Assembly (NCBI RefSeq): GCF_011305535.1
Contig: NZ_CP049905.1
Location: forward strand, 4,028,001 to 4,092,000
DNA from: Diaphorobacter sp. HDW4B
GTDB lineage: Bacteria; Pseudomonadota; Gammaproteobacteria; Burkholderiales; Burkholderiaceae_C
Direction: 5' to 3'
Length of the DNA: 64,000 nt
A model generated the notes under the pieces. It was not told where the DNA came from. It searched no databases and saw only the letters and a list, made by a program, of their open reading frames with translations. The stretch's first letter is position 1. The number at the start of each line of letters is the position of its first letter. Position numbers and translations under genes: made by a program. Of this stretch, positions 1-64,000 are shown piece after piece.

Positions 1-1140
1 GAGGCGCTGTGGCCCGAAGATGCTCCCATGTCGGGGCTGGTGGTCACGCGCTATGGGCATATTCCGGAGCGTCCGCAGGGCTTGAAGCAGCGCATCGAGA
101 TTGTGGAGGCTGCGCATCCTGTGCCGGATGCGGCGGGCATGGCGGCTGCGGAGCGGATCTTGCAACTGGTGCAAGGTTTGACGGCGGATGATCTGGTGCT
201 GTGCCTGATCTCTGGCGGTGGTTCGGCTTTGCTGACCTTGCCTGCCGACGGCCTTACGCTGGCCGACAAGCAGGCCATCAACAAGGCATTGCTGGAGAGC
301 GGGGCCAACATTGCCGAGATGAACTGCGTGCGCAAGCATCTTTCGCGCATCAAGGGCGGGCGACTGGCGGCAGCGTGCGCGCCCGCGCAAGTGGTGACGC
401 TCACCATCAGCGACGTGCCGGGCGACGATCCCGCCATCATCGCGAGCGGCCCGACAGTGCCGGATGCAACGACTTGCGCCGATGCGCTGGCGATTCTCAA
501 GCGCTACCGGATTTCTGTGCCAGCCTCGGTGATGGCGCAACTGGAGCGCGGCGAGCTGGAAACGCCCAAGCCCGGCGATGCGGTGTTTGCCGGGCAGACC
601 GTGCATCTCATCGCCACGCCGCAGCAGTCGCTTGTTGCCGCTGCCGAGGCCGCGCGTGCTGCAGGTCTGTCCGCGCATGTTCTGAGCGATGAGATCGAGG
701 GCGAGTCACGTGAGGTCGGGCGCGTGCATGCGGCCTTGGCCCGAGCCGCCGCCAAGCATGGCGAGCCGTTTGCAAGGCCTTGCGTGATTCTGAGCGGTGG
801 CGAGACCACGGTGACGATTCGCCCGCAACCCGCAGGCACGCCCAAGGGTCGGGGCGGTCGGGCGGGGGAATTCTGCTTGGGACTCGCGCAGGCGCTGCAA
901 TCGCAATCCGATGTGTGGGCGCTGGCGGCCGACACCGATGGCATCGACGGCGTGGAGGACAACGCGGGCGCTTTCGTCACGCCGGACAGTTTGTCTCGCG
1001 CGGAAGCGGCCGGTCGCAAGGTGGCCGATGCGCTCGATCGCAACGACGCTTATGGCTATTTCGAGGCCATCGGCGACCTGCTGGTGACCGGGCCGACCAA
1101 CACCAACGTCAACGACTTCCGCGCCTTGCTGGTGCTCTGA
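1..1140 (+). CDS. ttuD: Glycerate 2-kinase / hydroxypyruvate reductase family (MOFRL), 5' end outside window
   Basis: The reading frame is open from base 1, so the start lies upstream of the window; about 379 C-terminal residues are present. The protein phosphorylates glycerate made from glyoxylate or tartrate via tartronate semialdehyde, in the cytoplasm. Seen: the glycine-rich LISGGGSALL segment of the DUF4147 domain, the conserved KHLSRIKGGRLA stretch, and a C-terminal MOFRL domain with SGGETTVTI and GRGGRAGEF, ending in a TNVNDFRALL tail. Older annotations call this family hydroxypyruvate reductase. Urate breakdown yields glyoxylate, so the xanthine dehydrogenase cluster 6 kb away may be metabolically linked; that is inference. 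Confidence 0.9.
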   Translation, partial: EALWPEDAPMSGLVVTRYGHIPERPQGLKQRIEIVEAAHPVPDAAGMAAAERILQLVQGLTADDLVLCLISGGGSALLTLPADGLTLADKQAINKALLESGANIAEMNCVRKHLSRIKGGRLAAACAPAQVVTLTISDVPGDDPAIIASGPTVPDATTCADALAILKRYRISVPASVMAQLERGELETPKPGDAVFAGQTVHLIATPQQSLVAAAEAARAAGLSAHVLSDEIEGESREVGRVHAALARAAAKHGEPFARPCVILSGGETTVTIRPQPAGTPKGRGGRAGEFCLGLAQALQSQSDVWALAADTDGIDGVEDNAGAFVTPDSLSRAEAAGRKVADALDRNDAYGYFEAIGDLLVTGPTNTNVNDFRALLVL

Positions 1141-1161
1141 GAACAGGTTCTGAAAGCACAA

Positions 1162-1191
1162 CGCGCGCAACCTTTGGAAGGTTTGCGCGCG
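1162..1191. terminator. Hairpin between convergent genes
   Basis: Stem of CGCGCGCAA-CCTT against AAGGTTTGCGCGCG with one bulged base and a short TGG loop, 22 bases after the glycerate kinase stop. No T-run follows on either strand, so it may be a processing or attenuating hairpin rather than a classical intrinsic terminator. It sits between convergent genes. Confidence 0.55.
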
Positions 1192-1263
1192 CTGGTCTTG
1201 GAGGTCTTCATGCTCAGGCGGCCACTCGCAACGGCCACCTGATCATGTCAGGCCGGAGCCCGA

Positions 1264-2289
1264 TCAGAAACGGTGGCGAATGCCCACGCCGAAGCTGGTG
1301 CCGGAGTTGTAGTTCGTGACCTTGTCGTTCATGACCATGCCGTACACGTCGGTGCGCTTGGACAGGTTGTAGTCGTAGCCCACGGTCAGCGTCTTGCGGT
1401 TGGCATCGGCACCGGACAACTTGGTCTTGGCCCACGAGCCGACCAACGCGCCGCCGCCCAGTGGCACGGATGCGCCCACTTGCAGAGTCTTGGCGGTGAT
1501 GTCGGTGTTGTCGGCTTCGGACTGGCCGTACGACAGGTAAGGCTTGACCATCTTCAGGTCATACGCGCCACCCAGCATCCAGGCGGTCTTGGTCGTGCCG
1601 AGGTAGTCGCCCGAGCCTGGGTTGCCGATCTGGGCACGCTCGTAGAAACCGGTCAGGGTCAGAGGGCCGCCGAAGTAGAAGAAGTTGCCGCCGACGTTGC
1701 GCTTGTTCTTGTTGTCGCCCGTCTTTTCACCGAATTGGTACTGCAGATTGGCTTTGAAACCGCCGATATCAGGTGTGCTGTAGACCAGTTGGTTGCTCCA
1801 GCCGGTGTCGGCGGGAGTGGTCGCGCCCCAGCCCGTTCCGTTGAACAGCGGCACGTTCATGTGCACGATCAGCGGAGCGAAGGTGAACGAGTCGCCCATC
1901 GGGTTGGCGATCACAGAAGGCAGGAAGTTCGGCGCCATCCAGCGACCGAGCATCACGGAGCCGAAGCCGCCGGACAGGCTGACGTTGGCGTCGCGCGAGA
2001 AGAAGGTGTCACCGGTGAAGCGGCCTTGCGTGCCGGCATCGGTCTGCAGGAACGAGGTCAACTGGAAGTTGGCCTTGAGACCGCCGCCCAGGTCTTCTGA
2101 ACCTGTGAAGCCGAACCACGAGGTGGTCATGCCGCCGCTGTTCACGACGCTGGTACGGTTGGCATCACCGGCCATTTTCATGGAGCCGACGTAGATGTCG
2201 CTGGTACCGGACAGAGTCACGGAACTTTGGGCGAATGCACCTGTGGTGCAGAGGGCAGCGGCCGCAAAGGCCAGCATGTTTTTTTTCAT
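1264..2289 (-). CDS. Gram-negative porin (Burkholderia/Comamonas OmpC-like type)
   Basis: 341-residue outer-membrane general porin for small hydrophilic solutes. The start is the ATG at 2287-2289, with AGGAG eight bases before it and a clean signal peptide (MKKNMLAFAAAALCTTGAFA, cleaved before QSSVTLSG). The mature protein opens with SSVTLSGTSDIYVG, contains the GGGLKANFQLTSF strand pair and ends in GVGIRHRF, with the terminal Phe needed for BAM-dependent insertion. Upstream in-frame codons would only add residues before the signal peptide. Monocistronic, convergent with the glycerate kinase gene. Substrate cannot be read from sequence. Confidence 0.93.
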   Translation of the reverse strand: MKKNMLAFAAAALCTTGAFAQSSVTLSGTSDIYVGSMKMAGDANRTSVVNSGGMTTSWFGFTGSEDLGGGLKANFQLTSFLQTDAGTQGRFTGDTFFSRDANVSLSGGFGSVMLGRWMAPNFLPSVIANPMGDSFTFAPLIVHMNVPLFNGTGWGATTPADTGWSNQLVYSTPDIGGFKANLQYQFGEKTGDNKNKRNVGGNFFYFGGPLTLTGFYERAQIGNPGSGDYLGTTKTAWMLGGAYDLKMVKPYLSYGQSEADNTDITAKTLQVGASVPLGGGALVGSWAKTKLSGADANRKTLTVGYDYNLSKRTDVYGMVMNDKVTNYNSGTSFGVGIRHRF

Positions 2290-2508
2290 GAATTCTCCTG
2301 CTGATGAAAAGAGGCCGCCAAGTGGGGTGGCGGGTGTCGATGGGCCCGTCATCGGAACTCCCCATAAATGACGAATTTGTGTCGACGGGTAAATTGTCGA
2401 AAAGCAAACATCGTGCCGCCAGCTTTTTTTTGATTTTTGTCACGAAGTGTTGTTTGAAACGCACCAATTCACTCTGACACCTTCGTTGTAAGTTAGGGAA
2501 CAGGTGTT

Positions 2509-2522
2509 TTGACTTGTCTCAA
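2509..2522 (+). promoter_or_regulatory. FNR/CRP-type 14-bp palindrome upstream of a Crp/Fnr gene
   Basis: TTGACTTGTCTCAA: TTGA and TCAA arms with a six-base centre, the geometry of FNR/DNR-family boxes (TTGAY-N4-RTCAA). It lies 12 bases before the GTG start of the next gene, close enough that binding would probably block expression. An autoregulatory site is the simplest reading; no binding evidence. Confidence 0.4.
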
Positions 2523-2534
2523 TGTGGGATGTGA

Positions 2535-3182
2535 GTGAGGACTGCAAAGTACGGTCCCATGCTCCCATTGTCTTCATCCCATTCTGTTGCTCTGCCCGAA
2601 ATCGTCCAGGCTGGCCGCGTGCTGCGTGAACGCTCGCAGCGCCCCGACAGCGTGATCTATCTGGACAGCGGTCGGGTGCTTTTCGGACTCCTGGAGTCCG
2701 GTCAACTGCGTCACCAGCTCGGCATGGTGGAGGGCCCCATGTGGCTCGACGCCGCGCCCGTGCTCATGGACCAGTCCTATCCGGTGGACATCATTGCCGA
2801 TACGCAGGTCAACCTGCGCCGCATTCCGCTCGCGGAATTCCACAAGGCCTATGCCGGGCTTTCGCGCGAAACGCAGACCCTGATCCGCGACATGGCCGCA
2901 GGTTATGTCCAACAAACCGAACTGGCCGTGAGCCGCCTTGCCCAAGATGCCGAAGCCCGCTGCGCCCAGTGGCTGCTGCGCAATGCCGCGCCCGCCGAGG
3001 ACGGCAGCCTGCAAGTCACGCTGCAGCAGCGCAAGCGCCTGATCGCCGCCCAACTGGGCATTGCGCCCGAGACTTTCTCACGCGTGCTGCGCCATCTGCG
3101 CGAGCATGGCCTGATCGCCGGAACCGGCAACGTGCTGAGCCTGCCGCAGCCTACGGCGCTGCAGAACGTGGCTCGCTGCTGA
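2535..3182 (+). CDS. Crp/Fnr-family transcription regulator
   Basis: 215-residue DNA-binding regulator. Residues about 20-120 form a cyclic-nucleotide-binding-like beta barrel (IYLDSGRVLFGLLESGQLR). The C-terminal winged helix has RKRLIAAQLGIAPETFSRVL as helix-turn-helix followed by REHGLIAG. The N-terminus has no cysteine cluster, so it is not an oxygen-sensing [4Fe-4S] FNR; a DNR/NnrR-like or other effector-binding member is more likely. Starts at GTG 2535; an ATG at 2559 is also in frame but has no better ribosome site. An FNR-type palindrome lies directly upstream. Confidence 0.85.
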   Translation: MRTAKYGPMLPLSSSHSVALPEIVQAGRVLRERSQRPDSVIYLDSGRVLFGLLESGQLRHQLGMVEGPMWLDAAPVLMDQSYPVDIIADTQVNLRRIPLAEFHKAYAGLSRETQTLIRDMAAGYVQQTELAVSRLAQDAEARCAQWLLRNAAPAEDGSLQVTLQQRKRLIAAQLGIAPETFSRVLRHLREHGLIAGTGNVLSLPQPTALQNVARC

Positions 3183-3270
3183 GGCTTCAAACTGAAGCTT
3201 CAAGCTGGCTGGCTCTCCCGAATCGGAAGCGCAAATCGACAGGTTTTCGACAAGCATCGACAAGGTCAGA

Positions 3271-3308
3271 AACACCGCCCATTGAAAAATGCGCGGTGTT
3301 TTTGTTTT
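3271..3308 (+). terminator. Intrinsic terminator of the Crp/Fnr gene
   Basis: AACACCGC and GCGGTGTT arms around a loop rich in A, followed by TTTGTTTTG. About 90 bases after the stop codon. Confidence 0.75.
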
Positions 3309-3756
3309 GCTTCGTTGAAAGCCCACCGTTCGGAACTTTCCGAATCCCCCGGATCGTGCACGTCGTCCCGGTTGCACCACGCTGACGCGGTGTGTGCACC
3401 GTTTTTGCTCCATGTGTTCCGGGTCGTGATCTGTAGGCGCGTTTCGCATCTTGTTGTGCGGCGCATGCCGGGTGGTTGCTGGCCTGCGCAAGCGACTCTC
3501 TTTTTGGCGAGGGTTTGAGCATCTTTCCTGCGCGCTGACTGTCCCATGGGCATGGATTGCAGGGGCCAGAGAGTCGCCATGGGCGGGCATAGGGGATTTC
3601 TCTGAATCAAGTATTAATCCCAACGGCTGCCGCCGAGCGCACTCGTATATTGGCGTCATTCCGTTGTAAGCCACGTTACCAAGCCGCTATTCGATTCGAC
3701 ATGTTCTGCACAGCCACAGCATCCCGAACCTGCGCTTTTGCGCAAAGGGATCCGTC
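3309..3756. other. Intergenic region with a palindrome and a second terminator-like hairpin
   Basis: No convincing gene. It holds a perfect 16-bp palindrome at 3329-3344 (TTCGGAA-CT-TTCCGAA). A GC-rich hairpin followed by five T lies at 3369-3406 (CGGT-TGCACC paired imperfectly with the GTGCACCG arm). Two CCATGGGC words follow about 40 bases apart near 3543 and 3577. The second terminator has no gene in front of it, so a short untranslated transcript between 3309 and 3406 is possible. The rest, to 3756, should contain the promoter of the GGDEF gene. Confidence 0.4.
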
Positions 3757-5835
3757 ATGAACAGCACCGCGATCTCCGGGCAGGATGCAGTGATCCATAC
3801 CGAGCGCGGGGCTGGGCTGTTCTCGCAACTGCAGTGGCCTGGCCCGCTCGTTCGCCGACTGATGCTGATCGTGCTGTTGGCTGTGGCGCTTGCGGGAACG
3901 GTGACGGCCTGGGTGGTGTCGCGTGCTTCCGGGGAAGAAGTGGCGGGGCGGCTCGTGCAGCAGCAGACCGACGAGGTCGAACTGGTGGCGCGGCTTCTGG
4001 CCAGCAAGATCGAGCAGAGCCAGAAGGTGCTGGGCACGCTGGCAGATGGCATCACGCCGCAGATGCTGCAGTCGCCTTCGCTGCTGGAGTGGGTGTTGCA
4101 GCAAGGACTTCCGGCTTTGCGATTCTTTGACGCGATGGAAATTGCGCGCAGCGACGGGCGCTTGATTCTGAATCTGCAGAACGGCAAGCAGGAACCCGCC
4201 TCCAGCGTCGATACGGACGAGCGCGACATTCTTCTGCGCACCATGGTGCAGGGCAAACCGCTGGTGTCGGGTGTGATCGGCGACCGGCCCAGCGCCGCGC
4301 GCATCATGCTCACGCTGCCGCTGGTCAACGACGAGGGCAAGGTGCTGGGCGTGGTCGGTGGCGTGCTGCGCCTGCAATCACAGGGATTGCTGCCGCACTC
4401 GCTGGCGCTGCCGGGGCGCGACGATTCGCGGCTGATCGTGTTCACTTCGGATGGCGTGATCCTCTCGCACCCGCAGCTCGAACGCGTGATGGGCAACATC
4501 AAGACGGAGCCCGGCGCAGGGCAGGTCTATACGCAATGGCGCTCGGAACTCAAACCGATTTCGACCGGACGCGGAGAAACCACGAAGGTCAACGACCACC
4601 TGGTCAGCATGGCGGGCGTGCCCATGCCCGAATGGTGGGTGGCGCGGGTGACCGATTCGCAGGCGCTGATGGCACCGCTGCATGGTGCGCAGCGCCGCGC
4701 CTGGTGGTTCGCTGCGGCCAGTCTGCTGTTGGTGGGTTTGATGGCGGTGGTCGCCATGGCCTGGGTGGCCTTGCCGCTGACGCGTCTGCACCGCCGCGCG
4801 CAAGGCATTTTGCTGAACGACAACTCGGTCGAAGATGCCGCCTCGGCGTTTGCCGAATCCGAACTGCTGGCCGACGCGCTCGATCATCTGGAAGCCCAGC
4901 AGCAGCATCACGGACATCAGGCGGAGTTCTCGCGACTGCAGTTGCAGGGCATTCTGGAGCAGGCACCCATCGGCATCGTCATCACGCGCAACGACATGCT
5001 GGAGCTGCTCAGCCAGCAAGCCAGCCTGATGCTGGGCTATTCGCGTGCCGAGTTGGAAGGTCAGTCCGTGCGGCAGCTGTTTGCCGACGATCTGCAGTTT
5101 GATGAGCTGGCGCGTCAGATGCGCGAAGGCGCGGCGGCGCGCGGCGGTTATGAAGGCGAATTCGAACTGCGCCGCAAGGACGGAAGCCAGCTCTGGGCGC
5201 GCGTGGTCGGGCGCATGGCGCTGGACCGAAAATCCGCCATGGCGGCGGTCTGGGTGCTGGAGGACATCACCATGGCGCGCGATGAGCGGCGCAAGCCCAT
5301 GTGGGCGAATTCGCATGACCTGCTGACCAATCTGCCCAATCGCACCGCGTTTCTGGAGCGCGTGCGCTCGCTGCTGACGCACAAGGCGGAGCGGGGCGCA
5401 GGCAACCCTCACAGCGACATCGTGCTGCTGCACCTCGACCTTGATCACTTCACTTTGGTCAACGACCACTTGGGGCATGAAGCAGGCGACATGCTGCTGC
5501 GCCAGTTCGCCAGTCTGCTCGATGAACTGGTGCGGCATGTCGGCTGGGTGGCGCGGCTGGGGGGCGACGAGTTCGCGGTGGTGCTTCCCAACTGCACGGC
5601 CGAACGCGCCGAACTGATCGCCGAGCATGTGCGCGCATCCATCGAAGAATGGGAGTTCGCCTACGACGGGCAGACCTCGATGACCACCGTGAGCATCGGT
5701 ATCGTCGTTGCGCCGTGCGATCTGGAAGACGTCACGCCGTGGCTGCGCGCAGCCGACATGGCGTGCTACTACGCCAAGCGCGCGGGCCGCAATCGCATCA
5801 TGGTGCGTGAGGTGGTGGACAAGGCGGCGGCCTGA
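3757..5835 (+). CDS. Membrane-bound diguanylate cyclase: Cache-like sensor, PAS, GGDEF
   Basis: 692-residue inner-membrane protein expected to make cyclic di-GMP from GTP. Order: TM about 32-54, periplasmic Cache-like sensor about 55-312, TM about 316-338, linker, PAS about 393-505 (LEQAPIGIVITRNDMLELLS), GGDEF about 520-690. The signature RLGGDEFAVVLPN is intact, with GGDEF at residues 602-606, so catalysis is plausible. The allosteric RxxD inhibitory site normally just before it reads RHVG, so product inhibition by that site is probably lost. No EAL domain. Stands alone as a transcription unit. Confidence 0.92.
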   Translation: MNSTAISGQDAVIHTERGAGLFSQLQWPGPLVRRLMLIVLLAVALAGTVTAWVVSRASGEEVAGRLVQQQTDEVELVARLLASKIEQSQKVLGTLADGITPQMLQSPSLLEWVLQQGLPALRFFDAMEIARSDGRLILNLQNGKQEPASSVDTDERDILLRTMVQGKPLVSGVIGDRPSAARIMLTLPLVNDEGKVLGVVGGVLRLQSQGLLPHSLALPGRDDSRLIVFTSDGVILSHPQLERVMGNIKTEPGAGQVYTQWRSELKPISTGRGETTKVNDHLVSMAGVPMPEWWVARVTDSQALMAPLHGAQRRAWWFAAASLLLVGLMAVVAMAWVALPLTRLHRRAQGILLNDNSVEDAASAFAESELLADALDHLEAQQQHHGHQAEFSRLQLQGILEQAPIGIVITRNDMLELLSQQASLMLGYSRAELEGQSVRQLFADDLQFDELARQMREGAAARGGYEGEFELRRKDGSQLWARVVGRMALDRKSAMAAVWVLEDITMARDERRKPMWANSHDLLTNLPNRTAFLERVRSLLTHKAERGAGNPHSDIVLLHLDLDHFTLVNDHLGHEAGDMLLRQFASLLDELVRHVGWVARLGGDEFAVVLPNCTAERAELIAEHVRASIEEWEFAYDGQTSMTTVSIGIVVAPCDLEDVTPWLRAADMACYYAKRAGRNRIMVREVVDKAAA

Positions 5836-5856
5836 CCACCTGTCTCTGTGTCCATG

Positions 5857-7062
5857 TCAGTGCTTTGCCAGATGCGTGCTGTGGCTGAGCGTGATCCATG
5901 TGAGCAGCACGCCCGTGAGCGCACCGGCAGCCATGCCGATCACCATGGGCAGCGGCTTGCCGTTGGAGAACACGCCCACCACCTGCATGGCGATGGCTCC
6001 CGTCAGCATCTGCAGCGTGCCCAGCAGGGCCGAGGCCGTGCCAGCGATCTCGCCGTGGTCATCGAGCGCGAGCACCGAAGTCGTCGGAATCACCAGACCC
6101 ATCAGGGCGCTCGCGACGAAGTACAGCGCGATCAGCACGAACAGGTTGTCGCCGCCGAGCAGGTAGTAGGCCAGCAGACTGCACATCACCACGCCGCAGG
6201 CTGATGCCGCGATCTTGACGATGGGAACCAGTCCGAAACGCTTGCCCAGCGGCCCGGTGAACTGCGCGGCACCGATGAAGGCAATCGCGTTCAAGGCAAA
6301 CGCCAGGCTGTACTGCGTGGTCGACAGTCCGTAGTGGTTGATCAGCACGAACGGCGAACCGGCCAGATAGACGAAGAAGCCCGCCATCGCCGTCGCGCCG
6401 ATGAACACGAGGCCGAGGTAATGCCACTCGCGCAGCAAAAACGCATAGGCCTTGAGCACGTCGCCGATGTTGCTGTCGCGGCGCGCGGCGGCATCGCGGG
6501 TCTCGGGCAGGCCACGCACCATGGCTGCCAGACCCAGAACGGCGGCGAGCGTGACGACCCAGAACACCAGTCGCCAGCCACCGATCGCGATCACGCCACT
6601 GCCCGCCAGCGGCGCGAGAATCGGCGACACGCTGAACACCAGCATCAGCAGCGACATCATGCGAGCAGCCTCGTGACCCGTGTGCAGATCACGCACCACG
6701 GCGCGTGGCACGACCATGCCTGCGGCCGCGCCCAGACCTTGCACAAAGCGCAGCGTGACCAGCGTATGAATGTCCTGCGCGAGCGCGCAACCGATGCTCG
6801 CGACGATGAAGATCGCCAGACCCAGATACAGCGGCTTCTTGCGGCCCCACATGTCGGAGAGCGAACCGAACAGCGGCTGACCCACGCCCAGCGCGATGAA
6901 AAAAGCCGTGAGGCTGGCCTGCACAGCACCCACGGGCGCATCCAGGCTGGCGCCGATCTGCGGCAGCGCGGGCAAATACATGTCGATGGCGAAGGGACCG
7001 ATGGCCGAGAGCAGGCCGAGGATCACCACCATGCGAAGAGAAACGGAAGACGTTGAAGACAT
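5857..7062 (-). CDS. Bcr/CflA-family multidrug efflux MFS transporter
   Basis: 401-residue, 12-helix inner-membrane proton-driven exporter. It begins VVILGLLSAIGPFAIDMYLP with the family hallmark (I/L)DMYLPALP motif, then GQPLFGSLSDMWGRKKPL as the MFS A-motif in loop 2-3, RFVQGLGAAAGMVVPRAVVRD in helix 4, and NAIAFIGAAQ later on. Start chosen at ATG 7060-7062 because the first helix follows at once; the ribosome site there is poor, and in-frame upstream codons exist up to 7167. Convergent with the GGDEF gene (21-base gap). Drug or metabolite specificity cannot be told. Confidence 0.88.
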   Translation of the reverse strand: MSSTSSVSLRMVVILGLLSAIGPFAIDMYLPALPQIGASLDAPVGAVQASLTAFFIALGVGQPLFGSLSDMWGRKKPLYLGLAIFIVASIGCALAQDIHTLVTLRFVQGLGAAAGMVVPRAVVRDLHTGHEAARMMSLLMLVFSVSPILAPLAGSGVIAIGGWRLVFWVVTLAAVLGLAAMVRGLPETRDAAARRDSNIGDVLKAYAFLLREWHYLGLVFIGATAMAGFFVYLAGSPFVLINHYGLSTTQYSLAFALNAIAFIGAAQFTGPLGKRFGLVPIVKIAASACGVVMCSLLAYYLLGGDNLFVLIALYFVASALMGLVIPTTSVLALDDHGEIAGTASALLGTLQMLTGAIAMQVVGVFSNGKPLPMVIGMAAGALTGVLLTWITLSHSTHLAKH

Positions 7063-7198
7063 AGGAGCGCGATTGTCGCGGATTGCGACATGTGGTGCGT
7101 GCGTCAATGCAGCGAAATCAGCGAAATCGCGGGGCATTCCGCAGCGATGTTCCGCTCGCTCACCCAATGGATGCGTTCATCGGGTGAGCGGTCACATC

Positions 7199-9513
7199 TC
7201 AGACGATTCGCTTCAATGCGCGCAGCACATTCTCGGCAGTTGCCGGTGCTGTCAGCACCACGGGCTCGCTCGCATCGACATCTCGCGCAGCCGCCACGGC
7301 GTTGCGCAGCGCCTCGTACACGCTGATCGCCAGCATGAAGGGCGGCTCGCCCACCGCCTTGCTGCCGCCCACGTTGTCTTCGCGGTTGGCTTCATGCCAG
7401 AAGTCGACCTTGAGGTGCTCTGGAACGTCGCCCGTGGCCGGAATCTTGTAGGTGCTCGGCGCGTGCGTGGTGAGCAGGCCCTTGTCGTTCCACACCAGTT
7501 GTTCGGTGGTCAGCCAACCCATGCCTTGCACGAAGCCGCCTTCGATCTGCCCGACGTCGATGGCCGGGTTGATGCTGCGGCCCACGTCGTGAAGAATGTC
7601 CACGGCCAGCACGCGCGACTCGCCGGTCAGCGTGTCGATGGCGACCTCGGAGCAGGCCGCGCCGTAGGCGAAGTAGTAGAACGGACGGCCCGTGAGCGTG
7701 GTCTTGTCGTAGTGGATCTTGGGCGTGCGGTAGAAACCGTCGCTCCACAATTGAATGCGGTTGGCGTAGGCTTCCTTGACGACATCGTTCCAGTCGCGCG
7801 AGCGCTTCGGGGTGATGATCTGGCCGCCTGAAAACTCCACGGCACCGGCACCAACCGAGTCGAGACCCGACACGTACGAGGCCAGGTTGTCGCGGATGTT
7901 GCGCGCCGCAAACTGTGCTGCGCGGCCATTCAGATCGGTGCCGCTCGATGCCGCCGTGGCACTCGCGTTAGGCACCTTGCTGGTGTCGCTGGCGGTGACG
8001 ATCACGCGCTCGAACGGAATGCCCAACTCATCGGCCACGATCTGCGCCACCTTGGTGTGCAGGCCCTGTCCCATTTCGGTGCCGCCATGGTTCACCTGCA
8101 CGCTGCCGTCGGTGTAGACATTGACGAGCGCACCCGCCTGATTGAACAACGTGGCGGTGAAGCTGATGCCGAACTTGACCGGCGTGATCGCCAGACCGCG
8201 CTTGATGATGGCGTTGCCCGCGTTCCAGTCGGCCACCGCATGCTGGCGCTTGCGGTAGTTCGACGACTGCTCCAGTTGCGGCAGCAGCGCGTGCAGGATG
8301 TTGTCTTCCACCTTCATCTGGTAGTGGGTGACGTTGCGATCGTCCGTGCCGTAGAGATTGCGCATGCGCACGTCAAACGCATCCAGGTTCAGCGCGCGCG
8401 CAATGTCGCCGATGATGGCCTCGATGGCGATCACGCCCTGCGGTCCGCCGAAGCCTCGGAATGCGGTGTGGCTCTGCGTGTTGGTCTTGCAGCGGAAGGA
8501 CGCGATGTCCACGTCTTCCAGAAAATAGGCGTTGTCGCTGTGGAAGACCGCGCGGTCCGCAACGGGGCCGGACAGGTCGGCGCTGAAGCCGCAATTGGCG
8601 GCCAACTGCAGCTTCAAACCGGTGATGCGGCCGGTGTCGTCAAAGCCCACGTCATATTCATAGGCGAACGGATGGCGCTTGCCGGTGACCATGAAATCTT
8701 CATCACGGTCGAGGCGCAGTTTGACGGGTTTGCCGAGTTTGTTGGCGGCAATCGCGGCCCATACGGCCAGATGCCCGGCCTGTGTTTCCTTGCCGCCAAA
8801 GCCGCCACCCATGCGGCGGCATTCGACGCGCACCGCATTGTTTTCCAAGCCCAGCGCATGCGACACCCAGTGCTGCACTTCGCCCGGATGCTGCGTGCTG
8901 GAATAGACCCACCACTGCTTTTGTTCGAGCGGCAGCACGTAGGCGATCTGGCCTTCGAGATAGAAATGCTCCTGCCCGCCGACTTCAAAACTGCCTTGCA
9001 GACGATGCTTTGCGTTGCCCAGCGCAGCCACCGCATCGCCGCGTCGCACATGGACCGGCGGCAGCACAAAGCTTTTTGCGGCCAGCGCCTCTTGCACTGT
9101 CAGCACTGCGGGCAAGGGAGTGATCTGCAGCTTGACCGCACGCGCAGCACGGCGTGCCTGCATGACGGTTTCGGCGACGACGAGGCCGATCACCTGACCG
9201 ACGAACTGCACGGTGTCGATGGCAAACACCGGCTCGTCATGCGCGAAGGCGGCAAGAATCTTGTCGCCGGGAATGTCCTTGGCGAGCACCACATCGCGCA
9301 CGCCGGGCATGGCGAGCGCGGCGCTTGCGTCGACGCCTTCGAGCGTGCCGTGCGCGACGTTCGAGAGAATCGGCGCGGCGTACAGCGTGCCCTTGATTTC
9401 GGGGATGTCGTCGATGTAGGTGACGGCTCCCGCCACCTGCGCGCGGGCACTTTCATGCGCGTGCGATGTGCCGACTGCGGGCTTGGCGGTTTCGATGTCG
9501 GTTGCGCGGGTGT

Positions 9514-9517
<4 letters not shown>
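7199..9517 (-). CDS. xdhB: Xanthine dehydrogenase, molybdopterin-binding subunit
   Basis: 772-residue large subunit of cytoplasmic xanthine dehydrogenase, which hydroxylates hypoxanthine to xanthine to urate with NAD+. Seen: the aldehyde oxidase/xanthine dehydrogenase a/b hammerhead near the N-terminus, the cofactor loop CRRMGGGFGGKETQ, FRGFGGPQGVIAIEAIIGDI, GTEMGQGLHTKVAQI, and the C-terminal GGSKAVGEPPFMLA with the catalytic Glu of the family. It starts four bases inside the end of xdhA (ATGA overlap), so the pair is translationally coupled. The chaperone gene xdhC, often third in this operon, is not downstream. Confidence 0.95.
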
Positions 9518-11010
<1,493 letters not shown>

Positions 11011-11077
11011 GGGGTCTTGTCTCTTCAAATTTTTCAAGCAAATGCGCGATGTTCTAAGGGTAAGTGCGGAACATGTC

Positions 11078-11103
11078 GGTAGATATATGAATGGCGATAT
11101 ACC
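11078..11103. promoter_or_regulatory. Imperfect AT-rich inverted repeat in the xdhA/LysR divergent region
   Basis: GGTAGATAT and GATATACC half-sites around a short centre, about 70 bases upstream of xdhA and 185 upstream of the LysR gene. It has the T-N11-A style expected for LysR sites but imperfect symmetry; a candidate only. Confidence 0.2.
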
Positions 11104-11287
11104 ACCAATGTCTGCAACACTATGAGCGCTTGTGGGGCACAGGTCGACATGCTCCCCAACTTGGCGCAAAACACTGTTCCGGTGCGGGCTCGCATCTTGC
11201 TTTCGGTGTTGGCAGAGCTTCAGCATCCGCGCCGCTCCGATCACCACAATATAAGCCAATACATATGGCGTGAATGCGGCTCCACGT

Positions 11288-12220
11288 ATGAGAGAACAAT
11301 ACCTTTTCGACAAGATAGACCTCCATCTCATCAGGGTCCTTCACACCGTGCTGATTGAACGAAGCGTCTCCAAAGCAGCGATCCGTCTGGGCATGCATCA
11401 GCCTGCGGTGTCGGCTGCGCTCAAGCGGTTGCGCGACTTGTCGGGCGATCCGCTGTTGGTGCGCTCGGGCGTGAACATGTTGCCCACCGACACGGCGCTG
11501 CGCATGGTGGAGCCCGCCGCGAAGATTCTGCGTTCTGCTGAAGCCCTGTTTTCCGATGCGCGCGGCTTTGACCCGCGCACCGCCACGCGCACTTTTCGCG
11601 TGATGGCCAATGATTATCTCGACCCGCTTTTTCTGCCGCGCCTCGTCGCCCGCATCAAGGCCGAAGCGCCGCTGTGCCCCATCGAGGTGCTGCCGCTGTC
11701 GGCCGACGTGCACTATCAGGCACATCTTGCGCAAGGCGAGGTGGACCTCGTGATCGCCAACTGGCCCAAGCCGCCGGACGATCTGCATCTGGGCCGCTTG
11801 TTCTCCGACGAGGTGGTCTGCATGGTCTCGAACGACCATCCCGCTGTGCGCCGGGGCTGGGACAAGGAGGGCTGGCTGACGTCCGAGCATGTCGCGCCGA
11901 CGCCGACCTATCCCGGCGCGAAAGGCGTGATCGACCTGCAGCTCGACGAAATGGGGCTGACCCGCAACGTCGCCGCCCGCTGCGCGCATTTCAGTCTGAT
12001 TCCCGACATCGTGGCGTCGAGCCTGCTGGTGCTGACCACCGGGCGGCAGTTCTGCCAGCGCTTCGAGGGCCGGTTGCCGGTCACGCTGTTGCCTTGCCCG
12101 GTTCAGTTTCAGCCGCTTCACTATTACCAGCTCTGGCACAGCCGCTCGCACCATTCGGCGGCGGCGGTCTGGCTGCGCAACACGGTTCGGGAAGTGGCGA
12201 TGTCACTTCGGAAAGCGTAG
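11288..12220 (+). CDS. LysR-family transcription regulator divergent from xdhA
   Basis: 310 residues. The N-terminal winged helix (about 5-64) reads DLHLIRVLHTVLIERSVSKA then LGMHQPAVSAALKRLRDLSG, followed by the substrate-binding-type effector domain from about residue 90 (TFRVMANDYLDPLFLPRLVA). The ATG at 11288 is used; six earlier in-frame residues are possible. Divergence from xdhA suggests control of purine oxidation in response to a purine or urate, by analogy with other LysR pairs. The C-terminal region keeps the typical LYYQLWHSRSHHSAAAVWLR-like ending. Confidence 0.9.
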   Translation: MREQYLFDKIDLHLIRVLHTVLIERSVSKAAIRLGMHQPAVSAALKRLRDLSGDPLLVRSGVNMLPTDTALRMVEPAAKILRSAEALFSDARGFDPRTATRTFRVMANDYLDPLFLPRLVARIKAEAPLCPIEVLPLSADVHYQAHLAQGEVDLVIANWPKPPDDLHLGRLFSDEVVCMVSNDHPAVRRGWDKEGWLTSEHVAPTPTYPGAKGVIDLQLDEMGLTRNVAARCAHFSLIPDIVASSLLVLTTGRQFCQRFEGRLPVTLLPCPVQFQPLHYYQLWHSRSHHSAAAVWLRNTVREVAMSLRKA

Positions 12221-12246
12221 CAAAGCATGATGAAAACTCGTAGCAG

Positions 12247-12283
12247 ACAGGGCATGCGGGCAGTGCATGGAATGCCTGTTTTG
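12247..12283 (+). terminator. Terminator-like hairpin after the LysR gene
   Basis: ACAGGGCAT arm paired with ATGCCTGT (one bulge) followed by TTTTG, 26 bases past the LysR stop and 38 before the ABC transporter gene. Confidence 0.45.
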
Positions 12284-12321
12284 ATGCATAACCATTAACA
12301 ACTAAGAGACAATCTCACCGT

Positions 12322-13899
12322 ATGACTTTGTCCGATCAGAATTTTTCACCCTCAGCTGTGCCACGATTGCAGCTGACGGGTATTACCAAGCGATACCCAG
12401 CCGTAGTGGCAAACAATGGGGTATCGCTCACGGTGCTCCCAGGAGAAGTCCACGCTATTCTTGGCGAAAACGGCGCTGGCAAGTCCACGCTCATGAAGAT
12501 CATCTATGGCGCGGTCAAGCCCGATGAGGGCAGCATCGTCGTCGATGGCAAGCCGGTGCAGATCCGCAATCCGCAGGAAGCGCGGCAGTTCGGCATCGCC
12601 ATGGTGTTCCAGCATTTCAGCCTGTTCGACACGCTGACCGTGGCCGAAAACGTCTGGCTGGGTCTCGACAAGAGCATTCCGCTGGCCGAGGTGATCAAGC
12701 AGGTGGACGCCACGGCGCGTGAATATGGGCTGGATGTCGATCCGCTGCGCCCGGTGCACACGTTGTCCGTGGGCGAAATGCAGCGCGTCGAAATCATCCG
12801 CGCCTTGCTGACGAAGCCACGCGTGCTGATTCTCGACGAGCCGACTTCGGTGCTCACACCGCAGGCCGTCGAAAAGCTGTTTGTCGTGCTGCGCCGTCTG
12901 GCCAGCGAAGGCTGCTCGATTCTCTACATCAGCCACAAGCTGCACGAAATCCGCTCGCTGTGCACGGCCTGCACGGTGCTGCGCGGCGGCGTGGTGACGG
13001 GCGTGTGCAATCCGTCGCAGGAGACCAATGCATCGCTGTCGCGCATGATGATCGGCTCGGAGCCGCCCAAGCTCGAACACCGTCAGCCCAACGTCGGCCC
13101 CGTCGTGCTCAAGGTGCAGAAACTCAGCTTGCCGCGTCTCGATCAGTTCGGTATCGACTTGCAAGGCATCGACTTTCAGGTGCGTGAAGGCGAGGTGGTG
13201 GGCATTGCCGGTGTGTCCGGCAACGGCCAGCGCGAGCTGCTGTATGCGCTGTCGGGCGAGGACACGCGCGCCGAGCCTGCGATGGTGCAGGTCTCGGGCA
13301 AGGACGCGGGCCGCATGGGGCCTGCCAAGCGCCGCGCGCTGGGCTTGCATTTCGTGCCGGAAGAGCGCCTCGGTCGCGGCGCCGTGCCGAGCATGAGTCT
13401 CGCGCACAACCTGCTGCTCACGCGCAAGACGGCGCTGGGCAAGGGCGGCTGGATCCACATGGGCAAACTGCAGCATCAGGCGCGCGACATCATCGCGCGC
13501 TTCAACGTGAAGGCGGGTGGTCCGCAATCGGCGGCGCAGTCGCTGTCGGGCGGCAATCTGCAGAAATTCATCGTGGGCCGCGAGATCGATGCGCAGCCCA
13601 GTCTGCTGATCATCTCGCAACCCACCTGGGGTGTGGACGTGGGTGCTGCGGCGCAGATCCACGGCGAGATTTTGGCATTGAGAGACGCTGGTTGCGCCGT
13701 GCTGGTGCTCAGCGAGGAGTTGGACGAATTGTTTGAAATCTGCGACCGCCTGCATGTGGTGGCCAAGGGGCAGTTGTCGCCGTCGATCCCGCGTGCGGAG
13801 GCGACCGTGCAGCTGATCGGTGAATGGATGAGCGGTCTGTGGGATGGCAGCTCGAATGCCAATGCTGCCAAGGTGGGAGGCGCGCATGTTCAAGCTTGA
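12322..13899 (+). CDS. BMP/NupO-type ABC transporter ATPase (duplicated ATPase)
   Basis: 525 residues with two ATPase halves, as in sugar and nucleoside importers. Half one: Walker A GENGAGKS at residues 48-55, signature LSVGEMQRVEI, Walker B LILDEPTSVLT. Half two (from about residue 255): degenerate Walker A GVSGNGQRELL, signature LSGGNLQKFIVGREI, and QPTWGVDVGA in place of the usual Walker B Glu region. Only the first half is expected to hydrolyse ATP well. Energises uptake through the two permeases that follow, with which it overlaps by 14 bases. Location beside xdhAB supports a purine nucleobase or nucleoside substrate; this is inference. Confidence 0.92.
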   Translation: MTLSDQNFSPSAVPRLQLTGITKRYPAVVANNGVSLTVLPGEVHAILGENGAGKSTLMKIIYGAVKPDEGSIVVDGKPVQIRNPQEARQFGIAMVFQHFSLFDTLTVAENVWLGLDKSIPLAEVIKQVDATAREYGLDVDPLRPVHTLSVGEMQRVEIIRALLTKPRVLILDEPTSVLTPQAVEKLFVVLRRLASEGCSILYISHKLHEIRSLCTACTVLRGGVVTGVCNPSQETNASLSRMMIGSEPPKLEHRQPNVGPVVLKVQKLSLPRLDQFGIDLQGIDFQVREGEVVGIAGVSGNGQRELLYALSGEDTRAEPAMVQVSGKDAGRMGPAKRRALGLHFVPEERLGRGAVPSMSLAHNLLLTRKTALGKGGWIHMGKLQHQARDIIARFNVKAGGPQSAAQSLSGGNLQKFIVGREIDAQPSLLIISQPTWGVDVGAAAQIHGEILALRDAGCAVLVLSEELDELFEICDRLHVVAKGQLSPSIPRAEATVQLIGEWMSGLWDGSSNANAAKVGGAHVQA

Positions 13900-14986
13900 G
13901 CAACGTCCTCAGCCGTCCAAGCACTGGACTTATGGCTCGCCGATTCTGGCGCTGGCGATCACCGTGGTCATCGGCGTGTGCCTGTTCGCGCTGCTGGGCA
14001 AGGACCCGGTGCGCGGCCTGCAGGCTTTCTTCTGGGAGCCGATCAAGTCGGGTTACGCGCTTGGTGAACTCACCATGAAGGCCACGCCGCTGCTGCTGAT
14101 CGCGCTGGGGCTGGCCGTGTGCTTTCGCTCCAATGTGTGGAACATCGGCGCGGAAGGGCAGTTCGTCATTGGTGCCGTCGCCGCTGGCGGCATGGCGCTG
14201 CTGGCAGAAAAGACCACCGGCCCGTGGATTGTTCCGGCGATTCTGATCGCGGGCATGCTGGGCGGCATGGCGTGGGCGGGCATCGTGGCGCTGCTGCGCG
14301 ACAAGTTCAACGCCAACGAAATCCTGGTCAGCCTGATGCTGGTGTATGTCGCCACGCTGTTTCTCGGCTATCTGGTCTACGGTCCGTGGAAGGACCCGAT
14401 GGGCTACAACTTCCCGCAGACCAAGGCGTTCGAGCGCGTCACGCAGATCCCCAAACTCGTGCAGGGCATGCGCATGAACATCGGCGTGATCATCGCGCTG
14501 GTGGGCGCGGCGTTGCTGTGGGTTTTTCTGTTCCGCACCAAGGCGGGCTTTGCGCTGCAAGTCGGCGGCATCGCTCCTGCGGCGGCGCGCTATGCGGGCT
14601 TTTCATCGCGCCGCGCGCTGTGGACGGCGCTGCTGATCTCGGGCGCTGCGGCCGGTCTGGCGGGGGCGCTGGAGGTGGCCGGGCCGCTGGGCCAACTCAC
14701 GCCCTATGTGCCTGCGGGCTACGGTTTCGCCGCGATCATCGTGGCCTTTGTGGGCCGACTGCATCCGGTCGGCATGATTTTTTCCGCGATCCTGATGAGC
14801 ATGTTCTATATCGGCGGTGAACTCGCGCAGTCACGTCTGGGCCTGCCCAAGTCGCTGACGGGCGTGTTCCAGGGCCTGCTGCTGTTCACGCTGCTGGCGT
14901 GCGACACGCTGGTCGCCTACCGCATTCGCTGGGTTTCGTCCGGCACCAAGGCACCTGCCGTTGCCGCCGTGAAGGGAGGCCAGTGA
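13886..14986 (+). CDS. BMP/NupP-type ABC transporter permease 1
   Basis: 366-residue inner-membrane permease of the BPD_transp_2 family. Start at ATG 13886 (MFKLEQRPQPSKHW) behind GGGAGG. Seen: multiple hydrophobic helices, FRSNVWNIGAEGQFVIGAVA, where the NIGAEGQ motif is diagnostic for nucleoside-type permeases, and GFAAIIVAFVGRLHPVGM near the end. Starts inside the ATPase gene and ends at the start of permease 2 (TGATG), so the three proteins are coupled in translation. Confidence 0.92.
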   Translation: MFKLEQRPQPSKHWTYGSPILALAITVVIGVCLFALLGKDPVRGLQAFFWEPIKSGYALGELTMKATPLLLIALGLAVCFRSNVWNIGAEGQFVIGAVAAGGMALLAEKTTGPWIVPAILIAGMLGGMAWAGIVALLRDKFNANEILVSLMLVYVATLFLGYLVYGPWKDPMGYNFPQTKAFERVTQIPKLVQGMRMNIGVIIALVGAALLWVFLFRTKAGFALQVGGIAPAAARYAGFSSRRALWTALLISGAAAGLAGALEVAGPLGQLTPYVPAGYGFAAIIVAFVGRLHPVGMIFSAILMSMFYIGGELAQSRLGLPKSLTGVFQGLLLFTLLACDTLVAYRIRWVSSGTKAPAVAAVKGGQ

Positions 14987-15906
14987 TGGAGTCGTATGCA
15001 TTGCTGCTGGGCTCCACGCTCAGCGCCGGAACCGTGCTGGCGCTGGCCGCGCTGGGTTTGTTGATCAACGAAAAAGCGGGCATCGTCAACCTCGGCGCGG
15101 AAGGCATGATGCTGTGCGCGGCCATCGCCGGTTTTGCCACCGTGGTCCACACCGGCAACACCTGGGTCGGCTTTGGCGCGGGCATGCTGGTGGGCGCGAT
15201 GCTCGCGGGCCTGTTCGGTCTGCTGGTGATCTGGCTGAACACCAACCAATATGCGACGGGGCTTGCGCTCTCGCTGTTCGGTACGGGCTTCTCGGCCTTC
15301 ATCGGTCTGAACTATGTGCAGGCGCGCCTGCCCGAACTGCCCAAGTACGCCATCCCCGGTCTGTCGGATCTGCCGGTGGTCGGCCCCGCGCTGTTCACGC
15401 TGCATCCCATCGTCTATCTCACCATCGTGCTGGTGATCGCGATGATCTGGTTCCTGTACCGCACGCGCGCTGGCCTCGTGCTGCGCGCGGTGGGCGAATC
15501 GCCCAGCTCCGCGCACGCGCTGGGCTACCCGGTGCGCCGCATCCGCCTGATGGCCGTGATGTTCGGCGGTGCGATGTGCGGCCTGGCCGGTGCCTATATC
15601 TCGACCGTGTACACGCCGCTGTGGGTCGAAGGCATGGTTTCCGGTCGCGGCTGGATTGCGCTGGCGCTCACCACGTTCGCCACATGGCGTCCAGCGCGCG
15701 TGCTGCTGGGAGCCTATCTGTTCGGTGGCGTCACCATGCTGCAGTTCCACTTTCAGGCGACGGGCATTCAGGTGCCAAGCCAGGTGCTGTCGATGCTGCC
15801 GTATCTGGCCACCATCGTGGTGCTGGTGCTGATCTCGCGGAACCCGACATGGATTCGCGCGAACATGCCCGCATCGCTGGGCAAGCCGTTCTATCCGGGG
15901 TCATAA
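14986..15906 (+). CDS. BMP/NupQ-type ABC transporter permease 2
   Basis: 306-residue partner permease. The ATG shares its first A with the TGA of permease 1 and follows GGGAGG. It carries NEKAGIVNLGAEGMMLCAAI, the equivalent of the NIGAEGQ motif, and GRGWIALALTTFATWRPARV, the loop that contacts the ATPase in this family. Helices fill the rest. Heterodimer with permease 1; downstream lipoproteins supply the substrate. An adjacent in-frame extension upstream overlaps permease 1 and has no similarity. Confidence 0.92.
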   Translation: MESYALLLGSTLSAGTVLALAALGLLINEKAGIVNLGAEGMMLCAAIAGFATVVHTGNTWVGFGAGMLVGAMLAGLFGLLVIWLNTNQYATGLALSLFGTGFSAFIGLNYVQARLPELPKYAIPGLSDLPVVGPALFTLHPIVYLTIVLVIAMIWFLYRTRAGLVLRAVGESPSSAHALGYPVRRIRLMAVMFGGAMCGLAGAYISTVYTPLWVEGMVSGRGWIALALTTFATWRPARVLLGAYLFGGVTMLQFHFQATGIQVPSQVLSMLPYLATIVVLVLISRNPTWIRANMPASLGKPFYPGS

Positions 15907-15963
15907 GCCAAGTACTACAACGCATCCCATTTTTCATCGTTTTCAAATTCAAAGGATTCCCTC

Positions 15964-17106
15964 ATGCGTAATGCGAGCAAGCGTGCTCTGATCAAGATGA
16001 TTGGCCTGTCGGCCGTTTCCGTGGCGGTGCTGAGCGCCTGTGGCAAGAAGGAAGAGGCACCAGCGCCCGCACCTGCCGCAGCCGCTGCACCTGCTGCCGA
16101 CAAGCTGAAGATCGGCTTCATGTACGTGAGCCCCATTGGCGATGGCGGCTGGACTTTCCAGCACGAGTTGGGCCGCAAGGCGATCCAGGAAAAGTTCGGC
16201 GACAAGATCGAGACCTCGATGGTCGAGAGCGTGCCCGAATCGGCTGACGCCGAGCGCGTGATGCGCGACATGATCGGCCAGGGCAACAAGCTGGTCTTCG
16301 CCACCAGCTTCGGTTATCAGGAGTTCGTGCAGAAGGTCGCTGCCGACGTGAAGGACGTGAACTTCGAACACGCCACCGGCTACAAGACCGCCGAGAATGT
16401 GGCCGTGTACGACACCAAGACGTTTGAAGGTGCTTACCTCGCCGGTATCGTTGCCGGTGCGATGACCAAGACCAAGACCGTCGGCGTGGTCGCCTCGGTG
16501 CCAATCCCCGAAGTGGTGCGCAACATCAACAGCTTCGTGCTCGGCGCGCAAAGCGTGGACCCATCGATCAAGGCCAAGGTCGTGTGGGTGAACGAATGGT
16601 TCGCACCACCGAAGGAATCCGAAGCCGCCACCAGCCTGATCAACGGCGGTGTGGACGTGATGTACCAGAACACCAACTCGCCCGCCGTGCTCAAGACCGC
16701 CGAAGAGCGCGGCGCACGTGCGTTCGGCAAGGACGGCGACATGAGCGCGTTCGCACCCAAGGCGCACCTGGGCTCTGCCGTGATCGACTGGGCTCCGTAC
16801 TACTCCAAGGTGGTGGAAGACAAGCTGGCCGGCAAGTGGCAGACCGGCAACTTCTGGTGGGGCGTGAAGGAAGGCGCGATCGACCTGAAGAAGATCGCTG
16901 ACGACGTGCCACAAGAAATCAAGGACAAGGTCGAGAAAGCGCGTGCCGGTATGAAGGACGGCAGCTTCGCAGTCTGGACCGGCCCGATCAAGGACAACGC
17001 TGGCAAGGAAGTGCTGGCGACGGGCACCGTGGCGGATGATGCCTTCCTTCGCGGCATCAACTTCTACGTGAACGGTATCGAAGGCACCGTGCCCGGCGCG
17101 AAGTAA
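15964..17106 (+). CDS. BMP-family (PnrA/Med-like) substrate-binding lipoprotein 1
   Basis: 380-residue lipoprotein receptor. A signal peptide ends in the lipobox LSAC with Cys26, followed by a flexible Ala/Pro linker (residues 30-45). The BMP domain begins KLKIGFMYVSPIGDGGWTFQ and contains FATSFGYQEFVQKVA, GAYLAGIVAGAMTKT, and WVNEWFAPPKESEAA. Family members bind purine nucleosides; an Asp/Trp-based site cannot be tested here. Lies 57 bases after permease 2, so it belongs to the same operon. Strongly similar to the receptor gene that follows. Confidence 0.92.
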   Translation: MRNASKRALIKMIGLSAVSVAVLSACGKKEEAPAPAPAAAAAPAADKLKIGFMYVSPIGDGGWTFQHELGRKAIQEKFGDKIETSMVESVPESADAERVMRDMIGQGNKLVFATSFGYQEFVQKVAADVKDVNFEHATGYKTAENVAVYDTKTFEGAYLAGIVAGAMTKTKTVGVVASVPIPEVVRNINSFVLGAQSVDPSIKAKVVWVNEWFAPPKESEAATSLINGGVDVMYQNTNSPAVLKTAEERGARAFGKDGDMSAFAPKAHLGSAVIDWAPYYSKVVEDKLAGKWQTGNFWWGVKEGAIDLKKIADDVPQEIKDKVEKARAGMKDGSFAVWTGPIKDNAGKEVLATGTVADDAFLRGINFYVNGIEGTVPGAK

Positions 17107-17180
17107 TTCCTGACTCTGCTCTCCTTTCTTTTTGAGGGGAGAGTCATTGTGTTTTCTACGAAGCCTGTTCGGCTTCGAAT

Positions 17181-17318
17181 GGTTGGTCGTTTGGAGGTGC
17201 CAACAAGGCCCTTGATACTTTGTTGCGAAGCCTTGCCGTATACGAATACTGTCTGCGGCTTCGCGTCGCGTCTCAAGGGCCTTCTTGGCATTGTGGTGGT
17301 CGATCGTAGGCTCGCTCC
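17181..17318. repeat. Dispersed long-hairpin element, copy 1 (pairs with 42719-42875)
   Basis: A 17-base left arm (17199-17215) pairs with a right arm (17273-17289) at 16 of 17 positions. Inside lies a conserved 36-base core (17227-17262) with its own GAAGCC/GGCTTC stem and TGCCGTAT...ATACTGTCTGC loop. The second copy at 42.7 kb has the same core. Its outer arms differ at four positions, each matched by a compensating change on the opposite arm. Both copies end in CGTAGGCTCGCTCC. It occupies the middle of the 442-base gap between the two receptor genes; I see no gene in that gap. The sequence between 17400 and 17548 probably carries a promoter for the second receptor. Confidence 0.75.
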
Positions 17319-17548
17319 GCTTCGGAGGCCCGCTCCGGCAGAGTGGGGCTTGGTTGCGTTGCCTATGTTCATGTTCATGTAAACAACAGGGCAGTCAAAA
17401 AACTGTCTTCTCCCGCTACCTTGGCTCGATTTGTGCATATATTTGCAACACGCCTGAAACATTGACTTGGCTCATGGCTGTTTCGCATTGCTTTCTGGAT
17501 TCATTGGTTTTTAGCGCTCTCCCACTATTCAACAGAGGAATCACCACA

Positions 17549-18706
17549 ATGACTGATCTTCAAAAACGTTCTCTCATCAAGGTTGCTGCGCTGTCCGCAG
17601 TGGCCGCTGCGGCCATGGTTGGTTGCGGCAAGAAGGAAGAGGCTCCGGCGCCTGCTCCCGCGCCAGCACCGGCTGCTGCCGCTCCGGCTCCGGCACCCGA
17701 GCCGCTGAAGATTGCGTTCGCATACGTCGGCCCGGTCGGTGACGGTGGCTACACCTTCGCGCACGACGGTGGCCGCAAGGCGCTGGAAAAGGAATTCGGC
17801 GACAAGATCAAGACCACCTATGTGGAAAGCGTGCCAGAAGGTGCCGACGCCGAGCGCGTGCTGCGCGACATGGCCACGCAAGGCAACAAGCTGATCTTCG
17901 GCACGACTTTCGGCTACATGGACATCATCCAGAAGCTGGCCCCCGAATTCCCCGATGTGAAGTGGGAACACGCCACCGGCTACAAGAGCGGCCCGAACTC
18001 GGCCACTTACGACTTCCGCACGTATGAAGGCGCCTATCTGGCCGGCATCATCGCGGGCGCGATGACCAAGTCCAACACGCTGGGCGTGGTCGGCTCGGTG
18101 CCGATCCCTGAAGTGCTGCGCAACATCAACAGCTTCACGCTGGGCGCGCAATCGATGAACCCCAAGATCAAGACCAAGGTGGTCTGGGTGAACGAGTGGT
18201 TTGCACCGCCAAAGGAAACCGAAGCCGCCACGTCGCTGATCAACGGTGGTGCCGACATTCTGTTCCAGAACACCGACTCGGCCGCCGTGCTGAAGACCGC
18301 CGAAGAAAAGGGCAAGCGCGCCTTCGGTTGGGATTCCGACATGACTGCCTACGGCCCCAAGGCTCACCTGGGCTCGGCCATCTTCAATCCGGCTGGCTAC
18401 TACATCAAGACCACCAAGGACGCACTGGAAGGCAAGTGGGCCACCCAGCAATCGTGGTGGGGCGTGAAGGAAGGCGCGATCGACATGGTCTCCATGGCCG
18501 AAGACGTGCCAGCCGAAGTCAAGGCCAAGGTCGAAGAAGTGAAGAAGGGCCTGGCCGACGGCTCCTTCAGCATCTGGAAGGGCCCGATCGCAGGTCAGGA
18601 CGGCAAGGAACTGATCGCAGCCGGCACCGTGGCTGACGACGCCTTCCTGAAGGGCGTGAACTTCTACGTCAAGGGTGTGGAAGGCAAGGTGCCAGGCGGC
18701 AAGTGA
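17549..18706 (+). CDS. BMP-family substrate-binding lipoprotein 2 (tandem paralog)
   Basis: 385 residues, ATG at 17549 behind AGAGGAA. Signal peptide with lipobox MVGC and Cys26, a longer Ala/Pro linker than its neighbour (about residues 31-52), then a BMP domain opening PLKIAFAYVGPVGDGGYTFA and sharing GAYLAGIIAGAMTKSNTLGV and NEWFAPPKETEAATSLINGG with receptor 1. The two are clear tandem duplicates, so one transporter probably has two receptors. The 442-base gap with a repeat element suggests the second copy can be expressed separately. An in-frame stretch upstream of 17549 lacks signal-peptide character and is not used. Confidence 0.92.
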   Translation: MTDLQKRSLIKVAALSAVAAAAMVGCGKKEEAPAPAPAPAPAAAAPAPAPEPLKIAFAYVGPVGDGGYTFAHDGGRKALEKEFGDKIKTTYVESVPEGADAERVLRDMATQGNKLIFGTTFGYMDIIQKLAPEFPDVKWEHATGYKSGPNSATYDFRTYEGAYLAGIIAGAMTKSNTLGVVGSVPIPEVLRNINSFTLGAQSMNPKIKTKVVWVNEWFAPPKETEAATSLINGGADILFQNTDSAAVLKTAEEKGKRAFGWDSDMTAYGPKAHLGSAIFNPAGYYIKTTKDALEGKWATQQSWWGVKEGAIDMVSMAEDVPAEVKAKVEEVKKGLADGSFSIWKGPIAGQDGKELIAAGTVADDAFLKGVNFYVKGVEGKVPGGK

Positions 18707-18725
18707 TTCTGACTGCCTCGCAATG

Positions 18726-18758
18726 ACAAAGGCCGCTTGTTAGCGGCCTTTGTTTTTG
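18726..18758. terminator. Strong bidirectional terminator after the purine importer operon
   Basis: Perfect 12-base stem ACAAAGGCCGCT / AGCGGCCTTTGT with loop TGTT, followed by TTTTG. It lies between convergent genes. Confidence 0.9.
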
Positions 18759-18785
18759 TGCGTCCATCGAATCGCGTGAGCTTGA

Positions 18786-20111
18786 TTACTTGCCCATGCG
18801 GTCCAGCAGGCTGTACCAGGCCACGCCCGCAGCGATGTAGAAACGCTGCATGCCATGCATGGGAATCGGCTGGATGGTCGAGATCGGAAACGGGCAGGAT
18901 TGCGCGCTCTTTCCTTCGACCAGTGCTGCGATTTGCTGACCCATGCAGGTGGCCAGTGCCACGCCGCGACCGTTGTAGCCCAGAGCGAGCGTGATGCCGG
19001 GCGCAGGCTGGTGGATGTGGGGCATGAAGTCGCGCGTGACGGCGATGCGGCCCGCCCAGCGGTACTCATATTCCACCTTGCCCAACTGCGGAAACATCAG
19101 TTCGAGCGAGCGCTCCAGATGTGCAAAGTCCGTTGCGCCCTGCGGGTCGGCGAAGTGCCCGCGTCCACCCATCAGCAGACGGCCTTGCGCATCTTTGCGG
19201 AAGTACAGCAGCAGTCGTTGCGATGTGGAGCCGGTCTCGCCTTTGTCCAGAATACCCGCACCCTTTGCCCCCAGCGGCTTGGTGGCAATGATGAAACTGT
19301 TGGCGGCCAGCACGGTGCGCGCGAGGCCAGGCCAGAGCCCGTCGGAATAGCCGTTGGTGCCGATGACGACCTGCTGCGCCTTGACCTTGTGGCCCGTGGC
19401 GGTGGTGGCGATCCAATGGTTGCCTTGGCGCTCCAGCAGGGTGACCGGCGTCTGCCCATGCACCCGCACGCCCTTGTCCAGCACGGCGCGCGCGAGTCCG
19501 CGTGCATAAGCCAGTGGTTGAATGCCGCCTGCGCGGCCATCGAGCCAGCCGCCTGCGAACGTGGTCGTTCCCATGCGTTTGGCGAGTGCGCTGCGGTCCA
19601 GCATCTCGACCTTCACGCCGCGCTTTTCCCACTGCCTTGCACGTGCATGCATGCCTGTGACGGCCTCGTCGGTGTAGCCGACCTGCAGCCAGCCTGCGCG
19701 AACGGGCGCGCAGTCGATGTGGTGGCGCTTGATCAGATCGAACACGAGATCGCCCGAGGCCGAGACGGTCTCGATCAGCGCTTCGCCTTGTTTGGCGCCG
19801 AACTTCTGGATCAGCTCGTCGGGGTCGTATTTCAGTGTCGGATTGACCTGACCACCGTTGCGTCCCGACGCGCCCCAGCCGGGCTCGTGCGCATCAAGCA
19901 CGCAGATGTTCGCTCCGGTGTCCGCGAGATGCAATGCGGTGGACAGGCCGGTGTAGCCCGCACCGATGATGAGCACGTCGGTGCTGATCGATTCTGTGAG
20001 TGCGGGCGTGGGCGGCGCTGCGGGCGCGGTCGCTGCCCACAGCGAAGTGGCCATGGGATGTGATGTGACGGAGCGCACGGATTGGTCCGGCGCTGTGCTC
20101 TGCGAGGTCAT
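18786..20111 (-). CDS. FAD-dependent amine oxidoreductase, PuuB-like
   Basis: 441-residue flavoenzyme of the DAO family. After about 40 variable residues comes the Rossmann ADP-binding motif [19 protein letters not shown] and the signature [15 protein letters not shown], typical of gamma-glutamylputrescine oxidase-like proteins. Later [20 protein letters not shown] and [19 protein letters not shown] form the FAD C-terminal contact. Such enzymes oxidise an amine or N-substituted amino acid to an aldehyde with release of H2O2. Its ATG overlaps the stop of the ABC ATPase gene (ATGA), tying it to the importer. The exact substrate is unknown. Confidence 0.88.
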
Positions 20112-20857
20112 GCCGCATCCCTTCCGACGGGTGCGTGCAGAACACGGCGCAGAAAGTCCTGTGTGCGGGCATGCGTTGGCGCGCCCAGCACCTGCGATGC
20201 GGGGCCTTCTTCGCAGATGCTGCCGCTGTGCAGAAAGCAGACGCGGTCCGCCACTTCGCGTGCAAAGCCCATTTCGTGGGTCACGACGATCATCGTCATG
20301 CCTTCGTTGGCGAGCTGTCGCATCACTTCAAGCACGTCGCCCACGAGCTCGGGGTCGAGCGCGGAGGTGGGTTCGTCGAACAGCATGGCTTCGGGCTTCA
20401 TCGCCAGCGCGCGGGCAATCGCCACGCGTTGCTGTTGACCGCCCGAGAGCTGCGGCGGCATGGCGTGCGACTTCTGGTCGAGGCCGACCTTGCGCAGCAG
20501 CTCCATGGCTTCTTCGCGGGCTTTTTCCTTGGGTTCCTTCTTGACCTGAACAGGGCCTTCCATCACGTTCTCCAGCACCGTGCGGTGCGGGAACAGATTG
20601 AAGCGCTGGAACACCATGCCCATGCGACGGCGCAGCAAGTGGATGTTGCTGGCAGTGTTGTCCACCACTTCGCCGAACGCGCGCACCTCACCGCCCTGGT
20701 AAGTTTCGAGACCGTTGATGCAGCGAAGCACGGTGGACTTGCCCGAGCCTGAAGGGCCGATCAGGCAGACCACTTCGCCGCGCTGCACGTTCAGGCTCAC
20801 GTCATGCAGCACGCGGTGGTCGCCGTAGGACTTTTCCAGATTCTTTATCTCGATCAT
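20108..20857 (-). CDS. Polar amino-acid ABC transporter ATPase (GlnQ/HisP-like)
   Basis: 249-residue ATPase. Walker [15 protein letters not shown]-loop [17 protein letters not shown], signature [20 protein letters not shown], Walker [16 protein letters not shown], and switch His in [11 protein letters not shown]. All catalytic elements are present. The start overlaps the permease stop by four bases, and the gene ends four bases inside the oxidase gene, so permease, ATPase and oxidase form one coupled message. Confidence 0.95.
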
Positions 20858-21519
20858 GGCTTTCTCTTTCCTGCTCCAAATCGCTTTTCAATGCGGCGAA
20901 GCATGCCCACCAAAGGCAGGCTCATCGCCAGATAGAGCAGGGCCACGAGCGTGTAGACGGTCATGTTCTGGAACGTGGACGAGGCGATCAACTGGCCTGC
21001 GCGCGTCATCTCCGCCACGGTGATGGTGGAGACCAGCGACGAGTCCTTGAGCATCATCACCAGCGTGTTGCCGTAGGGCGGCAGCGCGATGCGGAAGGCC
21101 TGTGGCAGGATCACGCGGCGCATCAGCATGGCCGGGCGCATGCCCATGGCGAGGGCCGCTTCGCGTTGGCCGGGATCGACCGCTTCGATGCCCGCTCGGA
21201 AGTTCTCGGCCTGGTACGCGGAGTAGGCGATGCCCAGACCGATCACGCCCGCCTGGAAGGCGCTGAGCTGAATGCCGAAGTCCGGCAGCACGAAGTAGAT
21301 GTAGAAGAGCTGCACGATGATGGGCAGCCCGCGTATGACGTTGATGATGGTCGAGGACACCATCGACACCGCCTTGATGGGCGAGAGCTTGCCCAGTGCG
21401 AGCACCAGACCGAGCACGCTCGAGAGCAGAAAGGCCAGCACGGTGACCTGCACCGTGACGACCGCGCCCTTGAGCAGGATCGGCAGGAAATCGCTTGCGT
21501 GTTGAAGAAAGTCTTGCAT
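20854..21519 (-). CDS. Polar amino-acid ABC transporter permease (HisM/GlnP-like)
   Basis: 221-residue inner-membrane permease with about five helices. The family EAA loop reads [20 protein letters not shown], which docks on the ATPase. The N-terminal part has [20 protein letters not shown]. Only one permease gene is present, so it should act as a homodimer. It lies 24 bases after the receptor gene and overlaps the ATPase gene. Confidence 0.94.
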
Positions 21520-21543
21520 GAAACTACCGAGTGCTCAGCGGAC

Positions 21544-22317
21544 TCAGATGCCCCACTTCTTGGTGATCTGTGCCAGCGTGCCGTCGGCCTTGATGGTGGC
21601 GATGGCCTTGTTGATGCGGTTCAGCGTTTCGGTGTCGCCCTTGCGCACGATGAGGCAGACGTCGCTCACGTTGGTGGACTTGTAGCCATTGGCCATCTTC
21701 ACGCCCTGAAAGGCTTTCTGGCTGATCTGATAGACCATGATCGGCTGATCGCCCACGGCAGCCTTGATGCGGCCGAGTGCCAGGTCGCGCGACATGTCGG
21801 CCACGGAGTCGTAGGTGCGCACTTCCTTGAAGATGCCTTTTTTCTGCAGCATGTCCACGAAGATGGTGCCGACCTGTGCGCCGACCACTTCGCCTTTGAG
21901 TTCGTCAAGTGTCGGGTAGTTGCGGTTGTCGTCGGCCTTGACCATCAGGCCTTCGCCATACGAGTAGACCGGTTCGCTGAAGTCCACCACTTGCTGACGC
22001 GCGGCGGTCTTGAGCATGGCCGCTGAAATCACGTCGATCTTGCTGGAGGTGAGGGATGGGATCAGTGCCGCGAAAGCGGTTTGCTGAATCGTCGTCTGAA
22101 AGCCGCCAGCCTTGCCCACGGCTTGCACGGTGTCGACCATCATGCCCTGAATGCTGTTGCTCTTGATGTCCAGGAAAGTGAACGGAATGCCGGTGGCCGT
22201 CGCGCCGACGTTGAGATTCGCGGGGGCGGAGCCCTGTGCTGCAGCGAAGTTGAACGCGGCGGCAGCACCGAGTCCGATGGCGAGGCGAAGAGCGGAACGG
22301 CGGATGAAGGATGGCAT
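21544..22317 (-). CDS. Amino-acid/amine ABC transporter substrate-binding protein
   Basis: 257 residues, first gene of the importer-oxidase operon. ATG at 22315-22317 behind AAGGAG; signal peptide MPSFIRRSALRLAIGLGAAA ending near FAAAQG. The mature domain is SBP_bac_3 type: NVGATATGIPFTFLDIKSNS, GMMVDTVQAVGKAGGFQTTI, VDFSEPVYSYGEGLMVKADD, and LGRIKAAVGDQPIMVY. Residues after FSEPVY take the position of the conserved Arg/Asp that clamps alpha-amino acids, and I do not see the usual Arg, which leaves an amine or modified amino-acid substrate possible. Confidence 0.9.
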   Translation of the reverse strand: MPSFIRRSALRLAIGLGAAAAFNFAAAQGSAPANLNVGATATGIPFTFLDIKSNSIQGMMVDTVQAVGKAGGFQTTIQQTAFAALIPSLTSSKIDVISAAMLKTAARQQVVDFSEPVYSYGEGLMVKADDNRNYPTLDELKGEVVGAQVGTIFVDMLQKKGIFKEVRTYDSVADMSRDLALGRIKAAVGDQPIMVYQISQKAFQGVKMANGYKSTNVSDVCLIVRKGDTETLNRINKAIATIKADGTLAQITKKWGI

Positions 22318-22444
22318 GTGAAGACTCCTTGAACAGACAGAAGTGGAAGGTGGTGATCCCTGTCGGATGCACCGTTTCGGGGCGACCTTCCGTGGCGAAC
22401 TTGCCGAGTGATGGTCGCGCAGGCAACTTAGCAAGAACCATGCA

Positions 22445-22516
22445 ATGATCGATATCAAACACCCAAAAGTGAATAAGTAAAAACCACTAATAGATTTTGT
22501 AGTATCGATATTCGAT
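22445..22516. promoter_or_regulatory. Two palindromic candidate operators between the importer operon and the IclR gene
   Basis: First, ATGATCGATATCAA at 22445-22458, with TGAT/ATCA arms, one base short of an FNR-type consensus. Second, the perfect palindrome ATCGA-TAT-TCGAT at 22504-22516, just upstream of the IclR start. The surrounding stretch is markedly AT-rich compared with its neighbours and must hold both divergent promoters. Either site could be the IclR operator. Confidence 0.4.
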
Positions 22517-22546
22517 ATTTCAAATGTGAAGTTAAACTCGCCGCTC

Positions 22547-23344
22547 ATGACCAATGCGCCCTCGCTCGACGATGAATCGAACCCGCTGTTCAACCAGTCT
22601 CTGGAGAAGGGGCTGGCCGTGCTCTGCGCATTCAGCGCGCAGCGGCGCACCATGACGCTGGCTGATCTGGCCGAGGCGGCGGGCATCAGCAAGAGCTCCG
22701 CGCAGCGCATGGTGTTCACGCTGGAGAGCCTTGGTTTCGTGCGCAAGCATCCCAAGACGCGGCGCTATCAACTCACGCCGCGCGTGATGCGCATCGGCTT
22801 CAATTACTTGGCCGCCAATCCGCTGATCGATCTGGCGAATCCCTATCTTTCGGAGCTGACCAACGCGACCACCGAGACCACCTGCCTTACCGAAGTGGAT
22901 GGGCTGGAGATGGTCTATGTGGCGCGCTTCGTCAGTGCGCAGTTCGTTCCGGTGCATATGCCGATCGGCAGCCGCATCCCCATGTATTGCACGGCCTCTG
23001 GGCGAGCGTGGCTCAGTGCCTTGCCCGATGAGGAGGCGCTGGCGCTTATCCGAGCGAGCGACCGGGTGACGCACACGCGCTTCACCATCACTGACGAAGA
23101 TGCTTTGATGCAGGACCTGCGCGAGGCACGTCAGCGCGGCTACGCCATCAATCGCGAAGAGCTGTTTCTTGGCGACATGACGCTCGGCGCGCCGGTGCTG
23201 GGCAGCCACGGGCGGCCAGTGGCGGCGGTGCATATCGTCGCACCCACCAGCCGCTGGACGCTGGAAGAGGCGGAGGCGCGTCTGGGGCCATCGCTGCTGG
23301 CGTGCGCTCGCTCGCTGAGCAACTCGGTCCGCGCACTGGATTAG
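22547..23344 (+). CDS. IclR-family transcription regulator
   Basis: 265 residues. The winged helix near residues 16-80 reads NQSLEKGLAVLCAFSAQRRT then LAEAAGISKSSAQRMVFTLE and LGFVRKHPKTRRYQLTPRV. The effector domain contains GSRIPMYCTASGRAWLSALP and the characteristic GYAINREELFLGDMTLGAPV. ATG 22547 is used; a GTG at 22526 would add seven residues. Divergent from the amine importer-oxidase operon, so probably its regulator; it may also control the cupin-Rieske-deaminase genes on its own strand downstream. Confidence 0.9.
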   Translation: MTNAPSLDDESNPLFNQSLEKGLAVLCAFSAQRRTMTLADLAEAAGISKSSAQRMVFTLESLGFVRKHPKTRRYQLTPRVMRIGFNYLAANPLIDLANPYLSELTNATTETTCLTEVDGLEMVYVARFVSAQFVPVHMPIGSRIPMYCTASGRAWLSALPDEEALALIRASDRVTHTRFTITDEDALMQDLREARQRGYAINREELFLGDMTLGAPVLGSHGRPVAAVHIVAPTSRWTLEEAEARLGPSLLACARSLSNSVRALD

Positions 23345-23422
23345 CGCATCGCATGGTGCATTCGCACCGACAACGACAACGACAACACAGTTTTCACAGA
23401 CCCCAAAAAAGGAGTTCAGGTT

Positions 23423-23776
23423 TTGAGCATTCAGGTTATTTCGCGCGATGCAGCCGTGGCATCGTTCAAAGACAACGGCACTGTCGCAATCCCGCTGAGC
23501 GAGCCCGCTTGCCAGCTTCGTGGACTCGACGTGGCGATTGCCGGTCGTCCTGAGGTGGACACCGGGTTCTGGGAATGCGCTGAAGGCCAGTTCCGCCGGG
23601 CCGTGGATACCGGTGAGGTGATGTATATCCTTGAAGGCTCGGGCAGTTTCATGCCCGATTCGGATGATGAACCCACCATCGAATTCAAGGCTGGCGACAC
23701 GCTGTTCTTCCCGCCTTTCACGCGCGGCGTGTGGGACATTCGCGAGAAGGTGCGCAAGCTGTATGTGATGGTGTGA
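23423..23776 (+). CDS. Small cupin protein (DUF861/Cupin_3 type)
   Basis: 117-residue single-domain cupin starting at TTG (23423), chosen because AAAGGAG lies eight bases before it and no other start gives the whole domain. It has the compact cupin pattern DTGEVMYILEGSGSFM then FKAGDTLFFPPFTRGVW, and the domain family includes ureidoglycine aminohydrolase-like and EutQ-like proteins. Classical metal-binding histidines are mostly missing, as often in DUF861 proteins. Function unknown. It sits 78 bases after the IclR gene and ends at its own terminator. Confidence 0.75.
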   Translation: MSIQVISRDAAVASFKDNGTVAIPLSEPACQLRGLDVAIAGRPEVDTGFWECAEGQFRRAVDTGEVMYILEGSGSFMPDSDDEPTIEFKAGDTLFFPPFTRGVWDIREKVRKLYVMV

Positions 23777-23891
23777 GGCACGCATCTTGCGCCCCGTTCG
23801 GGTGCAATCAGCCAAGCGCCGCAGTGGGCCATAAGTCCTGTGGCGAGCGAGTTGGCACCCACTTGGCGTAAGATCGCGCCACGCTCCAAAG

Positions 23892-23913
23892 GCCGCCCTC
23901 GGGCGGCTTTTTT
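23892..23913 (+). terminator. Intrinsic terminator after the cupin gene
   Basis: GCCGCCC-TC-GGGCGGC stem followed by six T. Confidence 0.9.
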
Positions 23914-23948
23914 GTATTTGGAACACAAGAATTTCAGGTAGCCCCCCC

Positions 23949-26002
<2,054 letters not shown>

Positions 26003-26008
26003 AAACAG

Positions 26009-26240
26009 CATCTCGCGAAGTCGCGAGATGCCGGCACGAGCAACGCGAAGTGCCGAATCACACCTCTTCCAGACTGACTTGCGGCAAGCTGTTTGAACGG
26101 AGCGCCTCCGGCGCGCAGTGAGTTTTGCCGCAGGTATTCAAAGCGATTTTTGGTGACTTTTTGGCGCAAGCAAAAAGTTACTCGCCCGCCGGGGCGAGAC
26201 CCGGCCTCCGCAAACAACCGCCTCGCAGCGGCCCAAAAAA
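26009..26240. repeat. Dispersed multi-hairpin element, copy 1 (pairs with 42929-43180)
   Basis: A string of five hairpins after the deaminase gene. (1) CATCTCGCGA/TCGCGAGATG at 26009-26030. (2) GGCAC/GTGCC just after. (3) GCGCC/GGCGC near 26103. (4) CTTTTTG/CAAAAAG at 26157-26177. (5) CTCGCCC/GGGCGAG at 26181-26198. The second copy has the same order of hairpins, the shared words GAACGGAGCGCCT, TTTTGGTGACTTTT and AAAAGTTACTC, and compensated arm changes in hairpins 4 and 5. I see no coding potential here. It lies between two convergent genes, so some of these hairpins may also serve as terminators. Confidence 0.75.
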
Positions 26241-26248
26241 GCAAAGAA

Positions 26249-27115
26249 TCAAAGCGAAGTACGAAGTCTCCAAATCTCAGGAAACAACACCACTTCCAGC
26301 ATCTTGCGCAAATAGCTGACGCCACCCGTACCACCGGTCCCGCGTTTGAAACCGATGACACGCTCCATCGTAGTCACATGCCGAAACCGCCACAACCGAA
26401 AGGCGTCTTCAATATCGGCCAGCTTCTCTCCGAGCTGATAAAGATCCCAGTACTTGTGCGGATCGCGATAGACCTCCAGCCACGCAGCCTCCACCCCTTC
26501 GCTGTATTCATAAGGCTGAGTCCAGTCACGCTGCAGTCTATCGGCAGGCACATTCAAACCTTCGCGTGCCAGCAATTGCAGTGACACGTCATAGAGCGAC
26601 GGCGATTCATACGCAGTCTGCACCTGCGCGAGCAGATCGTTGCGATGTTCATGGGGCTTCAACATGGCCGCGTTCTTGTTGCCCAGCGAGAACTCGATGC
26701 AGCGATATTGGTAACTTTGAAACCCGCTTGAATTCGCGAGGTAAGGGCGCATCGCGGAGTACTCAGGCGGCGTCATCGTGGAGAGCACGCTCCATGCATT
26801 GACCAACTGCTCCATGATGCGGCTGACGCGCGCCAGCATCTTGAACGCATCGGCGCGCGTGCCGCCCGCAATCGCAGCGGTGGCCGCGCGCACCTCGTGC
26901 AGCATGAGCTTCATCCACAGCTCGCTGGTCTGGTGCTGGACGATGAACAGCATCTCGTCATGCGCGGGCGACAACGGGTGCTGCGCGTTCAGGATTTCGT
27001 CGAGATGCAGGTAGTCGCCATAGCTCATGTCGCGGCTGAAGTCGAGCTTGGCCTTCTCGTCATGAACAATGGATTCGGTGTGGCCTGGCGGGGTGTCTCG
27101 CATGGATGATTTCAT
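26249..27115 (-). CDS. kynA: Tryptophan 2,3-dioxygenase
   Basis: 288-residue heme dioxygenase opening L-tryptophan to N-formylkynurenine, first step of the kynurenine pathway. Seen: [40 protein letters not shown] (heme-pocket His in the QHQTSELW helix), [19 protein letters not shown], and the C-terminal [16 protein letters not shown]. The start is uncertain: ATG 27113-27115 gives the usual length, with alternatives at 27145 and 27103 and no good ribosome site for any. The XRE-cupin gene lies upstream on the same strand (106-base gap). Confidence 0.95.
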
Positions 27116-27221
27116 TCTTGTGAAATGGGGCTTCGGCTTGTTCATGCACGCGTGGCATGCATGAAGAAAGGCAGAAGGAAAAGGTGCGGAATTGTAGGGC
27201 GTGATGTGGCTGTGTCGAGGA

Positions 27222-27800
27222 TCACTTCGCAGGTGCAATCACCAGCAGCATGAAGCGTGCGTTCTTGCGGCCTTCGTTGGCAAAGCGGTGCTCGGTGTCC
27301 ATCTCCAGCGCGGCCGTGTCGCCCGCATGGAGCAGCATGGATTCCTGTCCGGCCCACACGCGCACGCTGCCATCGAGAATGTGAAACACCTCGCGCGTGC
27401 CCGCGCGGTGTGCGGCAAAGTGGTTGGATTCGGCCCCCGGCGGCAGGCTGTATTGCACCAGCGCCGTGCCCGGCACCGGGTTGGCAATCGCGAGCCGCTC
27501 GACGCCCGAATCGTCGTGCAGGTAGCGGCGGTGCTCGCCCTTGCGGGTGATCTTCACTTCGCCTTCGGGCTGGATCAGTTCGCTGAGATCGCAGTCCAGC
27601 CCGCGCGCAATGGCCAGTGCATTGCGCAGACTGGCACCCAGCAGGCCGCGCTCCACACGCGAGAGCGCGCCGGGTGACACGCCGCTGGCTTCGGCCAGTT
27701 GATCGAGCGTGATGCCCAGTTGTGCACGACGCGAGCGCACGGCTAGGCCGAACTGCACGTCGGGTTCGGCGGAGGAGAGGGAAGTATCGAGACTGCTCAT
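27222..27800 (-). CDS. XRE-cupin transcription regulator
   Basis: 192 residues: N-terminal helix-turn-helix (about 17-72) with [19 protein letters not shown] and [15 protein letters not shown], then a C-terminal cupin sensor (about 100-190) with [19 protein letters not shown] and [20 protein letters not shown]. Such regulators repress or activate adjacent catabolic or transport genes on binding a small ligand. It is divergent from the LctP-type permease with only 63 bases between starts, and upstream of kynA on the same strand, so it probably controls kynurenine-pathway genes. The ligand could be tryptophan or a kynurenine. Confidence 0.88.
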
Positions 27801-27831
27801 GATTTGACGAATTTACTATACGCAAATAAAC

Positions 27832-27839
27832 TTGCGCAA
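27832..27839. promoter_or_regulatory. Candidate operator in the XRE-cupin/permease divergent promoter
   Basis: TTGCGCAA, a perfect 8-base palindrome in the 63-base AT-rich gap, preceded by a related TACGCAAA half about 13 bases away. A plausible site for the adjacent XRE regulator. Confidence 0.3.
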
Positions 27840-27863
27840 ACGAAATTTCAATGGAATGGCGAA

Positions 27864-29297
27864 ATGCAGCTTTTTTTGAGTGCGCTGCCGGTGGTTGCGG
27901 TCATTGTGGCGCTGTTTTCGGGCGTGCGATCGCTGCATGCGGCGATGCTGGGCGTGGTGCTGGCGGCCATCGGCATGGCGGTGGCGTTTCCGCTGAGTGG
28001 CGATGCTGCGATGCAGGCCGTGCGCGTCTGGATGCCGGTGCTGATCGAAGTGCTGCTGATCGTGGGGGGCGGCCTGCTGTTGTCCGAAGTGTTGCGTGTG
28101 GCGGGCGCGCAGAAAGTGCTGGCGCAATGGGTTCTGAAGCACACCGGCAACGGCGTAGGTGCGGTGTTGCTGGTCGTGCATGGTGTCACGCCGTTTGCGG
28201 AGTCGCTGACCGGGTTTGGCATCGGCATCACCATCGGCATTCCGTTGCTGGTGCATTGCGGGCTGTCGGCGCGCAAGGTGGCAGTCATCGGATTGTTGGG
28301 GTTGTGTGCTGTGCCATGGGGATCGATGGGGCCGGGCACGCTGATCGCGGCGACCATGGCGGGTCTGCCGCTCGATGCGCTGGGCGTGGCGTCGGCTTAT
28401 GTGAGCGTGATTCCATTCGTGATCACCGGCGTGGTGGCGGCCTGGTTGGCAAGCGATGCCGGGGAACGCACGCGTGCCGTGGCGCAGGGGGCTGTGTCGG
28501 GACTGGTGTTGACGGTGGCGGTGGCTGCTGCCAACATGACCGTGGGCACGGCACCGGCGGGTGCGCTCGGTGCGCTGGTGATGATTCTGCTGTTCCTGTC
28601 GCGCGGAATGTTCGGCAAGCGCGCGGCAGATTCGGAGGTGACGCCTTCAGCGAAACTGGGACCGTTGGGTGCACGCGCGTTGTGTGCCTATGCCGTGCTG
28701 TTGCTCGGCGTGCTGGTGGCGGGTTTTGCATCGAAGGCCTTGCAACTGCCCGCATCGTTGCACATGCTGGCTTCGCCGGGGCTTTGGTTGTTCATTGCGG
28801 CGGCGTATTTCGCGCGTGGCTTGCCACCGGCGGAAGTGTTGCAGCGCAGCCTGCGATCGTGGTTGCAGGTAGCGCCCGTCACGGGTTTGTTCATTCTGCT
28901 GGGCGTGCTCATGGCCGTGTCGGGCATGGCGGCAGAAATGGCGCGGGCGCTGGCTGCCGGCGGTGTTGCGTACCTGTTCGCAGCGCCGTTCGTGGGAGCG
29001 CTCGGCGGCTTCGTGACGGGTTCCAACACGGGCGCGAATGCGATGTTCGCCGCCACGCAGGCCGAGATATCGCGCGCGTTGGCTGTGCCCATGTTGCCCT
29101 TCATGGCGGTGCATAACGTGAGCGCGGCGCTGCTGCTGATGGCGTCGCCCGGCAAGATTGAAATGGCCTGTCATCTCGCACCGCCAGAGGCCTTGAAGAG
29201 CCGCCGCTGGGTTCAGATGACCGTGCTCTGGACCGACCTTGCAGCCGTGACTTTGATGGCCATTCTGAACGTGGTGCTTGGCGTGATGTTCCGCTGA
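27864..29297 (+). CDS. LctP-family permease within the kynurenine gene group
   Basis: 477-residue inner-membrane transporter with about 13 hydrophobic segments. It resembles lactate/glycolate permeases: HGVTPFAESLTGFGIGITIG, AVPWGSMGPGTLIAATMAG, GALGGFVTGSNTGANAMFAA (the family GSNT segment) and PFMAVHNVSAALLLMASPGK. ATG 27864 is used; the frame extends up to 27804 inside the divergent promoter. The gene lies between kynA and kynB, convergent with kynB. Its substrate could therefore be a kynurenine-pathway acid such as anthranilate or kynurenate rather than lactate. This is inference from position. Confidence 0.82.
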   Translation: MQLFLSALPVVAVIVALFSGVRSLHAAMLGVVLAAIGMAVAFPLSGDAAMQAVRVWMPVLIEVLLIVGGGLLLSEVLRVAGAQKVLAQWVLKHTGNGVGAVLLVVHGVTPFAESLTGFGIGITIGIPLLVHCGLSARKVAVIGLLGLCAVPWGSMGPGTLIAATMAGLPLDALGVASAYVSVIPFVITGVVAAWLASDAGERTRAVAQGAVSGLVLTVAVAAANMTVGTAPAGALGALVMILLFLSRGMFGKRAADSEVTPSAKLGPLGARALCAYAVLLLGVLVAGFASKALQLPASLHMLASPGLWLFIAAAYFARGLPPAEVLQRSLRSWLQVAPVTGLFILLGVLMAVSGMAAEMARALAAGGVAYLFAAPFVGALGGFVTGSNTGANAMFAATQAEISRALAVPMLPFMAVHNVSAALLLMASPGKIEMACHLAPPEALKSRRWVQMTVLWTDLAAVTLMAILNVVLGVMFR

Positions 29298-29306
29298 TTA
29301 ATTGAC

Positions 29307-29957
29307 TCAGGCGCGCAACTCGCGCAGCACGGCGCGCACGGGCGACGCATCCGAGGTCACCAGCTTCAAGGGCAGGGCGATGAGCTCGTAGTCGCCTTCG
29401 GCAATCTCGTCGAGCACCAGGTTTTCCAACACGCGCATGTCGCGGCGACAGATCACCTGATGGGCGTCGAGCGTTTTGCTCGGCGCGGGATCGATGCTCG
29501 CGGTGTCGATGCCGATGAGCTTCACGCCGAGGTCTGCAAGACGTTCGATGGTGGCGGGTTCGTAGGCAGTCAGCTCCGCATCCCAGCGATCGACCGGCAT
29601 GCGCTGGTACGTGCGAACCAGCACGCGCGGCGGCAGGTTATCGACGGCGTGCGCAATGTCTTTCCAGCGGATCAGCGGGCCCGCGCCCATCGCGTGGATC
29701 ACGCGGCATGGGCCGATGTAGGCGTCGAGCGGCACATGCCCGGCCGTTGCGCCTTGCGTGTCGTAATGCAGCGGCGCATCGGCATGCGTGCCCACATGGG
29801 GCGACAGCGTGATCGTTGCCACGTTGACTGGGCAGCCCGGCGAGATTGTGGCGTTCCACTGTTGCGAGTATTCGGTGTCGCCGGGAAAGACGGGCGTGCA
29901 GGCTTGCACGGGGGCGGAGATGTCCCAGATGCGTGGTGATGTGTTGGTGGTACTCAT
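29307..29957 (-). CDS. kynB: Kynurenine formamidase (arylformamidase)
   Basis: 216-residue metal-dependent cyclase-family amidase hydrolysing N-formylkynurenine to kynurenine and formate. The family metal motif HxGTHxDAPxH is intact in SPHVGTHADAPLHY. Also seen: WDISAPVQACTPVFPGDTEY, the KynB-type N-terminus, IGPCRVIHAMG, and ADLGVKLIGIDTASIDP with the DTxSIDP active-site run. ATG 29955-29957 is preferred over in-frame codons upstream. Convergent with the permease, 9-base gap. Kynureninase (kynU) is not in the window, so kynurenine would need an enzyme encoded elsewhere. Confidence 0.94.
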   Translation of the reverse strand: MSTTNTSPRIWDISAPVQACTPVFPGDTEYSQQWNATISPGCPVNVATITLSPHVGTHADAPLHYDTQGATAGHVPLDAYIGPCRVIHAMGAGPLIRWKDIAHAVDNLPPRVLVRTYQRMPVDRWDAELTAYEPATIERLADLGVKLIGIDTASIDPAPSKTLDAHQVICRRDMRVLENLVLDEIAEGDYELIALPLKLVTSDASPVRAVLRELRA

Positions 29958-30056
29958 GGCGTGGATGCTAATGGCAGATGGGCTCTGGTGCATCCGTTGT
30001 TGCCCTTGGGGAAGCGTCGCGCAGAATGCTTTTGAATTGGCTTTGCGATGGCCGCG

Positions 30057-30383
30057 TCACAGGCCATCGATGGCAGCCATGCCGCGCCGCGCACGCACGC
30101 GATTGCAAGCGTCCGATCCAGCTTCGAATTCGCGGCAGGGCGAGGGCCGCCATTCGTAGATACCGCAAGATGCCTTCACGCCCACCGTGCCGGTGAGCGC
30201 GGCACAGCGCGGCGATGCGTGATCGGTGCCGCGCATGCGGGCGGTGTAGTCGGTGACGGATACCACCAGGCCATCGGGCACGCTGCCGCCGCATTCCTGC
30301 GTTTCCTCCACGGAAAAATCGACGCGAAAACTGGCGCAGCAAGCGCCGCAGGAAAGGCAGGGGTGTTCGGAGAGGGTGGTCAT
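30057..30383 (-). CDS. YkgJ-family Cys-cluster protein
   Basis: 108 residues with the family pattern: HPCLSCGACCASFRVDF at the N-terminus (C-x2-C-x2-CC) and later CAALTG, SCGIYEWRPSPCREFEAGSDAC. These cysteines are thought to bind zinc or an iron-sulfur cluster. The ATG at 30381-30383 starts just before the first Cys motif; a longer upstream frame is not conserved in character. Role unknown. Downstream of soxZ by 118 bases, so its link with the sulfur operon is uncertain. Confidence 0.8.
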   Translation of the reverse strand: MTTLSEHPCLSCGACCASFRVDFSVEETQECGGSVPDGLVVSVTDYTARMRGTDHASPRCAALTGTVGVKASCGIYEWRPSPCREFEAGSDACNRVRARRGMAAIDGL

Positions 30384-30501
30384 GGTGGCAGCGCTGGCCG
30401 GATGTTTCGCGGGGGCTGCCATTATTTCGCAATCGGGGTGTGGCGCGCGTTGCGTGCGCAAGAGCCAGACACCCCGATTCAACTTCTGCGATTTTTTGCT
30501 G

Positions 30502-30834
30502 TCAGCCGACAGTGATGGGCTTTTTGGCCATCAACGTCTCGCCCGTGTCGTCTTTCCACAAGAAGTTCAGATCGCCGCTTTCGCGCGCGAGAAAGGTGAA
30601 CTCGATGTAGGGATTCTGCGAGATGCTGATGCCGGGCTCCCATGTAAACAGCAGCGCGTTGCCGAGCTTCGCTTCAAACTGCGTGACGATGTTGCGCGGG
30701 CGGATCTTGCCCTCGGCATCGGTGCGCAGGCCGCTTTCCATGATGTGCTCGATCTGTGCGCGCACGCGCAGCACGTCGCCTTTTTTCGGCGTCGCATTGC
30801 TGACCCAGATGCGTGGTGGTTTGCCGTTGTTCAT
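30502..30834 (-). CDS. soxZ: SoxZ, thiosulfate-oxidation carrier subunit
   Basis: 110-residue partner of SoxY in the periplasmic SoxYZ sulfur carrier. Seen: PPRIWVSNATPKKGDVLRVR, AQIEHIMESGLRTDAEG, PRNIVTQFEAKLGNALLFTW and LARESGDLNFLWKDDTGETL, the standard immunoglobulin-like SoxZ fold sequence. Full length, no signal peptide, as usual, since it is exported bound to SoxY. RBS AGGAAAGGA. Last clear gene of the sulfur operon, 22 bases after soxY. Confidence 0.95.
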   Translation of the reverse strand: MNNGKPPRIWVSNATPKKGDVLRVRAQIEHIMESGLRTDAEGKIRPRNIVTQFEAKLGNALLFTWEPGISISQNPYIEFTFLARESGDLNFLWKDDTGETLMAKKPITVG

Positions 30835-30856
30835 GCGTGGTCCTTTCCTGTCATCG

Positions 30857-31363
30857 TCACATGCCGCAGCCGCTGGCCGCGACGGTGACCGCCTGCTTGG
30901 CCGCGAGCAGTTGCCCGCTTTTCATGCGGGCCAGCGCGTGGATGGTCTGGGTTTGCGACAGGCGCACGCGCACGGCGGCTTCTGCTGTGCCGTTGGCCTG
31001 CGTGAACTTCACGCGGCAAGCGAGCGGCGATGGGTTGAGCTCGGCCAGCACGATGATTTCCTCGCACCAGTCCTTGTCGGTGATCGGCAGATCGACCTTC
31101 ACCTTCACCGGCACGGCGCTCGGGTTGTCGGCGAGGATCGACACATCGAGCGTCAGCCCTTCAGCCTTGGGCGTCTTGCCGCGCGTGAACTCGTCAAGCA
31201 CTTTCTTGAACTCGACAGGGTTGGGTGCGAGCGGGCCGACCAAGGCCGCTTTGGTGGCAGGAACGGTTTGTGCAATGGCAGGCAGCGCGAGCGCTGCACC
31301 GCCAGCAACGACACCGGCCACAACATCGCGGCGCGTGATTGGCGTTGTAGTTGCGCTCATCAT
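30857..31363 (-). CDS. soxY: SoxY, sulfur-carrier subunit with unusual C-terminus
   Basis: 168-residue periplasmic carrier with a twin-arginine signal (ITRRDVVAGVVAGGAALALP). The swinging-arm cysteine that holds sulfur is Cys166, in a C-terminal SGCGM instead of the classic GGCGG, so the tail is one Gly longer on neither side and ends in Met. ATG overlaps the stop of the upstream flavoprotein gene by one base (TGATG). The first two codons are both ATG. With SoxZ it would carry sulfane sulfur, but SoxAX, SoxB and SoxCD genes are not nearby. Confidence 0.92.
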   Translation of the reverse strand: MMSATTTPITRRDVVAGVVAGGAALALPAIAQTVPATKAALVGPLAPNPVEFKKVLDEFTRGKTPKAEGLTLDVSILADNPSAVPVKVKVDLPITDKDWCEEIIVLAELNPSPLACRVKFTQANGTAEAAVRVRLSQTQTIHALARMKSGQLLAAKQAVTVAASGCGM

Positions 31364-32700
31364 CAGATCGCCAGGAAGTCGCTGAACTTGCTGCGTGCCC
31401 AGGCGAAGTCTTCCTTCACCAGATCATGCGTGCGCACGTCCATGTCGATCTGCGTCTGGATGACCTTGCCGGTCGCATCGACTTCGTATTCGAACTTCAC
31501 CGAAATCTCTTCCTGCGGGTCGCCGTTGACCATCATGTAGCAGAGGTTGTCGGGCAGCAGCAGGCTGACTTCCTTGCCCGCCACGCGCTCGGCGATGTTC
31601 TTGGCCACGATGCGGCCGATGTAGTTGGCCACGTGGCCGCTCTTGGGATAGTGGCCGAACTGGTCGGAGATCGTGCCCATCAGGTCGCCCACGAAGTAGA
31701 CGTTCTCGTCCGTGCGTGCGTTGAACAGGCGCGGGTGCATGTCGGCCCAGCCGGTGGGCTTGCCATCGGGTGTCTTGCCGATGAGATCGGCATGCCAGAC
31801 CATTTCTGCGGCCTGATGCGGAGGCATGAGGATGGCGTCGTCGAATTTGAATTCGCCCGCAGCGGTCTTGATCTTCTTGTTGAACGGATCGACCTCCTGC
31901 ACGCGCGCGTTGGGCACGTGCGTGATGATGTCGGGATACAGCTCGTCGAAGGCCTGCTTGTAGCCCACACCGATGGGCGCGATCTTCGGCTTGGGATCGA
32001 GGATGAGGATCTTGCCGGGGATCTTGTTCTTCTTGATGTGCCAGGCGATCAGGCAGGCGCGCTCGTAGGGCGAGGGCGGGCAGCGGTGCGGTGGCGGGGG
32101 CAGCGTCATCACCAGTGTGCCGCCCTTGAAGTCTTTGACCTTCTGCTTGAGCGCGAACATTTCCTGATTGGGAATGTAGGCGTTGGGGAAGTGCTTGCGC
32201 GTGTAGTCGATGGCGCGTTGGTCGTTGCCGAACCAGGCTTCGTAGTCGTTGCGGATGCCGCCCGAGAGAATCAGGTAGTCGTAGTCGATCACGCCGAGCG
32301 AGGTGCGCACCAGTTTCTTGTCGCGCTCGAAACCGTTGACTTCGCACTGCAGCAGCTTGTAGCCGTACTTGTTGGCGGGGCGCAGCATGTCGTGGTTCAC
32401 GAAGTCGGTGTTCACCACGTCGATCAGCCACTTGTTGCTCATGGGGCCGGACCAGAACGTCGGGTTGCGCTCCAGCAGGATGACGTCGGAGTTGGGAATC
32501 AGCTCGCGCAGATAGCGTGCAGCGGTCATCCCGCCCCAGCCACCGCCGCAGATCACGATGCGCGGGCCCTTGCCTTCGCGCGGCAGGATGCGCGATTGCG
32601 GCGTGATGATGCTGGGCGCGGCCATGGCAAGGCCCGGTGCGGCAGCGGCGGCACCCAGCGCAAGCGCCGATGGAGTGATGAGGAAATTGCGACGTTTCAT
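31363..32700 (-). CDS. FccB-like flavocytochrome c flavoprotein paralog lacking the covalent-FAD cysteine
   Basis: 445-residue periplasmic flavoprotein with TAT signal (MKRRNFLITPSALALG). FAD motif VICGGGWGGMTAARYL at about residues 49-64. The redox disulfide cysteines of the family are kept: HRCPPSPYERA and NLCYMMV. Where sulfide dehydrogenases have the Cys that binds FAD covalently, this protein reads FWSGPMSN with Gly85. It probably binds FAD non-covalently or acts on another substrate. Starts with AGGAGG eight bases before ATG; 29 bases after the permease gene, one-base overlap with soxY. Only distantly like its paralog at 33776. Confidence 0.9.
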   Translation of the reverse strand: MKRRNFLITPSALALGAAAAAPGLAMAAPSIITPQSRILPREGKGPRIVICGGGWGGMTAARYLRELIPNSDVILLERNPTFWSGPMSNKWLIDVVNTDFVNHDMLRPANKYGYKLLQCEVNGFERDKKLVRTSLGVIDYDYLILSGGIRNDYEAWFGNDQRAIDYTRKHFPNAYIPNQEMFALKQKVKDFKGGTLVMTLPPPPHRCPPSPYERACLIAWHIKKNKIPGKILILDPKPKIAPIGVGYKQAFDELYPDIITHVPNARVQEVDPFNKKIKTAAGEFKFDDAILMPPHQAAEMVWHADLIGKTPDGKPTGWADMHPRLFNARTDENVYFVGDLMGTISDQFGHYPKSGHVANYIGRIVAKNIAERVAGKEVSLLLPDNLCYMMVNGDPQEEISVKFEYEVDATGKVIQTQIDMDVRTHDLVKEDFAWARSKFSDFLAI

Positions 32701-32729
32701 TTTTGAAGTCCTCCTGAGTTGAGCGGGAT

Positions 32730-33776
32730 TTAGTCTGAATGTCTGGTTTGAAACGGGAGCGTTGCGAGCGCGCCCACCACGATGCCGGTGACGGCGGGCA
32801 GGCTGGCGAACGCAAGCGTGGACAGTCCGCTGAGCCCTTGGCCGATGGTGCAGCCCACGGCCAGCACGCCGCCAAAGCCCATGAGCAGTCCGCCCATGGC
32901 CGATGCGATCATGCGCGAAGGGCTGTCGAAACCTTCCCAGCGTGCGGTGCGCGTGATTTGCGCCATCGCGAACGCGCCCACCAGCGTGCCCACGACCATG
33001 GCGGGACCGAAGGCCAATTCACGGCCCACGGCGGTTTGCAAATACAGCAGACCTTCTGCCACCGGCCCGATGAAGCTCAGCGAGGTGAGCGGCACGGGCT
33101 CGAACGATTCGAAGTTGAAGTACGAAGTGACCCACCAGCATGCGGCCACCAAGGCACCGATGACGAGGGCGGCGGTCCATTGCGATGCGCTCTTGCGCAG
33201 CTCGGGTTTCCAGAGCGCGTAGGCCAGCAATGCGATCACGGGCAGACCTGTGGCGATCACCAGAGTCGCCACGGGTGACAGGCCATGGACGAGCAGACGC
33301 GCGGGCAATGTGGCGTGCTCCAGCGAGAGGGCTCCGGTGCTCACCAGCGACTGACGCACTGGCGCAAGCACGCCCGTGAGCGTGGCTTGCGCAGCCAGCC
33401 CCAGGCACAGCAGTGTGACGAGCGAGCGCAGATTGCCGCCTGCCAGCAGCACGAGCGAACGCGCTCCGCAACTGCGGGCGAGCGTCATGCCGCAGCCGAA
33501 AAGCAGCCCCCCGAACAATACGGCGGGCCACGAAAAACTGCTGCGCACGACTTGTGCCGTGGTCAGATCGATCTGCTTGTTGAACGCGAGCCACTGCGAT
33601 GCGAGCAGCGCCACGGCCAATGCCAACGCAAAGGCTTGCAACGCGGGTGCGCCGCTGCGCTGATCGTTGTCCAGACCCAGCGATTGGCGCAGTCCGCGCA
33701 GCAGACAAAAACGTCCGAGACGCGCTGCTGCACCGAACACGCAGCCGATCAGAAAACCAGCCCAAAGCAATGTCAT
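32730..33776 (-). CDS. YeeE/YedE-family permease (TsuA-like, thiosulfate uptake)
   Basis: 348-residue inner-membrane protein with about nine helices. The two conserved cysteine helices of the family are present: LFGCGMTLARSCGARSLVLL and LAVGCTIGQGLSGLST, where Cys thiols relay thiosulfate in TsuA. ATG shares one base with the flavoprotein stop upstream (TGATG). Embedded in the sulfur operon, so import or export of a sulfur compound is likely. Whether it moves thiosulfate or selenium/sulfide species cannot be told. Confidence 0.9.
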   Translation of the reverse strand: MTLLWAGFLIGCVFGAAARLGRFCLLRGLRQSLGLDNDQRSGAPALQAFALALAVALLASQWLAFNKQIDLTTAQVVRSSFSWPAVLFGGLLFGCGMTLARSCGARSLVLLAGGNLRSLVTLLCLGLAAQATLTGVLAPVRQSLVSTGALSLEHATLPARLLVHGLSPVATLVIATGLPVIALLAYALWKPELRKSASQWTAALVIGALVAACWWVTSYFNFESFEPVPLTSLSFIGPVAEGLLYLQTAVGRELAFGPAMVVGTLVGAFAMAQITRTARWEGFDSPSRMIASAMGGLLMGFGGVLAVGCTIGQGLSGLSTLAFASLPAVTGIVVGALATLPFQTRHSD

Positions 33777-35056
33777 CAGTGTCCCCAGATGTCTGCGCTG
33801 ATGGCGGAATACCAGGCCGCACCGTAACGTGCCTCGGCGGCTCGGAAGGTGGCGTTGGCGTCCATTGGACTCACGCCGCCGGAGTCGGGAACTTCGATCA
33901 GCTTGCCTTCCTTCGCGCGGTAAACGCCTGCAACCGAGATGCCGTAGTCGGTGCCGACCAGGCTGTAGCAGGTGTTGGCGTAGACGGCTTGTGGCAGTGG
34001 CCTGCTGACCAGTTCGGTGGCGATGGCCGCTGCCGCGATTTTGCCCTGCGTGTTGGCCGCAAAGCCGGACTTGGGCATGGGCGCGGCAATCGTCGCATCG
34101 CCCAGCACGTGGATGTTTTTGACGAGCTTGGACTCGAAGGTTTCTGCCTTGATCGGCACCCAGCCGCTGGCATCGGCAACGCCTGCGCGCTCGGCGATGA
34201 AGCCTGCCTTTTGTGGCGGAATCACGTTGAGCACATGGGCCTTGTGGCGCGTGCCGAAGTTGGTTTCCACCTCCAGCTTGTCTGCGTCGATGCGCGTGAC
34301 GAGGCCGTCATCGGCGAGGCCCACCCATTCGATCATGTCACCGTAGAGCGCTTTCCAGCCTTGCTGGAACAGGCTCTTTTTCGAGAAGTTGTCCTTGGCG
34401 TCCAGCAGCAGAATTTTCGATCTGGGTTTGTACTGTTTGAAGTAGTGCGCCACCATCGCCGCGCGTTCATAGGGGCCGGGTGGGCAGCGGAACGGGTTGT
34501 CGGGAATCGTCATCACGAAGGTGCCGCCGTCCTCCATCGCCTCCATCTGCTTGCGCAGCAGCAGCGTTTGCGGGCCGGCTTTCCATGCGTGCGGGGCTTT
34601 TTGTGCGGCGGCTTCGTCATAGCCTTGCAATGCGTTCCAGCGCATGTCCACGCCGGGCGAGAGCACAAGGCGATCCCATGTCAGCGTCTGGCCGTTCGAC
34701 AGGCGCACCGTGCGTGCCGATGCATCCACGTCGTCGGCGCGCGCGTGGATGATGTTGATGCCTGCCGCGCGCAGGTCATCAAAGCCGTGGCCGATGCTCT
34801 CCCATGTCCGCAGACCGGCGAGGTAGAGATTGGAAAACGGGCAGGTGTAGAAACGCTGTTCGGGCTCCACCAACGTGATGCGCAGGTCCGGTGCGTAGCG
34901 GCGCAGATAGCGCGCAGCGGTGGCTCCGCCAAAACCGCCGCCGACGATGACGACATGCGCAGATGCGGCCTGGGCGCGCACGAGGCCGGGCGCAGCCACG
35001 GTGGCTGCGCCTGCCAAGGCTTGCGAGAGGAGGGTGCGGCGCTGGATCATCGTCAT
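33776..35056 (-). CDS. fccB: Flavocytochrome c sulfide dehydrogenase flavoprotein (FccB/SoxF)
   Basis: 426-residue periplasmic FAD protein oxidising sulfide. RR-type signal (MTMIQRRTLLSQALAG), FAD motif VVIVGGGFGGATAARYL, and FYTCPFSNLYLAGLR, whose Cys72 matches the cysteine that carries FAD covalently in FccB. Disulfide cysteines are in FRCPPGPYERA and NTCYSLVGTDYG. The ATG at 35054-35056 follows AAGGAGAA and overlaps the cytochrome stop by one base; a TTG one codon upstream is less likely. The cytochrome c gene just before it is the expected electron acceptor. Confidence 0.93.
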   Translation of the reverse strand: MTMIQRRTLLSQALAGAATVAAPGLVRAQAASAHVVIVGGGFGGATAARYLRRYAPDLRITLVEPEQRFYTCPFSNLYLAGLRTWESIGHGFDDLRAAGINIIHARADDVDASARTVRLSNGQTLTWDRLVLSPGVDMRWNALQGYDEAAAQKAPHAWKAGPQTLLLRKQMEAMEDGGTFVMTIPDNPFRCPPGPYERAAMVAHYFKQYKPRSKILLLDAKDNFSKKSLFQQGWKALYGDMIEWVGLADDGLVTRIDADKLEVETNFGTRHKAHVLNVIPPQKAGFIAERAGVADASGWVPIKAETFESKLVKNIHVLGDATIAAPMPKSGFAANTQGKIAAAAIATELVSRPLPQAVYANTCYSLVGTDYGISVAGVYRAKEGKLIEVPDSGGVSPMDANATFRAAEARYGAAWYSAISADIWGH

Positions 35057-35391
35057 CAACGCTTCTCCTTGTGGGTTGCCGAAGAAGCTGCAAACCAGTC
35101 GGCGAGCGCGTGGATCTCCTCGTCTGCGTAGCCTTTCATCAGGCGCGTCATCACGGTGGCGTCAGCCGCCTTGCCGGCCTTGAAATCGAGCATGCGCTGC
35201 GTGAGATGGGCTGCCTGCGAGCCGCGCAGCGAAGGGATCTCGCTGCCCGAGCGGCCATCCGGGCCGTGACAACTGGCGCAGGACGCGGCCAGCGCAGCCA
35301 CGTCCTGTGGGCTGAGGTTGGGGGCGGCCTGTGCGATCTGCGTGCCAAGCGATGTGGCAAGCAGCAAGGAAAAAAGAGGGAATCGTGGCAT
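35056..35391 (-). CDS. Periplasmic monoheme cytochrome c (FccA/SoxE-like)
   Basis: 111 residues with signal peptide (MPRFPLFSLLLATSLGTQIA, cut near AQAAP). One heme site CASCH (C38, C41, H42) with axial Met in ATVMTRLMKGYADEEI. Size and YADEEIHALADWFA helix fit class I cytochrome c553/c4-half proteins. First gene of the sulfur operon with AGGAGA upstream, and coupled to fccB, so it is the likely electron partner of the sulfide dehydrogenase. A canonical FccA is larger (diheme), so this would be the short form. Confidence 0.9.
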   Translation of the reverse strand: MPRFPLFSLLLATSLGTQIAQAAPNLSPQDVAALAASCASCHGPDGRSGSEIPSLRGSQAAHLTQRMLDFKAGKAADATVMTRLMKGYADEEIHALADWFAASSATHKEKR

Positions 35392-35525
35392 GGGGTCTCC
35401 TGAATGTGCAGGAGCGTGCCTGGCGGGCGCGACGACGACGGTCGGCGCGGACTCTCAGCCGACACGCGGCACAAACAGAGTGGGTTGGTTCGGGAGATTC
35501 TAGGGAGTGCCCGCGCTCGGGGCGC

Positions 35526-35546
35526 ATTCAATAGTTGACCCTGAAT
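35526..35546. promoter_or_regulatory. Inverted repeat upstream of the sulfur operon, in a 333-base divergent gap
   Basis: ATTCA-N11-TGAAT, 135 bases before the cytochrome c gene. The gap 35392-35724 has no gene. It also contains a GGGGC/GCCCC stem at 35640-35666 and the Fur-like site noted separately. The repeat is the best candidate for a sulfur-responsive operator, but the arms are only five bases. Confidence 0.3.
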
Positions 35547-35685
35547 CCAGAGATTGCGGCAACGGGGCGAAGGTGCGGCGACAGCTCGGCAAGAGGTCCC
35601 GCGCAACGCAACCAACGCATGCACTACCGATGTGCAGTGAAGGGGCACTGGCCTAAAAAGCCCCTTTCTGAGCCGCTCTCTTTTA

Positions 35686-35706
35686 GAATGAGAATTAAAA
35701 CCATTC
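35686..35706. promoter_or_regulatory. Fur-like box upstream of feoA
   Basis: GAATG...CATTC arms around an AT-rich centre (AGAATTAAAAC), 18 bases before the feoA start. Composition and 21-base length fit Fur boxes (GAT/AAT repeats), and the regulated gene is a ferrous iron transporter. Confidence 0.5.
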
Positions 35707-35724
35707 AGGACCCTTCAAGAAGAC

Positions 35725-36039
35725 ATGCGAGTACAGCCACAAGAATCAAGCGGACAGCCACTTTCCAGCGGTTTGGCGACTTCTGCCGCCATCGCTCTGG
35801 ATGCGCTTGAGCGCCATCGGGATGCCATCGTCGTGAGCCTCAAGCCCGCAAGCAGCGAGCAGGAACAGTCGCTTGTGCTGCGTCTCATGGAGATCGGTTT
35901 TCTGCCCGGTGAAATGGTGCGTGTGCTGGCCACAGGCTTTCCCGGTGCCGATCCGCTGGCGATTCGCGTGGGGCAGGCCACGTTCGCGCTGCGCCGCGAC
36001 GAGGCCGTGTTTGTGCTGGTGCAGCCAGCCAAGTTGTGA
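35725..36039 (+). CDS. feoA: Ferrous iron transport protein A
   Basis: 104-residue cytoplasmic SH3-like protein of the Feo system. The FeoA core is LVLRLMEIGFLPGEMVRVLA, then DPLAIRVGQATFALRRDEA and VFVLV, with an N-terminal extension of about 35 residues that is unusual for FeoA (typically 75-85 residues). It interacts with FeoB and is required for activity. Starts at ATG 35725 18 bases after a Fur-like palindrome. feoB follows after 51 bases. Confidence 0.93.
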   Translation: MRVQPQESSGQPLSSGLATSAAIALDALERHRDAIVVSLKPASSEQEQSLVLRLMEIGFLPGEMVRVLATGFPGADPLAIRVGQATFALRRDEAVFVLVQPAKL

Positions 36040-36090
36040 CGTCATGAAGAAGACCACAACGAACAAGCAGGACAAGAGGGCAAGAACTCA

Positions 36091-37995
36091 ATGACGAACA
36101 GCGCAAGCAATCAACCACAGGCTTCCGGCGGCGGCGCGCTGCATGTGGCGCTGCTGGGCAATCCCAACTGCGGCAAGACGGCACTTTTCAACTTGATGAC
36201 CGGCGCGCGCCAGAAGGTGGCGAACTACGCGGGCGTGACCGTGGAGCGCAAGGAAGGCTGGTTCACCACGCCGGGCGGCAAGCGCGTGCGCATGCTCGAC
36301 CTGCCGGGCGCCTATAGCCTGCACGCGCAGAGCATGGACGAAGCCGTCACGCGCGATGTGCTGCTCGGTCGTCGTGCGGGCGAGCCGTTGCCCGAGCTGG
36401 TGGCCTGTGTGACCGATGCGACCCACCTGCGACTGAATCTGCGCCTGGTGCTGGAAGCGCGCAATCTCGGCCTGCCGATGGTGCTGGTGCTCAACATGAG
36501 CGACATGGCCAGAAAGCAGGGCATCCAGATCGACGAAGCCGTGCTGTCGCGCGAGCTGGGCGTGCCGGTGATTTCCACCGTTGCGGTCAAGGCCGATGGC
36601 GCGCAGGAACTGCTCAAGTGGATCGATGCCGATCAGCTGAAAAAAGCCATTCCCGCGAAGAAGGAAGAGTTCAAGGGCGATGCGCAGCAACGCGTGCTCG
36701 ATCTCCATGACGAGGTGCGCCGCATTCTCGATCTGGCCGTGAAAGCGCCTGCGGTGCAACTCGCGCGTGACGACAAGATCGACGCCATCGTGCTGCACCC
36801 CGTGTGGGGCTTGGTGCTGCTGGCGGCTTTGCTGTTCCTGATTTTCCAGGCCGTGTTTGCGTGGGCGGCGGTGCCGATGGACTTCATCGACGCGACCACC
36901 GCATCGACCGCCGAATGGCTGAACGGACACATGGCCGATGGCCCGCTGCGCAGTCTGCTGGCCGATGGCGTGATTGCCGGTGCCGGTGGCGTGATCGTGT
37001 TCCTGCCGCAGATTCTGATCCTGTTCTTCTTCATTCTGGTGCTGGAAGATTCGGGCTACCTGCCGCGCGCCGCGTTCCTGCTGGATCGCGTGATGGGCAC
37101 AGTGGGGCTGTCGGGCCGTTCGTTCATTCCGCTGCTCTCCAGCTTCGCCTGCGCGATTCCCGGCGTGATGGCCGCGCGCTCGATTCCAAGTTGGCGTGAC
37201 CGTCTGGTGACCATCATGATTGCGCCGCTGATGACCTGCTCGGCGCGACTGCCGGTGTATGCGCTGCTGATCGGCGCGTTCATTCCCGAGCGCACGATTG
37301 GCGGGATTTTCAATCTGCAGGGTCTGGTGCTGTTCGGTCTCTACATTGCCGGCATCGTGAGCGCCATGGCGGTGGCCTATGTCGCCAAGCGCTTCGGTGT
37401 GCGCCAAGGCCGTGCCGCGCTGATGATGGAGCTGCCCGCGTATCGCTGGCCCAGCATCCGCAGCCTGATTCTGGGCTTGTACGAACGCGCGGTGATCTTC
37501 CTGAAGCGCGTGGGCGGCATCATTCTGGCGCTGACCATCGTGCTGTGGTTCCTGTCCTCGTTCCCCGGTGCTCCCGATGGCGCGACGGAACCCGCGATCA
37601 CCTACAGCCTGGCTGGCCGCATCGGCGAAGCGATGGCGCTGGTGTTTGCGCCGATCGGTTTCAACTGGCAGATCTGCATTGCGCTGGTGCCCGGCATGGC
37701 CGCGCGTGAAGTGGCGGTGAGCGCACTGGGTACGGTGTACGCGCTGTCCGCATCGGGCGACGATACCGCCGCCCAGCTCGGCCCGCTGATCGCAAGCCAG
37801 TGGTCGTTGGCCACGGCGCTGTCGCTGCTGACCTGGTTCATTTTCGCCCCGCAATGTCTGGCCACGCTGGCCACCGTGCGCCGCGAGACCAACAGCTGGA
37901 AATACGTGGCGATCATGGCAGCCTACCTGTTCGGGCTGGCCTACATCGCCTGCTTTATCGTGTATCACGGCGCGGTGGCATTGGGCTGGGGTTGA
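36091..37995 (+). CDS. feoB: Ferrous iron transporter B
   Basis: 634-residue GTP-dependent Fe2+ transporter. N-terminal G domain: G1 GNPNCGKTALFN, G2/G3 region GVTVERKEGWF and DLPGAYSL, G4 NMSD. The membrane part shows two Gate-type segments with conserved cysteines in FACAIPGVMAARSIPSW and FAPQCLATLATVRRET. It is shorter than the ~770-residue E. coli form, as in many betaproteobacteria. ATG at 36091. Second gene of feoA-feoB-small membrane protein. Confidence 0.95.
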   Translation: MTNSASNQPQASGGGALHVALLGNPNCGKTALFNLMTGARQKVANYAGVTVERKEGWFTTPGGKRVRMLDLPGAYSLHAQSMDEAVTRDVLLGRRAGEPLPELVACVTDATHLRLNLRLVLEARNLGLPMVLVLNMSDMARKQGIQIDEAVLSRELGVPVISTVAVKADGAQELLKWIDADQLKKAIPAKKEEFKGDAQQRVLDLHDEVRRILDLAVKAPAVQLARDDKIDAIVLHPVWGLVLLAALLFLIFQAVFAWAAVPMDFIDATTASTAEWLNGHMADGPLRSLLADGVIAGAGGVIVFLPQILILFFFILVLEDSGYLPRAAFLLDRVMGTVGLSGRSFIPLLSSFACAIPGVMAARSIPSWRDRLVTIMIAPLMTCSARLPVYALLIGAFIPERTIGGIFNLQGLVLFGLYIAGIVSAMAVAYVAKRFGVRQGRAALMMELPAYRWPSIRSLILGLYERAVIFLKRVGGIILALTIVLWFLSSFPGAPDGATEPAITYSLAGRIGEAMALVFAPIGFNWQICIALVPGMAAREVAVSALGTVYALSASGDDTAAQLGPLIASQWSLATALSLLTWFIFAPQCLATLATVRRETNSWKYVAIMAAYLFGLAYIACFIVYHGAVALGWG

Positions 37996-38045
37996 TGCAT
38001 CCCCGCCTGCATGCCGTCGTTCTGTGTTGATTGGAGGTTAGTCGA

Positions 38046-38312
38046 ATGACTCAATCATTGGTTGTGGGGCTCATCGTCGTGGCGGCGGTGCTCTACGTGC
38101 TGTGGCGCTACATGCCGCAGAAATGGCGCAATCCGCTGGGCAGGATCAACCCGAAGCTCGCGCAGGTGTCAGGTTGCGGCAGCGGTTGCAGCAGTTGCGA
38201 CAGCACACCAGGCGCTGCCAAATCATGCGGTACGTCGGGCAGCGAGTTCTCGGACAGCAAGCCCGTGACGCTGCACGGAAACATCCGCAACCACATGGGT
38301 GATCAGCACTGA
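38046..38312 (+). CDS. FeoB-associated Cys-rich small membrane protein
   Basis: 88 residues. One N-terminal helix (LVVGLIVVAAVLYVLWRYMP, about 5-24), a basic linker, then a short cluster of cysteines SGCGSGCSSCDS and KSCGTSG. Five cysteines in 20 residues suggest metal handling, possibly iron delivery from FeoB. The usual FeoC winged helix is absent, so this protein may replace it. ATG 38046 follows TTGGAGG. It lies 50 bases after feoB and before a strong terminator, so it belongs to the feo operon. Confidence 0.82.
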   Translation: MTQSLVVGLIVVAAVLYVLWRYMPQKWRNPLGRINPKLAQVSGCGSGCSSCDSTPGAAKSCGTSGSEFSDSKPVTLHGNIRNHMGDQH

Positions 38313-38339
38313 GCGGCTGAGCTTGTTTGAACGCCAGAG

Positions 38340-38378
38340 ACGGCGCAACGTGCGATGAGCAGGTTGCGCCGTTTTCTT
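38340..38378 (+). terminator. Terminator of the feo operon
   Basis: ACGGCGCAAC / GTTGCGCCGT stem followed by TTTCTTTT. Confidence 0.9.
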
Positions 38379-38460
38379 TTGGCCCATGGCAGCGCATGCG
38401 CATGAGTTATTCGTTATTGCCGTTCGATGTGTTGGTGCCGTGTGCGCAACGGGCAAAGAA

Positions 38461-38491
38461 AAAGCCTGCAGCGCAAGGCGTGCAGGCTTTT
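38461..38491 (-). terminator. Terminator of argF
   Basis: AAAGCCTGCA / TGCAGGCTTT stem; on the minus strand it is followed by TTTTTCTTTG. About 27 bases past the argF stop. Confidence 0.88.
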
Positions 38492-38517
38492 GATGATGGT
38501 GCGATGGTCGCGTGCGA

Positions 38518-39441
38518 TCAGGCCGTGAGGCGGCCCAGCAGCAGGTATTCCATCAGCGCTTTTTGCGCGTGCATGCGGTTTTCCGCTTCATCCCAGACGA
38601 CGGACTGCGGACCATCGATCACGTCGGCCATGACTTCCTCGCCGCGGTGGGCGGGCAGGCAGTGCATGAAGAGGGCGTCGGGCTTCGCGGCGGCCATCAT
38701 GTCGGAATCGACGCACCAGTCGGCAAACGCCTTCATGCGCTTTTCGTTCTCGGCTTCGTAGCCCATGCTGGTCCACACGTCGGTGGTGACGAGGTCGGCG
38801 CCCTTGCAGGCTTCCATCGGATCGGCGAAGACCTTGTAGCAGCCTTCGCGTGGCTTGCGGCCGCCGAAGGCGAGCTTCTCGTCGACCTCGTAGCCGCTGG
38901 GCGTGCTGACGTGGACGGTGAAGTCCAGCAGTTCAGCGGCCTGCAGCCAGGTGTTGGCCATGTTGTTGCCGTCGCCCACCCAGGTGACCGTCTTGCCCGT
39001 GATTGAGCCGCGGTGCTCGATGAAGGTGAAGATGTCGGCCAGAATCTGGCAAGGGTGGAACTCGTTGGTCAGGCCGTTGATGACGGGCACGCGCGAGTTG
39101 GCGGCGAACAGCTCGATCTTGCTTTGCTCGAACGTGCGGATCATCACCAGATCGGTCATGCGGCTGATGACCTTGGCGCTGTCGTCGATCGGCTCGGAAC
39201 GGCCGAGCTGGCTGTCGCCCGTGGTCAGATGCACCACGCTGCCGCCGAGCTGGTACATGCCGGCCTCGAAGCTCACACGCGTGCGCGTGCTGGCCTTCTC
39301 GAAGATCATCGCCAGCGTGCGGTCGAGCAGCGGGTGGTACTTCTCGTAGCTCTTGAACTTGCCCTTGATGATGGCAGCGCGCGAGAACAGGTAGTTGTAC
39401 TCGTCCGCGGTGAAATCAGAGAACTGCAGGTAATGCTTCAT
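38518..39441 (-). CDS. argF: Ornithine carbamoyltransferase
   Basis: 307-residue cytoplasmic enzyme making citrulline from ornithine and carbamoyl phosphate. Carbamoyl-phosphate loop KASTRTRVSFE, then MYQLGGSVVHLTTGDSQLG, HPCQILADIFTF, VGDGNNMANTWLQAA, DVWTSMGYE, and the active-site MHCLPAHRGEEV. All key residues are present. Its ATG overlaps the argD stop by one base (TAATG), so argD-argF is an operon. Confidence 0.97.
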   Translation of the reverse strand: MKHYLQFSDFTADEYNYLFSRAAIIKGKFKSYEKYHPLLDRTLAMIFEKASTRTRVSFEAGMYQLGGSVVHLTTGDSQLGRSEPIDDSAKVISRMTDLVMIRTFEQSKIELFAANSRVPVINGLTNEFHPCQILADIFTFIEHRGSITGKTVTWVGDGNNMANTWLQAAELLDFTVHVSTPSGYEVDEKLAFGGRKPREGCYKVFADPMEACKGADLVTTDVWTSMGYEAENEKRMKAFADWCVDSDMMAAAKPDALFMHCLPAHRGEEVMADVIDGPQSVVWDEAENRMHAQKALMEYLLLGRLTA

Positions 39442-40652
39442 TATTTGGGGGCTCCTTCCGAGAGGAACTTCTTGACCAGCGGGGCGAGGCGCGCCACGAT
39501 TTCATCGGCTTCGGCGCGCGACAGAATCAGCGCAGGCACGAGGCGGATCACGCTGTCGGCGGTCACCGAGAACAGCAGGGCGGCTTCTTCTGCGCCGCGT
39601 CCGATCAGTGCGCCGCAGGGACGGTCGAGTTCCACGCCGATCATCAGGCCCTGACCGCGAATGTCCACCACGCCCTTTTCACCGGCGAAGGCGGTCTTGA
39701 GCGCAGCTTTCAGATACTCGCCCACGTCGGCGGCGTTCTGCAGCAGCTTGTCCTCTTCCATGATGCGGATGGTCTCGATGCCTGCGCGCATGGCGAGTGG
39801 GTTGCCGCCGAAGGTCGTGCCGTGGTTGCCCGGCTGCAGCACGGTGGCCGCCTTGCCGCGAGCGACGACGGCACCGATCGGCACGCCCGAGCCCAGACCC
39901 TTGGCCAGCGACATCACGTCCGGCACGATCTCGGCCCACTGGTGGGCAAACCACTTGCCGGTGCGGCCCATGCCGGCCTGAATTTCGTCAACGATCATCA
40001 GCCATTCGTTGGCATCGCACAGCGCGCGCACTTGCTTCATGTATTCGGCGCGCATGGGGTGCAGACCGCCTTCGCCCTGAATGGGTTCCATCATCACGGC
40101 GACGATGTTCGGGTTGCCTTCGGTGGCCTTCTTGAGCGCCTCGATGTCGTTGACCGGCACACGCAGAAAACCTTCGAGCAGCGGGCCGAAGCCTTCGCGC
40201 ACCTTGGGGTTGCCGGTGGCTGTCATGGTGGCGATGGAGCGGCCGTGGAAGGCGTGCTCATAGACCACGATCACGGGCTTTTCGATGCCCTTGTCCACGC
40301 CATACTTGCGGGCGATCTTGATCGCGGCTTCGTTGGCTTCCAGACCTGTGCTGCAGAAGAACACGTTGTCCATCTTGGCGCGCTCGACCACCAGCTTGGC
40401 CAGCACTTCCTGACCGAGCACGTGGTAGTAGTTTGAGGTGTGGATCAGCTTGGCCACCTGGTCCTGCAGCGCGGGCACGAACTTGGGGTGGTTGTGGCCG
40501 AGCGTGTTCACGGCGATGCCAGCCAGCCCGTCGAGGTATTCCTTGCCGTTCACGTCCCACAGTCGCACGCCTTGTCCTCGTTCCAGAGCGATTGGAACGC
40601 GGCCATAGGTGTTCATCACGTGGGGCGAGGCTGCCTCGACAAAAGCGGTCAT
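39441..40652 (-). CDS. argD: Acetylornithine aminotransferase
   Basis: 403-residue PLP enzyme of arginine synthesis (also succinyldiaminopimelate aminotransferase). ATG 40650-40652 is preceded by AGGAG nine bases away and gives the expected N-terminus (MTAFVEAASPHVMNTYGRVP). Seen: VFFCSTGLEANEAAIKIARK, VYEHAFHGRSIATMTATGNP, VDEIQAGMGRTGKWFAHQ, and the PLP lysine in SLAKGLGSGVPIGAVVA. Upstream in-frame codons would add an unlikely cysteine-rich tail. Transcribed with argF, divergent from the DUF3579 gene. Confidence 0.96.
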   Translation of the reverse strand: MTAFVEAASPHVMNTYGRVPIALERGQGVRLWDVNGKEYLDGLAGIAVNTLGHNHPKFVPALQDQVAKLIHTSNYYHVLGQEVLAKLVVERAKMDNVFFCSTGLEANEAAIKIARKYGVDKGIEKPVIVVYEHAFHGRSIATMTATGNPKVREGFGPLLEGFLRVPVNDIEALKKATEGNPNIVAVMMEPIQGEGGLHPMRAEYMKQVRALCDANEWLMIVDEIQAGMGRTGKWFAHQWAEIVPDVMSLAKGLGSGVPIGAVVARGKAATVLQPGNHGTTFGGNPLAMRAGIETIRIMEEDKLLQNAADVGEYLKAALKTAFAGEKGVVDIRGQGLMIGVELDRPCGALIGRGAEEAALLFSVTADSVIRLVPALILSRAEADEIVARLAPLVKKFLSEGAPK

Positions 40653-40998
40653 GCGGAAATCTCCTGACATTGCTGGGAAACACAAAGCTGGCACTATCTA
40701 TCACTATCCTTTGCCAGCACAACGAAATGCAATTTTAGAGGCTGTGCGTGTCACCTTCGTTGAGTATTCCGCATCACTGTCATGCGCCAAGGACGCGTGC
40801 AGCGTTTGGGCTTTTTGCAACAGTGTCCGAGGACAGACACCAGCTTGGTGCTGCGTTATGTGCAAATCGCATCAGATGATGCATCAAATTCATTGCAAAC
40901 GGGCTTTGCAAGGCCATTCAGTCTTGTCTCTTATATAAGAGTTAGAATTCACATCGTGGCGCACGATGCCATGACTCCATAATTACGACGCCTCACCG
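40653..40998. other. 346-base divergent promoter region between argD and the DUF3579 gene
   Basis: No gene. It contains an inverted repeat GCTGGCA-N18-TGCCAGC at 40687-40718 near argD and a perfect 14-base palindrome CTCTTATATAAGAG at 40928-40941 near the other gene, overlapping what looks like a TATAAG-type -10 element. No typical ArgR box (TGAAT-N8-ATTCA) was found, though arginine control would be expected. Confidence 0.45.
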
Positions 40999-41313
40999 AT
41001 GGTCTCTTCCGACGCAAAAGAAGTCTTTATTCAAGGTATCACCCAAGACGGGAAAACCTTCCGGCCCAGCGACTGGGCTGAGCGTCTGGCCGGTGTGATG
41101 AGCCAGTTTCGCCCCGGTGGCGTCAGTCCCGGCAGCCATTTGAGCTACTCGCCATGGTGCGTTCCCACCAGCATGAACGGCGTGAAGTGCGTGATCGTCA
41201 ACCGCGAGCTGCAGAAGTTCGAACCCATGGCGTGGGACTTCGCGCTGAACTTCGCCAAAGACAACGATCTGCAAATAGCGGAAGCCTGCTTGCTTCCCGA
41301 TCCAAAGGCCTGA
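40999..41313 (+). CDS. DUF3579 family protein
   Basis: 104-residue protein of unknown function, found in betaproteobacteria next to arginine genes. Conserved features: IQGITQDGKTFRPSDWAERL, GVMSQFRPGG, and HLSYSPWCVPTSMNGVKCVI, NRELQKFEPMAWDFALNFAK. Full length for the family, with no signal or membrane segment. Divergent from argD. Confidence 0.88.
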   Translation: MVSSDAKEVFIQGITQDGKTFRPSDWAERLAGVMSQFRPGGVSPGSHLSYSPWCVPTSMNGVKCVIVNRELQKFEPMAWDFALNFAKDNDLQIAEACLLPDPKA

Positions 41314-41337
41314 ATCTCAGGCCTTTTTCTTTTTCGA
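41304..41337 (+). terminator. Terminator of the DUF3579 gene
   Basis: AAAGGCCTGA / TCAGGCCTTT stem with loop ATC, followed by TTCTTTTT. It overlaps the gene's last codons. Confidence 0.9.
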
Positions 41338-41549
41338 GTGGCTCCAATCCGCTCCGGTCAATTTGCTCGTGCAGCGGCGGACGCAAGCACCTTTCAATCA
41401 ATGCTGCTCGACGTCGCGCGATGCGTCCCTATGGATGCTTGGTATTTGAGGCCCGCTTGTCTGCTGGCTGGCTGCGGTCGCAATAGACTTGTTGCAAACC
41501 ATCCGAAGGTGTGGGTGGTTCACCAAGCAAGAAAAGGGATTCCGATTTC

Positions 41550-42149
41550 ATGACCAGCACAGCCATCAACCTGTTCACCAAGCGCCGCACGCAATACGCC
41601 CTCGGCAAGAAGCTGCCCATCTCCGAAGCGCAAGTCGAAGCGCTGATTCTGGAGGCCGTGCGCCAGGCACCTTCTTCGTTCAATTCGCAGAGTTCCCGTG
41701 TGGTGGTGCTGTTCGGCGCGCAACACGAAAAGCTGTGGAACATCACCCGTGAAGTTCTGCGCCTGATGGTGCCTGCCGATGCGTTCGTGAAGACCGACGC
41801 CAAGATGGACGGCTTTGCTGCGGGCGCGGGCTCGGTGCTGTTCTTTGAAGACGAAGATGTCATCAAGAAGCTGCAGGCCGATTTTGCCCTGTACGCCGAC
41901 AAGTTCCCGATGTTCTCCGAGCATTCCTCGGGCATGGCGCAATACGCGGTGTGGACTGCGCTGGCCGATGCGGGCATCGGTGCCAGCCTGCAGCACTACT
42001 CGCCGGTGATCGACGAACAAGTCGCCACGACATGGAACATTCCTGCATCGTGGAAGCTGCGCGCCCAGATGCCTTTCGGCTCGAACGAAGCGCCATTTGG
42101 CGAGAAAACCTTCATCGCCGACGACCTGCGCTTCAAGGTCTACCGCTGA
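41550..42149 (+). CDS. Nitroreductase-family protein (YdgI/Frm2-like)
   Basis: 199 residues, FMN-dependent nitroreductase fold. Seen: FTKRRTQYALGKKLPI (FMN phosphate contact), APSSFNSQSSRVVVLFGAQH, MFSEHSSGMAQYAVWTALAD and AQMPFGSNEAPFGEKTF. The short form resembles the nitroreductase-like proteins implicated in stress or lipid signalling. ATG 41550 behind AAAAGGGA; a GTG/ATG upstream would add 13 residues. Single gene, facing rpsT. Confidence 0.88.
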   Translation: MTSTAINLFTKRRTQYALGKKLPISEAQVEALILEAVRQAPSSFNSQSSRVVVLFGAQHEKLWNITREVLRLMVPADAFVKTDAKMDGFAAGAGSVLFFEDEDVIKKLQADFALYADKFPMFSEHSSGMAQYAVWTALADAGIGASLQHYSPVIDEQVATTWNIPASWKLRAQMPFGSNEAPFGEKTFIADDLRFKVYR

Positions 42150-42221
42150 TGTGAGGAGGGGTGGAGGGTGGCGACGATCCAGTCACCTTTCACTTTGTTC
42201 ATTTTGAGAGCGCCCACAAAA

Positions 42222-42249
42222 AAACCGCCTTTCGGCGGTTTCTTCGTTT
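42222..42249. terminator. Bidirectional terminator between nitroreductase and rpsT
   Basis: AAACCGCC-TTTC-GGCGGTTT stem, with CTTCGTTTT on the plus side and A-rich sequence on the other, so it can serve both genes. Confidence 0.85.
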
Positions 42250-42331
42250 TGCTTGCTGACAGCGCACCCGGTACAAACGGCGGGCAATTATCTGTTGAGG
42301 ACAATCACCCGGGCTGTTTGCCTGAAGAGAG

Positions 42332-42631
42332 TCAGGCGGCTGCTGTTGCCAGGGCCTTGACCTTGGCGGACAGACGGCTCTTGTCGCGAGCTGCCTTGTT
42401 CTTGTGGAAGATGCCCTTGTCGGCGATCGTGTCCAGCACGGATTGAGCCTTGGCGAACAATTCAGTTGCCTTGGTTTTGTCGCCAGCCAGAACAGCCTTT
42501 TCGACGTTCTTGACAGCGGTACGGTACTTCGAACGCAGCGATGTGTTTGCTGTGTTCAGTTTGACGTTCTGGCGTGCGCGCTTACGGCCGGACGCCAGAC
42601 GGGGGTTCTTTTTCTTTGGCTTAGATGCCAT
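42332..42631 (-). CDS. rpsT: 30S ribosomal protein S20
   Basis: 99-residue, lysine/arginine-rich small ribosomal subunit protein. [20 protein letters not shown] at the start (a little longer and more basic than E. coli S20), then [20 protein letters not shown] and [23 protein letters not shown] follows AAGGAA. Divergent from murJ across a long gap that holds both repeat elements. Confidence 0.97.
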
Positions 42632-42718
42632 GGTATGTATTCCTTGTGTTCGAGGATGATGTCAGCAAAGCCGAGCATTATAGCCTGAATTTCTTTTTGC
42701 TTGGATTGGCTTGGGGCG

Positions 42719-42875
42719 CTGGTCGTTTTGGGGCGCCAATACAGCCCCTCATGCGTCGTTGTGGAAGCCTTGCCGTATCGACATACTGTCTGCGGCTTCA
42801 CGCCTAGCCTGAGGGGCTGTCTTGGCGTTGGGGCTTCCAACTCGACGGCCCACTTCGCTTCGTAGGCTCGCTCCA
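42719..42875. repeat. Dispersed long-hairpin element, copy 2 (pairs with 17181-17318)
   Basis: Left arm 42735-42751 pairs with right arm 42810-42826 at 16 of 17 positions, with the one mismatch at the same place as in copy 1. Central conserved core 42764-42799 with GAAGCC/GGCTTC stem. The stretch from 42632 to 43305 (674 bases) between rpsT and murJ has no gene. It is filled by this element and by the multi-hairpin element that follows, plus about 120 bases before murJ in which I see nothing definite. Confidence 0.75.
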
Positions 42876-42928
42876 GGAGACGGGAACGAAGAGCGATCCA
42901 AAAATGCCGCGTGCGACTCGCGTACCAA

Positions 42929-43180
42929 CATCTCGCGAGGTCGCGAGATGAACGGGCACGAGCAACGCGAAGTGCCGTGACACACCTCTTATGAAACCTC
43001 TGACTCGCGGCGGTTGCCCGAACGGAGCGCCTTTGGCGCGAAGCTGAGTTCTGCCGCGTGCCCCCGCATTTCAAGCGCGCTTTTGGTGACTTTTCGCGCG
43101 CTAGCGAAAAGTTACTCCGCCGCCGGGCGGAATTCCCGGCATCCGTAAGCAACCACCTGACAGGCCCAAAAACAAAAAGC
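42929..43180. repeat. Dispersed multi-hairpin element, copy 2 (pairs with 26009-26240)
   Basis: Same order of hairpins as copy 1. CATCTCGCGA/TCGCGAGATG lies at 42929-42950, then GGCAC/GTGCC, then GCGCC/GGCGC near 43027. CTTTTCGC/GCGAAAAG is at 43090-43111, and TCCGCC/GGCGGA at 43116-43131. Hairpins 4 and 5 differ from copy 1 by paired, compensating changes. It lies just upstream of murJ. Confidence 0.75.
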
Positions 43181-43305
43181 ACCCAGCCTCGCAGGTAGCC
43201 AGCCAACCAAAAGCAAGCTGATAAATTGTCAGCAGAGTTTTCCAACAAAGGCTCGGAGATGAAAATCTCCGAAACCCACCCCCACGACCGCATACACTGC
43301 CCCCC

Positions 43306-44871
43306 GTGTCACTGTTCAAAGCCGCCTCCACCGTTTCGTTGCTGACGCTTGCCTCCCGAGTGCTGGGGCTGGTGCGCGATCTTCTGATGGCCTCCATGTT
43401 TGGAGCCAACGTTCTGACCGACGCGTTCAATGTCGCGTTCCGCATTCCCAATCTGTTCCGGCGGCTGTTTGCCGAAGGGGCGTTCAGCCAGGCGTTTGTG
43501 CCGGTGCTGGCCACGCACAAGGCGCAGCATGGGGATGAATCCACGCGCACGTTGATCAGCGATGTGGCGACGGTGCTGTTCTGGGCGCTGCTTGTCACCT
43601 GCATTCTGGGCGTGGTCGGTGCGCCGATTCTGGTCTGGCTGCTGGCCAGCGGCCTGCGCACGTCGCCGGGCGGCATGGACGCTGCCGTGCTGATGACGCG
43701 CTGGATGTTCCCCTACATCGGCTTCATGTCGCTGGTCGCGCTGTCGGCTGGGGTGCTCAACACTTGGCGGCGGTTTGCCGTGTCGGCGCTCACGCCGGTG
43801 CTGCTCAATGTGAGCATGATCGCCGCTGCCGTGATCGGTGCGCCGCTGTTTGCCAAGCATGGCATCGAGCCGATTTACGCGATGGTGGGTGGCGTGATGA
43901 TCGGCGGCGTGCTGCAGCTCGCCGTGCAGATACCCGCGCTGATGAAGCTTGGGCTGATGCCGCGCATCGGCGTGAGCACCAAAGCCATTCGTGCCGCATT
44001 TGCCGATCCGGGCGTGCACCGCATTCTCAAGCTCATGGGGCCGGCCTTGCTGGGCGTGGGCGTGGCGCAGATCTCGCTGATGATCAACACGCAGATCGCT
44101 TCGTATCTGGAGCAGGGCAGCGTGACCTGGCTGTTCTATGCCGACCGTCTCATGGAATTCCCCACGGCGCTGCTCGGCGTGGCGCTGGGGGTGGTGCTCA
44201 CTTCGCAACTGGCGATTGCCAAGGCGAGCGGGGACTCCGAGCGCTATTCGGGCATGCTCGACTGGGGGCTGCGCATCGTCGTGCTGCTGAGCATGCCTTG
44301 CGCCATCGGCCTGCTGTTCTTCGCCAAGCCGCTGGTGGCCACGCTGTTCCATCATGGCGCGCTGACCGATCGCGATGTGCAGCAGATCACCATTGCGTTG
44401 CAGGGCTATGGCATTGGCCTGTTGGGGCTGGTGGCAGTGAAGGTGCTGGCACCGGGTTACTACGCCGCGCAGAACATCCGCACGCCGGTGAAGATTGCCA
44501 TGGCGGTGTTGGTGATCACTCAGTTGCTGAACCTTGTGCTGGTTCCCAAGCTCGCTCACGCCGGGCTGGCACTGTCGATTGGCCTTGGGGCGCTGGTCAA
44601 TGCGACCTGGCTGCTGATCGGGTTGCTGCGTCGCGGCAGCTTCAAGCCGCTGCCGGGCTGGCGCAAGTTCTTCCTGCAGACGCTGGCGGCCAGCGCGCTG
44701 CTGGCGATTTTTCTGTGGTGGGGCAATCAGCACTTCGACTGGATTGCGCTGCGCGCTCATGCAATGTGGCGTGTTGGCCTACTGGCTGCAATGCTGATTG
44801 GTTCTATGGTGGTGTACTTCGGAGCACTCTGGGCTTTCAGAATGAATTTGCGGCAGGTTTTGCGCAGATAA
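43306..44871 (+). CDS. murJ: Lipid II flippase MurJ (MviN)
   Basis: 521-residue inner-membrane protein with 14 helices that flips the peptidoglycan precursor lipid II. It begins MSLFKAASTVSLLTLASRVL with a GTG start (no ATG gives this conserved N-terminus), then GLVRDLLMASMFGANVLTDAF and FRIPNLFRRLFAEGAFSQAF, the family core, and ITIALQGYGIGLLGLVAVKV later. Ribosome site weak. Divergent from rpsT, a common betaproteobacterial arrangement, and followed by a SirB1-type gene. Confidence 0.96.
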   Translation: MSLFKAASTVSLLTLASRVLGLVRDLLMASMFGANVLTDAFNVAFRIPNLFRRLFAEGAFSQAFVPVLATHKAQHGDESTRTLISDVATVLFWALLVTCILGVVGAPILVWLLASGLRTSPGGMDAAVLMTRWMFPYIGFMSLVALSAGVLNTWRRFAVSALTPVLLNVSMIAAAVIGAPLFAKHGIEPIYAMVGGVMIGGVLQLAVQIPALMKLGLMPRIGVSTKAIRAAFADPGVHRILKLMGPALLGVGVAQISLMINTQIASYLEQGSVTWLFYADRLMEFPTALLGVALGVVLTSQLAIAKASGDSERYSGMLDWGLRIVVLLSMPCAIGLLFFAKPLVATLFHHGALTDRDVQQITIALQGYGIGLLGLVAVKVLAPGYYAAQNIRTPVKIAMAVLVITQLLNLVLVPKLAHAGLALSIGLGALVNATWLLIGLLRRGSFKPLPGWRKFFLQTLAASALLAIFLWWGNQHFDWIALRAHAMWRVGLLAAMLIGSMVVYFGALWAFRMNLRQVLRR

Positions 44872-44888
44872 TCTTTGTCAGCGGAGGA

Positions 44889-44948
44889 TTGATCAGTTGG
44901 TTGACTGGCTGATTGATTGGTTGGTTGGTTGATTGGTTGATCAGTTGG
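44889..44948. repeat. Tetranucleotide tract between two identical 12-mers
   Basis: TTGATCAGTTGG occurs at 44889-44900 and again at 44937-44948, flanking a run of TTGG/TTGA/GATT four-base units. The whole stretch reads as tetranucleotide steps. It starts 18 bases after the murJ stop and ends 102 bases before the next gene. Confidence 0.8.
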
Positions 44949-45050
44949 CTTTCGAGGAGAGCAGACGAAAGCCGGGTTGCTCGTATCGAACGGAACCGGA
45001 CGCGGTGTTTCTGACACCAACACCCATGTCCAGTAGCTGAGGGAAGGCTT

Positions 45051-45914
45051 ATGTCACTGCAATTCAATGTTCCCACCCCGCTGGAATACTTTGCAAGCCT
45101 GGTGCGCGAAGGTAGTCAGCAGGAATCCATTCCGCTGCTCGAGGCAGCTACCTGCATCGCGCAGGATGCCTATCCGCTGCTCGATGTGCAGCAGGTGCTC
45201 GACGAGGTCGATCAGCTTCAGGCGCGCCTGAATCGCATGATCGAGCCCGCCGCGGAGCCCATGCGCAGGCTGACGGTGCTGAACCAGTTCTTCTTCAACG
45301 ATCTGGGCTTCAGCGGCAATCTCAACAATTACTACGATCCCGACAACAGCTACCTGAACGTGGTGTTGCGCTCGCGGCGCGGCATTCCGATCTCGCTGGC
45401 GTTGCTGTGGCTGGAGCTGGCGCAGAGTATCAATCTGCGGGCCTACGGGATTTCGTTTCCCGGCCATTTCCTCGTCAAGGTGCAATTGCCCGAGGGGCAG
45501 GTGGTGATCGACCCGACCACCGGGCGCTCGCTCTCGCGCGAGGATCTGAGCGAGCGGCTGGAAACCTTCGTCTCCGACCGCAGCGATGTCACCGATGGCA
45601 GCCTGCGCGAGCTGGCGGAGTACCTGCGCTCGGCCTCGTCCCGTCAGATTCTGGTGCGCATGCTGCGCAATCTGAAGGAAATCCACCGCGCCGAAGGCGA
45701 CTGGCAACGCCTGATCGATGTGCAGAGCCGCCTCATCGCGCTCCTGCCCGAGGCCTGGAACGAATGGCGCGACCGGGGCTTTGCGCATGTGGAGCGCGGA
45801 CACATGCTGGACGCGATCACCGATCTGGAGATTTATCTCCAGCACGAAGGCATGTCCGTCGACGCGGAAGCCATTCAGGAACTGCTGCTGCGACTGCGCG
45901 AATCGCAGAGCTGA
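45051..45914 (+). CDS. SirB1/YchA-family transglutaminase-like protein
   Basis: 287 residues with the SirB1 region: LTVLNQFFFNDLGFSGNLNN, YYDPDNSYLNVVLRSRRGIP, ISLALLWLELAQSINLRAYG and FPGHFLVKVQ, then TPR-like helices toward the C-terminus. Transglutaminase-like Cys is replaced in this family, so no enzymatic role is assigned. Biochemical role is not known; relatives sit beside prmC or murJ. ATG 45051 with GGAAGG upstream. Confidence 0.88.
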   Translation: MSLQFNVPTPLEYFASLVREGSQQESIPLLEAATCIAQDAYPLLDVQQVLDEVDQLQARLNRMIEPAAEPMRRLTVLNQFFFNDLGFSGNLNNYYDPDNSYLNVVLRSRRGIPISLALLWLELAQSINLRAYGISFPGHFLVKVQLPEGQVVIDPTTGRSLSREDLSERLETFVSDRSDVTDGSLRELAEYLRSASSRQILVRMLRNLKEIHRAEGDWQRLIDVQSRLIALLPEAWNEWRDRGFAHVERGHMLDAITDLEIYLQHEGMSVDAEAIQELLLRLRESQS

Positions 45915-46000
45915 CGACTTGGCGAATCTCGGCGGGTGCCCGGCGAGCGTCCGGCGTCTGCCCTCGATCCGCGCATGTCAGGACCGTGACATGTTTTGAT

Positions 46001-46029
46001 TTGTCATTGGTATGTCATGGAGTTGTCAC
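46001..46029 (+). promoter_or_regulatory. Pho box (PhoB site) upstream of ppk2
   Basis: Three 7-mers TTGTCAT, ATGTCAT and TTGTCAC begin at 46001, 46012 and 46023, that is, exactly 11 bases apart with 4-base spacers. This is the direct-repeat layout of PhoB boxes (CTGTCAT-N4-CTGTCAT). It ends 42 bases before the ppk2 start. Confidence 0.75.
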
Positions 46030-46071
46030 GCGAGCGGGTCATCATCAGCGCGTGTTTGTAGGTCCATTCCT

Positions 46072-46986
46072 ATGTTTCAAAACTCCGCACTAGACCCCCA
46101 AGATTTCATGCAACGCATGGCTGACGACCTCATGGACAGCTATGACGAAGAACTTGAACAAGAAATCGACGATCGCTACATCGACGAAAACGGTGAGCGT
46201 CCGTTGGTGGACAGCGCCGCGCGCCGCGACTACTTCAAGAGCCTGTTCCACCTGCAAGGCGAACTCGTCAAGCTGCAGGACTGGGTGCAGCAATCACGCG
46301 AGAAGATCGTCATCATCTTCGAAGGCCGCGACGCGGCAGGCAAGGGCGGTGTGATCAAGCGCATCACCCAGCGCCTGAACCCGCGCGTGGCCCGCGTGGC
46401 CGCGCTGCCCGCACCCAACGACCGCGAGCGCACGCAGTGGTACTTTCAGCGCTACGTCTCGCACCTGCCAGCGGCGGGCGAGATCGTGCTGTTCGACCGC
46501 AGTTGGTACAACCGCGCGGGCGTCGAGCATGTGATGGGCTTTTGTACCGACGACGAGTACGAAGAGTTCTTCCGCAGCGTGCCCGAGTTCGAGAAGATGC
46601 TCGTGCGCTCGGGCATTCGCGTCATCAAATACTGGTTCTCGATCACCGACGAAGAGCAGCATCTGCGCTTTCTCGGACGCATCCACGATCCGCTCAAGCA
46701 GTGGAAGCTCAGCCCCATGGACCTCCAGAGCCGCGTTCGCTGGGAGGAATACACCAAGGCCAAGGAAACGATGCTGGAGCGCACCCACATCCCCGAAGCG
46801 CCGTGGTGGGTGGTGCCTGCGGACGACAAGAAAAAAGCACGCCTGAACTGCATCGCGCATCTGCTCACCCAGATGCCTTATCAGGAAGTGGCGCACCCCG
46901 AAGTCGTGCTGCCCGAGCGCGTGCGCCATCCCGAGTACTTCCGCCAGCCAGTGCCTGCGAACCTGATCGTGCCGCAAGTCTACTGA
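46072..46986 (+). CDS. ppk2: Polyphosphate kinase 2 family protein
   Basis: 304-residue nucleotide kinase using polyphosphate. Walker A GRDAAGKGG at residues 85-92, lid-type Arg in TQRLNPRVARVAALPAP, Walker B LFDRSWYNRAGVEHVMGF (D142) and the DDKKKARLNCIAHLLT tail. The single PPK2 domain with an N-terminal acidic extension (DSYDEELEQEIDDRY) fits class I enzymes that phosphorylate ADP or GDP. ATG 46072; the earlier frame is not used. The triple Pho box upstream suggests induction on phosphate starvation. Confidence 0.92.
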   Translation: MFQNSALDPQDFMQRMADDLMDSYDEELEQEIDDRYIDENGERPLVDSAARRDYFKSLFHLQGELVKLQDWVQQSREKIVIIFEGRDAAGKGGVIKRITQRLNPRVARVAALPAPNDRERTQWYFQRYVSHLPAAGEIVLFDRSWYNRAGVEHVMGFCTDDEYEEFFRSVPEFEKMLVRSGIRVIKYWFSITDEEQHLRFLGRIHDPLKQWKLSPMDLQSRVRWEEYTKAKETMLERTHIPEAPWWVVPADDKKKARLNCIAHLLTQMPYQEVAHPEVVLPERVRHPEYFRQPVPANLIVPQVY

Positions 46987-47010
46987 TTCGACCAAGCGCG
47001 CAAGGAAACA

Positions 47011-47049
47011 AAAAACTGCGTACTGCCCAGAAGGCCGTACGCAGTTTTT
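47011..47049. terminator. Bidirectional terminator between ppk2 and usp
   Basis: AAAAACTGCGTAC / GTACGCAGTTTTT stem: long, symmetric, with T-runs on both strands, placed between convergent genes. Confidence 0.93.
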
Positions 47050-47070
47050 CATTGGAGTGTCAGAGGGTGC

Positions 47071-47463
47071 TCAGGTCGCCTTCACGCACAGCACCGGGCA
47101 GTCCACATTCATCAGAATTTCCTGAGCCATGCTGCCCAGCAGCAGTTTGCCGACCGCCGTGCGCTTGCGCAGGCCGATGACGAGGACGGAGACGTCCAGT
47201 TCGCTCACCAGCGCTTCGATTTCGTCGATGGCGCTCTTGCCGCGCACGAATTGCTTGAACTCGGCCTGGATGCCCAGCGTCGCCAAGCGTTCTTCGACGC
47301 GCTCGGCTTCGTAGCCGCTGATCAGCGCGGGGTCTTCCTGATGGCCGCCGGGGCCGGCGTTCACCACCACCAGGGGTTCGTTGCGGCGGGTGGCGATCTC
47401 GATACCCTTGTCCAGAGCGGCGCGGCCCTCGGGGCGCGCGACATAGGCAACCAGAATGGTCAT
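47071..47463 (-). CDS. Universal stress protein (UspA family)
   Basis: 130 residues. MTILVAYVARPEGRAALDKG is the beta1-helix1 start, and VLVIGLRKRTAVGKLLLGSM corresponds to the phosphate-binding G-x-x-G-x9-G(S/T) region, with a degenerate second Gly (Lys) and kept GS. The protein ends in CPVLCVKA, as in other UspA members. ATG 47461-47463 behind GGAGA; an upstream extension is not conserved in kind. Convergent with ppk2, and an FNR-type box lies 182 bases upstream of its start. Confidence 0.9.
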   Translation of the reverse strand: MTILVAYVARPEGRAALDKGIEIATRRNEPLVVVNAGPGGHQEDPALISGYEAERVEERLATLGIQAEFKQFVRGKSAIDEIEALVSELDVSVLVIGLRKRTAVGKLLLGSMAQEILMNVDCPVLCVKAT

Positions 47464-47644
47464 TGCAAAGTCTCCAATCTCTCTCTTGAGCGTTTCGGTA
47501 AAAGGCTGTCCGATGGATTCCGCAGGCCCTGGCTGCATTCTTCATTGTGAGAAGCTTGGGGCCCGCGACCGGCTTCCAGCATAGCCGAAGCCTGCACCAA
47601 ATTGGTGGGGTGCTTGGGAGAATCGCACACGGCACATCACCGGA

Positions 47645-47658
47645 TTGACGTTAATCAA
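47645..47658. promoter_or_regulatory. FNR/Anr-type 14-mer upstream of the usp gene
   Basis: TTGACGTTAATCAA matches TTGAY-N4-RTCAA perfectly. It is the core of a longer inverted repeat (CATCACCG...CGGTGATG, 47635-47667) with one bulge. It lies 182 bases before the usp start and 66 past the end of the perM gene. It could drive usp expression under low oxygen, or be a palindromic terminator for perM. Confidence 0.5.
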
Positions 47659-47724
47659 TCGGTGATGCTCGCTTGTTTGAGGTGGCCGTGGGCGCACCGA
47701 AAGAGGGCAGGGCTTGGGTGGCGC

Positions 47725-48822
47725 TCACACCAGGTGCGAGGCTTCCAGCTCTTTCTTGAGATAGGCGTAGAACAGGGGCGCGGCCACCAGTCCGGACGGG
47801 CCGAAGATGGCCTCGGCCACGAACATCACCGCCAGCAGTTCCCACACGCCCATGTGCGTGCGCGTGCCGACGACCTTGGCGTTGATGACGTATTCGGCCT
47901 TGTGGATCAGGATCAGGAACAGCAGGCAGGCGGCGGCCGCTGCGGGCGAGACCGACAGGCCGACCAGCGTGATCACCGCATTGCACAGCAGGTTGCCGAC
48001 GATGGGGATCAGCCCGGCAAAGAAGGTGAGCGTGATGAGCGCCGGGGTGTAGGGCAGTTGCAGGTCCCAGATCGGCAGGATGGCGAGCAGGAACAGCGCG
48101 GTGAGCACGGTGTTGAACGAGGCGATCCAGAACTGCGCCGCGACGATCTGGCGGAAGGCTTCACCGAACAGCGTGATGCGCTTGATCAGCTCGACGGCCA
48201 GCGGGCCGCGGTGGTTGCTGATATGGCGCACGGCGGCGAGCGTGCCGATGATCAGGCCGACATAGGCGTACAGCAGTCCGGTGAGCCAGGCGCGACCGGC
48301 CATGGCGAGCGCTCCGGCCTTGGCACCGAGGTAGGCGGCCATCACCTTTTGCAGCTCTTCCGCGCCTGCGGGCAGCATGGCACCAAGGTCTTCAGGCAGC
48401 TTCTGGCGCAGCTCCAGCACGGTGTCGGCCAGAAAATCCAGCAGTTCCTTGTATTGCTGAGGCGCATCCACGATGTAAGTACGCGAGTGCGAGAGCGCCA
48501 GTGCGATCAGCACCATGGGGGCCAGAATCACCAGCGTGGCCGCCAGCCCCGGCCCGAAGCCGACCTTGCCCGCCTTGCGCGGAAAACGCCTGCGCAGCCA
48601 GGTGAATTTGACGGCCAGCCAGCGGGTGGCCAGAAAGCCCAGACAGACGCTGAGCAGCCCCGGCAGCAGGCTGTAGTGCAGCACCAGGAAGAGCATGGCG
48701 GCCATCAGCAGATAGCTCGCCACCTCCACGCCGCGAAAGGGCTTGCGCCCACCCCCGTTGTGGTGATTCGGGGGCTGTGGTGGTTGTTCTTGTGGAACGG
48801 GCGCAGGCGACGCGGTGTGCAT
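47725..48822 (-). CDS. perM: AI-2E/PerM-family transporter
   Basis: 365-residue membrane protein with about eight helices. Seen: LHYSLLPGLLSVCLGFLATR, AHLRFALSHSRTYIVDAPQQ-type loop (here LALSHSRTYIVDAPQQYKEL), FTFFAGLIPIVGNLLCNAVI, and FLILIHKAEYVINAKVVG. Transport of autoinducer-2 or another amphiphile is proposed for the family. ATG 48820-48822. Lies 20 bases after purM, so the two are co-transcribed. Confidence 0.88.
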   Translation of the reverse strand: MHTASPAPVPQEQPPQPPNHHNGGGRKPFRGVEVASYLLMAAMLFLVLHYSLLPGLLSVCLGFLATRWLAVKFTWLRRRFPRKAGKVGFGPGLAATLVILAPMVLIALALSHSRTYIVDAPQQYKELLDFLADTVLELRQKLPEDLGAMLPAGAEELQKVMAAYLGAKAGALAMAGRAWLTGLLYAYVGLIIGTLAAVRHISNHRGPLAVELIKRITLFGEAFRQIVAAQFWIASFNTVLTALFLLAILPIWDLQLPYTPALITLTFFAGLIPIVGNLLCNAVITLVGLSVSPAAAAACLLFLILIHKAEYVINAKVVGTRTHMGVWELLAVMFVAEAIFGPSGLVAAPLFYAYLKKELEASHLV

Positions 48823-48842
48823 AGATCTCCGCGTTAGAAGAC

Positions 48843-49892
48843 TTAAGCGACGACGACTGCAGCGCCTTCGCCGCGCTCGGCGACCACGCCGATGCGGTGC
48901 ACGCTCTCGCCCAGCGAGGCAAGGGTGGCGGCGGTGGCGTCGGCTGCTTCAGCGGGAACCACGACCACCATGCCGATGCCGTTGTTGAACGTGCGGTTCA
49001 TCTCGATGTCGTCGATGCCGGCGGTCTTCTGCAGCCAGGCGAAGAGTTCGGTTTGGGGCCAGCTGCCGGCCTTCAGGTGGGCGGCCGTGCCATCGGGCAG
49101 CACGCGCGGGATGTTCTCGAGCAGACCGCCGCCGGTGATGTGGGCGAGTGCCTTGATCGGGTGCTTTTCCAGCGCGGCGAGCACGTTCTTCACATACAGG
49201 CGGGTAGGCTCCATCACGGCTTGCTTGAAGGGCTTGCCGTCGAGCTGCTCGGGGATGGTGCCATTTGCTTCAGCACGGTCGATGCACTTGCGCACCAGCG
49301 AGAAACCGTTGGAGTGCACGCCAGCCGAGGCCAGACCCAGCACCACATCGCCGGGCTTGACGTTCTGGCCGGTCAGGATCTTGGACTTTTCGACGGCGCC
49401 GACAGCGAAGCCCGCCAGATCGTATTCGCCATCGGGGTACATGCCGGGCATTTCAGCGGTTTCGCCGCCGATCAGCGCGCAGCCGGAGAGTTCGCAGCCA
49501 CGGGCGATGCCGCCGACCACGGCTGCAGCCGTATCGACATGCAGCTTGCCGCAGGCAAAGTAGTCGAGGAAGAACAGCGGCTCGGCGCCTTGCACCAGCA
49601 CGTCGTTCACGCTCATGGCGACCAGGTCGATGCCGACGGTGTCGTGCATGTTCCACTCGAAGGCCAGCTTGAGCTTGGTGCCCACGCCGTCGGTGCCGGA
49701 GACCAGCACGGGTTCCTTGTAGCGCTTGGGCACTTCGAACAGCGCACCAAAGCCGCCGATACCGGCCATCACCCCTTCGCGCATGGTTTTCTTGGCCAGC
49801 GGCTTGATGCGCTCGACCAGTGCGTCGCCCGCGTCGATGTCAACGCCGGCGTCTTTGTAGGAAATGGGGGTGGAAGGAGTGGAGGAGCTCAT
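48843..49892 (-). CDS. purM: Phosphoribosylformylglycinamidine cyclo-ligase
   Basis: 349-residue AIR synthetase for step five of purine synthesis. [20 protein letters not shown] is the start at ATG 49890-49892; in-frame codons upstream to 50048 have no family character. Key motifs: [67 protein letters not shown] and [16 protein letters not shown]. Full length. First gene of purM-perM, divergent from hda. Confidence 0.96.
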
Positions 49893-50289
49893 GGATCGCA
49901 ATTCAGGGGGTGCTTGAAGCCCGCTTGGCAGGCAGAACATTGGCGATTTTAAGGGCTTGCCTGAATTCGCTGCGAATACCGCGCTGTATCGCACTGTCAA
50001 TCTGTGGCAATCCGTGGCAATCGGGCCGTTCGGCGAATTGATTTGCACCCAATTTCACCTCATGAAAGGACGAGGCCGCTCAAGGCACTAAAATCCTCGG
50101 GTTCTCGCCTGCTGTTCATGTCGGCTGAGCCGGTTTCACTGGCGTTGCGCTCTGTTGTGCGACGCGGGTGGCTGGCTGAATCGCCTCAGATGCTTGTCCC
50201 ATGCCATTCATCCCGAAGTCCGTTGTCCTTGCCCATCCTGCCGGTGTCCGGTTGTGCGCCTGCGTGCCCGAGGCAAGCGGGGTGACGGC
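49893..50289. other. 397-base divergent region between purM and hda
   Basis: No supported gene. It holds two near-identical words GTGGCAATC about ten bases apart (near 50005) and a TAAAAT element at 50089-50094 that could be a -10 box for hda. Frames in both directions overlap this region, but they lack family features. I see no hairpin terminator here. Confidence 0.4.
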
Positions 50290-50985
50290 GTGAAGCAACT
50301 GGCGCTCGACATCGGCCTGGCGCCGGGCCCCTCTTTCGATCGGTTCTTCGTCGGCACCAACCAGGAGGCACTGGCGCATCTGCGTCTGTCGGTTGGTTCC
50401 GGCCACACCTATGTGCGTTCGCCCGTTCCCACTTATCTATGGGGTGAATCCGGATGCGGCAAAACGCATCTGTTGCGTGCCGCCTACGAAGCCCTGCGCG
50501 AGCAGGGGCAATCCGTGGGGTGGCTCGATGCGTCGGTGAGCGATCCGGCCGCGTTCAGCGAGCGCTGGGTGGCGGTGATCATGGACGAGGTGCATTTCTA
50601 CAACAGCAAGCAGCAGGCCGCTGCTTTCAACTGGTTCATCAACGCGTTGAATCCGGCGGTCGGCAATCCGCGCTGGGTTCTGGCGGCGGGTGAGCTTCCT
50701 CCGGCCGATCTGCCGCTGCGCGACGATCTGCGCAGCCGCCTCGGCTGGGGCCATGTGTTCCAGCTGCATTTTCTCGACGAGACCGAGCGCCGCAAGGTGC
50801 TGCGTCAGGAGGCGGACGCGCGCGGCGTGTTTCTCTCGGACGATGTGATGGACTACATGCTCAAGCGTTTTTCGCGCGATCTGGGCAGTCTGATGCAATT
50901 GCTCAGCAGCCTCGACAGCTACTCTCTGCGCGAAAAGCGCGCCATCACCATTCCCCTGCTGAAGGACATGCTGCAGCACGAATGA
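50290..50985 (+). CDS. hda: DnaA regulatory inactivator Hda
   Basis: 231-residue AAA+ protein that, with the beta clamp, stimulates ATP hydrolysis on DnaA. GTG start (VKQLALDIG...); the QLALDI run near the N-terminus is the clamp-binding motif. Walker A is in GESGCGKTHLLRAAYEAL, Walker B MDEVHFYNS, and arginine-finger region RDDLRSRLGWG. The start is fixed by the clamp motif and GGGGTGA upstream. Divergent from purM; an HAD gene follows after 57 bases. Confidence 0.93.
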   Translation: MKQLALDIGLAPGPSFDRFFVGTNQEALAHLRLSVGSGHTYVRSPVPTYLWGESGCGKTHLLRAAYEALREQGQSVGWLDASVSDPAAFSERWVAVIMDEVHFYNSKQQAAAFNWFINALNPAVGNPRWVLAAGELPPADLPLRDDLRSRLGWGHVFQLHFLDETERRKVLRQEADARGVFLSDDVMDYMLKRFSRDLGSLMQLLSSLDSYSLREKRAITIPLLKDMLQHE

Positions 50986-51042
50986 CGAACCGGACGCCGC
51001 ACGTGCCACAAGCCCGTCGGTGCCATCAACACATCAAGAAGA

Positions 51043-51744
51043 ATGAATCTCAAAACTTCGGTGCAAAAGCCGCGACTGGCGCTGTTCGATCTGGACCACA
51101 CGCTGCTCCCGCTCGACTCTGACTTCGAATGGGGCGAGTTCTCCATCCGCATCGGCTGGGCCGACAAGGAGGAGTTCGGTCGCCGCAATCAGGCGTTCTT
51201 CGACGACTATCTCGCCGGACGTCTGGACGTGCACGACTATGTGCGCTTTGCCACCGAAGCCGTTCGCCTGCGCGGCAAGGCCGATTCGGCCACTGCGCAC
51301 GAGCAGTTCATGAACGAGGTGATCCGCCCGGCCATCAAGCCAGTGGCGCTCGATCTGTTGCGTTCGCACCACGAAGCAGGCGATGAAGTGGTGATCATCA
51401 CCGCGACCAACGAATTCGTGACCGAGCCCATCGCCCGCGAACTCGGCGTGAAGAACCTGATTGCCGTGAAGCTCGAGCGCGATGAGAATGGCTGGATCAC
51501 GGGTGAGGTGGACGGCATTCCGTCCATGCGCGAAGGCAAAGTGCTGCGCATGGAAGCCTGGCTCAAGGACCGCAATCTGGGCTGGGACGATGTGGAATGC
51601 ACGTTCTACAGTGATTCCATGAACGATGTGCCGCTTCTCGAAAAGGTGGAACATCCGGTGGCGACCAACCCTGACCAACGCCTTCGCGCGCTCGCGCAGC
51701 AAAAAGGCTGGCGCATTCTGGACCTGTTTCCCCAAGAGCAATGA
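51043..51744 (+). CDS. HAD-family hydrolase, subfamily IB (SerB/histidinol-P-phosphatase-like)
   Basis: 233 residues. The nucleophile motif is FDLDHTLLPLDSD (DxDxT), helical cap at about 30-120, then ITATNEFVTEPIARELGV with the threonine motif and TFYSDSMNDVPLLEKVEHPV as motif III/IV with two aspartates. Small phosphate esters are the usual substrates; the exact one is unknown. ATG 51043. Overlaps pcnB by four bases. Confidence 0.92.
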   Translation: MNLKTSVQKPRLALFDLDHTLLPLDSDFEWGEFSIRIGWADKEEFGRRNQAFFDDYLAGRLDVHDYVRFATEAVRLRGKADSATAHEQFMNEVIRPAIKPVALDLLRSHHEAGDEVVIITATNEFVTEPIARELGVKNLIAVKLERDENGWITGEVDGIPSMREGKVLRMEAWLKDRNLGWDDVECTFYSDSMNDVPLLEKVEHPVATNPDQRLRALAQQKGWRILDLFPQEQ

Positions 51745-53384
51745 TCAAAACCTTCATCGACAAATTGCTGGGCAAAAAAACCGGCACCGCAGCAGCCAAG
51801 GGCAAAAGCCGCTTCGGCAAGCGTGTGGATGTACCGGTGTCGGTGCATGGCATCGACCCTGAACTCGTCGACAAGCGCGCCACCGATGTGGTGCGCACGC
51901 TCAAGCAGGCGGGCTTCGAGGCCTACATCGTCGGCGGGGCTGTGCGCGATCTGCTGCTTGGCCTGCGTCCCAAGGACTTCGACGTGGCGACCAATGCCAC
52001 GCCCGAGCAGGTCAAGGGCCTGTTCCGCCGCGCCTTCATCATCGGCAAGCGCTTTCGCATCGTGCACGTGGTGTACGGACGCGGCCGCGAGCATGAGGTG
52101 ATCGAAGTCTCGACCTTCCGCGCCTTCCTCGACAACGCGGCCGCCGAGCAAGTCAGCGGCAACGAAAAGACCAGCAAGGCGCAGCTCGCAGGCATGCAGC
52201 ACGCCGTGGACGCGAGCGGCCGCGTGCTGCGCGACAACGTCTGGGGCCCGCAGGACGAAGACGCCACGCGCCGCGACTTCACCGTGAATGCCATGTACTA
52301 CGACCCGGAAACCCAGGTCGTCGTGGACTTCCACAAAGGCATCGAAGACGCGAAGAAAAAAGTGCTGCGCATGATCGGCGACCCGGCCACGCGTTACCGC
52401 GAAGACCCGGTGCGCATCATCCGCGCCGTGCGCTTTGCGGCCAAGCTCTCGCAGCTCGGCTTCAAGCTCGATCCCAAGACCGCCAAGCCGCTGGTCGAAT
52501 CCGAACACCTGCTGCACGACGTGCCGCAGTCGCGCCTGTTCGACGAAATGCTCAAGCTGCTGCAGACCGGCCACGCGATCGCATCGATCGAGCAGCTCAA
52601 GGTGCTGGGCCTGGCCAAGGGCATTTATCCGCTGCTCGACGTTGTGGTCGAACGTGCCGATCACCCGTTCGTGCAAGCCGCCTTGATGGACACCGACCGT
52701 CGCGTGGGCGAGGGCAAGACCGTGGCGCCGAGCTTCCTGCTCGCCTGCGTGCTCTGGCAGGACGTGAAGACCGGCTGGGACCAGCGCATGCAGCGTCAGC
52801 AGCCATTCCCCGCGCTGCAGGACGCCATCGACGATGTGTTCGACAAGCGCATTGGCGATGTCTCTGGTCGCGGCAAGCTCGCCGCCGACATGCGCGAGAT
52901 TTGGGTCATGCAGCCGCGCTTCGACAAGCGTTCTGGTTCCACGCCTTACGGCATGGTCGCGCACCTGCGTTTCCGCGCAGGCTTCGACTTTCTGCGTCTG
53001 CGTGCGGATGTGGGTGAGGTTGACGAACATCTCGCCGAATGGTGGCAGGAGTTCCAGCAGGCCGACGATTCGCGTCGCGACGACATGATGGAGCAGGCCC
53101 GCGAAGAACAGCGCGCCAAGCAGCGCAAGGCCCAGCCAGCGGCCAAGCGTGCTCCGAAGTCGGGCAACGCTCCCGCCGCCGCAACGGCTGCAGACAAGCC
53201 CAAGGCCCATTCCAAATCCACTGCGCCGCGCGAACCCGAAGGTTCCTTCGAGCACGCAGAAATCGGCGATCCACCAGCTGCGGGTGACGCCGCAACCAAG
53301 AAGCGCCGCCGCCGTCGCCGCAAGCCAGCCGGTGGCGGAGAGCAGGGCGGACCTTCCTCGGATCACGGTTCCTCAGAAGATTGA
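51741..53384 (+). CDS. pcnB: Poly(A) polymerase I
   Basis: 547-residue enzyme adding A-tails to RNA 3' ends. Nucleotidyltransferase core: YIVGGAVRDLLLGLRPKDFD with the GGxxRD loop and DxD, then TRRDFTVNAMYYDPETQVVV and RYREDPVRIIRAVRFAAKLS. The C-terminus carries a basic, low-complexity tail (about 460-547) ending in a run of arginines, as in proteobacterial PcnB. ATG overlaps the HAD stop (ATGA), and the stop overlaps folK by one base. Confidence 0.95.
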   Translation: MIKTFIDKLLGKKTGTAAAKGKSRFGKRVDVPVSVHGIDPELVDKRATDVVRTLKQAGFEAYIVGGAVRDLLLGLRPKDFDVATNATPEQVKGLFRRAFIIGKRFRIVHVVYGRGREHEVIEVSTFRAFLDNAAAEQVSGNEKTSKAQLAGMQHAVDASGRVLRDNVWGPQDEDATRRDFTVNAMYYDPETQVVVDFHKGIEDAKKKVLRMIGDPATRYREDPVRIIRAVRFAAKLSQLGFKLDPKTAKPLVESEHLLHDVPQSRLFDEMLKLLQTGHAIASIEQLKVLGLAKGIYPLLDVVVERADHPFVQAALMDTDRRVGEGKTVAPSFLLACVLWQDVKTGWDQRMQRQQPFPALQDAIDDVFDKRIGDVSGRGKLAADMREIWVMQPRFDKRSGSTPYGMVAHLRFRAGFDFLRLRADVGEVDEHLAEWWQEFQQADDSRRDDMMEQAREEQRAKQRKAQPAAKRAPKSGNAPAAATAADKPKAHSKSTAPREPEGSFEHAEIGDPPAAGDAATKKRRRRRRKPAGGGEQGGPSSDHGSSED

Positions 53385-53896
53385 TGTCGGCTGAGTTGCA
53401 AACCGCCTGGATTGGCATGGGTGCCAATCTGGGTGACGCCCGCCTCGCGCTGCAAAAGGCCGTGCAAAGCATCGCCGCCTTGCCGCAGACACGCGTGCTG
53501 CGCGTGTCCTCGCTCTACGGCAGTGCGCCGGTGGATGCGACTGGGCCGGACTATCTGAACGCCGTGGCTGAGATCAGCACTTCACTCTCGCCGTTTGCCT
53601 TGCTCGACGGATTGCAGGCCATCGAACGCGATGCCGGTCGCGAGCGCCCTTATCGCAACGCCCCGCGCACGCTCGATCTGGACATCGTGCGCTTTGGCGA
53701 TCTGGTCATGACCACCGAACGCCTCACGCTGCCGCATCCGCGCTGGAACGAGCGGGCATTTGTGTTGTTGCCGATGGCGGAGTTGCTGGGCGAACAGGTG
53801 CTGACGGCACTCACCGATCGGCAGAAGGTGCTGGTGGCAGAACAGCGCATCGAGCGCAAGGCAGCGCCTGCGGAATGGTGTCCGAGCACGGGCTGA
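53384..53896 (+). CDS. folK: 2-amino-4-hydroxy-6-hydroxymethyldihydropteridine pyrophosphokinase
   Basis: 170-residue folate-pathway kinase transferring pyrophosphate from ATP. Family motifs: GMGANLGDARLALQKAVQSI at the start, RPYRNAPRTLDLDIVRFGDL with the ATP/pterin loop, and LPHPRWNERAFVLLPMAEL. Starts at ATG 53384, which shares its first A with the pcnB stop; a TTG one codon earlier is unlikely. Ends before a strong terminator. Confidence 0.95.
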   Translation: MSAELQTAWIGMGANLGDARLALQKAVQSIAALPQTRVLRVSSLYGSAPVDATGPDYLNAVAEISTSLSPFALLDGLQAIERDAGRERPYRNAPRTLDLDIVRFGDLVMTTERLTLPHPRWNERAFVLLPMAELLGEQVLTALTDRQKVLVAEQRIERKAAPAEWCPSTG

Positions 53897-53920
53897 GAGC
53901 GCGTTCATCCACCCCCATGA

Positions 53921-53960
53921 AAAAAGCACCCGGGCCTCGCGGCCTTGGGTGCTTTGTTTT
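53921..53960. terminator. Bidirectional terminator after folK
   Basis: AAAGCACCCGGGCC / GGCCTTGGGTGCTTT stem with TCGC loop and one G-T pair; T-rich on the plus side (TGTTTTT). Convergent with the Bug receptor gene. Confidence 0.9.
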
Positions 53961-53983
53961 TGGGGATCGGGGCTGTCGGCCGC

Positions 53984-54961
53984 TCAATCCACCTTTGCGC
54001 CGGACGCCTTCACCAGCTTCTGGTACTTGGCGCGCTCGGTGGCCATGAACTGGTCGAACTGCTCGGGCGTGGTCGGCACGGGCTCGGCCATCATGGTGGC
54101 GAACTTGGTCTTGGTTTCGGGCGACTTCAGGGCGTCGGTGAAGGCCTTGTTCAACTTGTCGATCACCGCCTTGGGTGTGCCTGCTGGAGCGACGAGGCCC
54201 CACCAGGTGTCGATGGAGAAGCCCTTGAAGGTTTTGGACAGCGGGGGCACGCCGGGCAGCATGGGCGACTCTTCGAGCGAGGTCACAGCCAGAGCCTTGA
54301 GCTTGCCTGCCTTGATGTTGGGGGCGGCTGCGGCGAGGTTGTCGAAGTTGAAGTCCACTTCGCCAGCCAGCAGTGCGAGCTGGGCGGGGTTGGCTCCGCG
54401 ATACGGGATGTGCAGGGCGTAGACGCCGGCGCGCTGCTTGAACATTTCGCCAGCAAGGTGACCGGCGCTGCCGTTGCCGCCGCTGCCGTAGTTCAGCTTG
54501 GCGGGGTGGTTCTTGGCGTACTTGATCAGGTCATCGACCGAGTGGATGTTCAGCTTGTCGGCGTGCGCGGCGTTGATCACCAGCACGTTGGGCACGCGGA
54601 CCATCTGGGTGATGCCCGCGAAATCCTTGTCCGCGTTGTAGGGCATCTTGGAGAACAGCCAGGGGTTGACTGCGTGCGTTGCGGTCGCGGCAAGGCCGAT
54701 GGTCAGGCCGTCGTGCGCTGCCTTGGCGACGATGTCGGCACCGATGTTGCCGCCCGCGCCCGCCTTGTTGTCGATGACCACGATACCCAGCGAGTCACGA
54801 ACACGCTCGGCCAGAATGCGCGAGGTGGCGTCCAGCGGACCGCCCGGTGCGTAGGGGACCACGAGGCGGATGGGTGCATCCTCAGCGTGCGCGGCCAACG
54901 GGGCTGTCAGGGCCATGAAGCTGGCGGCTGCAGTCGTAAGGAGAAGGTTTCTGCGGTTCAT
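53984..54961 (-). CDS. Tripartite tricarboxylate transporter receptor (Bug family)
   Basis: 325-residue periplasmic binding protein. Signal peptide (MNRRNLLLTTAAASFMALTA, cut near AHAED), then the Bug hallmarks IRLVVPYAPGGPLDATSRIL, VVIDNKAGAGGNIGADIVAK, YGSGGNGSAGHLAGEMFKQR and ALHIPYRGANPAQLALLAGEV. No tctA/tctB permease lies nearby, so it is an orphan receptor, as very often in Comamonadaceae. ATG 54959-54961. Ligand (citrate, an aromatic acid or other carboxylate) not readable. Confidence 0.94.
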   Translation of the reverse strand: MNRRNLLLTTAAASFMALTAPLAAHAEDAPIRLVVPYAPGGPLDATSRILAERVRDSLGIVVIDNKAGAGGNIGADIVAKAAHDGLTIGLAATATHAVNPWLFSKMPYNADKDFAGITQMVRVPNVLVINAAHADKLNIHSVDDLIKYAKNHPAKLNYGSGGNGSAGHLAGEMFKQRAGVYALHIPYRGANPAQLALLAGEVDFNFDNLAAAAPNIKAGKLKALAVTSLEESPMLPGVPPLSKTFKGFSIDTWWGLVAPAGTPKAVIDKLNKAFTDALKSPETKTKFATMMAEPVPTTPEQFDQFMATERAKYQKLVKASGAKVD

Positions 54962-55150
54962 AGGCTCTCTATTGTGCAAAAAATTCTGACAAGTGGCTGG
55001 CAATGCTTGCAACTTCCATGCACAGATTGCTGTCAAGTCCTACAGAATGGCGGATTCCTGTGTCTCTATAAAGGGGTCTGCGTGGCTGGCGCGCAGAAAG
55101 CTTCCTCGCCTGACATGGCCAGCGACCTTCACGAAGGGGAAAGGAGTGAC

Positions 55151-55501
55151 ATGCTTGACGCACCCACCTCTCTGGCAGAGTCCCGTTACTGGGAATGCAT
55201 AGCGGCCTGCTCGCGCTGCGCCTTGCTCTGCGACTTCTGCGCTGCGGCCTGTCTGCGCGATGTGCATGCGGAGCACATGCTCAACTGCGTGGCGCAGAAC
55301 GTCGAATGCGCCGAAGTCTGCCGACTGGCCGCCTCGGCAATGGCGCGTGACAGCTCGCATGTGTCGGCCATTTGCGAACTGTGCGCCCGCATCTGCGAAG
55401 GCTGCGCGACCGAGTGCGAAAACCACGAGGCCGATCATTGCCAGGACTGCGCGGAGGCTTGCCGCCACTGCGCAGAACTGTGCCGAGAGTTGATCGCCTG
55501 A
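55151..55501 (+). CDS. Four-helix-bundle Cys-rich protein (DUF326, Csp-like copper store)
   Basis: 116 residues with 19 cysteines in Cys-x2/x3-Cys spacing along predicted helices: YWECIAACSRCALLCDFCAA at the start, NCVAQNVECAEVCRLAASAM, ICELCARICEGCATECENHE and QDCAEACRHCAELCRELIA. This matches the DUF326/Csp cytosolic copper-storage proteins, whose four-helix bundle binds many Cu(I) ions. No signal peptide. ATG 55151 behind AAGGAG at a short spacing. Divergent from the Bug receptor; no obvious copper-responsive promoter site was seen. Confidence 0.88.
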   Translation: MLDAPTSLAESRYWECIAACSRCALLCDFCAAACLRDVHAEHMLNCVAQNVECAEVCRLAASAMARDSSHVSAICELCARICEGCATECENHEADHCQDCAEACRHCAELCRELIA

Positions 55502-55532
55502 GTGCCTGACTGATTTGGGCCGACTGTTGCGC

Positions 55533-56594
55533 TTATGCGCTGTGCTTGTCGGCTTCCGACGTGAAGGCGTCGGCGAAGAATTCCTCTTCCGGCAGGCCAC
55601 GCTCTGCCGAGTATTCCGCGCGTGCCGAATCGACCACGATGGGCGCGCCGCAGGCATAGACTTGGTGGCCGGAGAGGTCGGCGAAGTCTTCCATGACGGC
55701 CTTGTGCACGAAGCCGGTGCGGCCCGTCCATTGGTCTTCGGCCTCGGCGTTGGACACCACGGGCACGTAGCTCAGATTGGGCATCTCGGCGGCGCGCTCG
55801 CGCACCCAGGCGTCCATGTACAGGTCGGCGGGTCGGCGGCCGCCCCAGTACAGCGTGATCGCGCGCTTGATGCCCTTGTGCTGCATGTGCTCGATCAGCG
55901 CCTTCACGGGGGCGAAACCGGTGCCCGAGGCCAGCAAGATGATGGGCTTTGCGGAATCTTCGCGCAGGAAGAAACTGCCGAACGGGCCTTCCACGCGCAG
56001 GATTTCCTTTTCCTTCATCGCGCCGAAGACATGGTCGGTGAACTTGCCACCAGCCATGTGGCGGATGTGCAGTTCCACGCCCGGCGTGGTTTCCTGGAAG
56101 TGCGGCGCGGTCGCCATCGAATACGCGCGGCGCGAGCCATCGCGCAGGATGAATTCGATGTACTGACCGGCGTGGTACTTGAAGTGGTCGGCGGCGGGCA
56201 GTTGCAGCTTCACCTGCATCACGTCGTGCGAAAGGCGGTTGAGCGCGGCCACGCGCACGGGCAGCTTCTTGATCGGGAAGGAGCTTTCATCGGTGACCTG
56301 GCGCGATTCGAGCACCACATCGGTCAGCGCGCGGGCGCTGCAGGTCAGCACGAAGCCGGCTTCTTCCTCGACGGCGGACAGCGCCTTTTCGGAGTGTTCC
56401 TTGTGGACCACGGAGCCGCTGAGCTTCTTGCACTTGCACGATCCGCAGGAGCCGTCCTTGCAGCTGTAGGGCAGGCCCACGCCACCACGGATGGCGGCGG
56501 CGAGAATGGTTTCGTCGCTCTGTGCTGTGAAGGCGCGGCCGCTGGGCTGAACGCTGATGTGGAAGGTGGCAGTTGTGGTCTGCTCGCTCGTCAT
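55533..56594 (-). CDS. Ferredoxin-type oxidoreductase (CDP-6-deoxyglucoseen reductase/AscD-like)
   Basis: 353 residues: N-terminal plant-type [2Fe-2S] domain (about 10-100) with YSCKDGSCGSCKCKKLSG and VLTCSARALTD, then an FAD domain (HAGQYIEFILRDGSRRAYSM), and a NAD(P)H domain (IILLASGTGFAPVKALIEHM ... VYACGAPIVVDSAR). This is the reductase architecture of phenol/benzoate-type and AscD-like enzymes. ATG 56592-56594 behind AAGGATA. Could serve an oxygenase such as the Rieske protein at 24 kb, but no direct link exists. Confidence 0.9.
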   Translation of the reverse strand: MTSEQTTTATFHISVQPSGRAFTAQSDETILAAAIRGGVGLPYSCKDGSCGSCKCKKLSGSVVHKEHSEKALSAVEEEAGFVLTCSARALTDVVLESRQVTDESSFPIKKLPVRVAALNRLSHDVMQVKLQLPAADHFKYHAGQYIEFILRDGSRRAYSMATAPHFQETTPGVELHIRHMAGGKFTDHVFGAMKEKEILRVEGPFGSFFLREDSAKPIILLASGTGFAPVKALIEHMQHKGIKRAITLYWGGRRPADLYMDAWVRERAAEMPNLSYVPVVSNAEAEDQWTGRTGFVHKAVMEDFADLSGHQVYACGAPIVVDSARAEYSAERGLPEEEFFADAFTSEADKHSA

Positions 56595-56739
56595 GTTGCG
56601 GGTATCCTTGGAATTCTTTTGTCTACTTGTCATGGAGCATTCGCGCGGACCGTCGGACGGCGCGGCATAGCTCCCAAAGGTATCGATTTTGCCCTCAAAC
56701 CAAAGTCCCCTTGGAGCGCTACCGGCACGCTTTCGCCGG

Positions 56740-57642
56740 ATGCGGGTGTTGATCGTCGGTTGTGGTGACGTGGGCATGCGCGCCGCGCGGCAGTTGAATG
56801 CCGGATCGGCGCGGGTTTCGGTTTCGGCGCTGACCACATCGGCCGAGCGCTCGCCGCAACTGCGTGCAGCCGGAGTGCGTCCGCTGCTGGGCAACCTGGA
56901 CGACAAGGCTTCGCTGGCGCGGCTGGCAGGCGTTTTCCAGCGTGTGCTGTATTTGGCACCGCCGCCGGGTGAGGGCGAAACCGGCGCGCAATGGTGGCGT
57001 GATGTGCGCAGCGAAAACCTCAACCGTGTGCTGCGCTTGCGCGCCTTGCCCGATGCATTGGTCTACGCATCAACCACCGGCGTGTATGGCGATTGCGACG
57101 GCGCATGGGTGAACGAAACCCGCACCGTGGCTCCAGCCACGCCGCGCGCCCAACGCCGGGTGAATGCCGAGCGCGCCATGCGCCACCTGGGCCGCGCTGG
57201 TGTGCGGGTGAGCATTCTGCGCGTGCCGGGCATCTATGGCCTCGATCGTCCCAGCGGCACGCCGGTGGCGCGGCTGCAGCGCGGCACGCCGGTGCTCAAG
57301 GAGCGCGACGATGTCTACACCAACCACATCCAGGCCGACGATCTGGCGGGAGCCTGCCTTGCTGCCCTGTGGCGCGGCAAGGCGCAGCGGGTCTACAACG
57401 TGCGCGACGATACAGACATGAGGATGGGTGACTACTTCGACATGGCGGCCGATCTGTTCGGCCTGCCGCGCCCGCCGCGTGTGGCGCGCGATGCGGCGAA
57501 GGATCAGTTGCCGGTCACGCTGCTGAGTTTCATGAGCGAATCGCGTCGCCTTGAAGCGCGGCGCATGCATGAGGAGCTGCGCGTGCGACTTCGCTATCCC
57601 ACCGTGATGCAGGGCCTGCGCGGCGAGCCGGTGCGGCGTTGA
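56740..57642 (+). CDS. NAD(P)-dependent epimerase/dehydratase-like SDR
   Basis: 300 residues. Rossmann start MRVLIVGCGDVGMRAARQL, ATG 56740. Extended-SDR signs follow: LVYASTTGVYGDCDGAWVNE (the Tyr of the catalytic YxxxK is partly replaced), VSILRVPGIYGLDRPSG, and VYTNHIQADDLAGACLAAL. Similar to YeeZ-type proteins. Lacks an obvious catalytic Lys, so activity is uncertain. Divergent from the reductase gene and convergent, without any gap, with the DUF4124 gene. Confidence 0.82.
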   Translation: MRVLIVGCGDVGMRAARQLNAGSARVSVSALTTSAERSPQLRAAGVRPLLGNLDDKASLARLAGVFQRVLYLAPPPGEGETGAQWWRDVRSENLNRVLRLRALPDALVYASTTGVYGDCDGAWVNETRTVAPATPRAQRRVNAERAMRHLGRAGVRVSILRVPGIYGLDRPSGTPVARLQRGTPVLKERDDVYTNHIQADDLAGACLAALWRGKAQRVYNVRDDTDMRMGDYFDMAADLFGLPRPPRVARDAAKDQLPVTLLSFMSESRRLEARRMHEELRVRLRYPTVMQGLRGEPVRR

Positions 57643-58347
57643 TCAGCGCGGGTAGACGTTGCCCTTGGCGTCGGTGCAGCGGAACACGTTGCAGTTGGTG
57701 AAGACCGGGGGCTTGGGGTCTGGCAGGGGCTGGACCGGCGGGCGCACCACATGCGGTGGTCGAACCACATACGGATAGGTCTGGTAGTAATTGTGGTTGG
57801 TGTTGTTCTGCGCATCGCGCTGTGCGCGCACCCACTGGTCGGGCGTCAGGCAGGCACGTTCCGCGTTGCGCTGTGCGTCGGCCAGTCGGGTGGATTCATC
57901 GTACATGCCCTGGCCCAGAGTGCCCTGCACATCTTCGAGATTGCGCCGTGCCTGTGCACAGGCTTGCGAGTCGGCTGGATTGGTCTGGCTTGCGGCCTGC
58001 GATCGATTGCGACTTTCCTGTTCACGGCGTTGCAGTTCTGTGTTTTCCTGACGGCGCTTGGCGTCCTGCTGAAGCCGCTCGCGGGAGCGTTCCTGCGCCT
58101 GCGCCGCCTGCTCGCGTTCGGCCTTGATGTCGTCGGGCGACTTCTTGGCCTCAATTTCCAGCGCGCTGTTGCCGCTCGCGCATTTGCCGTCGGTGTAGCT
58201 GACCTTGCCCGTGACCGGGTCGGTGCAGCGGATGACCTGGGCACCAACGCCTGCCGACCATATGAGTGGCAGCGTTCCTGCAAACAACAACGCCACGGAC
58301 CGCACGAAGCGGCGTGGCGATTTCTGGGCGTTGCGATCAGTGCTCAT
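57643..58347 (-). CDS. DUF4124-domain exported protein
   Basis: 234 residues: signal-like N-terminus (RRFVRSVALLFAGTLPLIWS), then DUF4124 (VIRCTDPVTGKVSYTDGKCA) and a long Glu/Arg/Gln-rich stretch (about 70-120) of likely coiled coil, ending in a Pro-rich tail with CNVFRCTDAKGNVYPR, a second DUF4124-like motif. Typical of betaproteobacterial envelope proteins of unknown function. Its stop codon directly abuts the stop of the SDR gene. Confidence 0.8.
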   Translation of the reverse strand: MSTDRNAQKSPRRFVRSVALLFAGTLPLIWSAGVGAQVIRCTDPVTGKVSYTDGKCASGNSALEIEAKKSPDDIKAEREQAAQAQERSRERLQQDAKRRQENTELQRREQESRNRSQAASQTNPADSQACAQARRNLEDVQGTLGQGMYDESTRLADAQRNAERACLTPDQWVRAQRDAQNNTNHNYYQTYPYVVRPPHVVRPPVQPLPDPKPPVFTNCNVFRCTDAKGNVYPR

Positions 58348-58582
58348 GGTTCGGTCAACGGCAATGGATGAATGGCGGCAAGCGCAAGTTGTTACCTAGG
58401 GAATCTCTGCGCGAGTTGATCGACAAGCGGCCAGAAGCAGATCGGGATGGGATTCAAGGCGAAAACCGCAGGGATAGCCGTAGCTATCACGAGGATTTTC
58501 AACGCGGAAGACCGCCCGAGGCTGCGCTGGCACGCGTCGATCCGATTCGTGCAGAGGTTCCCTCGCACCATTCTCATCCGAA

Positions 58583-59293
58583 TCAGTTGCCTTGGCTATT
58601 GCCTGTACCCCAAGGGTTCTGGTTCTTGCGGTTCTCGGACTCGCGTTGCTGGCGTTGGCGCTCGAAGATCTCGGCGCGGTCGCGGTTGACCTGTGGGTTG
58701 GGGTCACGCAGTTGGCGTTGTTCCTGCTGGCGCAGGATGCGTTCGCTGCGGTTGAAGTCGCGTTGCGCTTCGGGATTCTGGTTTTGCGGTTGTGGCACGG
58801 GATAAGGACGGTTGTTGTTGCCCCAGTCGCGGCGGGATTCGGCTGCACGGCGCTGTTCGTCCTGACGACGGCGATCAGCCTCTCGCTGGTCTTGCTCGTG
58901 GCGGCGGTCGGCTTCACGACGGTCCTGGTCACGGCGGCGATCGGCATCCCGGCGGGCTTGTTCCTGGCGCGCCTGGTCTTGACGGCGATCCTGATCGCGG
59001 CGGCGCTCCCAGTCACGGCGGCGCTCGTCATCGCGATAGCGCCAGTCGTTCTGGTTGTTGATGAAGATGGCGCCGCTGATGCCGGGGTTCGTCTGGTAGT
59101 AGCCGCCGTCGTAGTAGTAGCCGGGGCCTTGCCATGCGGGGTAGCTGCTGTAGGTCGTGGTGGTGGAATAACCACCGCCGTAGCCACCCTGATAGCCGCC
59201 TTGGTAGTAGGGGTCGTCCATGGCGACGCAGCCAGCCATCGTGGCGGCCACTGCGCCAGCGGCGATCATCTTGGTGAGAGTGGTGCTGATCAT
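58583..59293 (-). CDS. Putative lipoprotein with Arg/Asp/Gln-rich repeats
   Basis: 236 residues. Signal sequence with lipobox MAGC (ATMAGCVAMDDPYYQGG), then a Tyr/Gly-rich stretch and a run of charged repeats such as RRDQDRRQDQARQEQARRDA and RRHEQDQREADRRRQDE (about 105-165), ending Asn/Gln/Pro-rich. Expected to be an outer-membrane-anchored, extended charged protein. ATG 59291-59293 after AGGGAGA. No family recognised. The high-AGC-rich reverse strand gives a long spurious hydrophobic frame. Confidence 0.7.
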   Translation of the reverse strand: MISTTLTKMIAAGAVAATMAGCVAMDDPYYQGGYQGGYGGGYSTTTTYSSYPAWQGPGYYYDGGYYQTNPGISGAIFINNQNDWRYRDDERRRDWERRRDQDRRQDQARQEQARRDADRRRDQDRREADRRHEQDQREADRRRQDEQRRAAESRRDWGNNNRPYPVPQPQNQNPEAQRDFNRSERILRQQEQRQLRDPNPQVNRDRAEIFERQRQQRESENRKNQNPWGTGNSQGN

Positions 59294-59464
59294 GTCTGTC
59301 TCCCTTGTTTCGATGCTGCTCGGCGGGATGAGCGGAGCAGGAGATGAATGAGGACACTGCACAGGGACGGCAGTGTCGGCGATGCGTGTAAGACGTTCTT
59401 GCCGCCATTTTCGTTGACCTGACGGGGTTTCTTTGTCAGGTTTTGCCATTTCTTCATGGTTGCA

Positions 59465-60418
59465 TCAAAACGTACCGTCGCCACGCCCATGAAATACCCC
59501 GGGAACGCCTTTCAGATATTGCGCGAGATGCTCCAGCGCCAAACGCACCTTGGCGGGCTGCATGTCGCGTTGCGGAGTCACGGCCCAGATCGGCAGGCTG
59601 CCGGAGCGGCCAAATTCCCAGTGCGGACACAGCCGAACCAGCCGCCCGGCAGAAAGCGCTTCCTGCACGTCCATGCTCCCGAGCAGCGCAATCCCGAGTC
59701 CCGATTCGCACATCTGCAGCAGGGCGAGTTGGTTGTTGCTGGCAATGCGGGGCTCGATGGGCAGCACATGCTCCTCGAAAGCACCGGATGGGTTTCTGGC
59801 CACCGGAACGCGCACCTGCAAGCCCTGAAACTCCAGCGAGGCGGGCAGCCCGAGCCAACTGGCGGTGAGCAGGGCCTGCAGAGTCTCGGGCGTGCCGTGC
59901 TTTTCCAGCCACTGCGGCGACGCACAAGGCCACCAGTGCATGGCCCCGAGTCGTCGCGCCACCCATTGCGAGTCGGGCAGATTGCCGTAGCGAATGGCCA
60001 GATCGATGCGCGCGGAGGTCAGGTCGATCTGCGCGTCGTCCACCAGCAATTGCAGCCGCAGTTTCGGGTAGCTCGCGAGCAAGGGCCCCAGCGCGGGCGC
60101 GATATGGCGAGCGAAGCCGACGGTCGACGAGATGCGCAGCTCGCCGCTGGGCTCCTGCAATTCGGCTTGCAGTTCGGCGCGGGCGTTCGCTGCGGCTTCC
60201 ACCATGCGTGCGCATTCGGCGTAAAAGCGCTGCCCGGCGTCGGTCAACGTCAATTGGCGCGTGGTGCGGTGCATCAGCGTCACGCCGCCATCGCGCTCCA
60301 GTTGCCGCACCTGCTGGCTCACGGCGGAAGGCGTCATTCCCAGCGTGCGCGCGGCAGCGCTCATCGATCCCTGCTGCACCACCGTGGCAAAGATCGCCAT
60401 GCGTTTGAAGTCGTCCAT
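59465..60418 (-). CDS. LysR-family regulator divergent from an SDR gene
   Basis: 317 residues: winged helix (about 4-62; MDDFKRMAIFATVVQQGSMS, LGMTPSAVSQQVRQLERDGG), then the effector domain (LRISSTVGFARHIAPALGPL, SGLGIALLGSMDVQEALSAG). ATG 60416-60418. Similar in shape to regulators of quinone or aldehyde reductases. Divergent from the NmrA-like gene across 123 bases, with a perfect palindrome in between; likely regulates it. Confidence 0.9.
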   Translation of the reverse strand: MDDFKRMAIFATVVQQGSMSAAARTLGMTPSAVSQQVRQLERDGGVTLMHRTTRQLTLTDAGQRFYAECARMVEAAANARAELQAELQEPSGELRISSTVGFARHIAPALGPLLASYPKLRLQLLVDDAQIDLTSARIDLAIRYGNLPDSQWVARRLGAMHWWPCASPQWLEKHGTPETLQALLTASWLGLPASLEFQGLQVRVPVARNPSGAFEEHVLPIEPRIASNNQLALLQMCESGLGIALLGSMDVQEALSAGRLVRLCPHWEFGRSGSLPIWAVTPQRDMQPAKVRLALEHLAQYLKGVPGVFHGRGDGTF

Positions 60419-60429
60419 GGGGTTGATTA

Positions 60430-60444
60430 TGAAGCAGTGCTTCA
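60430..60444. promoter_or_regulatory. Perfect 15-base palindrome in the LysR/SDR promoter
   Basis: TGAAGCA-G-TGCTTCA, 11 bases before the LysR start and 97 before the SDR gene. LysR operators have a T-N11-A core in an inverted repeat, which this sequence contains. Confidence 0.5.
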
Positions 60445-60541
60445 AAGTATTGGCGAAATTTGCTGGCTTATCGATTCATTCGTAAGAACATACAGTTGAT
60501 GCATTGATTGAACGAACATCTCCGAACTGAAAGGACAAAAC

Positions 60542-61192
60542 ATGAAAGTCGCATTGATTGGAGCCACCGGCTTTGTGGGCGCAGCGCTGTTGGACGAACT
60601 GCTGAGCCGTGGCCACGAGGTGACCGCGCTGGCTCGCCACCCCGAAAAACTGACAGAGCGTGATCACCTCAAGGCGGTGAAAGCCGACGTGCTGAAGGCG
60701 CAGGATGTGAAGGCTGCCGTGAGCGGTGCCGACGCAGTGGTCAGCGCCTACAACGCTGGCTGGACCAACCCGAACATCTACAACGATTTCATGACCGGCT
60801 CGCGTGCCATCGTCGAAGGCACGAAGGCGGCTGGCGTGAAACGCTACCTCGTCGTGGGCGGCGCGGGCAGCCTGTACATCAACGGCCAGCAACTGGTGGA
60901 TTCGCCCGATTTTCCCGCCGCGATCAAGCCCGGTGCGACCGCTGCACGCGACATGCTGACCAAGCTGCAGAAAGAGTCGTCGCTCGACTGGACGCTGCTC
61001 AGCCCGCCAATCGCCATGCATCTGGGCGATCGTGGCGAACGCACCGCGCACTACCGCACCGGCAAGGACGAGCCGCTGATGCAGCCCGATGGTCAACCCG
61101 GCACGATTTCGGTGTCCGATCTGGCAGTGGCGCTGGTCGACTCGCTGGAGCAAGGCACGCACAAGCAAGCGCGCTTCACCGTCGCCTATTGA
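60542..61192 (+). CDS. NmrA-like/YwnB-type NAD(P)-binding SDR
   Basis: 216 residues: MKVALIGATGFVGAALLDEL Rossmann start, ALARHPEKLTERDHLKAVKA, SGADAVVSAYNAGWTNPNIY, RYLVVGGAGSLYINGQQLV, and LDWTLLSPPIAMHLGDRGER. An atypical SDR without the usual YxxxK site. Relatives act as quinone or aldehyde-stress proteins. ATG 60542 behind AAAGGA. Regulated probably by the divergent LysR protein. Confidence 0.87.
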   Translation: MKVALIGATGFVGAALLDELLSRGHEVTALARHPEKLTERDHLKAVKADVLKAQDVKAAVSGADAVVSAYNAGWTNPNIYNDFMTGSRAIVEGTKAAGVKRYLVVGGAGSLYINGQQLVDSPDFPAAIKPGATAARDMLTKLQKESSLDWTLLSPPIAMHLGDRGERTAHYRTGKDEPLMQPDGQPGTISVSDLAVALVDSLEQGTHKQARFTVAY

Positions 61193-61259
61193 ATGGGGAG
61201 CGTGGAGCGGGGAGCGTCGAGCCCTGATTCAGTGGACAGCGCCGGGCATCTCTCGCATA

Positions 61260-61301
61260 CTTGAATGACTGAGTTTTTGTACAGCCATTCCTTCATTCAA
61301 G
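61260..61301. promoter_or_regulatory. Inverted repeat upstream of the VOC gene
   Basis: Nine-base arms CTTGAATGA and TCATTCAAG, perfect, with a 24-base centre, ending 12 bases before the VOC gene. Possible operator or 5'-UTR stem enclosing the promoter region. Confidence 0.35.
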
Positions 61302-61313
61302 AGAGGTGCTTTC

Positions 61314-61703
61314 ATGATCGATCACACCGGAGTCATGGTGTCGGACTTCGCCAAGTCGCGTGCTTTCTACGAACAGGCGCTCGCGCCGTTGGGTTACGCC
61401 AAGCTGATGGAGTTGACGGCTGCCGAAACCGGCCACACCGACACGGCCGGTTTTGGCGAGCCGCCCAAGCCTGATTTCTGGATCAGCCGAGGCACGCCGA
61501 ACCGGCCCATCATCCACGTCGCCTTTCGCGCAAAGACCCGCGCGCAGGTGGATGCTTTCCATGAAGCAGCGTTGGCCGCAGGCGGTCAGGACAACGGCCC
61601 GCCGGGTCTGCGCCCGCACTACCATCCCGGCTATTACGGCGCATTCGTGCTGGACCCGGACGGGCACAACATCGAGGCGGTTTGCCACGATCCTCAGGGC
61701 TGA
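61314..61703 (+). CDS. VOC-family (glyoxalase/dioxygenase-like) protein
   Basis: 129 residues with two beta-alpha-beta-beta-beta modules: MIDHTGVMVSDFAKSRAFYE at the start, HVAFRAKTRAQVDAFHEAAL and YHPGYYGAFVLDPDGHNIEA at the end, where H and E can bind a metal. Function cannot be assigned beyond the family (fosfomycin-resistance- or lyase-like members exist). ATG 61314 behind GAGAGG. Confidence 0.9.
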   Translation: MIDHTGVMVSDFAKSRAFYEQALAPLGYAKLMELTAAETGHTDTAGFGEPPKPDFWISRGTPNRPIIHVAFRAKTRAQVDAFHEAALAAGGQDNGPPGLRPHYHPGYYGAFVLDPDGHNIEAVCHDPQG

Positions 61704-61891
61704 AATGGGCGCGTGCAGGGTGTGTGCACAAGGCTTGCCAACCCGCTTTCAAGTCGGCGGTGTGACCCCATAGCGCATCGGGGGCATCGCCTTCCCACTC
61801 GGCGAGGGTGGGGGAATCCTCGGACAATTTGGTTGTTGCATTGCAGCACGGGAATCTTTCGTGCTCCAGATGCCTGTCATTGACTCCTTTC

Positions 61892-63142
61892 ATGTCCGTA
61901 TCCAACTCCATTTCAAAAACCGTTTCTTCTCCGGCTGCGTCCGCTGTCGCCGCCGCTGCTCCTCGTTCTGACCGTCAAGGCTGGCTCAGCGTGATCGCGC
62001 TGGCGCTGGGCGCGTTCATCTTCAACACGACGGAGTTCGTGCCCGTCGGCTTGCTCAGCGACATCGGCGGCAGCTTCGACATGCGCACCGAGCAGATCGG
62101 CTTGATGCTCACCATCTACGCATGGGTGGTCGCGCTGACTTCCTTGCCCTTGATGCTGGCGACCAGCCAGTTCGAGCGGCGGCGTCTGCTCATGGGCGTG
62201 TTTCTGCTGTTCATCGCGAGCCATGCGCTGTCGGCTGTGGCATGGAGCTACACGGCGCTCTTGGTCAGCCGCATCGGCATTGCGCTGGCGCATGCGGTGT
62301 TCTGGTCGATCACGGCCGCGTTGGCGGTACGGGTGGCACCTGAAGGCAAACGTGCACAGGCGCTCGGCTTGCTGGCGACGGGAACCACGCTGGCCATGGT
62401 GCTCGGCATTCCGCTGGGCCGGATCGTCGGCGAAGCGCTCGGCTGGCGCACGACCTTCGGTGCCATCGGCTTTGTGGCATTTGTCGTGATGCTCACGCTG
62501 TGGCGCTTGCTGCCGCAACTGCCCAGCGAAAACGCGGGCTCGGCCAGCAGCATTCCGATGCTGTTCAAGCGACCAGCGCTGGTGGCTACCTACGCTTTGC
62601 TGATCGTGATGGTGACTGCGCAGTTCACGGTCTACAGCTACATCGAACCGCTGGTGCAGCAGGTGGCGGGTCTCACCAGTGAAGTGACTACCTGGGTGCT
62701 GCTGCTGTACGGCGGCATGGGCGTCGTGGGCAGTATCTGCTTCAGCGCTTTCGGTCTGCGTTGGCCGCGCGCCTTCTTGCTGCTTGCCATCGCCATGGTG
62801 ACCGCTTGCCTGTGGCTGCTCCTGCCCAGCGCGCAGTCGCATGCTGCGCTGTATGTCGTGTGCTCGGTGTGGGGCATTGCGATGCTGTGCATGGTGCTGC
62901 CATTGCAAGCCAAGGTGCTGCGTCTGGCGTCCGACGCCACCGATGTGGGGATGTCGCTGTTCTCGGGCATCTTCAACATCGGCATTGGCGCGGGCGCGCT
63001 GCTGGGCAGCCAGGTCGGCACGCACGCGGGGCTTGAACATCTGGGCATCGTGGGCGGATCGCTTGCGGTGATCGGTCTGCTCTGGTGCGTGTTTGCGACG
63101 TGGAAGTGGACCGGCACGTTCACGCCAGCACCGCAGAAGTGA
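61892..63142 (+). CDS. SotB-like sugar/drug efflux MFS transporter
   Basis: 416 residues, 12 helices. [20 protein letters not shown] is the characteristic helix-1 motif of the sugar efflux/AraJ family, followed by [20 protein letters not shown] and [23 protein letters not shown] 61892 lies in a string of Ser/Ala codons before helix 1; an in-frame codon at 61808 is weaker. Likely exports arabinose-like sugars or xenobiotics. Single gene. Confidence 0.88.
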
Positions 63143-63152
63143 AGCTCTGACG

Positions 63153-63185
63153 CCATCAGACATGCGTCAGTTGCATGTCTGATGG
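63153..63185. terminator. Hairpin between convergent SotB-like and Ig-repeat genes
   Basis: Perfect 13-base stem CCATCAGACATGC / GCATGTCTGATGG with loop GTCAGTT. No T-run; function as a two-way terminator is assumed from position. Confidence 0.6.
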
Positions 63186-63192
63186 ACGATTC

Positions 63193-64000
63193 TCATGAGC
63201 GCGGTTTTCGTCGCCGCAGCCATGGCAGGCCCAGTGCAGCAAGCAGCGCGCTCAACGGCCACGCAACCCAGCCACTCACCATCGGCACGGGTGTGACTGC
63301 CTGAGGCACGACGGGCGCGATCACCTTGAAGCTTCCCGTTGCGGACTTGCCGTTCGCCGTGGCCGTCACGTTGTAGCTGCCCGGCGGCAGCGCGTCGGTC
63401 GTGACGGTGTAGGTGCCATCGGGTGCAATCGGCACGGTGAACGGGCCATAGCTCTGATTGTTGGTTGGATTGACGATGGTGATGACCACCGTGGTGGCCG
63501 AGCCGGGGTTGGTCACGGTGCCGTTGATGATTGGCTTTTCCTCGGGCGTGAGCGTGGGTGGCGGCGTGACGGTGATGCTGGTGACGGGCAGTGCCGTGAC
63601 CACGAAGTTGCCGGTGGCCTGCACGCCCGCTGCGCCCGGAATCGTCGCCGTGGCCGTGTAGTTGCCAGCGGGCAGCAGTTCGGTGGGCACGCTGTAGCTG
63701 CCGTCGGGTTGAATGGTGGCGGCGTATGGGCCGGAGGTCTGCGAGGTGGCGGTGTTGGTCAGCGTGATGTTCACCGTGGTGGCGACGCCGGGGTTCTGCA
63801 CGGTGCCGGAGATCGTCTGAATGGTTGCGTCATCGATGTTGGGCGGCGGGGTCATCGTGAGTCCGATGACGACGAAGCTGTTCAGCACGGATTGCACGGT
63901 GACCGCTTGTCCTTCGGGCGTCGGCGGCGGGACGGTGATCATCGCGATCGTGATGTAGGTGCCGGTCGGCAGACTGGGCGCGTTGAGCGCGGAATATGCG
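63193..64000 (-). CDS. Cell-surface Ig-like repeat protein with C-terminal sorting signal, 5' end outside window
   Basis: The frame is open to the window edge, so only about 268 C-terminal residues are visible. Two similar modules of about 90 residues contain PPPNIDDATIQTISGTVQNP and PPPTLTPEEKPIINGTVTNP, each followed by PDGSYSVPTELLPAGNYTAT or PDGTYTVTTDALPPGSYNVT: bacterial Ig-like/adhesin repeats. The C-terminus (TPVPMVSGWVAWPLSALLAA then LGLPWLRRRKPRS) has a Pro turn, one hydrophobic helix and a basic tail, resembling IPTL-CTERM-type sorting signals. Likely secreted and anchored. An internal ATG at 63942 is not taken as start. Confidence 0.72.
   Translation of the reverse strand, partial: AYSALNAPSLPTGTYITIAMITVPPPTPEGQAVTVQSVLNSFVVIGLTMTPPPNIDDATIQTISGTVQNPGVATTVNITLTNTATSQTSGPYAATIQPDGSYSVPTELLPAGNYTATATIPGAAGVQATGNFVVTALPVTSITVTPPPTLTPEEKPIINGTVTNPGSATTVVITIVNPTNNQSYGPFTVPIAPDGTYTVTTDALPPGSYNVTATANGKSATGSFKVIAPVVPQAVTPVPMVSGWVAWPLSALLAALGLPWLRRRKPRS

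Follow-up and report, generated by a model that had tools for sequence, protein, structure and literature searches.

A hairpin dispersed through the genome of Diaphorobacter sp. HDW4B is probably a MITE-like mobile palindrome with a core also found in Correia and BOX repeats

Two intergenic hairpins of similar form but partly different sequence are found in the stretch of Diaphorobacter sp. HDW4B DNA considered here (the window; 64,000 nucleotides). The original prediction, made from these two copies, had proposed that pairing and not sequence is kept in them, and had offered a structured RNA, a site for a REP protein and a mobile hairpin as possible identities. To which class of element, then, do the two copies belong? 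Their parts, in window coordinates, are as follows.

17160-17176, + strand: short accessory hairpin upstream of copy 1, GAAGCC-TGTTC-GGCTTC
17199-17289, + strand: copy 1, whole hairpin element, from sequence and covariance-model match C1:4045201-4045288
17199-17215, + strand: copy 1, left arm, 5' side of stem P1 (sequence and covariation)
17218-17222, + strand: copy 1, long side of the outer internal loop, C[TTT]G, facing C[GC]G
17227-17262, + strand: copy 1, 36-base core, GAAGCC..GGCTTC
17267-17270, + strand: copy 1, short side of the outer internal loop, C[GC]G
17273-17289, + strand: copy 1, right arm, 3' side of stem P1 (sequence and covariation)
42735-42826, + strand: copy 2, whole hairpin element, from sequence and covariance-model match C1:4070737-4070825
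42735-42751, + strand: copy 2, left arm
42754-42758, + strand: copy 2, long side of the outer internal loop, C[GTC]G, facing C[TA]G
42764-42799, + strand: copy 2, 36-base core
42804-42807, + strand: copy 2, short side of the outer internal loop, C[TA]G
42810-42826, + strand: copy 2, right arm

Copy 1 lies between two '+' genes encoding substrate-binding-protein-like paralogues, and copy 2 between an rpsT-like (-) and a murJ-like (+) gene, being one of three copies, among 97, to occupy a divergent gap. The geometry originally read from the pair was borne out. The arms are 57 bases apart in copy 1 and 58 in copy 2, 16 of 17 arm positions pair in each, and the one position that does not, the sixth, is common to the two, with C.C in copy 1 and T.C in copy 2. 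Between the left arms, differences are seen at positions 8, 9, 14 and 16, each being matched by a change in the right arm, and also at the mismatched position 6; differences within the 36-base core are confined to loop bases. In copy 1, this core contains an inner internal loop (C[TT]G facing C[TGC]G) and a GTAT/ATAC apical stem. The whole is able to form a long imperfect hairpin comprising the P1 arms, an outer 3x2 internal loop, stem P2, an inverted inner 3x2 loop, a 4-bp stem and a 4-base loop, with the two core internal loops, C-NNN-G facing C-NN-G, being mutually inverted. The element reaches slightly past its arms, with the short hairpin before copy 1 having a similar counterpart before 33 of 97 copies when a strict pattern is used.

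A search of the genome with a covariance model, as the original prediction had advised, revealed a family far bigger than two members, namely, 100 copies in 6.2 Mb, with the window holding only these two (17201-17288 and 42737-42825). The core pattern, with up to three mismatches, occurs 45 + 42 times in the genome, as compared to 0 times for a reversed-pattern control. Given this count and the 100 model copies, the resemblance of the two window copies is not due to chance. The hairpin covers 88 positions (~90 bp), is bordered by conserved sequence extending for a few tens of bases and contains no gene of its own; the family is thus a short multicopy palindrome without a gene, as is a MITE, with 100 copies and none within called genes. 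For counts of gene context, the 99 copies on C1 were reduced to 97 by dropping those at 2848991 (too near the locus end) and 4587098 (the weakest). The 97 rows of the own-genome alignment, A2, are a separate set, representing 101 matches at 96 loci, with identical rows entered once and the C2 copy included.

Across the 97 distinct rows of the own-genome alignment, 91.8% of the proposed base-pair cells are paired, as opposed to 30-44% in controls with slid arms, and 370 cells present double changes. For a cross-lineage set of 111 distinct rows, the corresponding values are 85.1% and 1020, with slid controls reaching at most 41%. When a tree-aware covariation test was applied, 10 of 10 significant pairs fell within the structure for 49 cross-lineage rows, as did 10 of 11 for the 97 own rows, where the eleventh joins the facing outer-loop positions 19 and 99. 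In the first alignment, the core columns serving as the search pattern are invariant by construction, and p-values are nominal throughout, as copies are not independent. Pairing relative to slid controls, double changes and tree-aware covariation thus strongly support the proposal that pairing and not sequence is kept.

Outer-loop positions 19 and 99 form a Watson-Crick pair in one of 97 rows, where 46.7 are expected, and positions 21 and 98 likewise in one of 97, where 17.2 are expected; the outer-loop mismatches are themselves maintained, as are the pairs. Two arm mismatches are also retained, being T.C in 84/97 and 96/97 rows, with covarying pairs nearby. Wobble is scarce in the own copies (10 G.T and 22 A.C among 2,813 cells), as compared to 9 G.T among 144 cells in 12 tRNAs. 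Arm differences unmatched on the other side, named in the original prediction as counting against it, were sought in 13 orthologous copy pairs. There, the changed pairs mostly did not count against it, with 29 being fully compensated, 3 converted to wobble and 18 broken. Some changes arrive as blocks also present in other copies, such that gene conversion between copies probably contributes.

None of the 97 copies lies inside a called gene, and 94 are downstream of at least one gene. Once gene calls were corrected for small genes, which we take to be rpsT adjoining copy 2, and rpsP, a thioredoxin-like gene and a gene for a small membrane protein at three other copies, 36 copies are found in same-sense, 30 in antisense, 28 in convergent and 3 in divergent contexts (38, 30, 26, and 3, respectively, before correction). 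Divergent gaps would have been expected to hold 23-35% of copies, an expectation that rests, as does the comparison of orientation by context, on the uncorrected calls. Copy orientation tracks replication, not transcription: 73 of 99 copies are co-oriented with the leading strand, and with 200 kb on each side of the origin excluded (86 copies), the ratio of co-oriented to opposed copies is 26:9 in ++, 19:6 in -- and 20:4 in convergent contexts (26:11, 21:10, and 21:4, respectively, when all 96 copies, including those of the origin region, are considered). The same replication sense prevails in a congener (G018; 25/34), with the bias not being significant in four other genomes (G402, 16/24; G128, 7/13; G099, 7/10; and G317, 5/8).

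As to which strand folds, A.C mismatches, which correspond to G.T on the opposite strand, outnumber G.T 116 to 50 (p 3e-7, nominal given the non-independence of copies), and the own copies show 22 and 10, respectively. Adenines make up 42-44% of unpaired positions on the minus strand and 12-16% on the plus strand. Calculated DNA folding energy is lower for the minus strand in both the own and the cross-lineage sets, as is RNA folding energy in the cross-lineage set. RNA folding energy in the own copies is, contrary to such a reading, slightly better for the plus strand (-43.0 vs. -41.4 kcal/mol). On the basis of mismatch asymmetry, loop composition and folding calculations, the minus strand is the likelier one to fold.

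The suggestion of a mobile hairpin finds support in the ~100 copies seen here and in target-site duplications in related lineages, although not in duplications in the own lineage. Among 32 elements of Accumulibacter/Rhodoferax-type relatives whose arms are TTCC..GGAA, 22 are flanked by a 3-bp TNA target duplication; all 22 are model matches, and two of them are one site in two assemblies. No parent transposon with TTCC..GGAA arms was seen in 30 loci of one related lineage. The own lineage yielded neither a target-site duplication nor a clean empty site; the only candidate for the latter, in D. caeni, has imprecise edges, and at least 12 of 17 D. caeni copies are matched by a copy at the corresponding place in the own genome. 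Given these shared sites and the lack of a clean empty site, mobility in the own lineage may be old.

Correia (1988) and BOX (1992) elements were reportedly treated as distinct repeats, each from a different pathogen. The original prediction had recognized no named family, yet both of these have the core found here. A core-pattern scan returned at least 119 stretches in named genomes, Neisseria, Streptococcus and Avibacterium among them, and the model matched at least 94 stretches in N. gonorrhoeae, at least 147 in N. sicca, at least 25 in S. pneumoniae and at least 30 in S. mitis, with scoring extended to no more than 150 candidates in each genome. All 20 Neisseria matches examined, comprising the best 10 of the at least 94 and the best 10 of the at least 147, lie between inverted Correia repeats. 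Correia elements (CREE, NEMIS) share both the core and the internal loops, such that one model covers both families, and are comparable in size and number (palindromes of ~105 bp in >100 copies). Their arms, by contrast, consist of a TATAG[CT]GGATTAA repeat that is absent from both window copies as read, and a long form is described as containing an additional 50-bp internal stretch that can hold an IHF site. CREEs are often upstream of genes (71 of 113 in FA1090; PMC2649163), whereas the copies in this genome are mostly downstream.

BOX elements of S. pneumoniae and S. mitis, together with BOX-type repeats of S. suis, likewise have the core. In an S. pneumoniae record (L133), the left side of one match is identical to the primer TCAAACCACGTCAGCTTCAC of the BOX paper. 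The arms and the host phylum differ, and BOX is modular (boxA-boxB-boxC); the window copies have neither a boxB-like insert nor BOX arms. In our reading, boxB would occupy the position of the apical loop. Many Betaproteobacteria, too, have palindromes in which the core is found between arms of unrelated sequence. By its published description, the Beta-proteobacterial repeat element (BRE) of Bordetella, Polaromonas, Delftia and Acidovorax resembles the present element in being ~90 bp long and mostly intergenic, and in having hosts partly of the same families; it is sometimes tandem and, unlike the copies here, is reportedly oriented independently of the replication fork. Among openly licensed papers, none linking Correia and BOX or assigning them a common origin was found, and core sequence strings searched in papers returned noise only. 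The shared folded core suggests one ancient folding unit common to distant bacteria.

The best explanation of the two window copies, and one that we hold to be reasonably probable, is that they represent a mobile palindrome of the non-autonomous, MITE-like kind, present in ~100 copies in the genome and belonging to an apparently undescribed superfamily that includes Correia and BOX. Copies would have spread as double-stranded DNA through transposases acting in trans, with the arms tracking whichever transposase was available. The core might be retained because a conserved host factor binds or tolerates the minus strand when folded, whether this is RNA or single-stranded DNA. Copies would survive mainly downstream of genes, where promoters and coding sequences are left uncut, and survivors would mostly be oriented with the minus strand, the better DNA folder, off the lagging-strand template, orientation therefore being set by replication.

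A host-serving role, as a 3' UTR hairpin that protects or ends messages or as an RNase III site selected via gene expression, could account for 94 of 97 copies lying behind a gene, for persistence at orthologous D. caeni sites and for the A-rich loops and wobble asymmetry that favor the minus strand, as in RNA; binding and cleavage by RNase III, moreover, have been published for Correia (PMC2649163). Yet orientation relative to genes is near-even (36/30/28) and that relative to replication uneven, wobble is far rarer than in tRNAs, and the window has no Rfam match at gathering score. Because of the rare wobble, the even gene orientation and the target duplications, selection purely at the RNA level is considered unlikely. 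Alternatively, compensation could be mutational, arising by arm-to-arm template switching during replication or by gene conversion, with no need for folding. In the orthologous pairs, double changes, C-G to G-C swaps included, do greatly exceed wobble intermediates (29 vs. 3), similar types of arm turn up in more than one copy, and orthologues may differ by a whole type. Templating would, however, erase the two retained T.C arm mismatches and the outer-loop mismatches that avoid Watson-Crick pairing, and covariation persists across lineages with unrelated arms, making this account quite improbable.

The same irregular hairpin and replication-linked orientation could be expected of a REP-like single-stranded DNA element moved at replication forks by a RAYT (Y1) transposase, and REP/BIME sequences are, as here, dispersed hairpins often downstream of genes. 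The genome indeed presents one Y1_Tnp match, at C1:1.406 Mb, but no copy was found in its 3.3 kb locus, which takes in 1.5 kb to each side of the gene, and the link to RAYT was dropped. REPs also have a different core and are 20-40 bp long (PMC3733652), with the ~90 bp hairpin being two to four times that length. With TNA target duplications in a related lineage also opposing it, the proposed REP protein site is very unlikely. Least credible of all is a stand-alone sRNA, antisense RNA or riboswitch. Structure is conserved by covariation and BRE, likened to the element by description, overlaps an 80-nt Bordetella transcript (PMC3110155), but ~100 copies with variable arms lie beside many different genes, most behind them, and for the riboswitch-like identity originally suggested, the window gave no Rfam match that reached the gathering score. 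Loose matches are scattered and sub-threshold: CRISPR-DR4 (E 3.7) falls at the hairpin upstream of copy 1, and 20 loci gave 7 matches, of which a single one overlaps copies of the element, namely, Scr3202 (E 3.9, at half the gathering score) at the tandem copies of L308.

Beyond the MITE-like mobile palindrome as such, a wider and distinctly tentative reading can be offered, in which Correia, BOX and dozens of undescribed repeats would be vehicles of one ancient module that, across Pseudomonadota and Bacillota, has outlived its transposases by docking of the minus strand to a dyad-symmetric, near-universal host factor. The module would comprise two inverted internal loops, spaced by roughly a turn of the helix and with mismatches kept in the outer one, and candidate partners for the folded minus strand could include an HU/IHF-type dimer or RNase III. 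Arm swapping between transposon families would allow the module to colonize new genomes. Were one folded core indeed common to Correia, BOX and repeats of many free-living bacteria, core function would become testable in harmless hosts, and loops conserved across hundreds of natural variants would provide a ready mutational map. Rarely can compensatory pairing and retained mismatches be followed as clearly within a single genome as here. When sought in mobile DNA, copy 1 yielded no BLAST match in plasmids and phages, and the exact core pattern was detected in one IMG/VR contig.

Direct reading of the window sequence bore out what the original prediction had claimed for the two hairpins, namely the positions of their arms, an arm spacing of 57 and 58 bases, the pairing of 16 of 17 arm positions with the single mismatch at the same place in both copies, and four compensated arm differences between the copies. 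No Rfam family was matched at gathering score anywhere in the window. The dispersed hairpin is real, and the prediction undersold it. Taken as an object, it belongs to a known kind, the MITE-like repeats; what appears to be new is a mismatch-keeping core common to Correia, BOX and many other repeats, and it is this common core, rather than the MITE-like object, that is of interest. The window copies are as follows.

Window 17199-17289: hairpin copy 1, behind a '+' gene.
Window 42735-42826: hairpin copy 2, one of three divergent cases, with an S20-like gene on one side and a MurJ-like gene on the other, as we take them to be from their protein sequences.

On the window plus strand, the element runs from outer arm P1 through an outer loop (C-NNN-G), inner stem P2 and CC-TT-G to a GTAC-type stem with a 4-base loop, returning through C-TGC-GG, P2' and C-NN-G to arm P1'. 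Judged from sequence, the outer and inner loops are read as one motif in opposite orientations, with 11-12 bases, about one helical turn, between them. Across 97 distinct rows from the genome itself (alignment A2), the outer loop was CTTTG/CGCG in 43, CGTCG/CTAG in 28, CGTTG/CTAG in 12, CTTCG/CTCG in 8 and of other types in 6, and each of two facing position pairs was Watson-Crick in but a single row, as opposed to the 46.7 and 17.2 rows, respectively, expected from column composition. The inner loop, CTTG/CTGCG in 79 of the 97 rows, varied little, in part because it belonged to the search pattern. Words shared by the flanks died away some tens of bases beyond the arms. A short accessory hairpin lies just 5' of many copies (33/97 by a strict pattern); of 20 matches to its pattern on both strands of 464 kb sampled, 8 were followed by a core, 8 were flagged next to an opposite-strand core, 2 lay next to a copy whose core the pattern had missed (L235) and 2 were elsewhere (L240). 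One copy (L298; G000:C1:2109849, on the main contig) carries an expanded GGCTGC-type repeat on the 3' side of P2.

When up to 3 mismatches were allowed, the core pattern occurred 45 plus 42 times in the genome. Two congeneric genomes had 25 and 65 occurrences, and 24 of 150 family genomes, own genome counted, contained the pattern; the reversed pattern gave no match in the genome itself and one in one of the 150 family genomes. The covariance-model search of the genome and its relatives that the original prediction had proposed, performed with a model built from 49 dereplicated cross-lineage rows (alignment A1), found 100 copies in the genome, of which the 5.45 Mb contig carries 99 and the second contig one. 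Under stricter filters, at which weak matches were lost, the model had matches in 26 of 249 genomes at phylum level and in 48 of 150 at order level, own genome counted in each. Four tandem copies at 221-bp steps were seen in Comamonas sp. B21-038 (L403) and three at steps of about 115 bp in Janthinobacterium sp. 344 (L397), resembling the reported tandem behaviour of BRE.

In species genomes, the exact core pattern was found in at least 119 stretches, the flanks of which showed this core to sit at the tip of palindromes whose arms are unrelated. These include several Comamonadaceae types, Accumulibacter/Rhodoferax palindromes with TTCC..GGAA arms, and those of Neisseriaceae (TATAGT..), Streptococcus (TACTCTTCGAAAATC..), S. 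suis and Avibacterium. The source genomes of 15 loci chosen for having a core hold 1 to at least 147 model matches each, the high counts being lower bounds, since no more than 150 candidates were scored per genome. In Neisseria, where the best 10 of 94 and best 10 of 147 matches were taken for flank reading, all 20 are enclosed by inverted Correia repeats, under the definition given in a passage of PMC2649163, and so are the two original loci. For BOX, the comparison involves a named S. pneumoniae record, which contains the arms and core in a genome with 25 model matches, and a primer, quoted in a passage of PMC3049150, that is identical to the left side of a model match. The BOX paper also describes BOX-type repeats of S. 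suis, which may be those of our S. suis locus (L062). BRE, compared by its description in parts of PMC3110155, may likewise be the betaproteobacterial form of the element. Passages of PMC3049150, PMC2267715, PMC3733652, PMC2649163 and PMC5039591, of the reviews PMC10969869 and PMC2229807, and passages and a section of PMC3110155 draw no link between BOX and Correia.

In own-genome rows, 91.8% of cells were paired, as compared to 79.3% upon column shuffling and 30-44% upon sliding, with 370 cells changed on both sides. In A3 (111 distinct cross-lineage rows), which leans towards the proposed structure as it was fitted to the covariance model, 85.1% were paired, a value that fell to 58.2% on shuffling and to 41% or less on sliding, and 1020 cells were changed on both sides; of five measures, that of further pair types was not above shuffles. 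The proposed covariation test was run in a custom, R-scape-like form, with substitutions dropped anew on a FastTree tree. All 10 significant pairs in A1 fell within the structure (30 testable), as did 10 of 11 in A2 (31 testable), the other joining loop positions 19/99. The invariance of part of the core comes from its use as search pattern; outside that pattern, C18, G22, T23 and alignment columns C71 and G74 were at least 90% conserved in A1. In matches found by the model alone, the apical stem is variable; the two loops, or close variants of them, are retained in many. Weak matches in other Pseudomonadota (L219, L221, L224 and L227) differ in apical stem but have the internal loops in the same or a closely similar form, hinting at a superfamily broader than the GTAC-stem form. 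In 13 orthologous copy pairs, 29 changed pairs were compensated, 3 became wobbles and 18 were broken. Some orthologous copies differ by whole type, such that copying among members of the family is a probable contributor.

Own-genome rows contained 10 G.T wobbles and 22 A.C mismatches in 2,813 cells, a count leaving out two pairs that are mostly T.C, while A3 held 50 G.T versus 116 A.C in 3,037 cells (p 3e-7). As every plus-strand A.C corresponds to a minus-strand G.T, folding is more likely to take place in the minus strand. Among unpaired bases, A accounts for 42-44% on that strand, as compared to 12-16% A and 43-44% T on the plus strand. With DNA parameters, folding energy was lower for the minus strand in own and cross-lineage sets; with RNA parameters, the minus strand was lower in the cross-lineage set and the plus strand in the own set. 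Wobble is far rarer than in 12 tRNAs from sampled loci (9/144), which speaks against a constraint acting at the RNA level only.

In the TTCC..GGAA lineage, 22 of 32 elements are bordered on both sides by the same 3 bp, in each case of the form TNA (one site being counted twice, from two assemblies), and the model matched 31 of the 32, including all 22. No proof of mobility of this kind was found in the genome's own lineage. Among D. caeni copies, 17 were detected by pattern, and comparison with part of the own sequence showed an element at the matching place in the genome for at least 12 of them, or for 13 of 18 with one more from the model. The sole Y1_Tnp match of the genome lies at L302 (G000:C1:1405924-1406211); a short inverted stretch nearby does not resemble the element.

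According to a simple codon-based ORF caller, after correction, none of 97 copies lies within a called gene, with 36 in same-sense, 30 in antisense, 28 in convergent and 3 in divergent contexts; of gaps without an element, 23-35% are divergent, according to which of three measures is used. In this genome, dnaA is found at 2.628 Mb and the skew turns between about 2.26 and 2.52 Mb. Co-orientation with the leading strand was seen for 73 of 99 copies (p 2.5e-6), or for 72 if another terminus is assumed. The direction of the bias is shared by every gene context and both origin choices; in the antisense context it is weak (21:10, p 0.07) unless the origin region is excluded (19:6, p 0.015). A congener (G018) presented a bias of the same sense (25/34, p 0.009), which was not significant in G402 (16/24), G128 (7/13), G099 (7/10) or G317 (5/8). 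Palindromes are prone to instability. Given this and the DNA folding energies, it is proposed that the more stable minus-strand hairpin, when on the lagging-strand template, would cause that orientation to be lost more often.

Copy 1 is flanked by adjacent paralogous genes for substrate-binding-like lipoproteins (window 15964-17106 and 17549-18706), with 70-75% DNA likeness over reported stretches. A second dispersed repeat, GGCACGAGCAACGCGAAGTGCCG..CACACCTCTT, is found at window 26033-26068 and, directly downstream of copy 2, at 42955-42990, the two sharing 92% identity over 36 bases.
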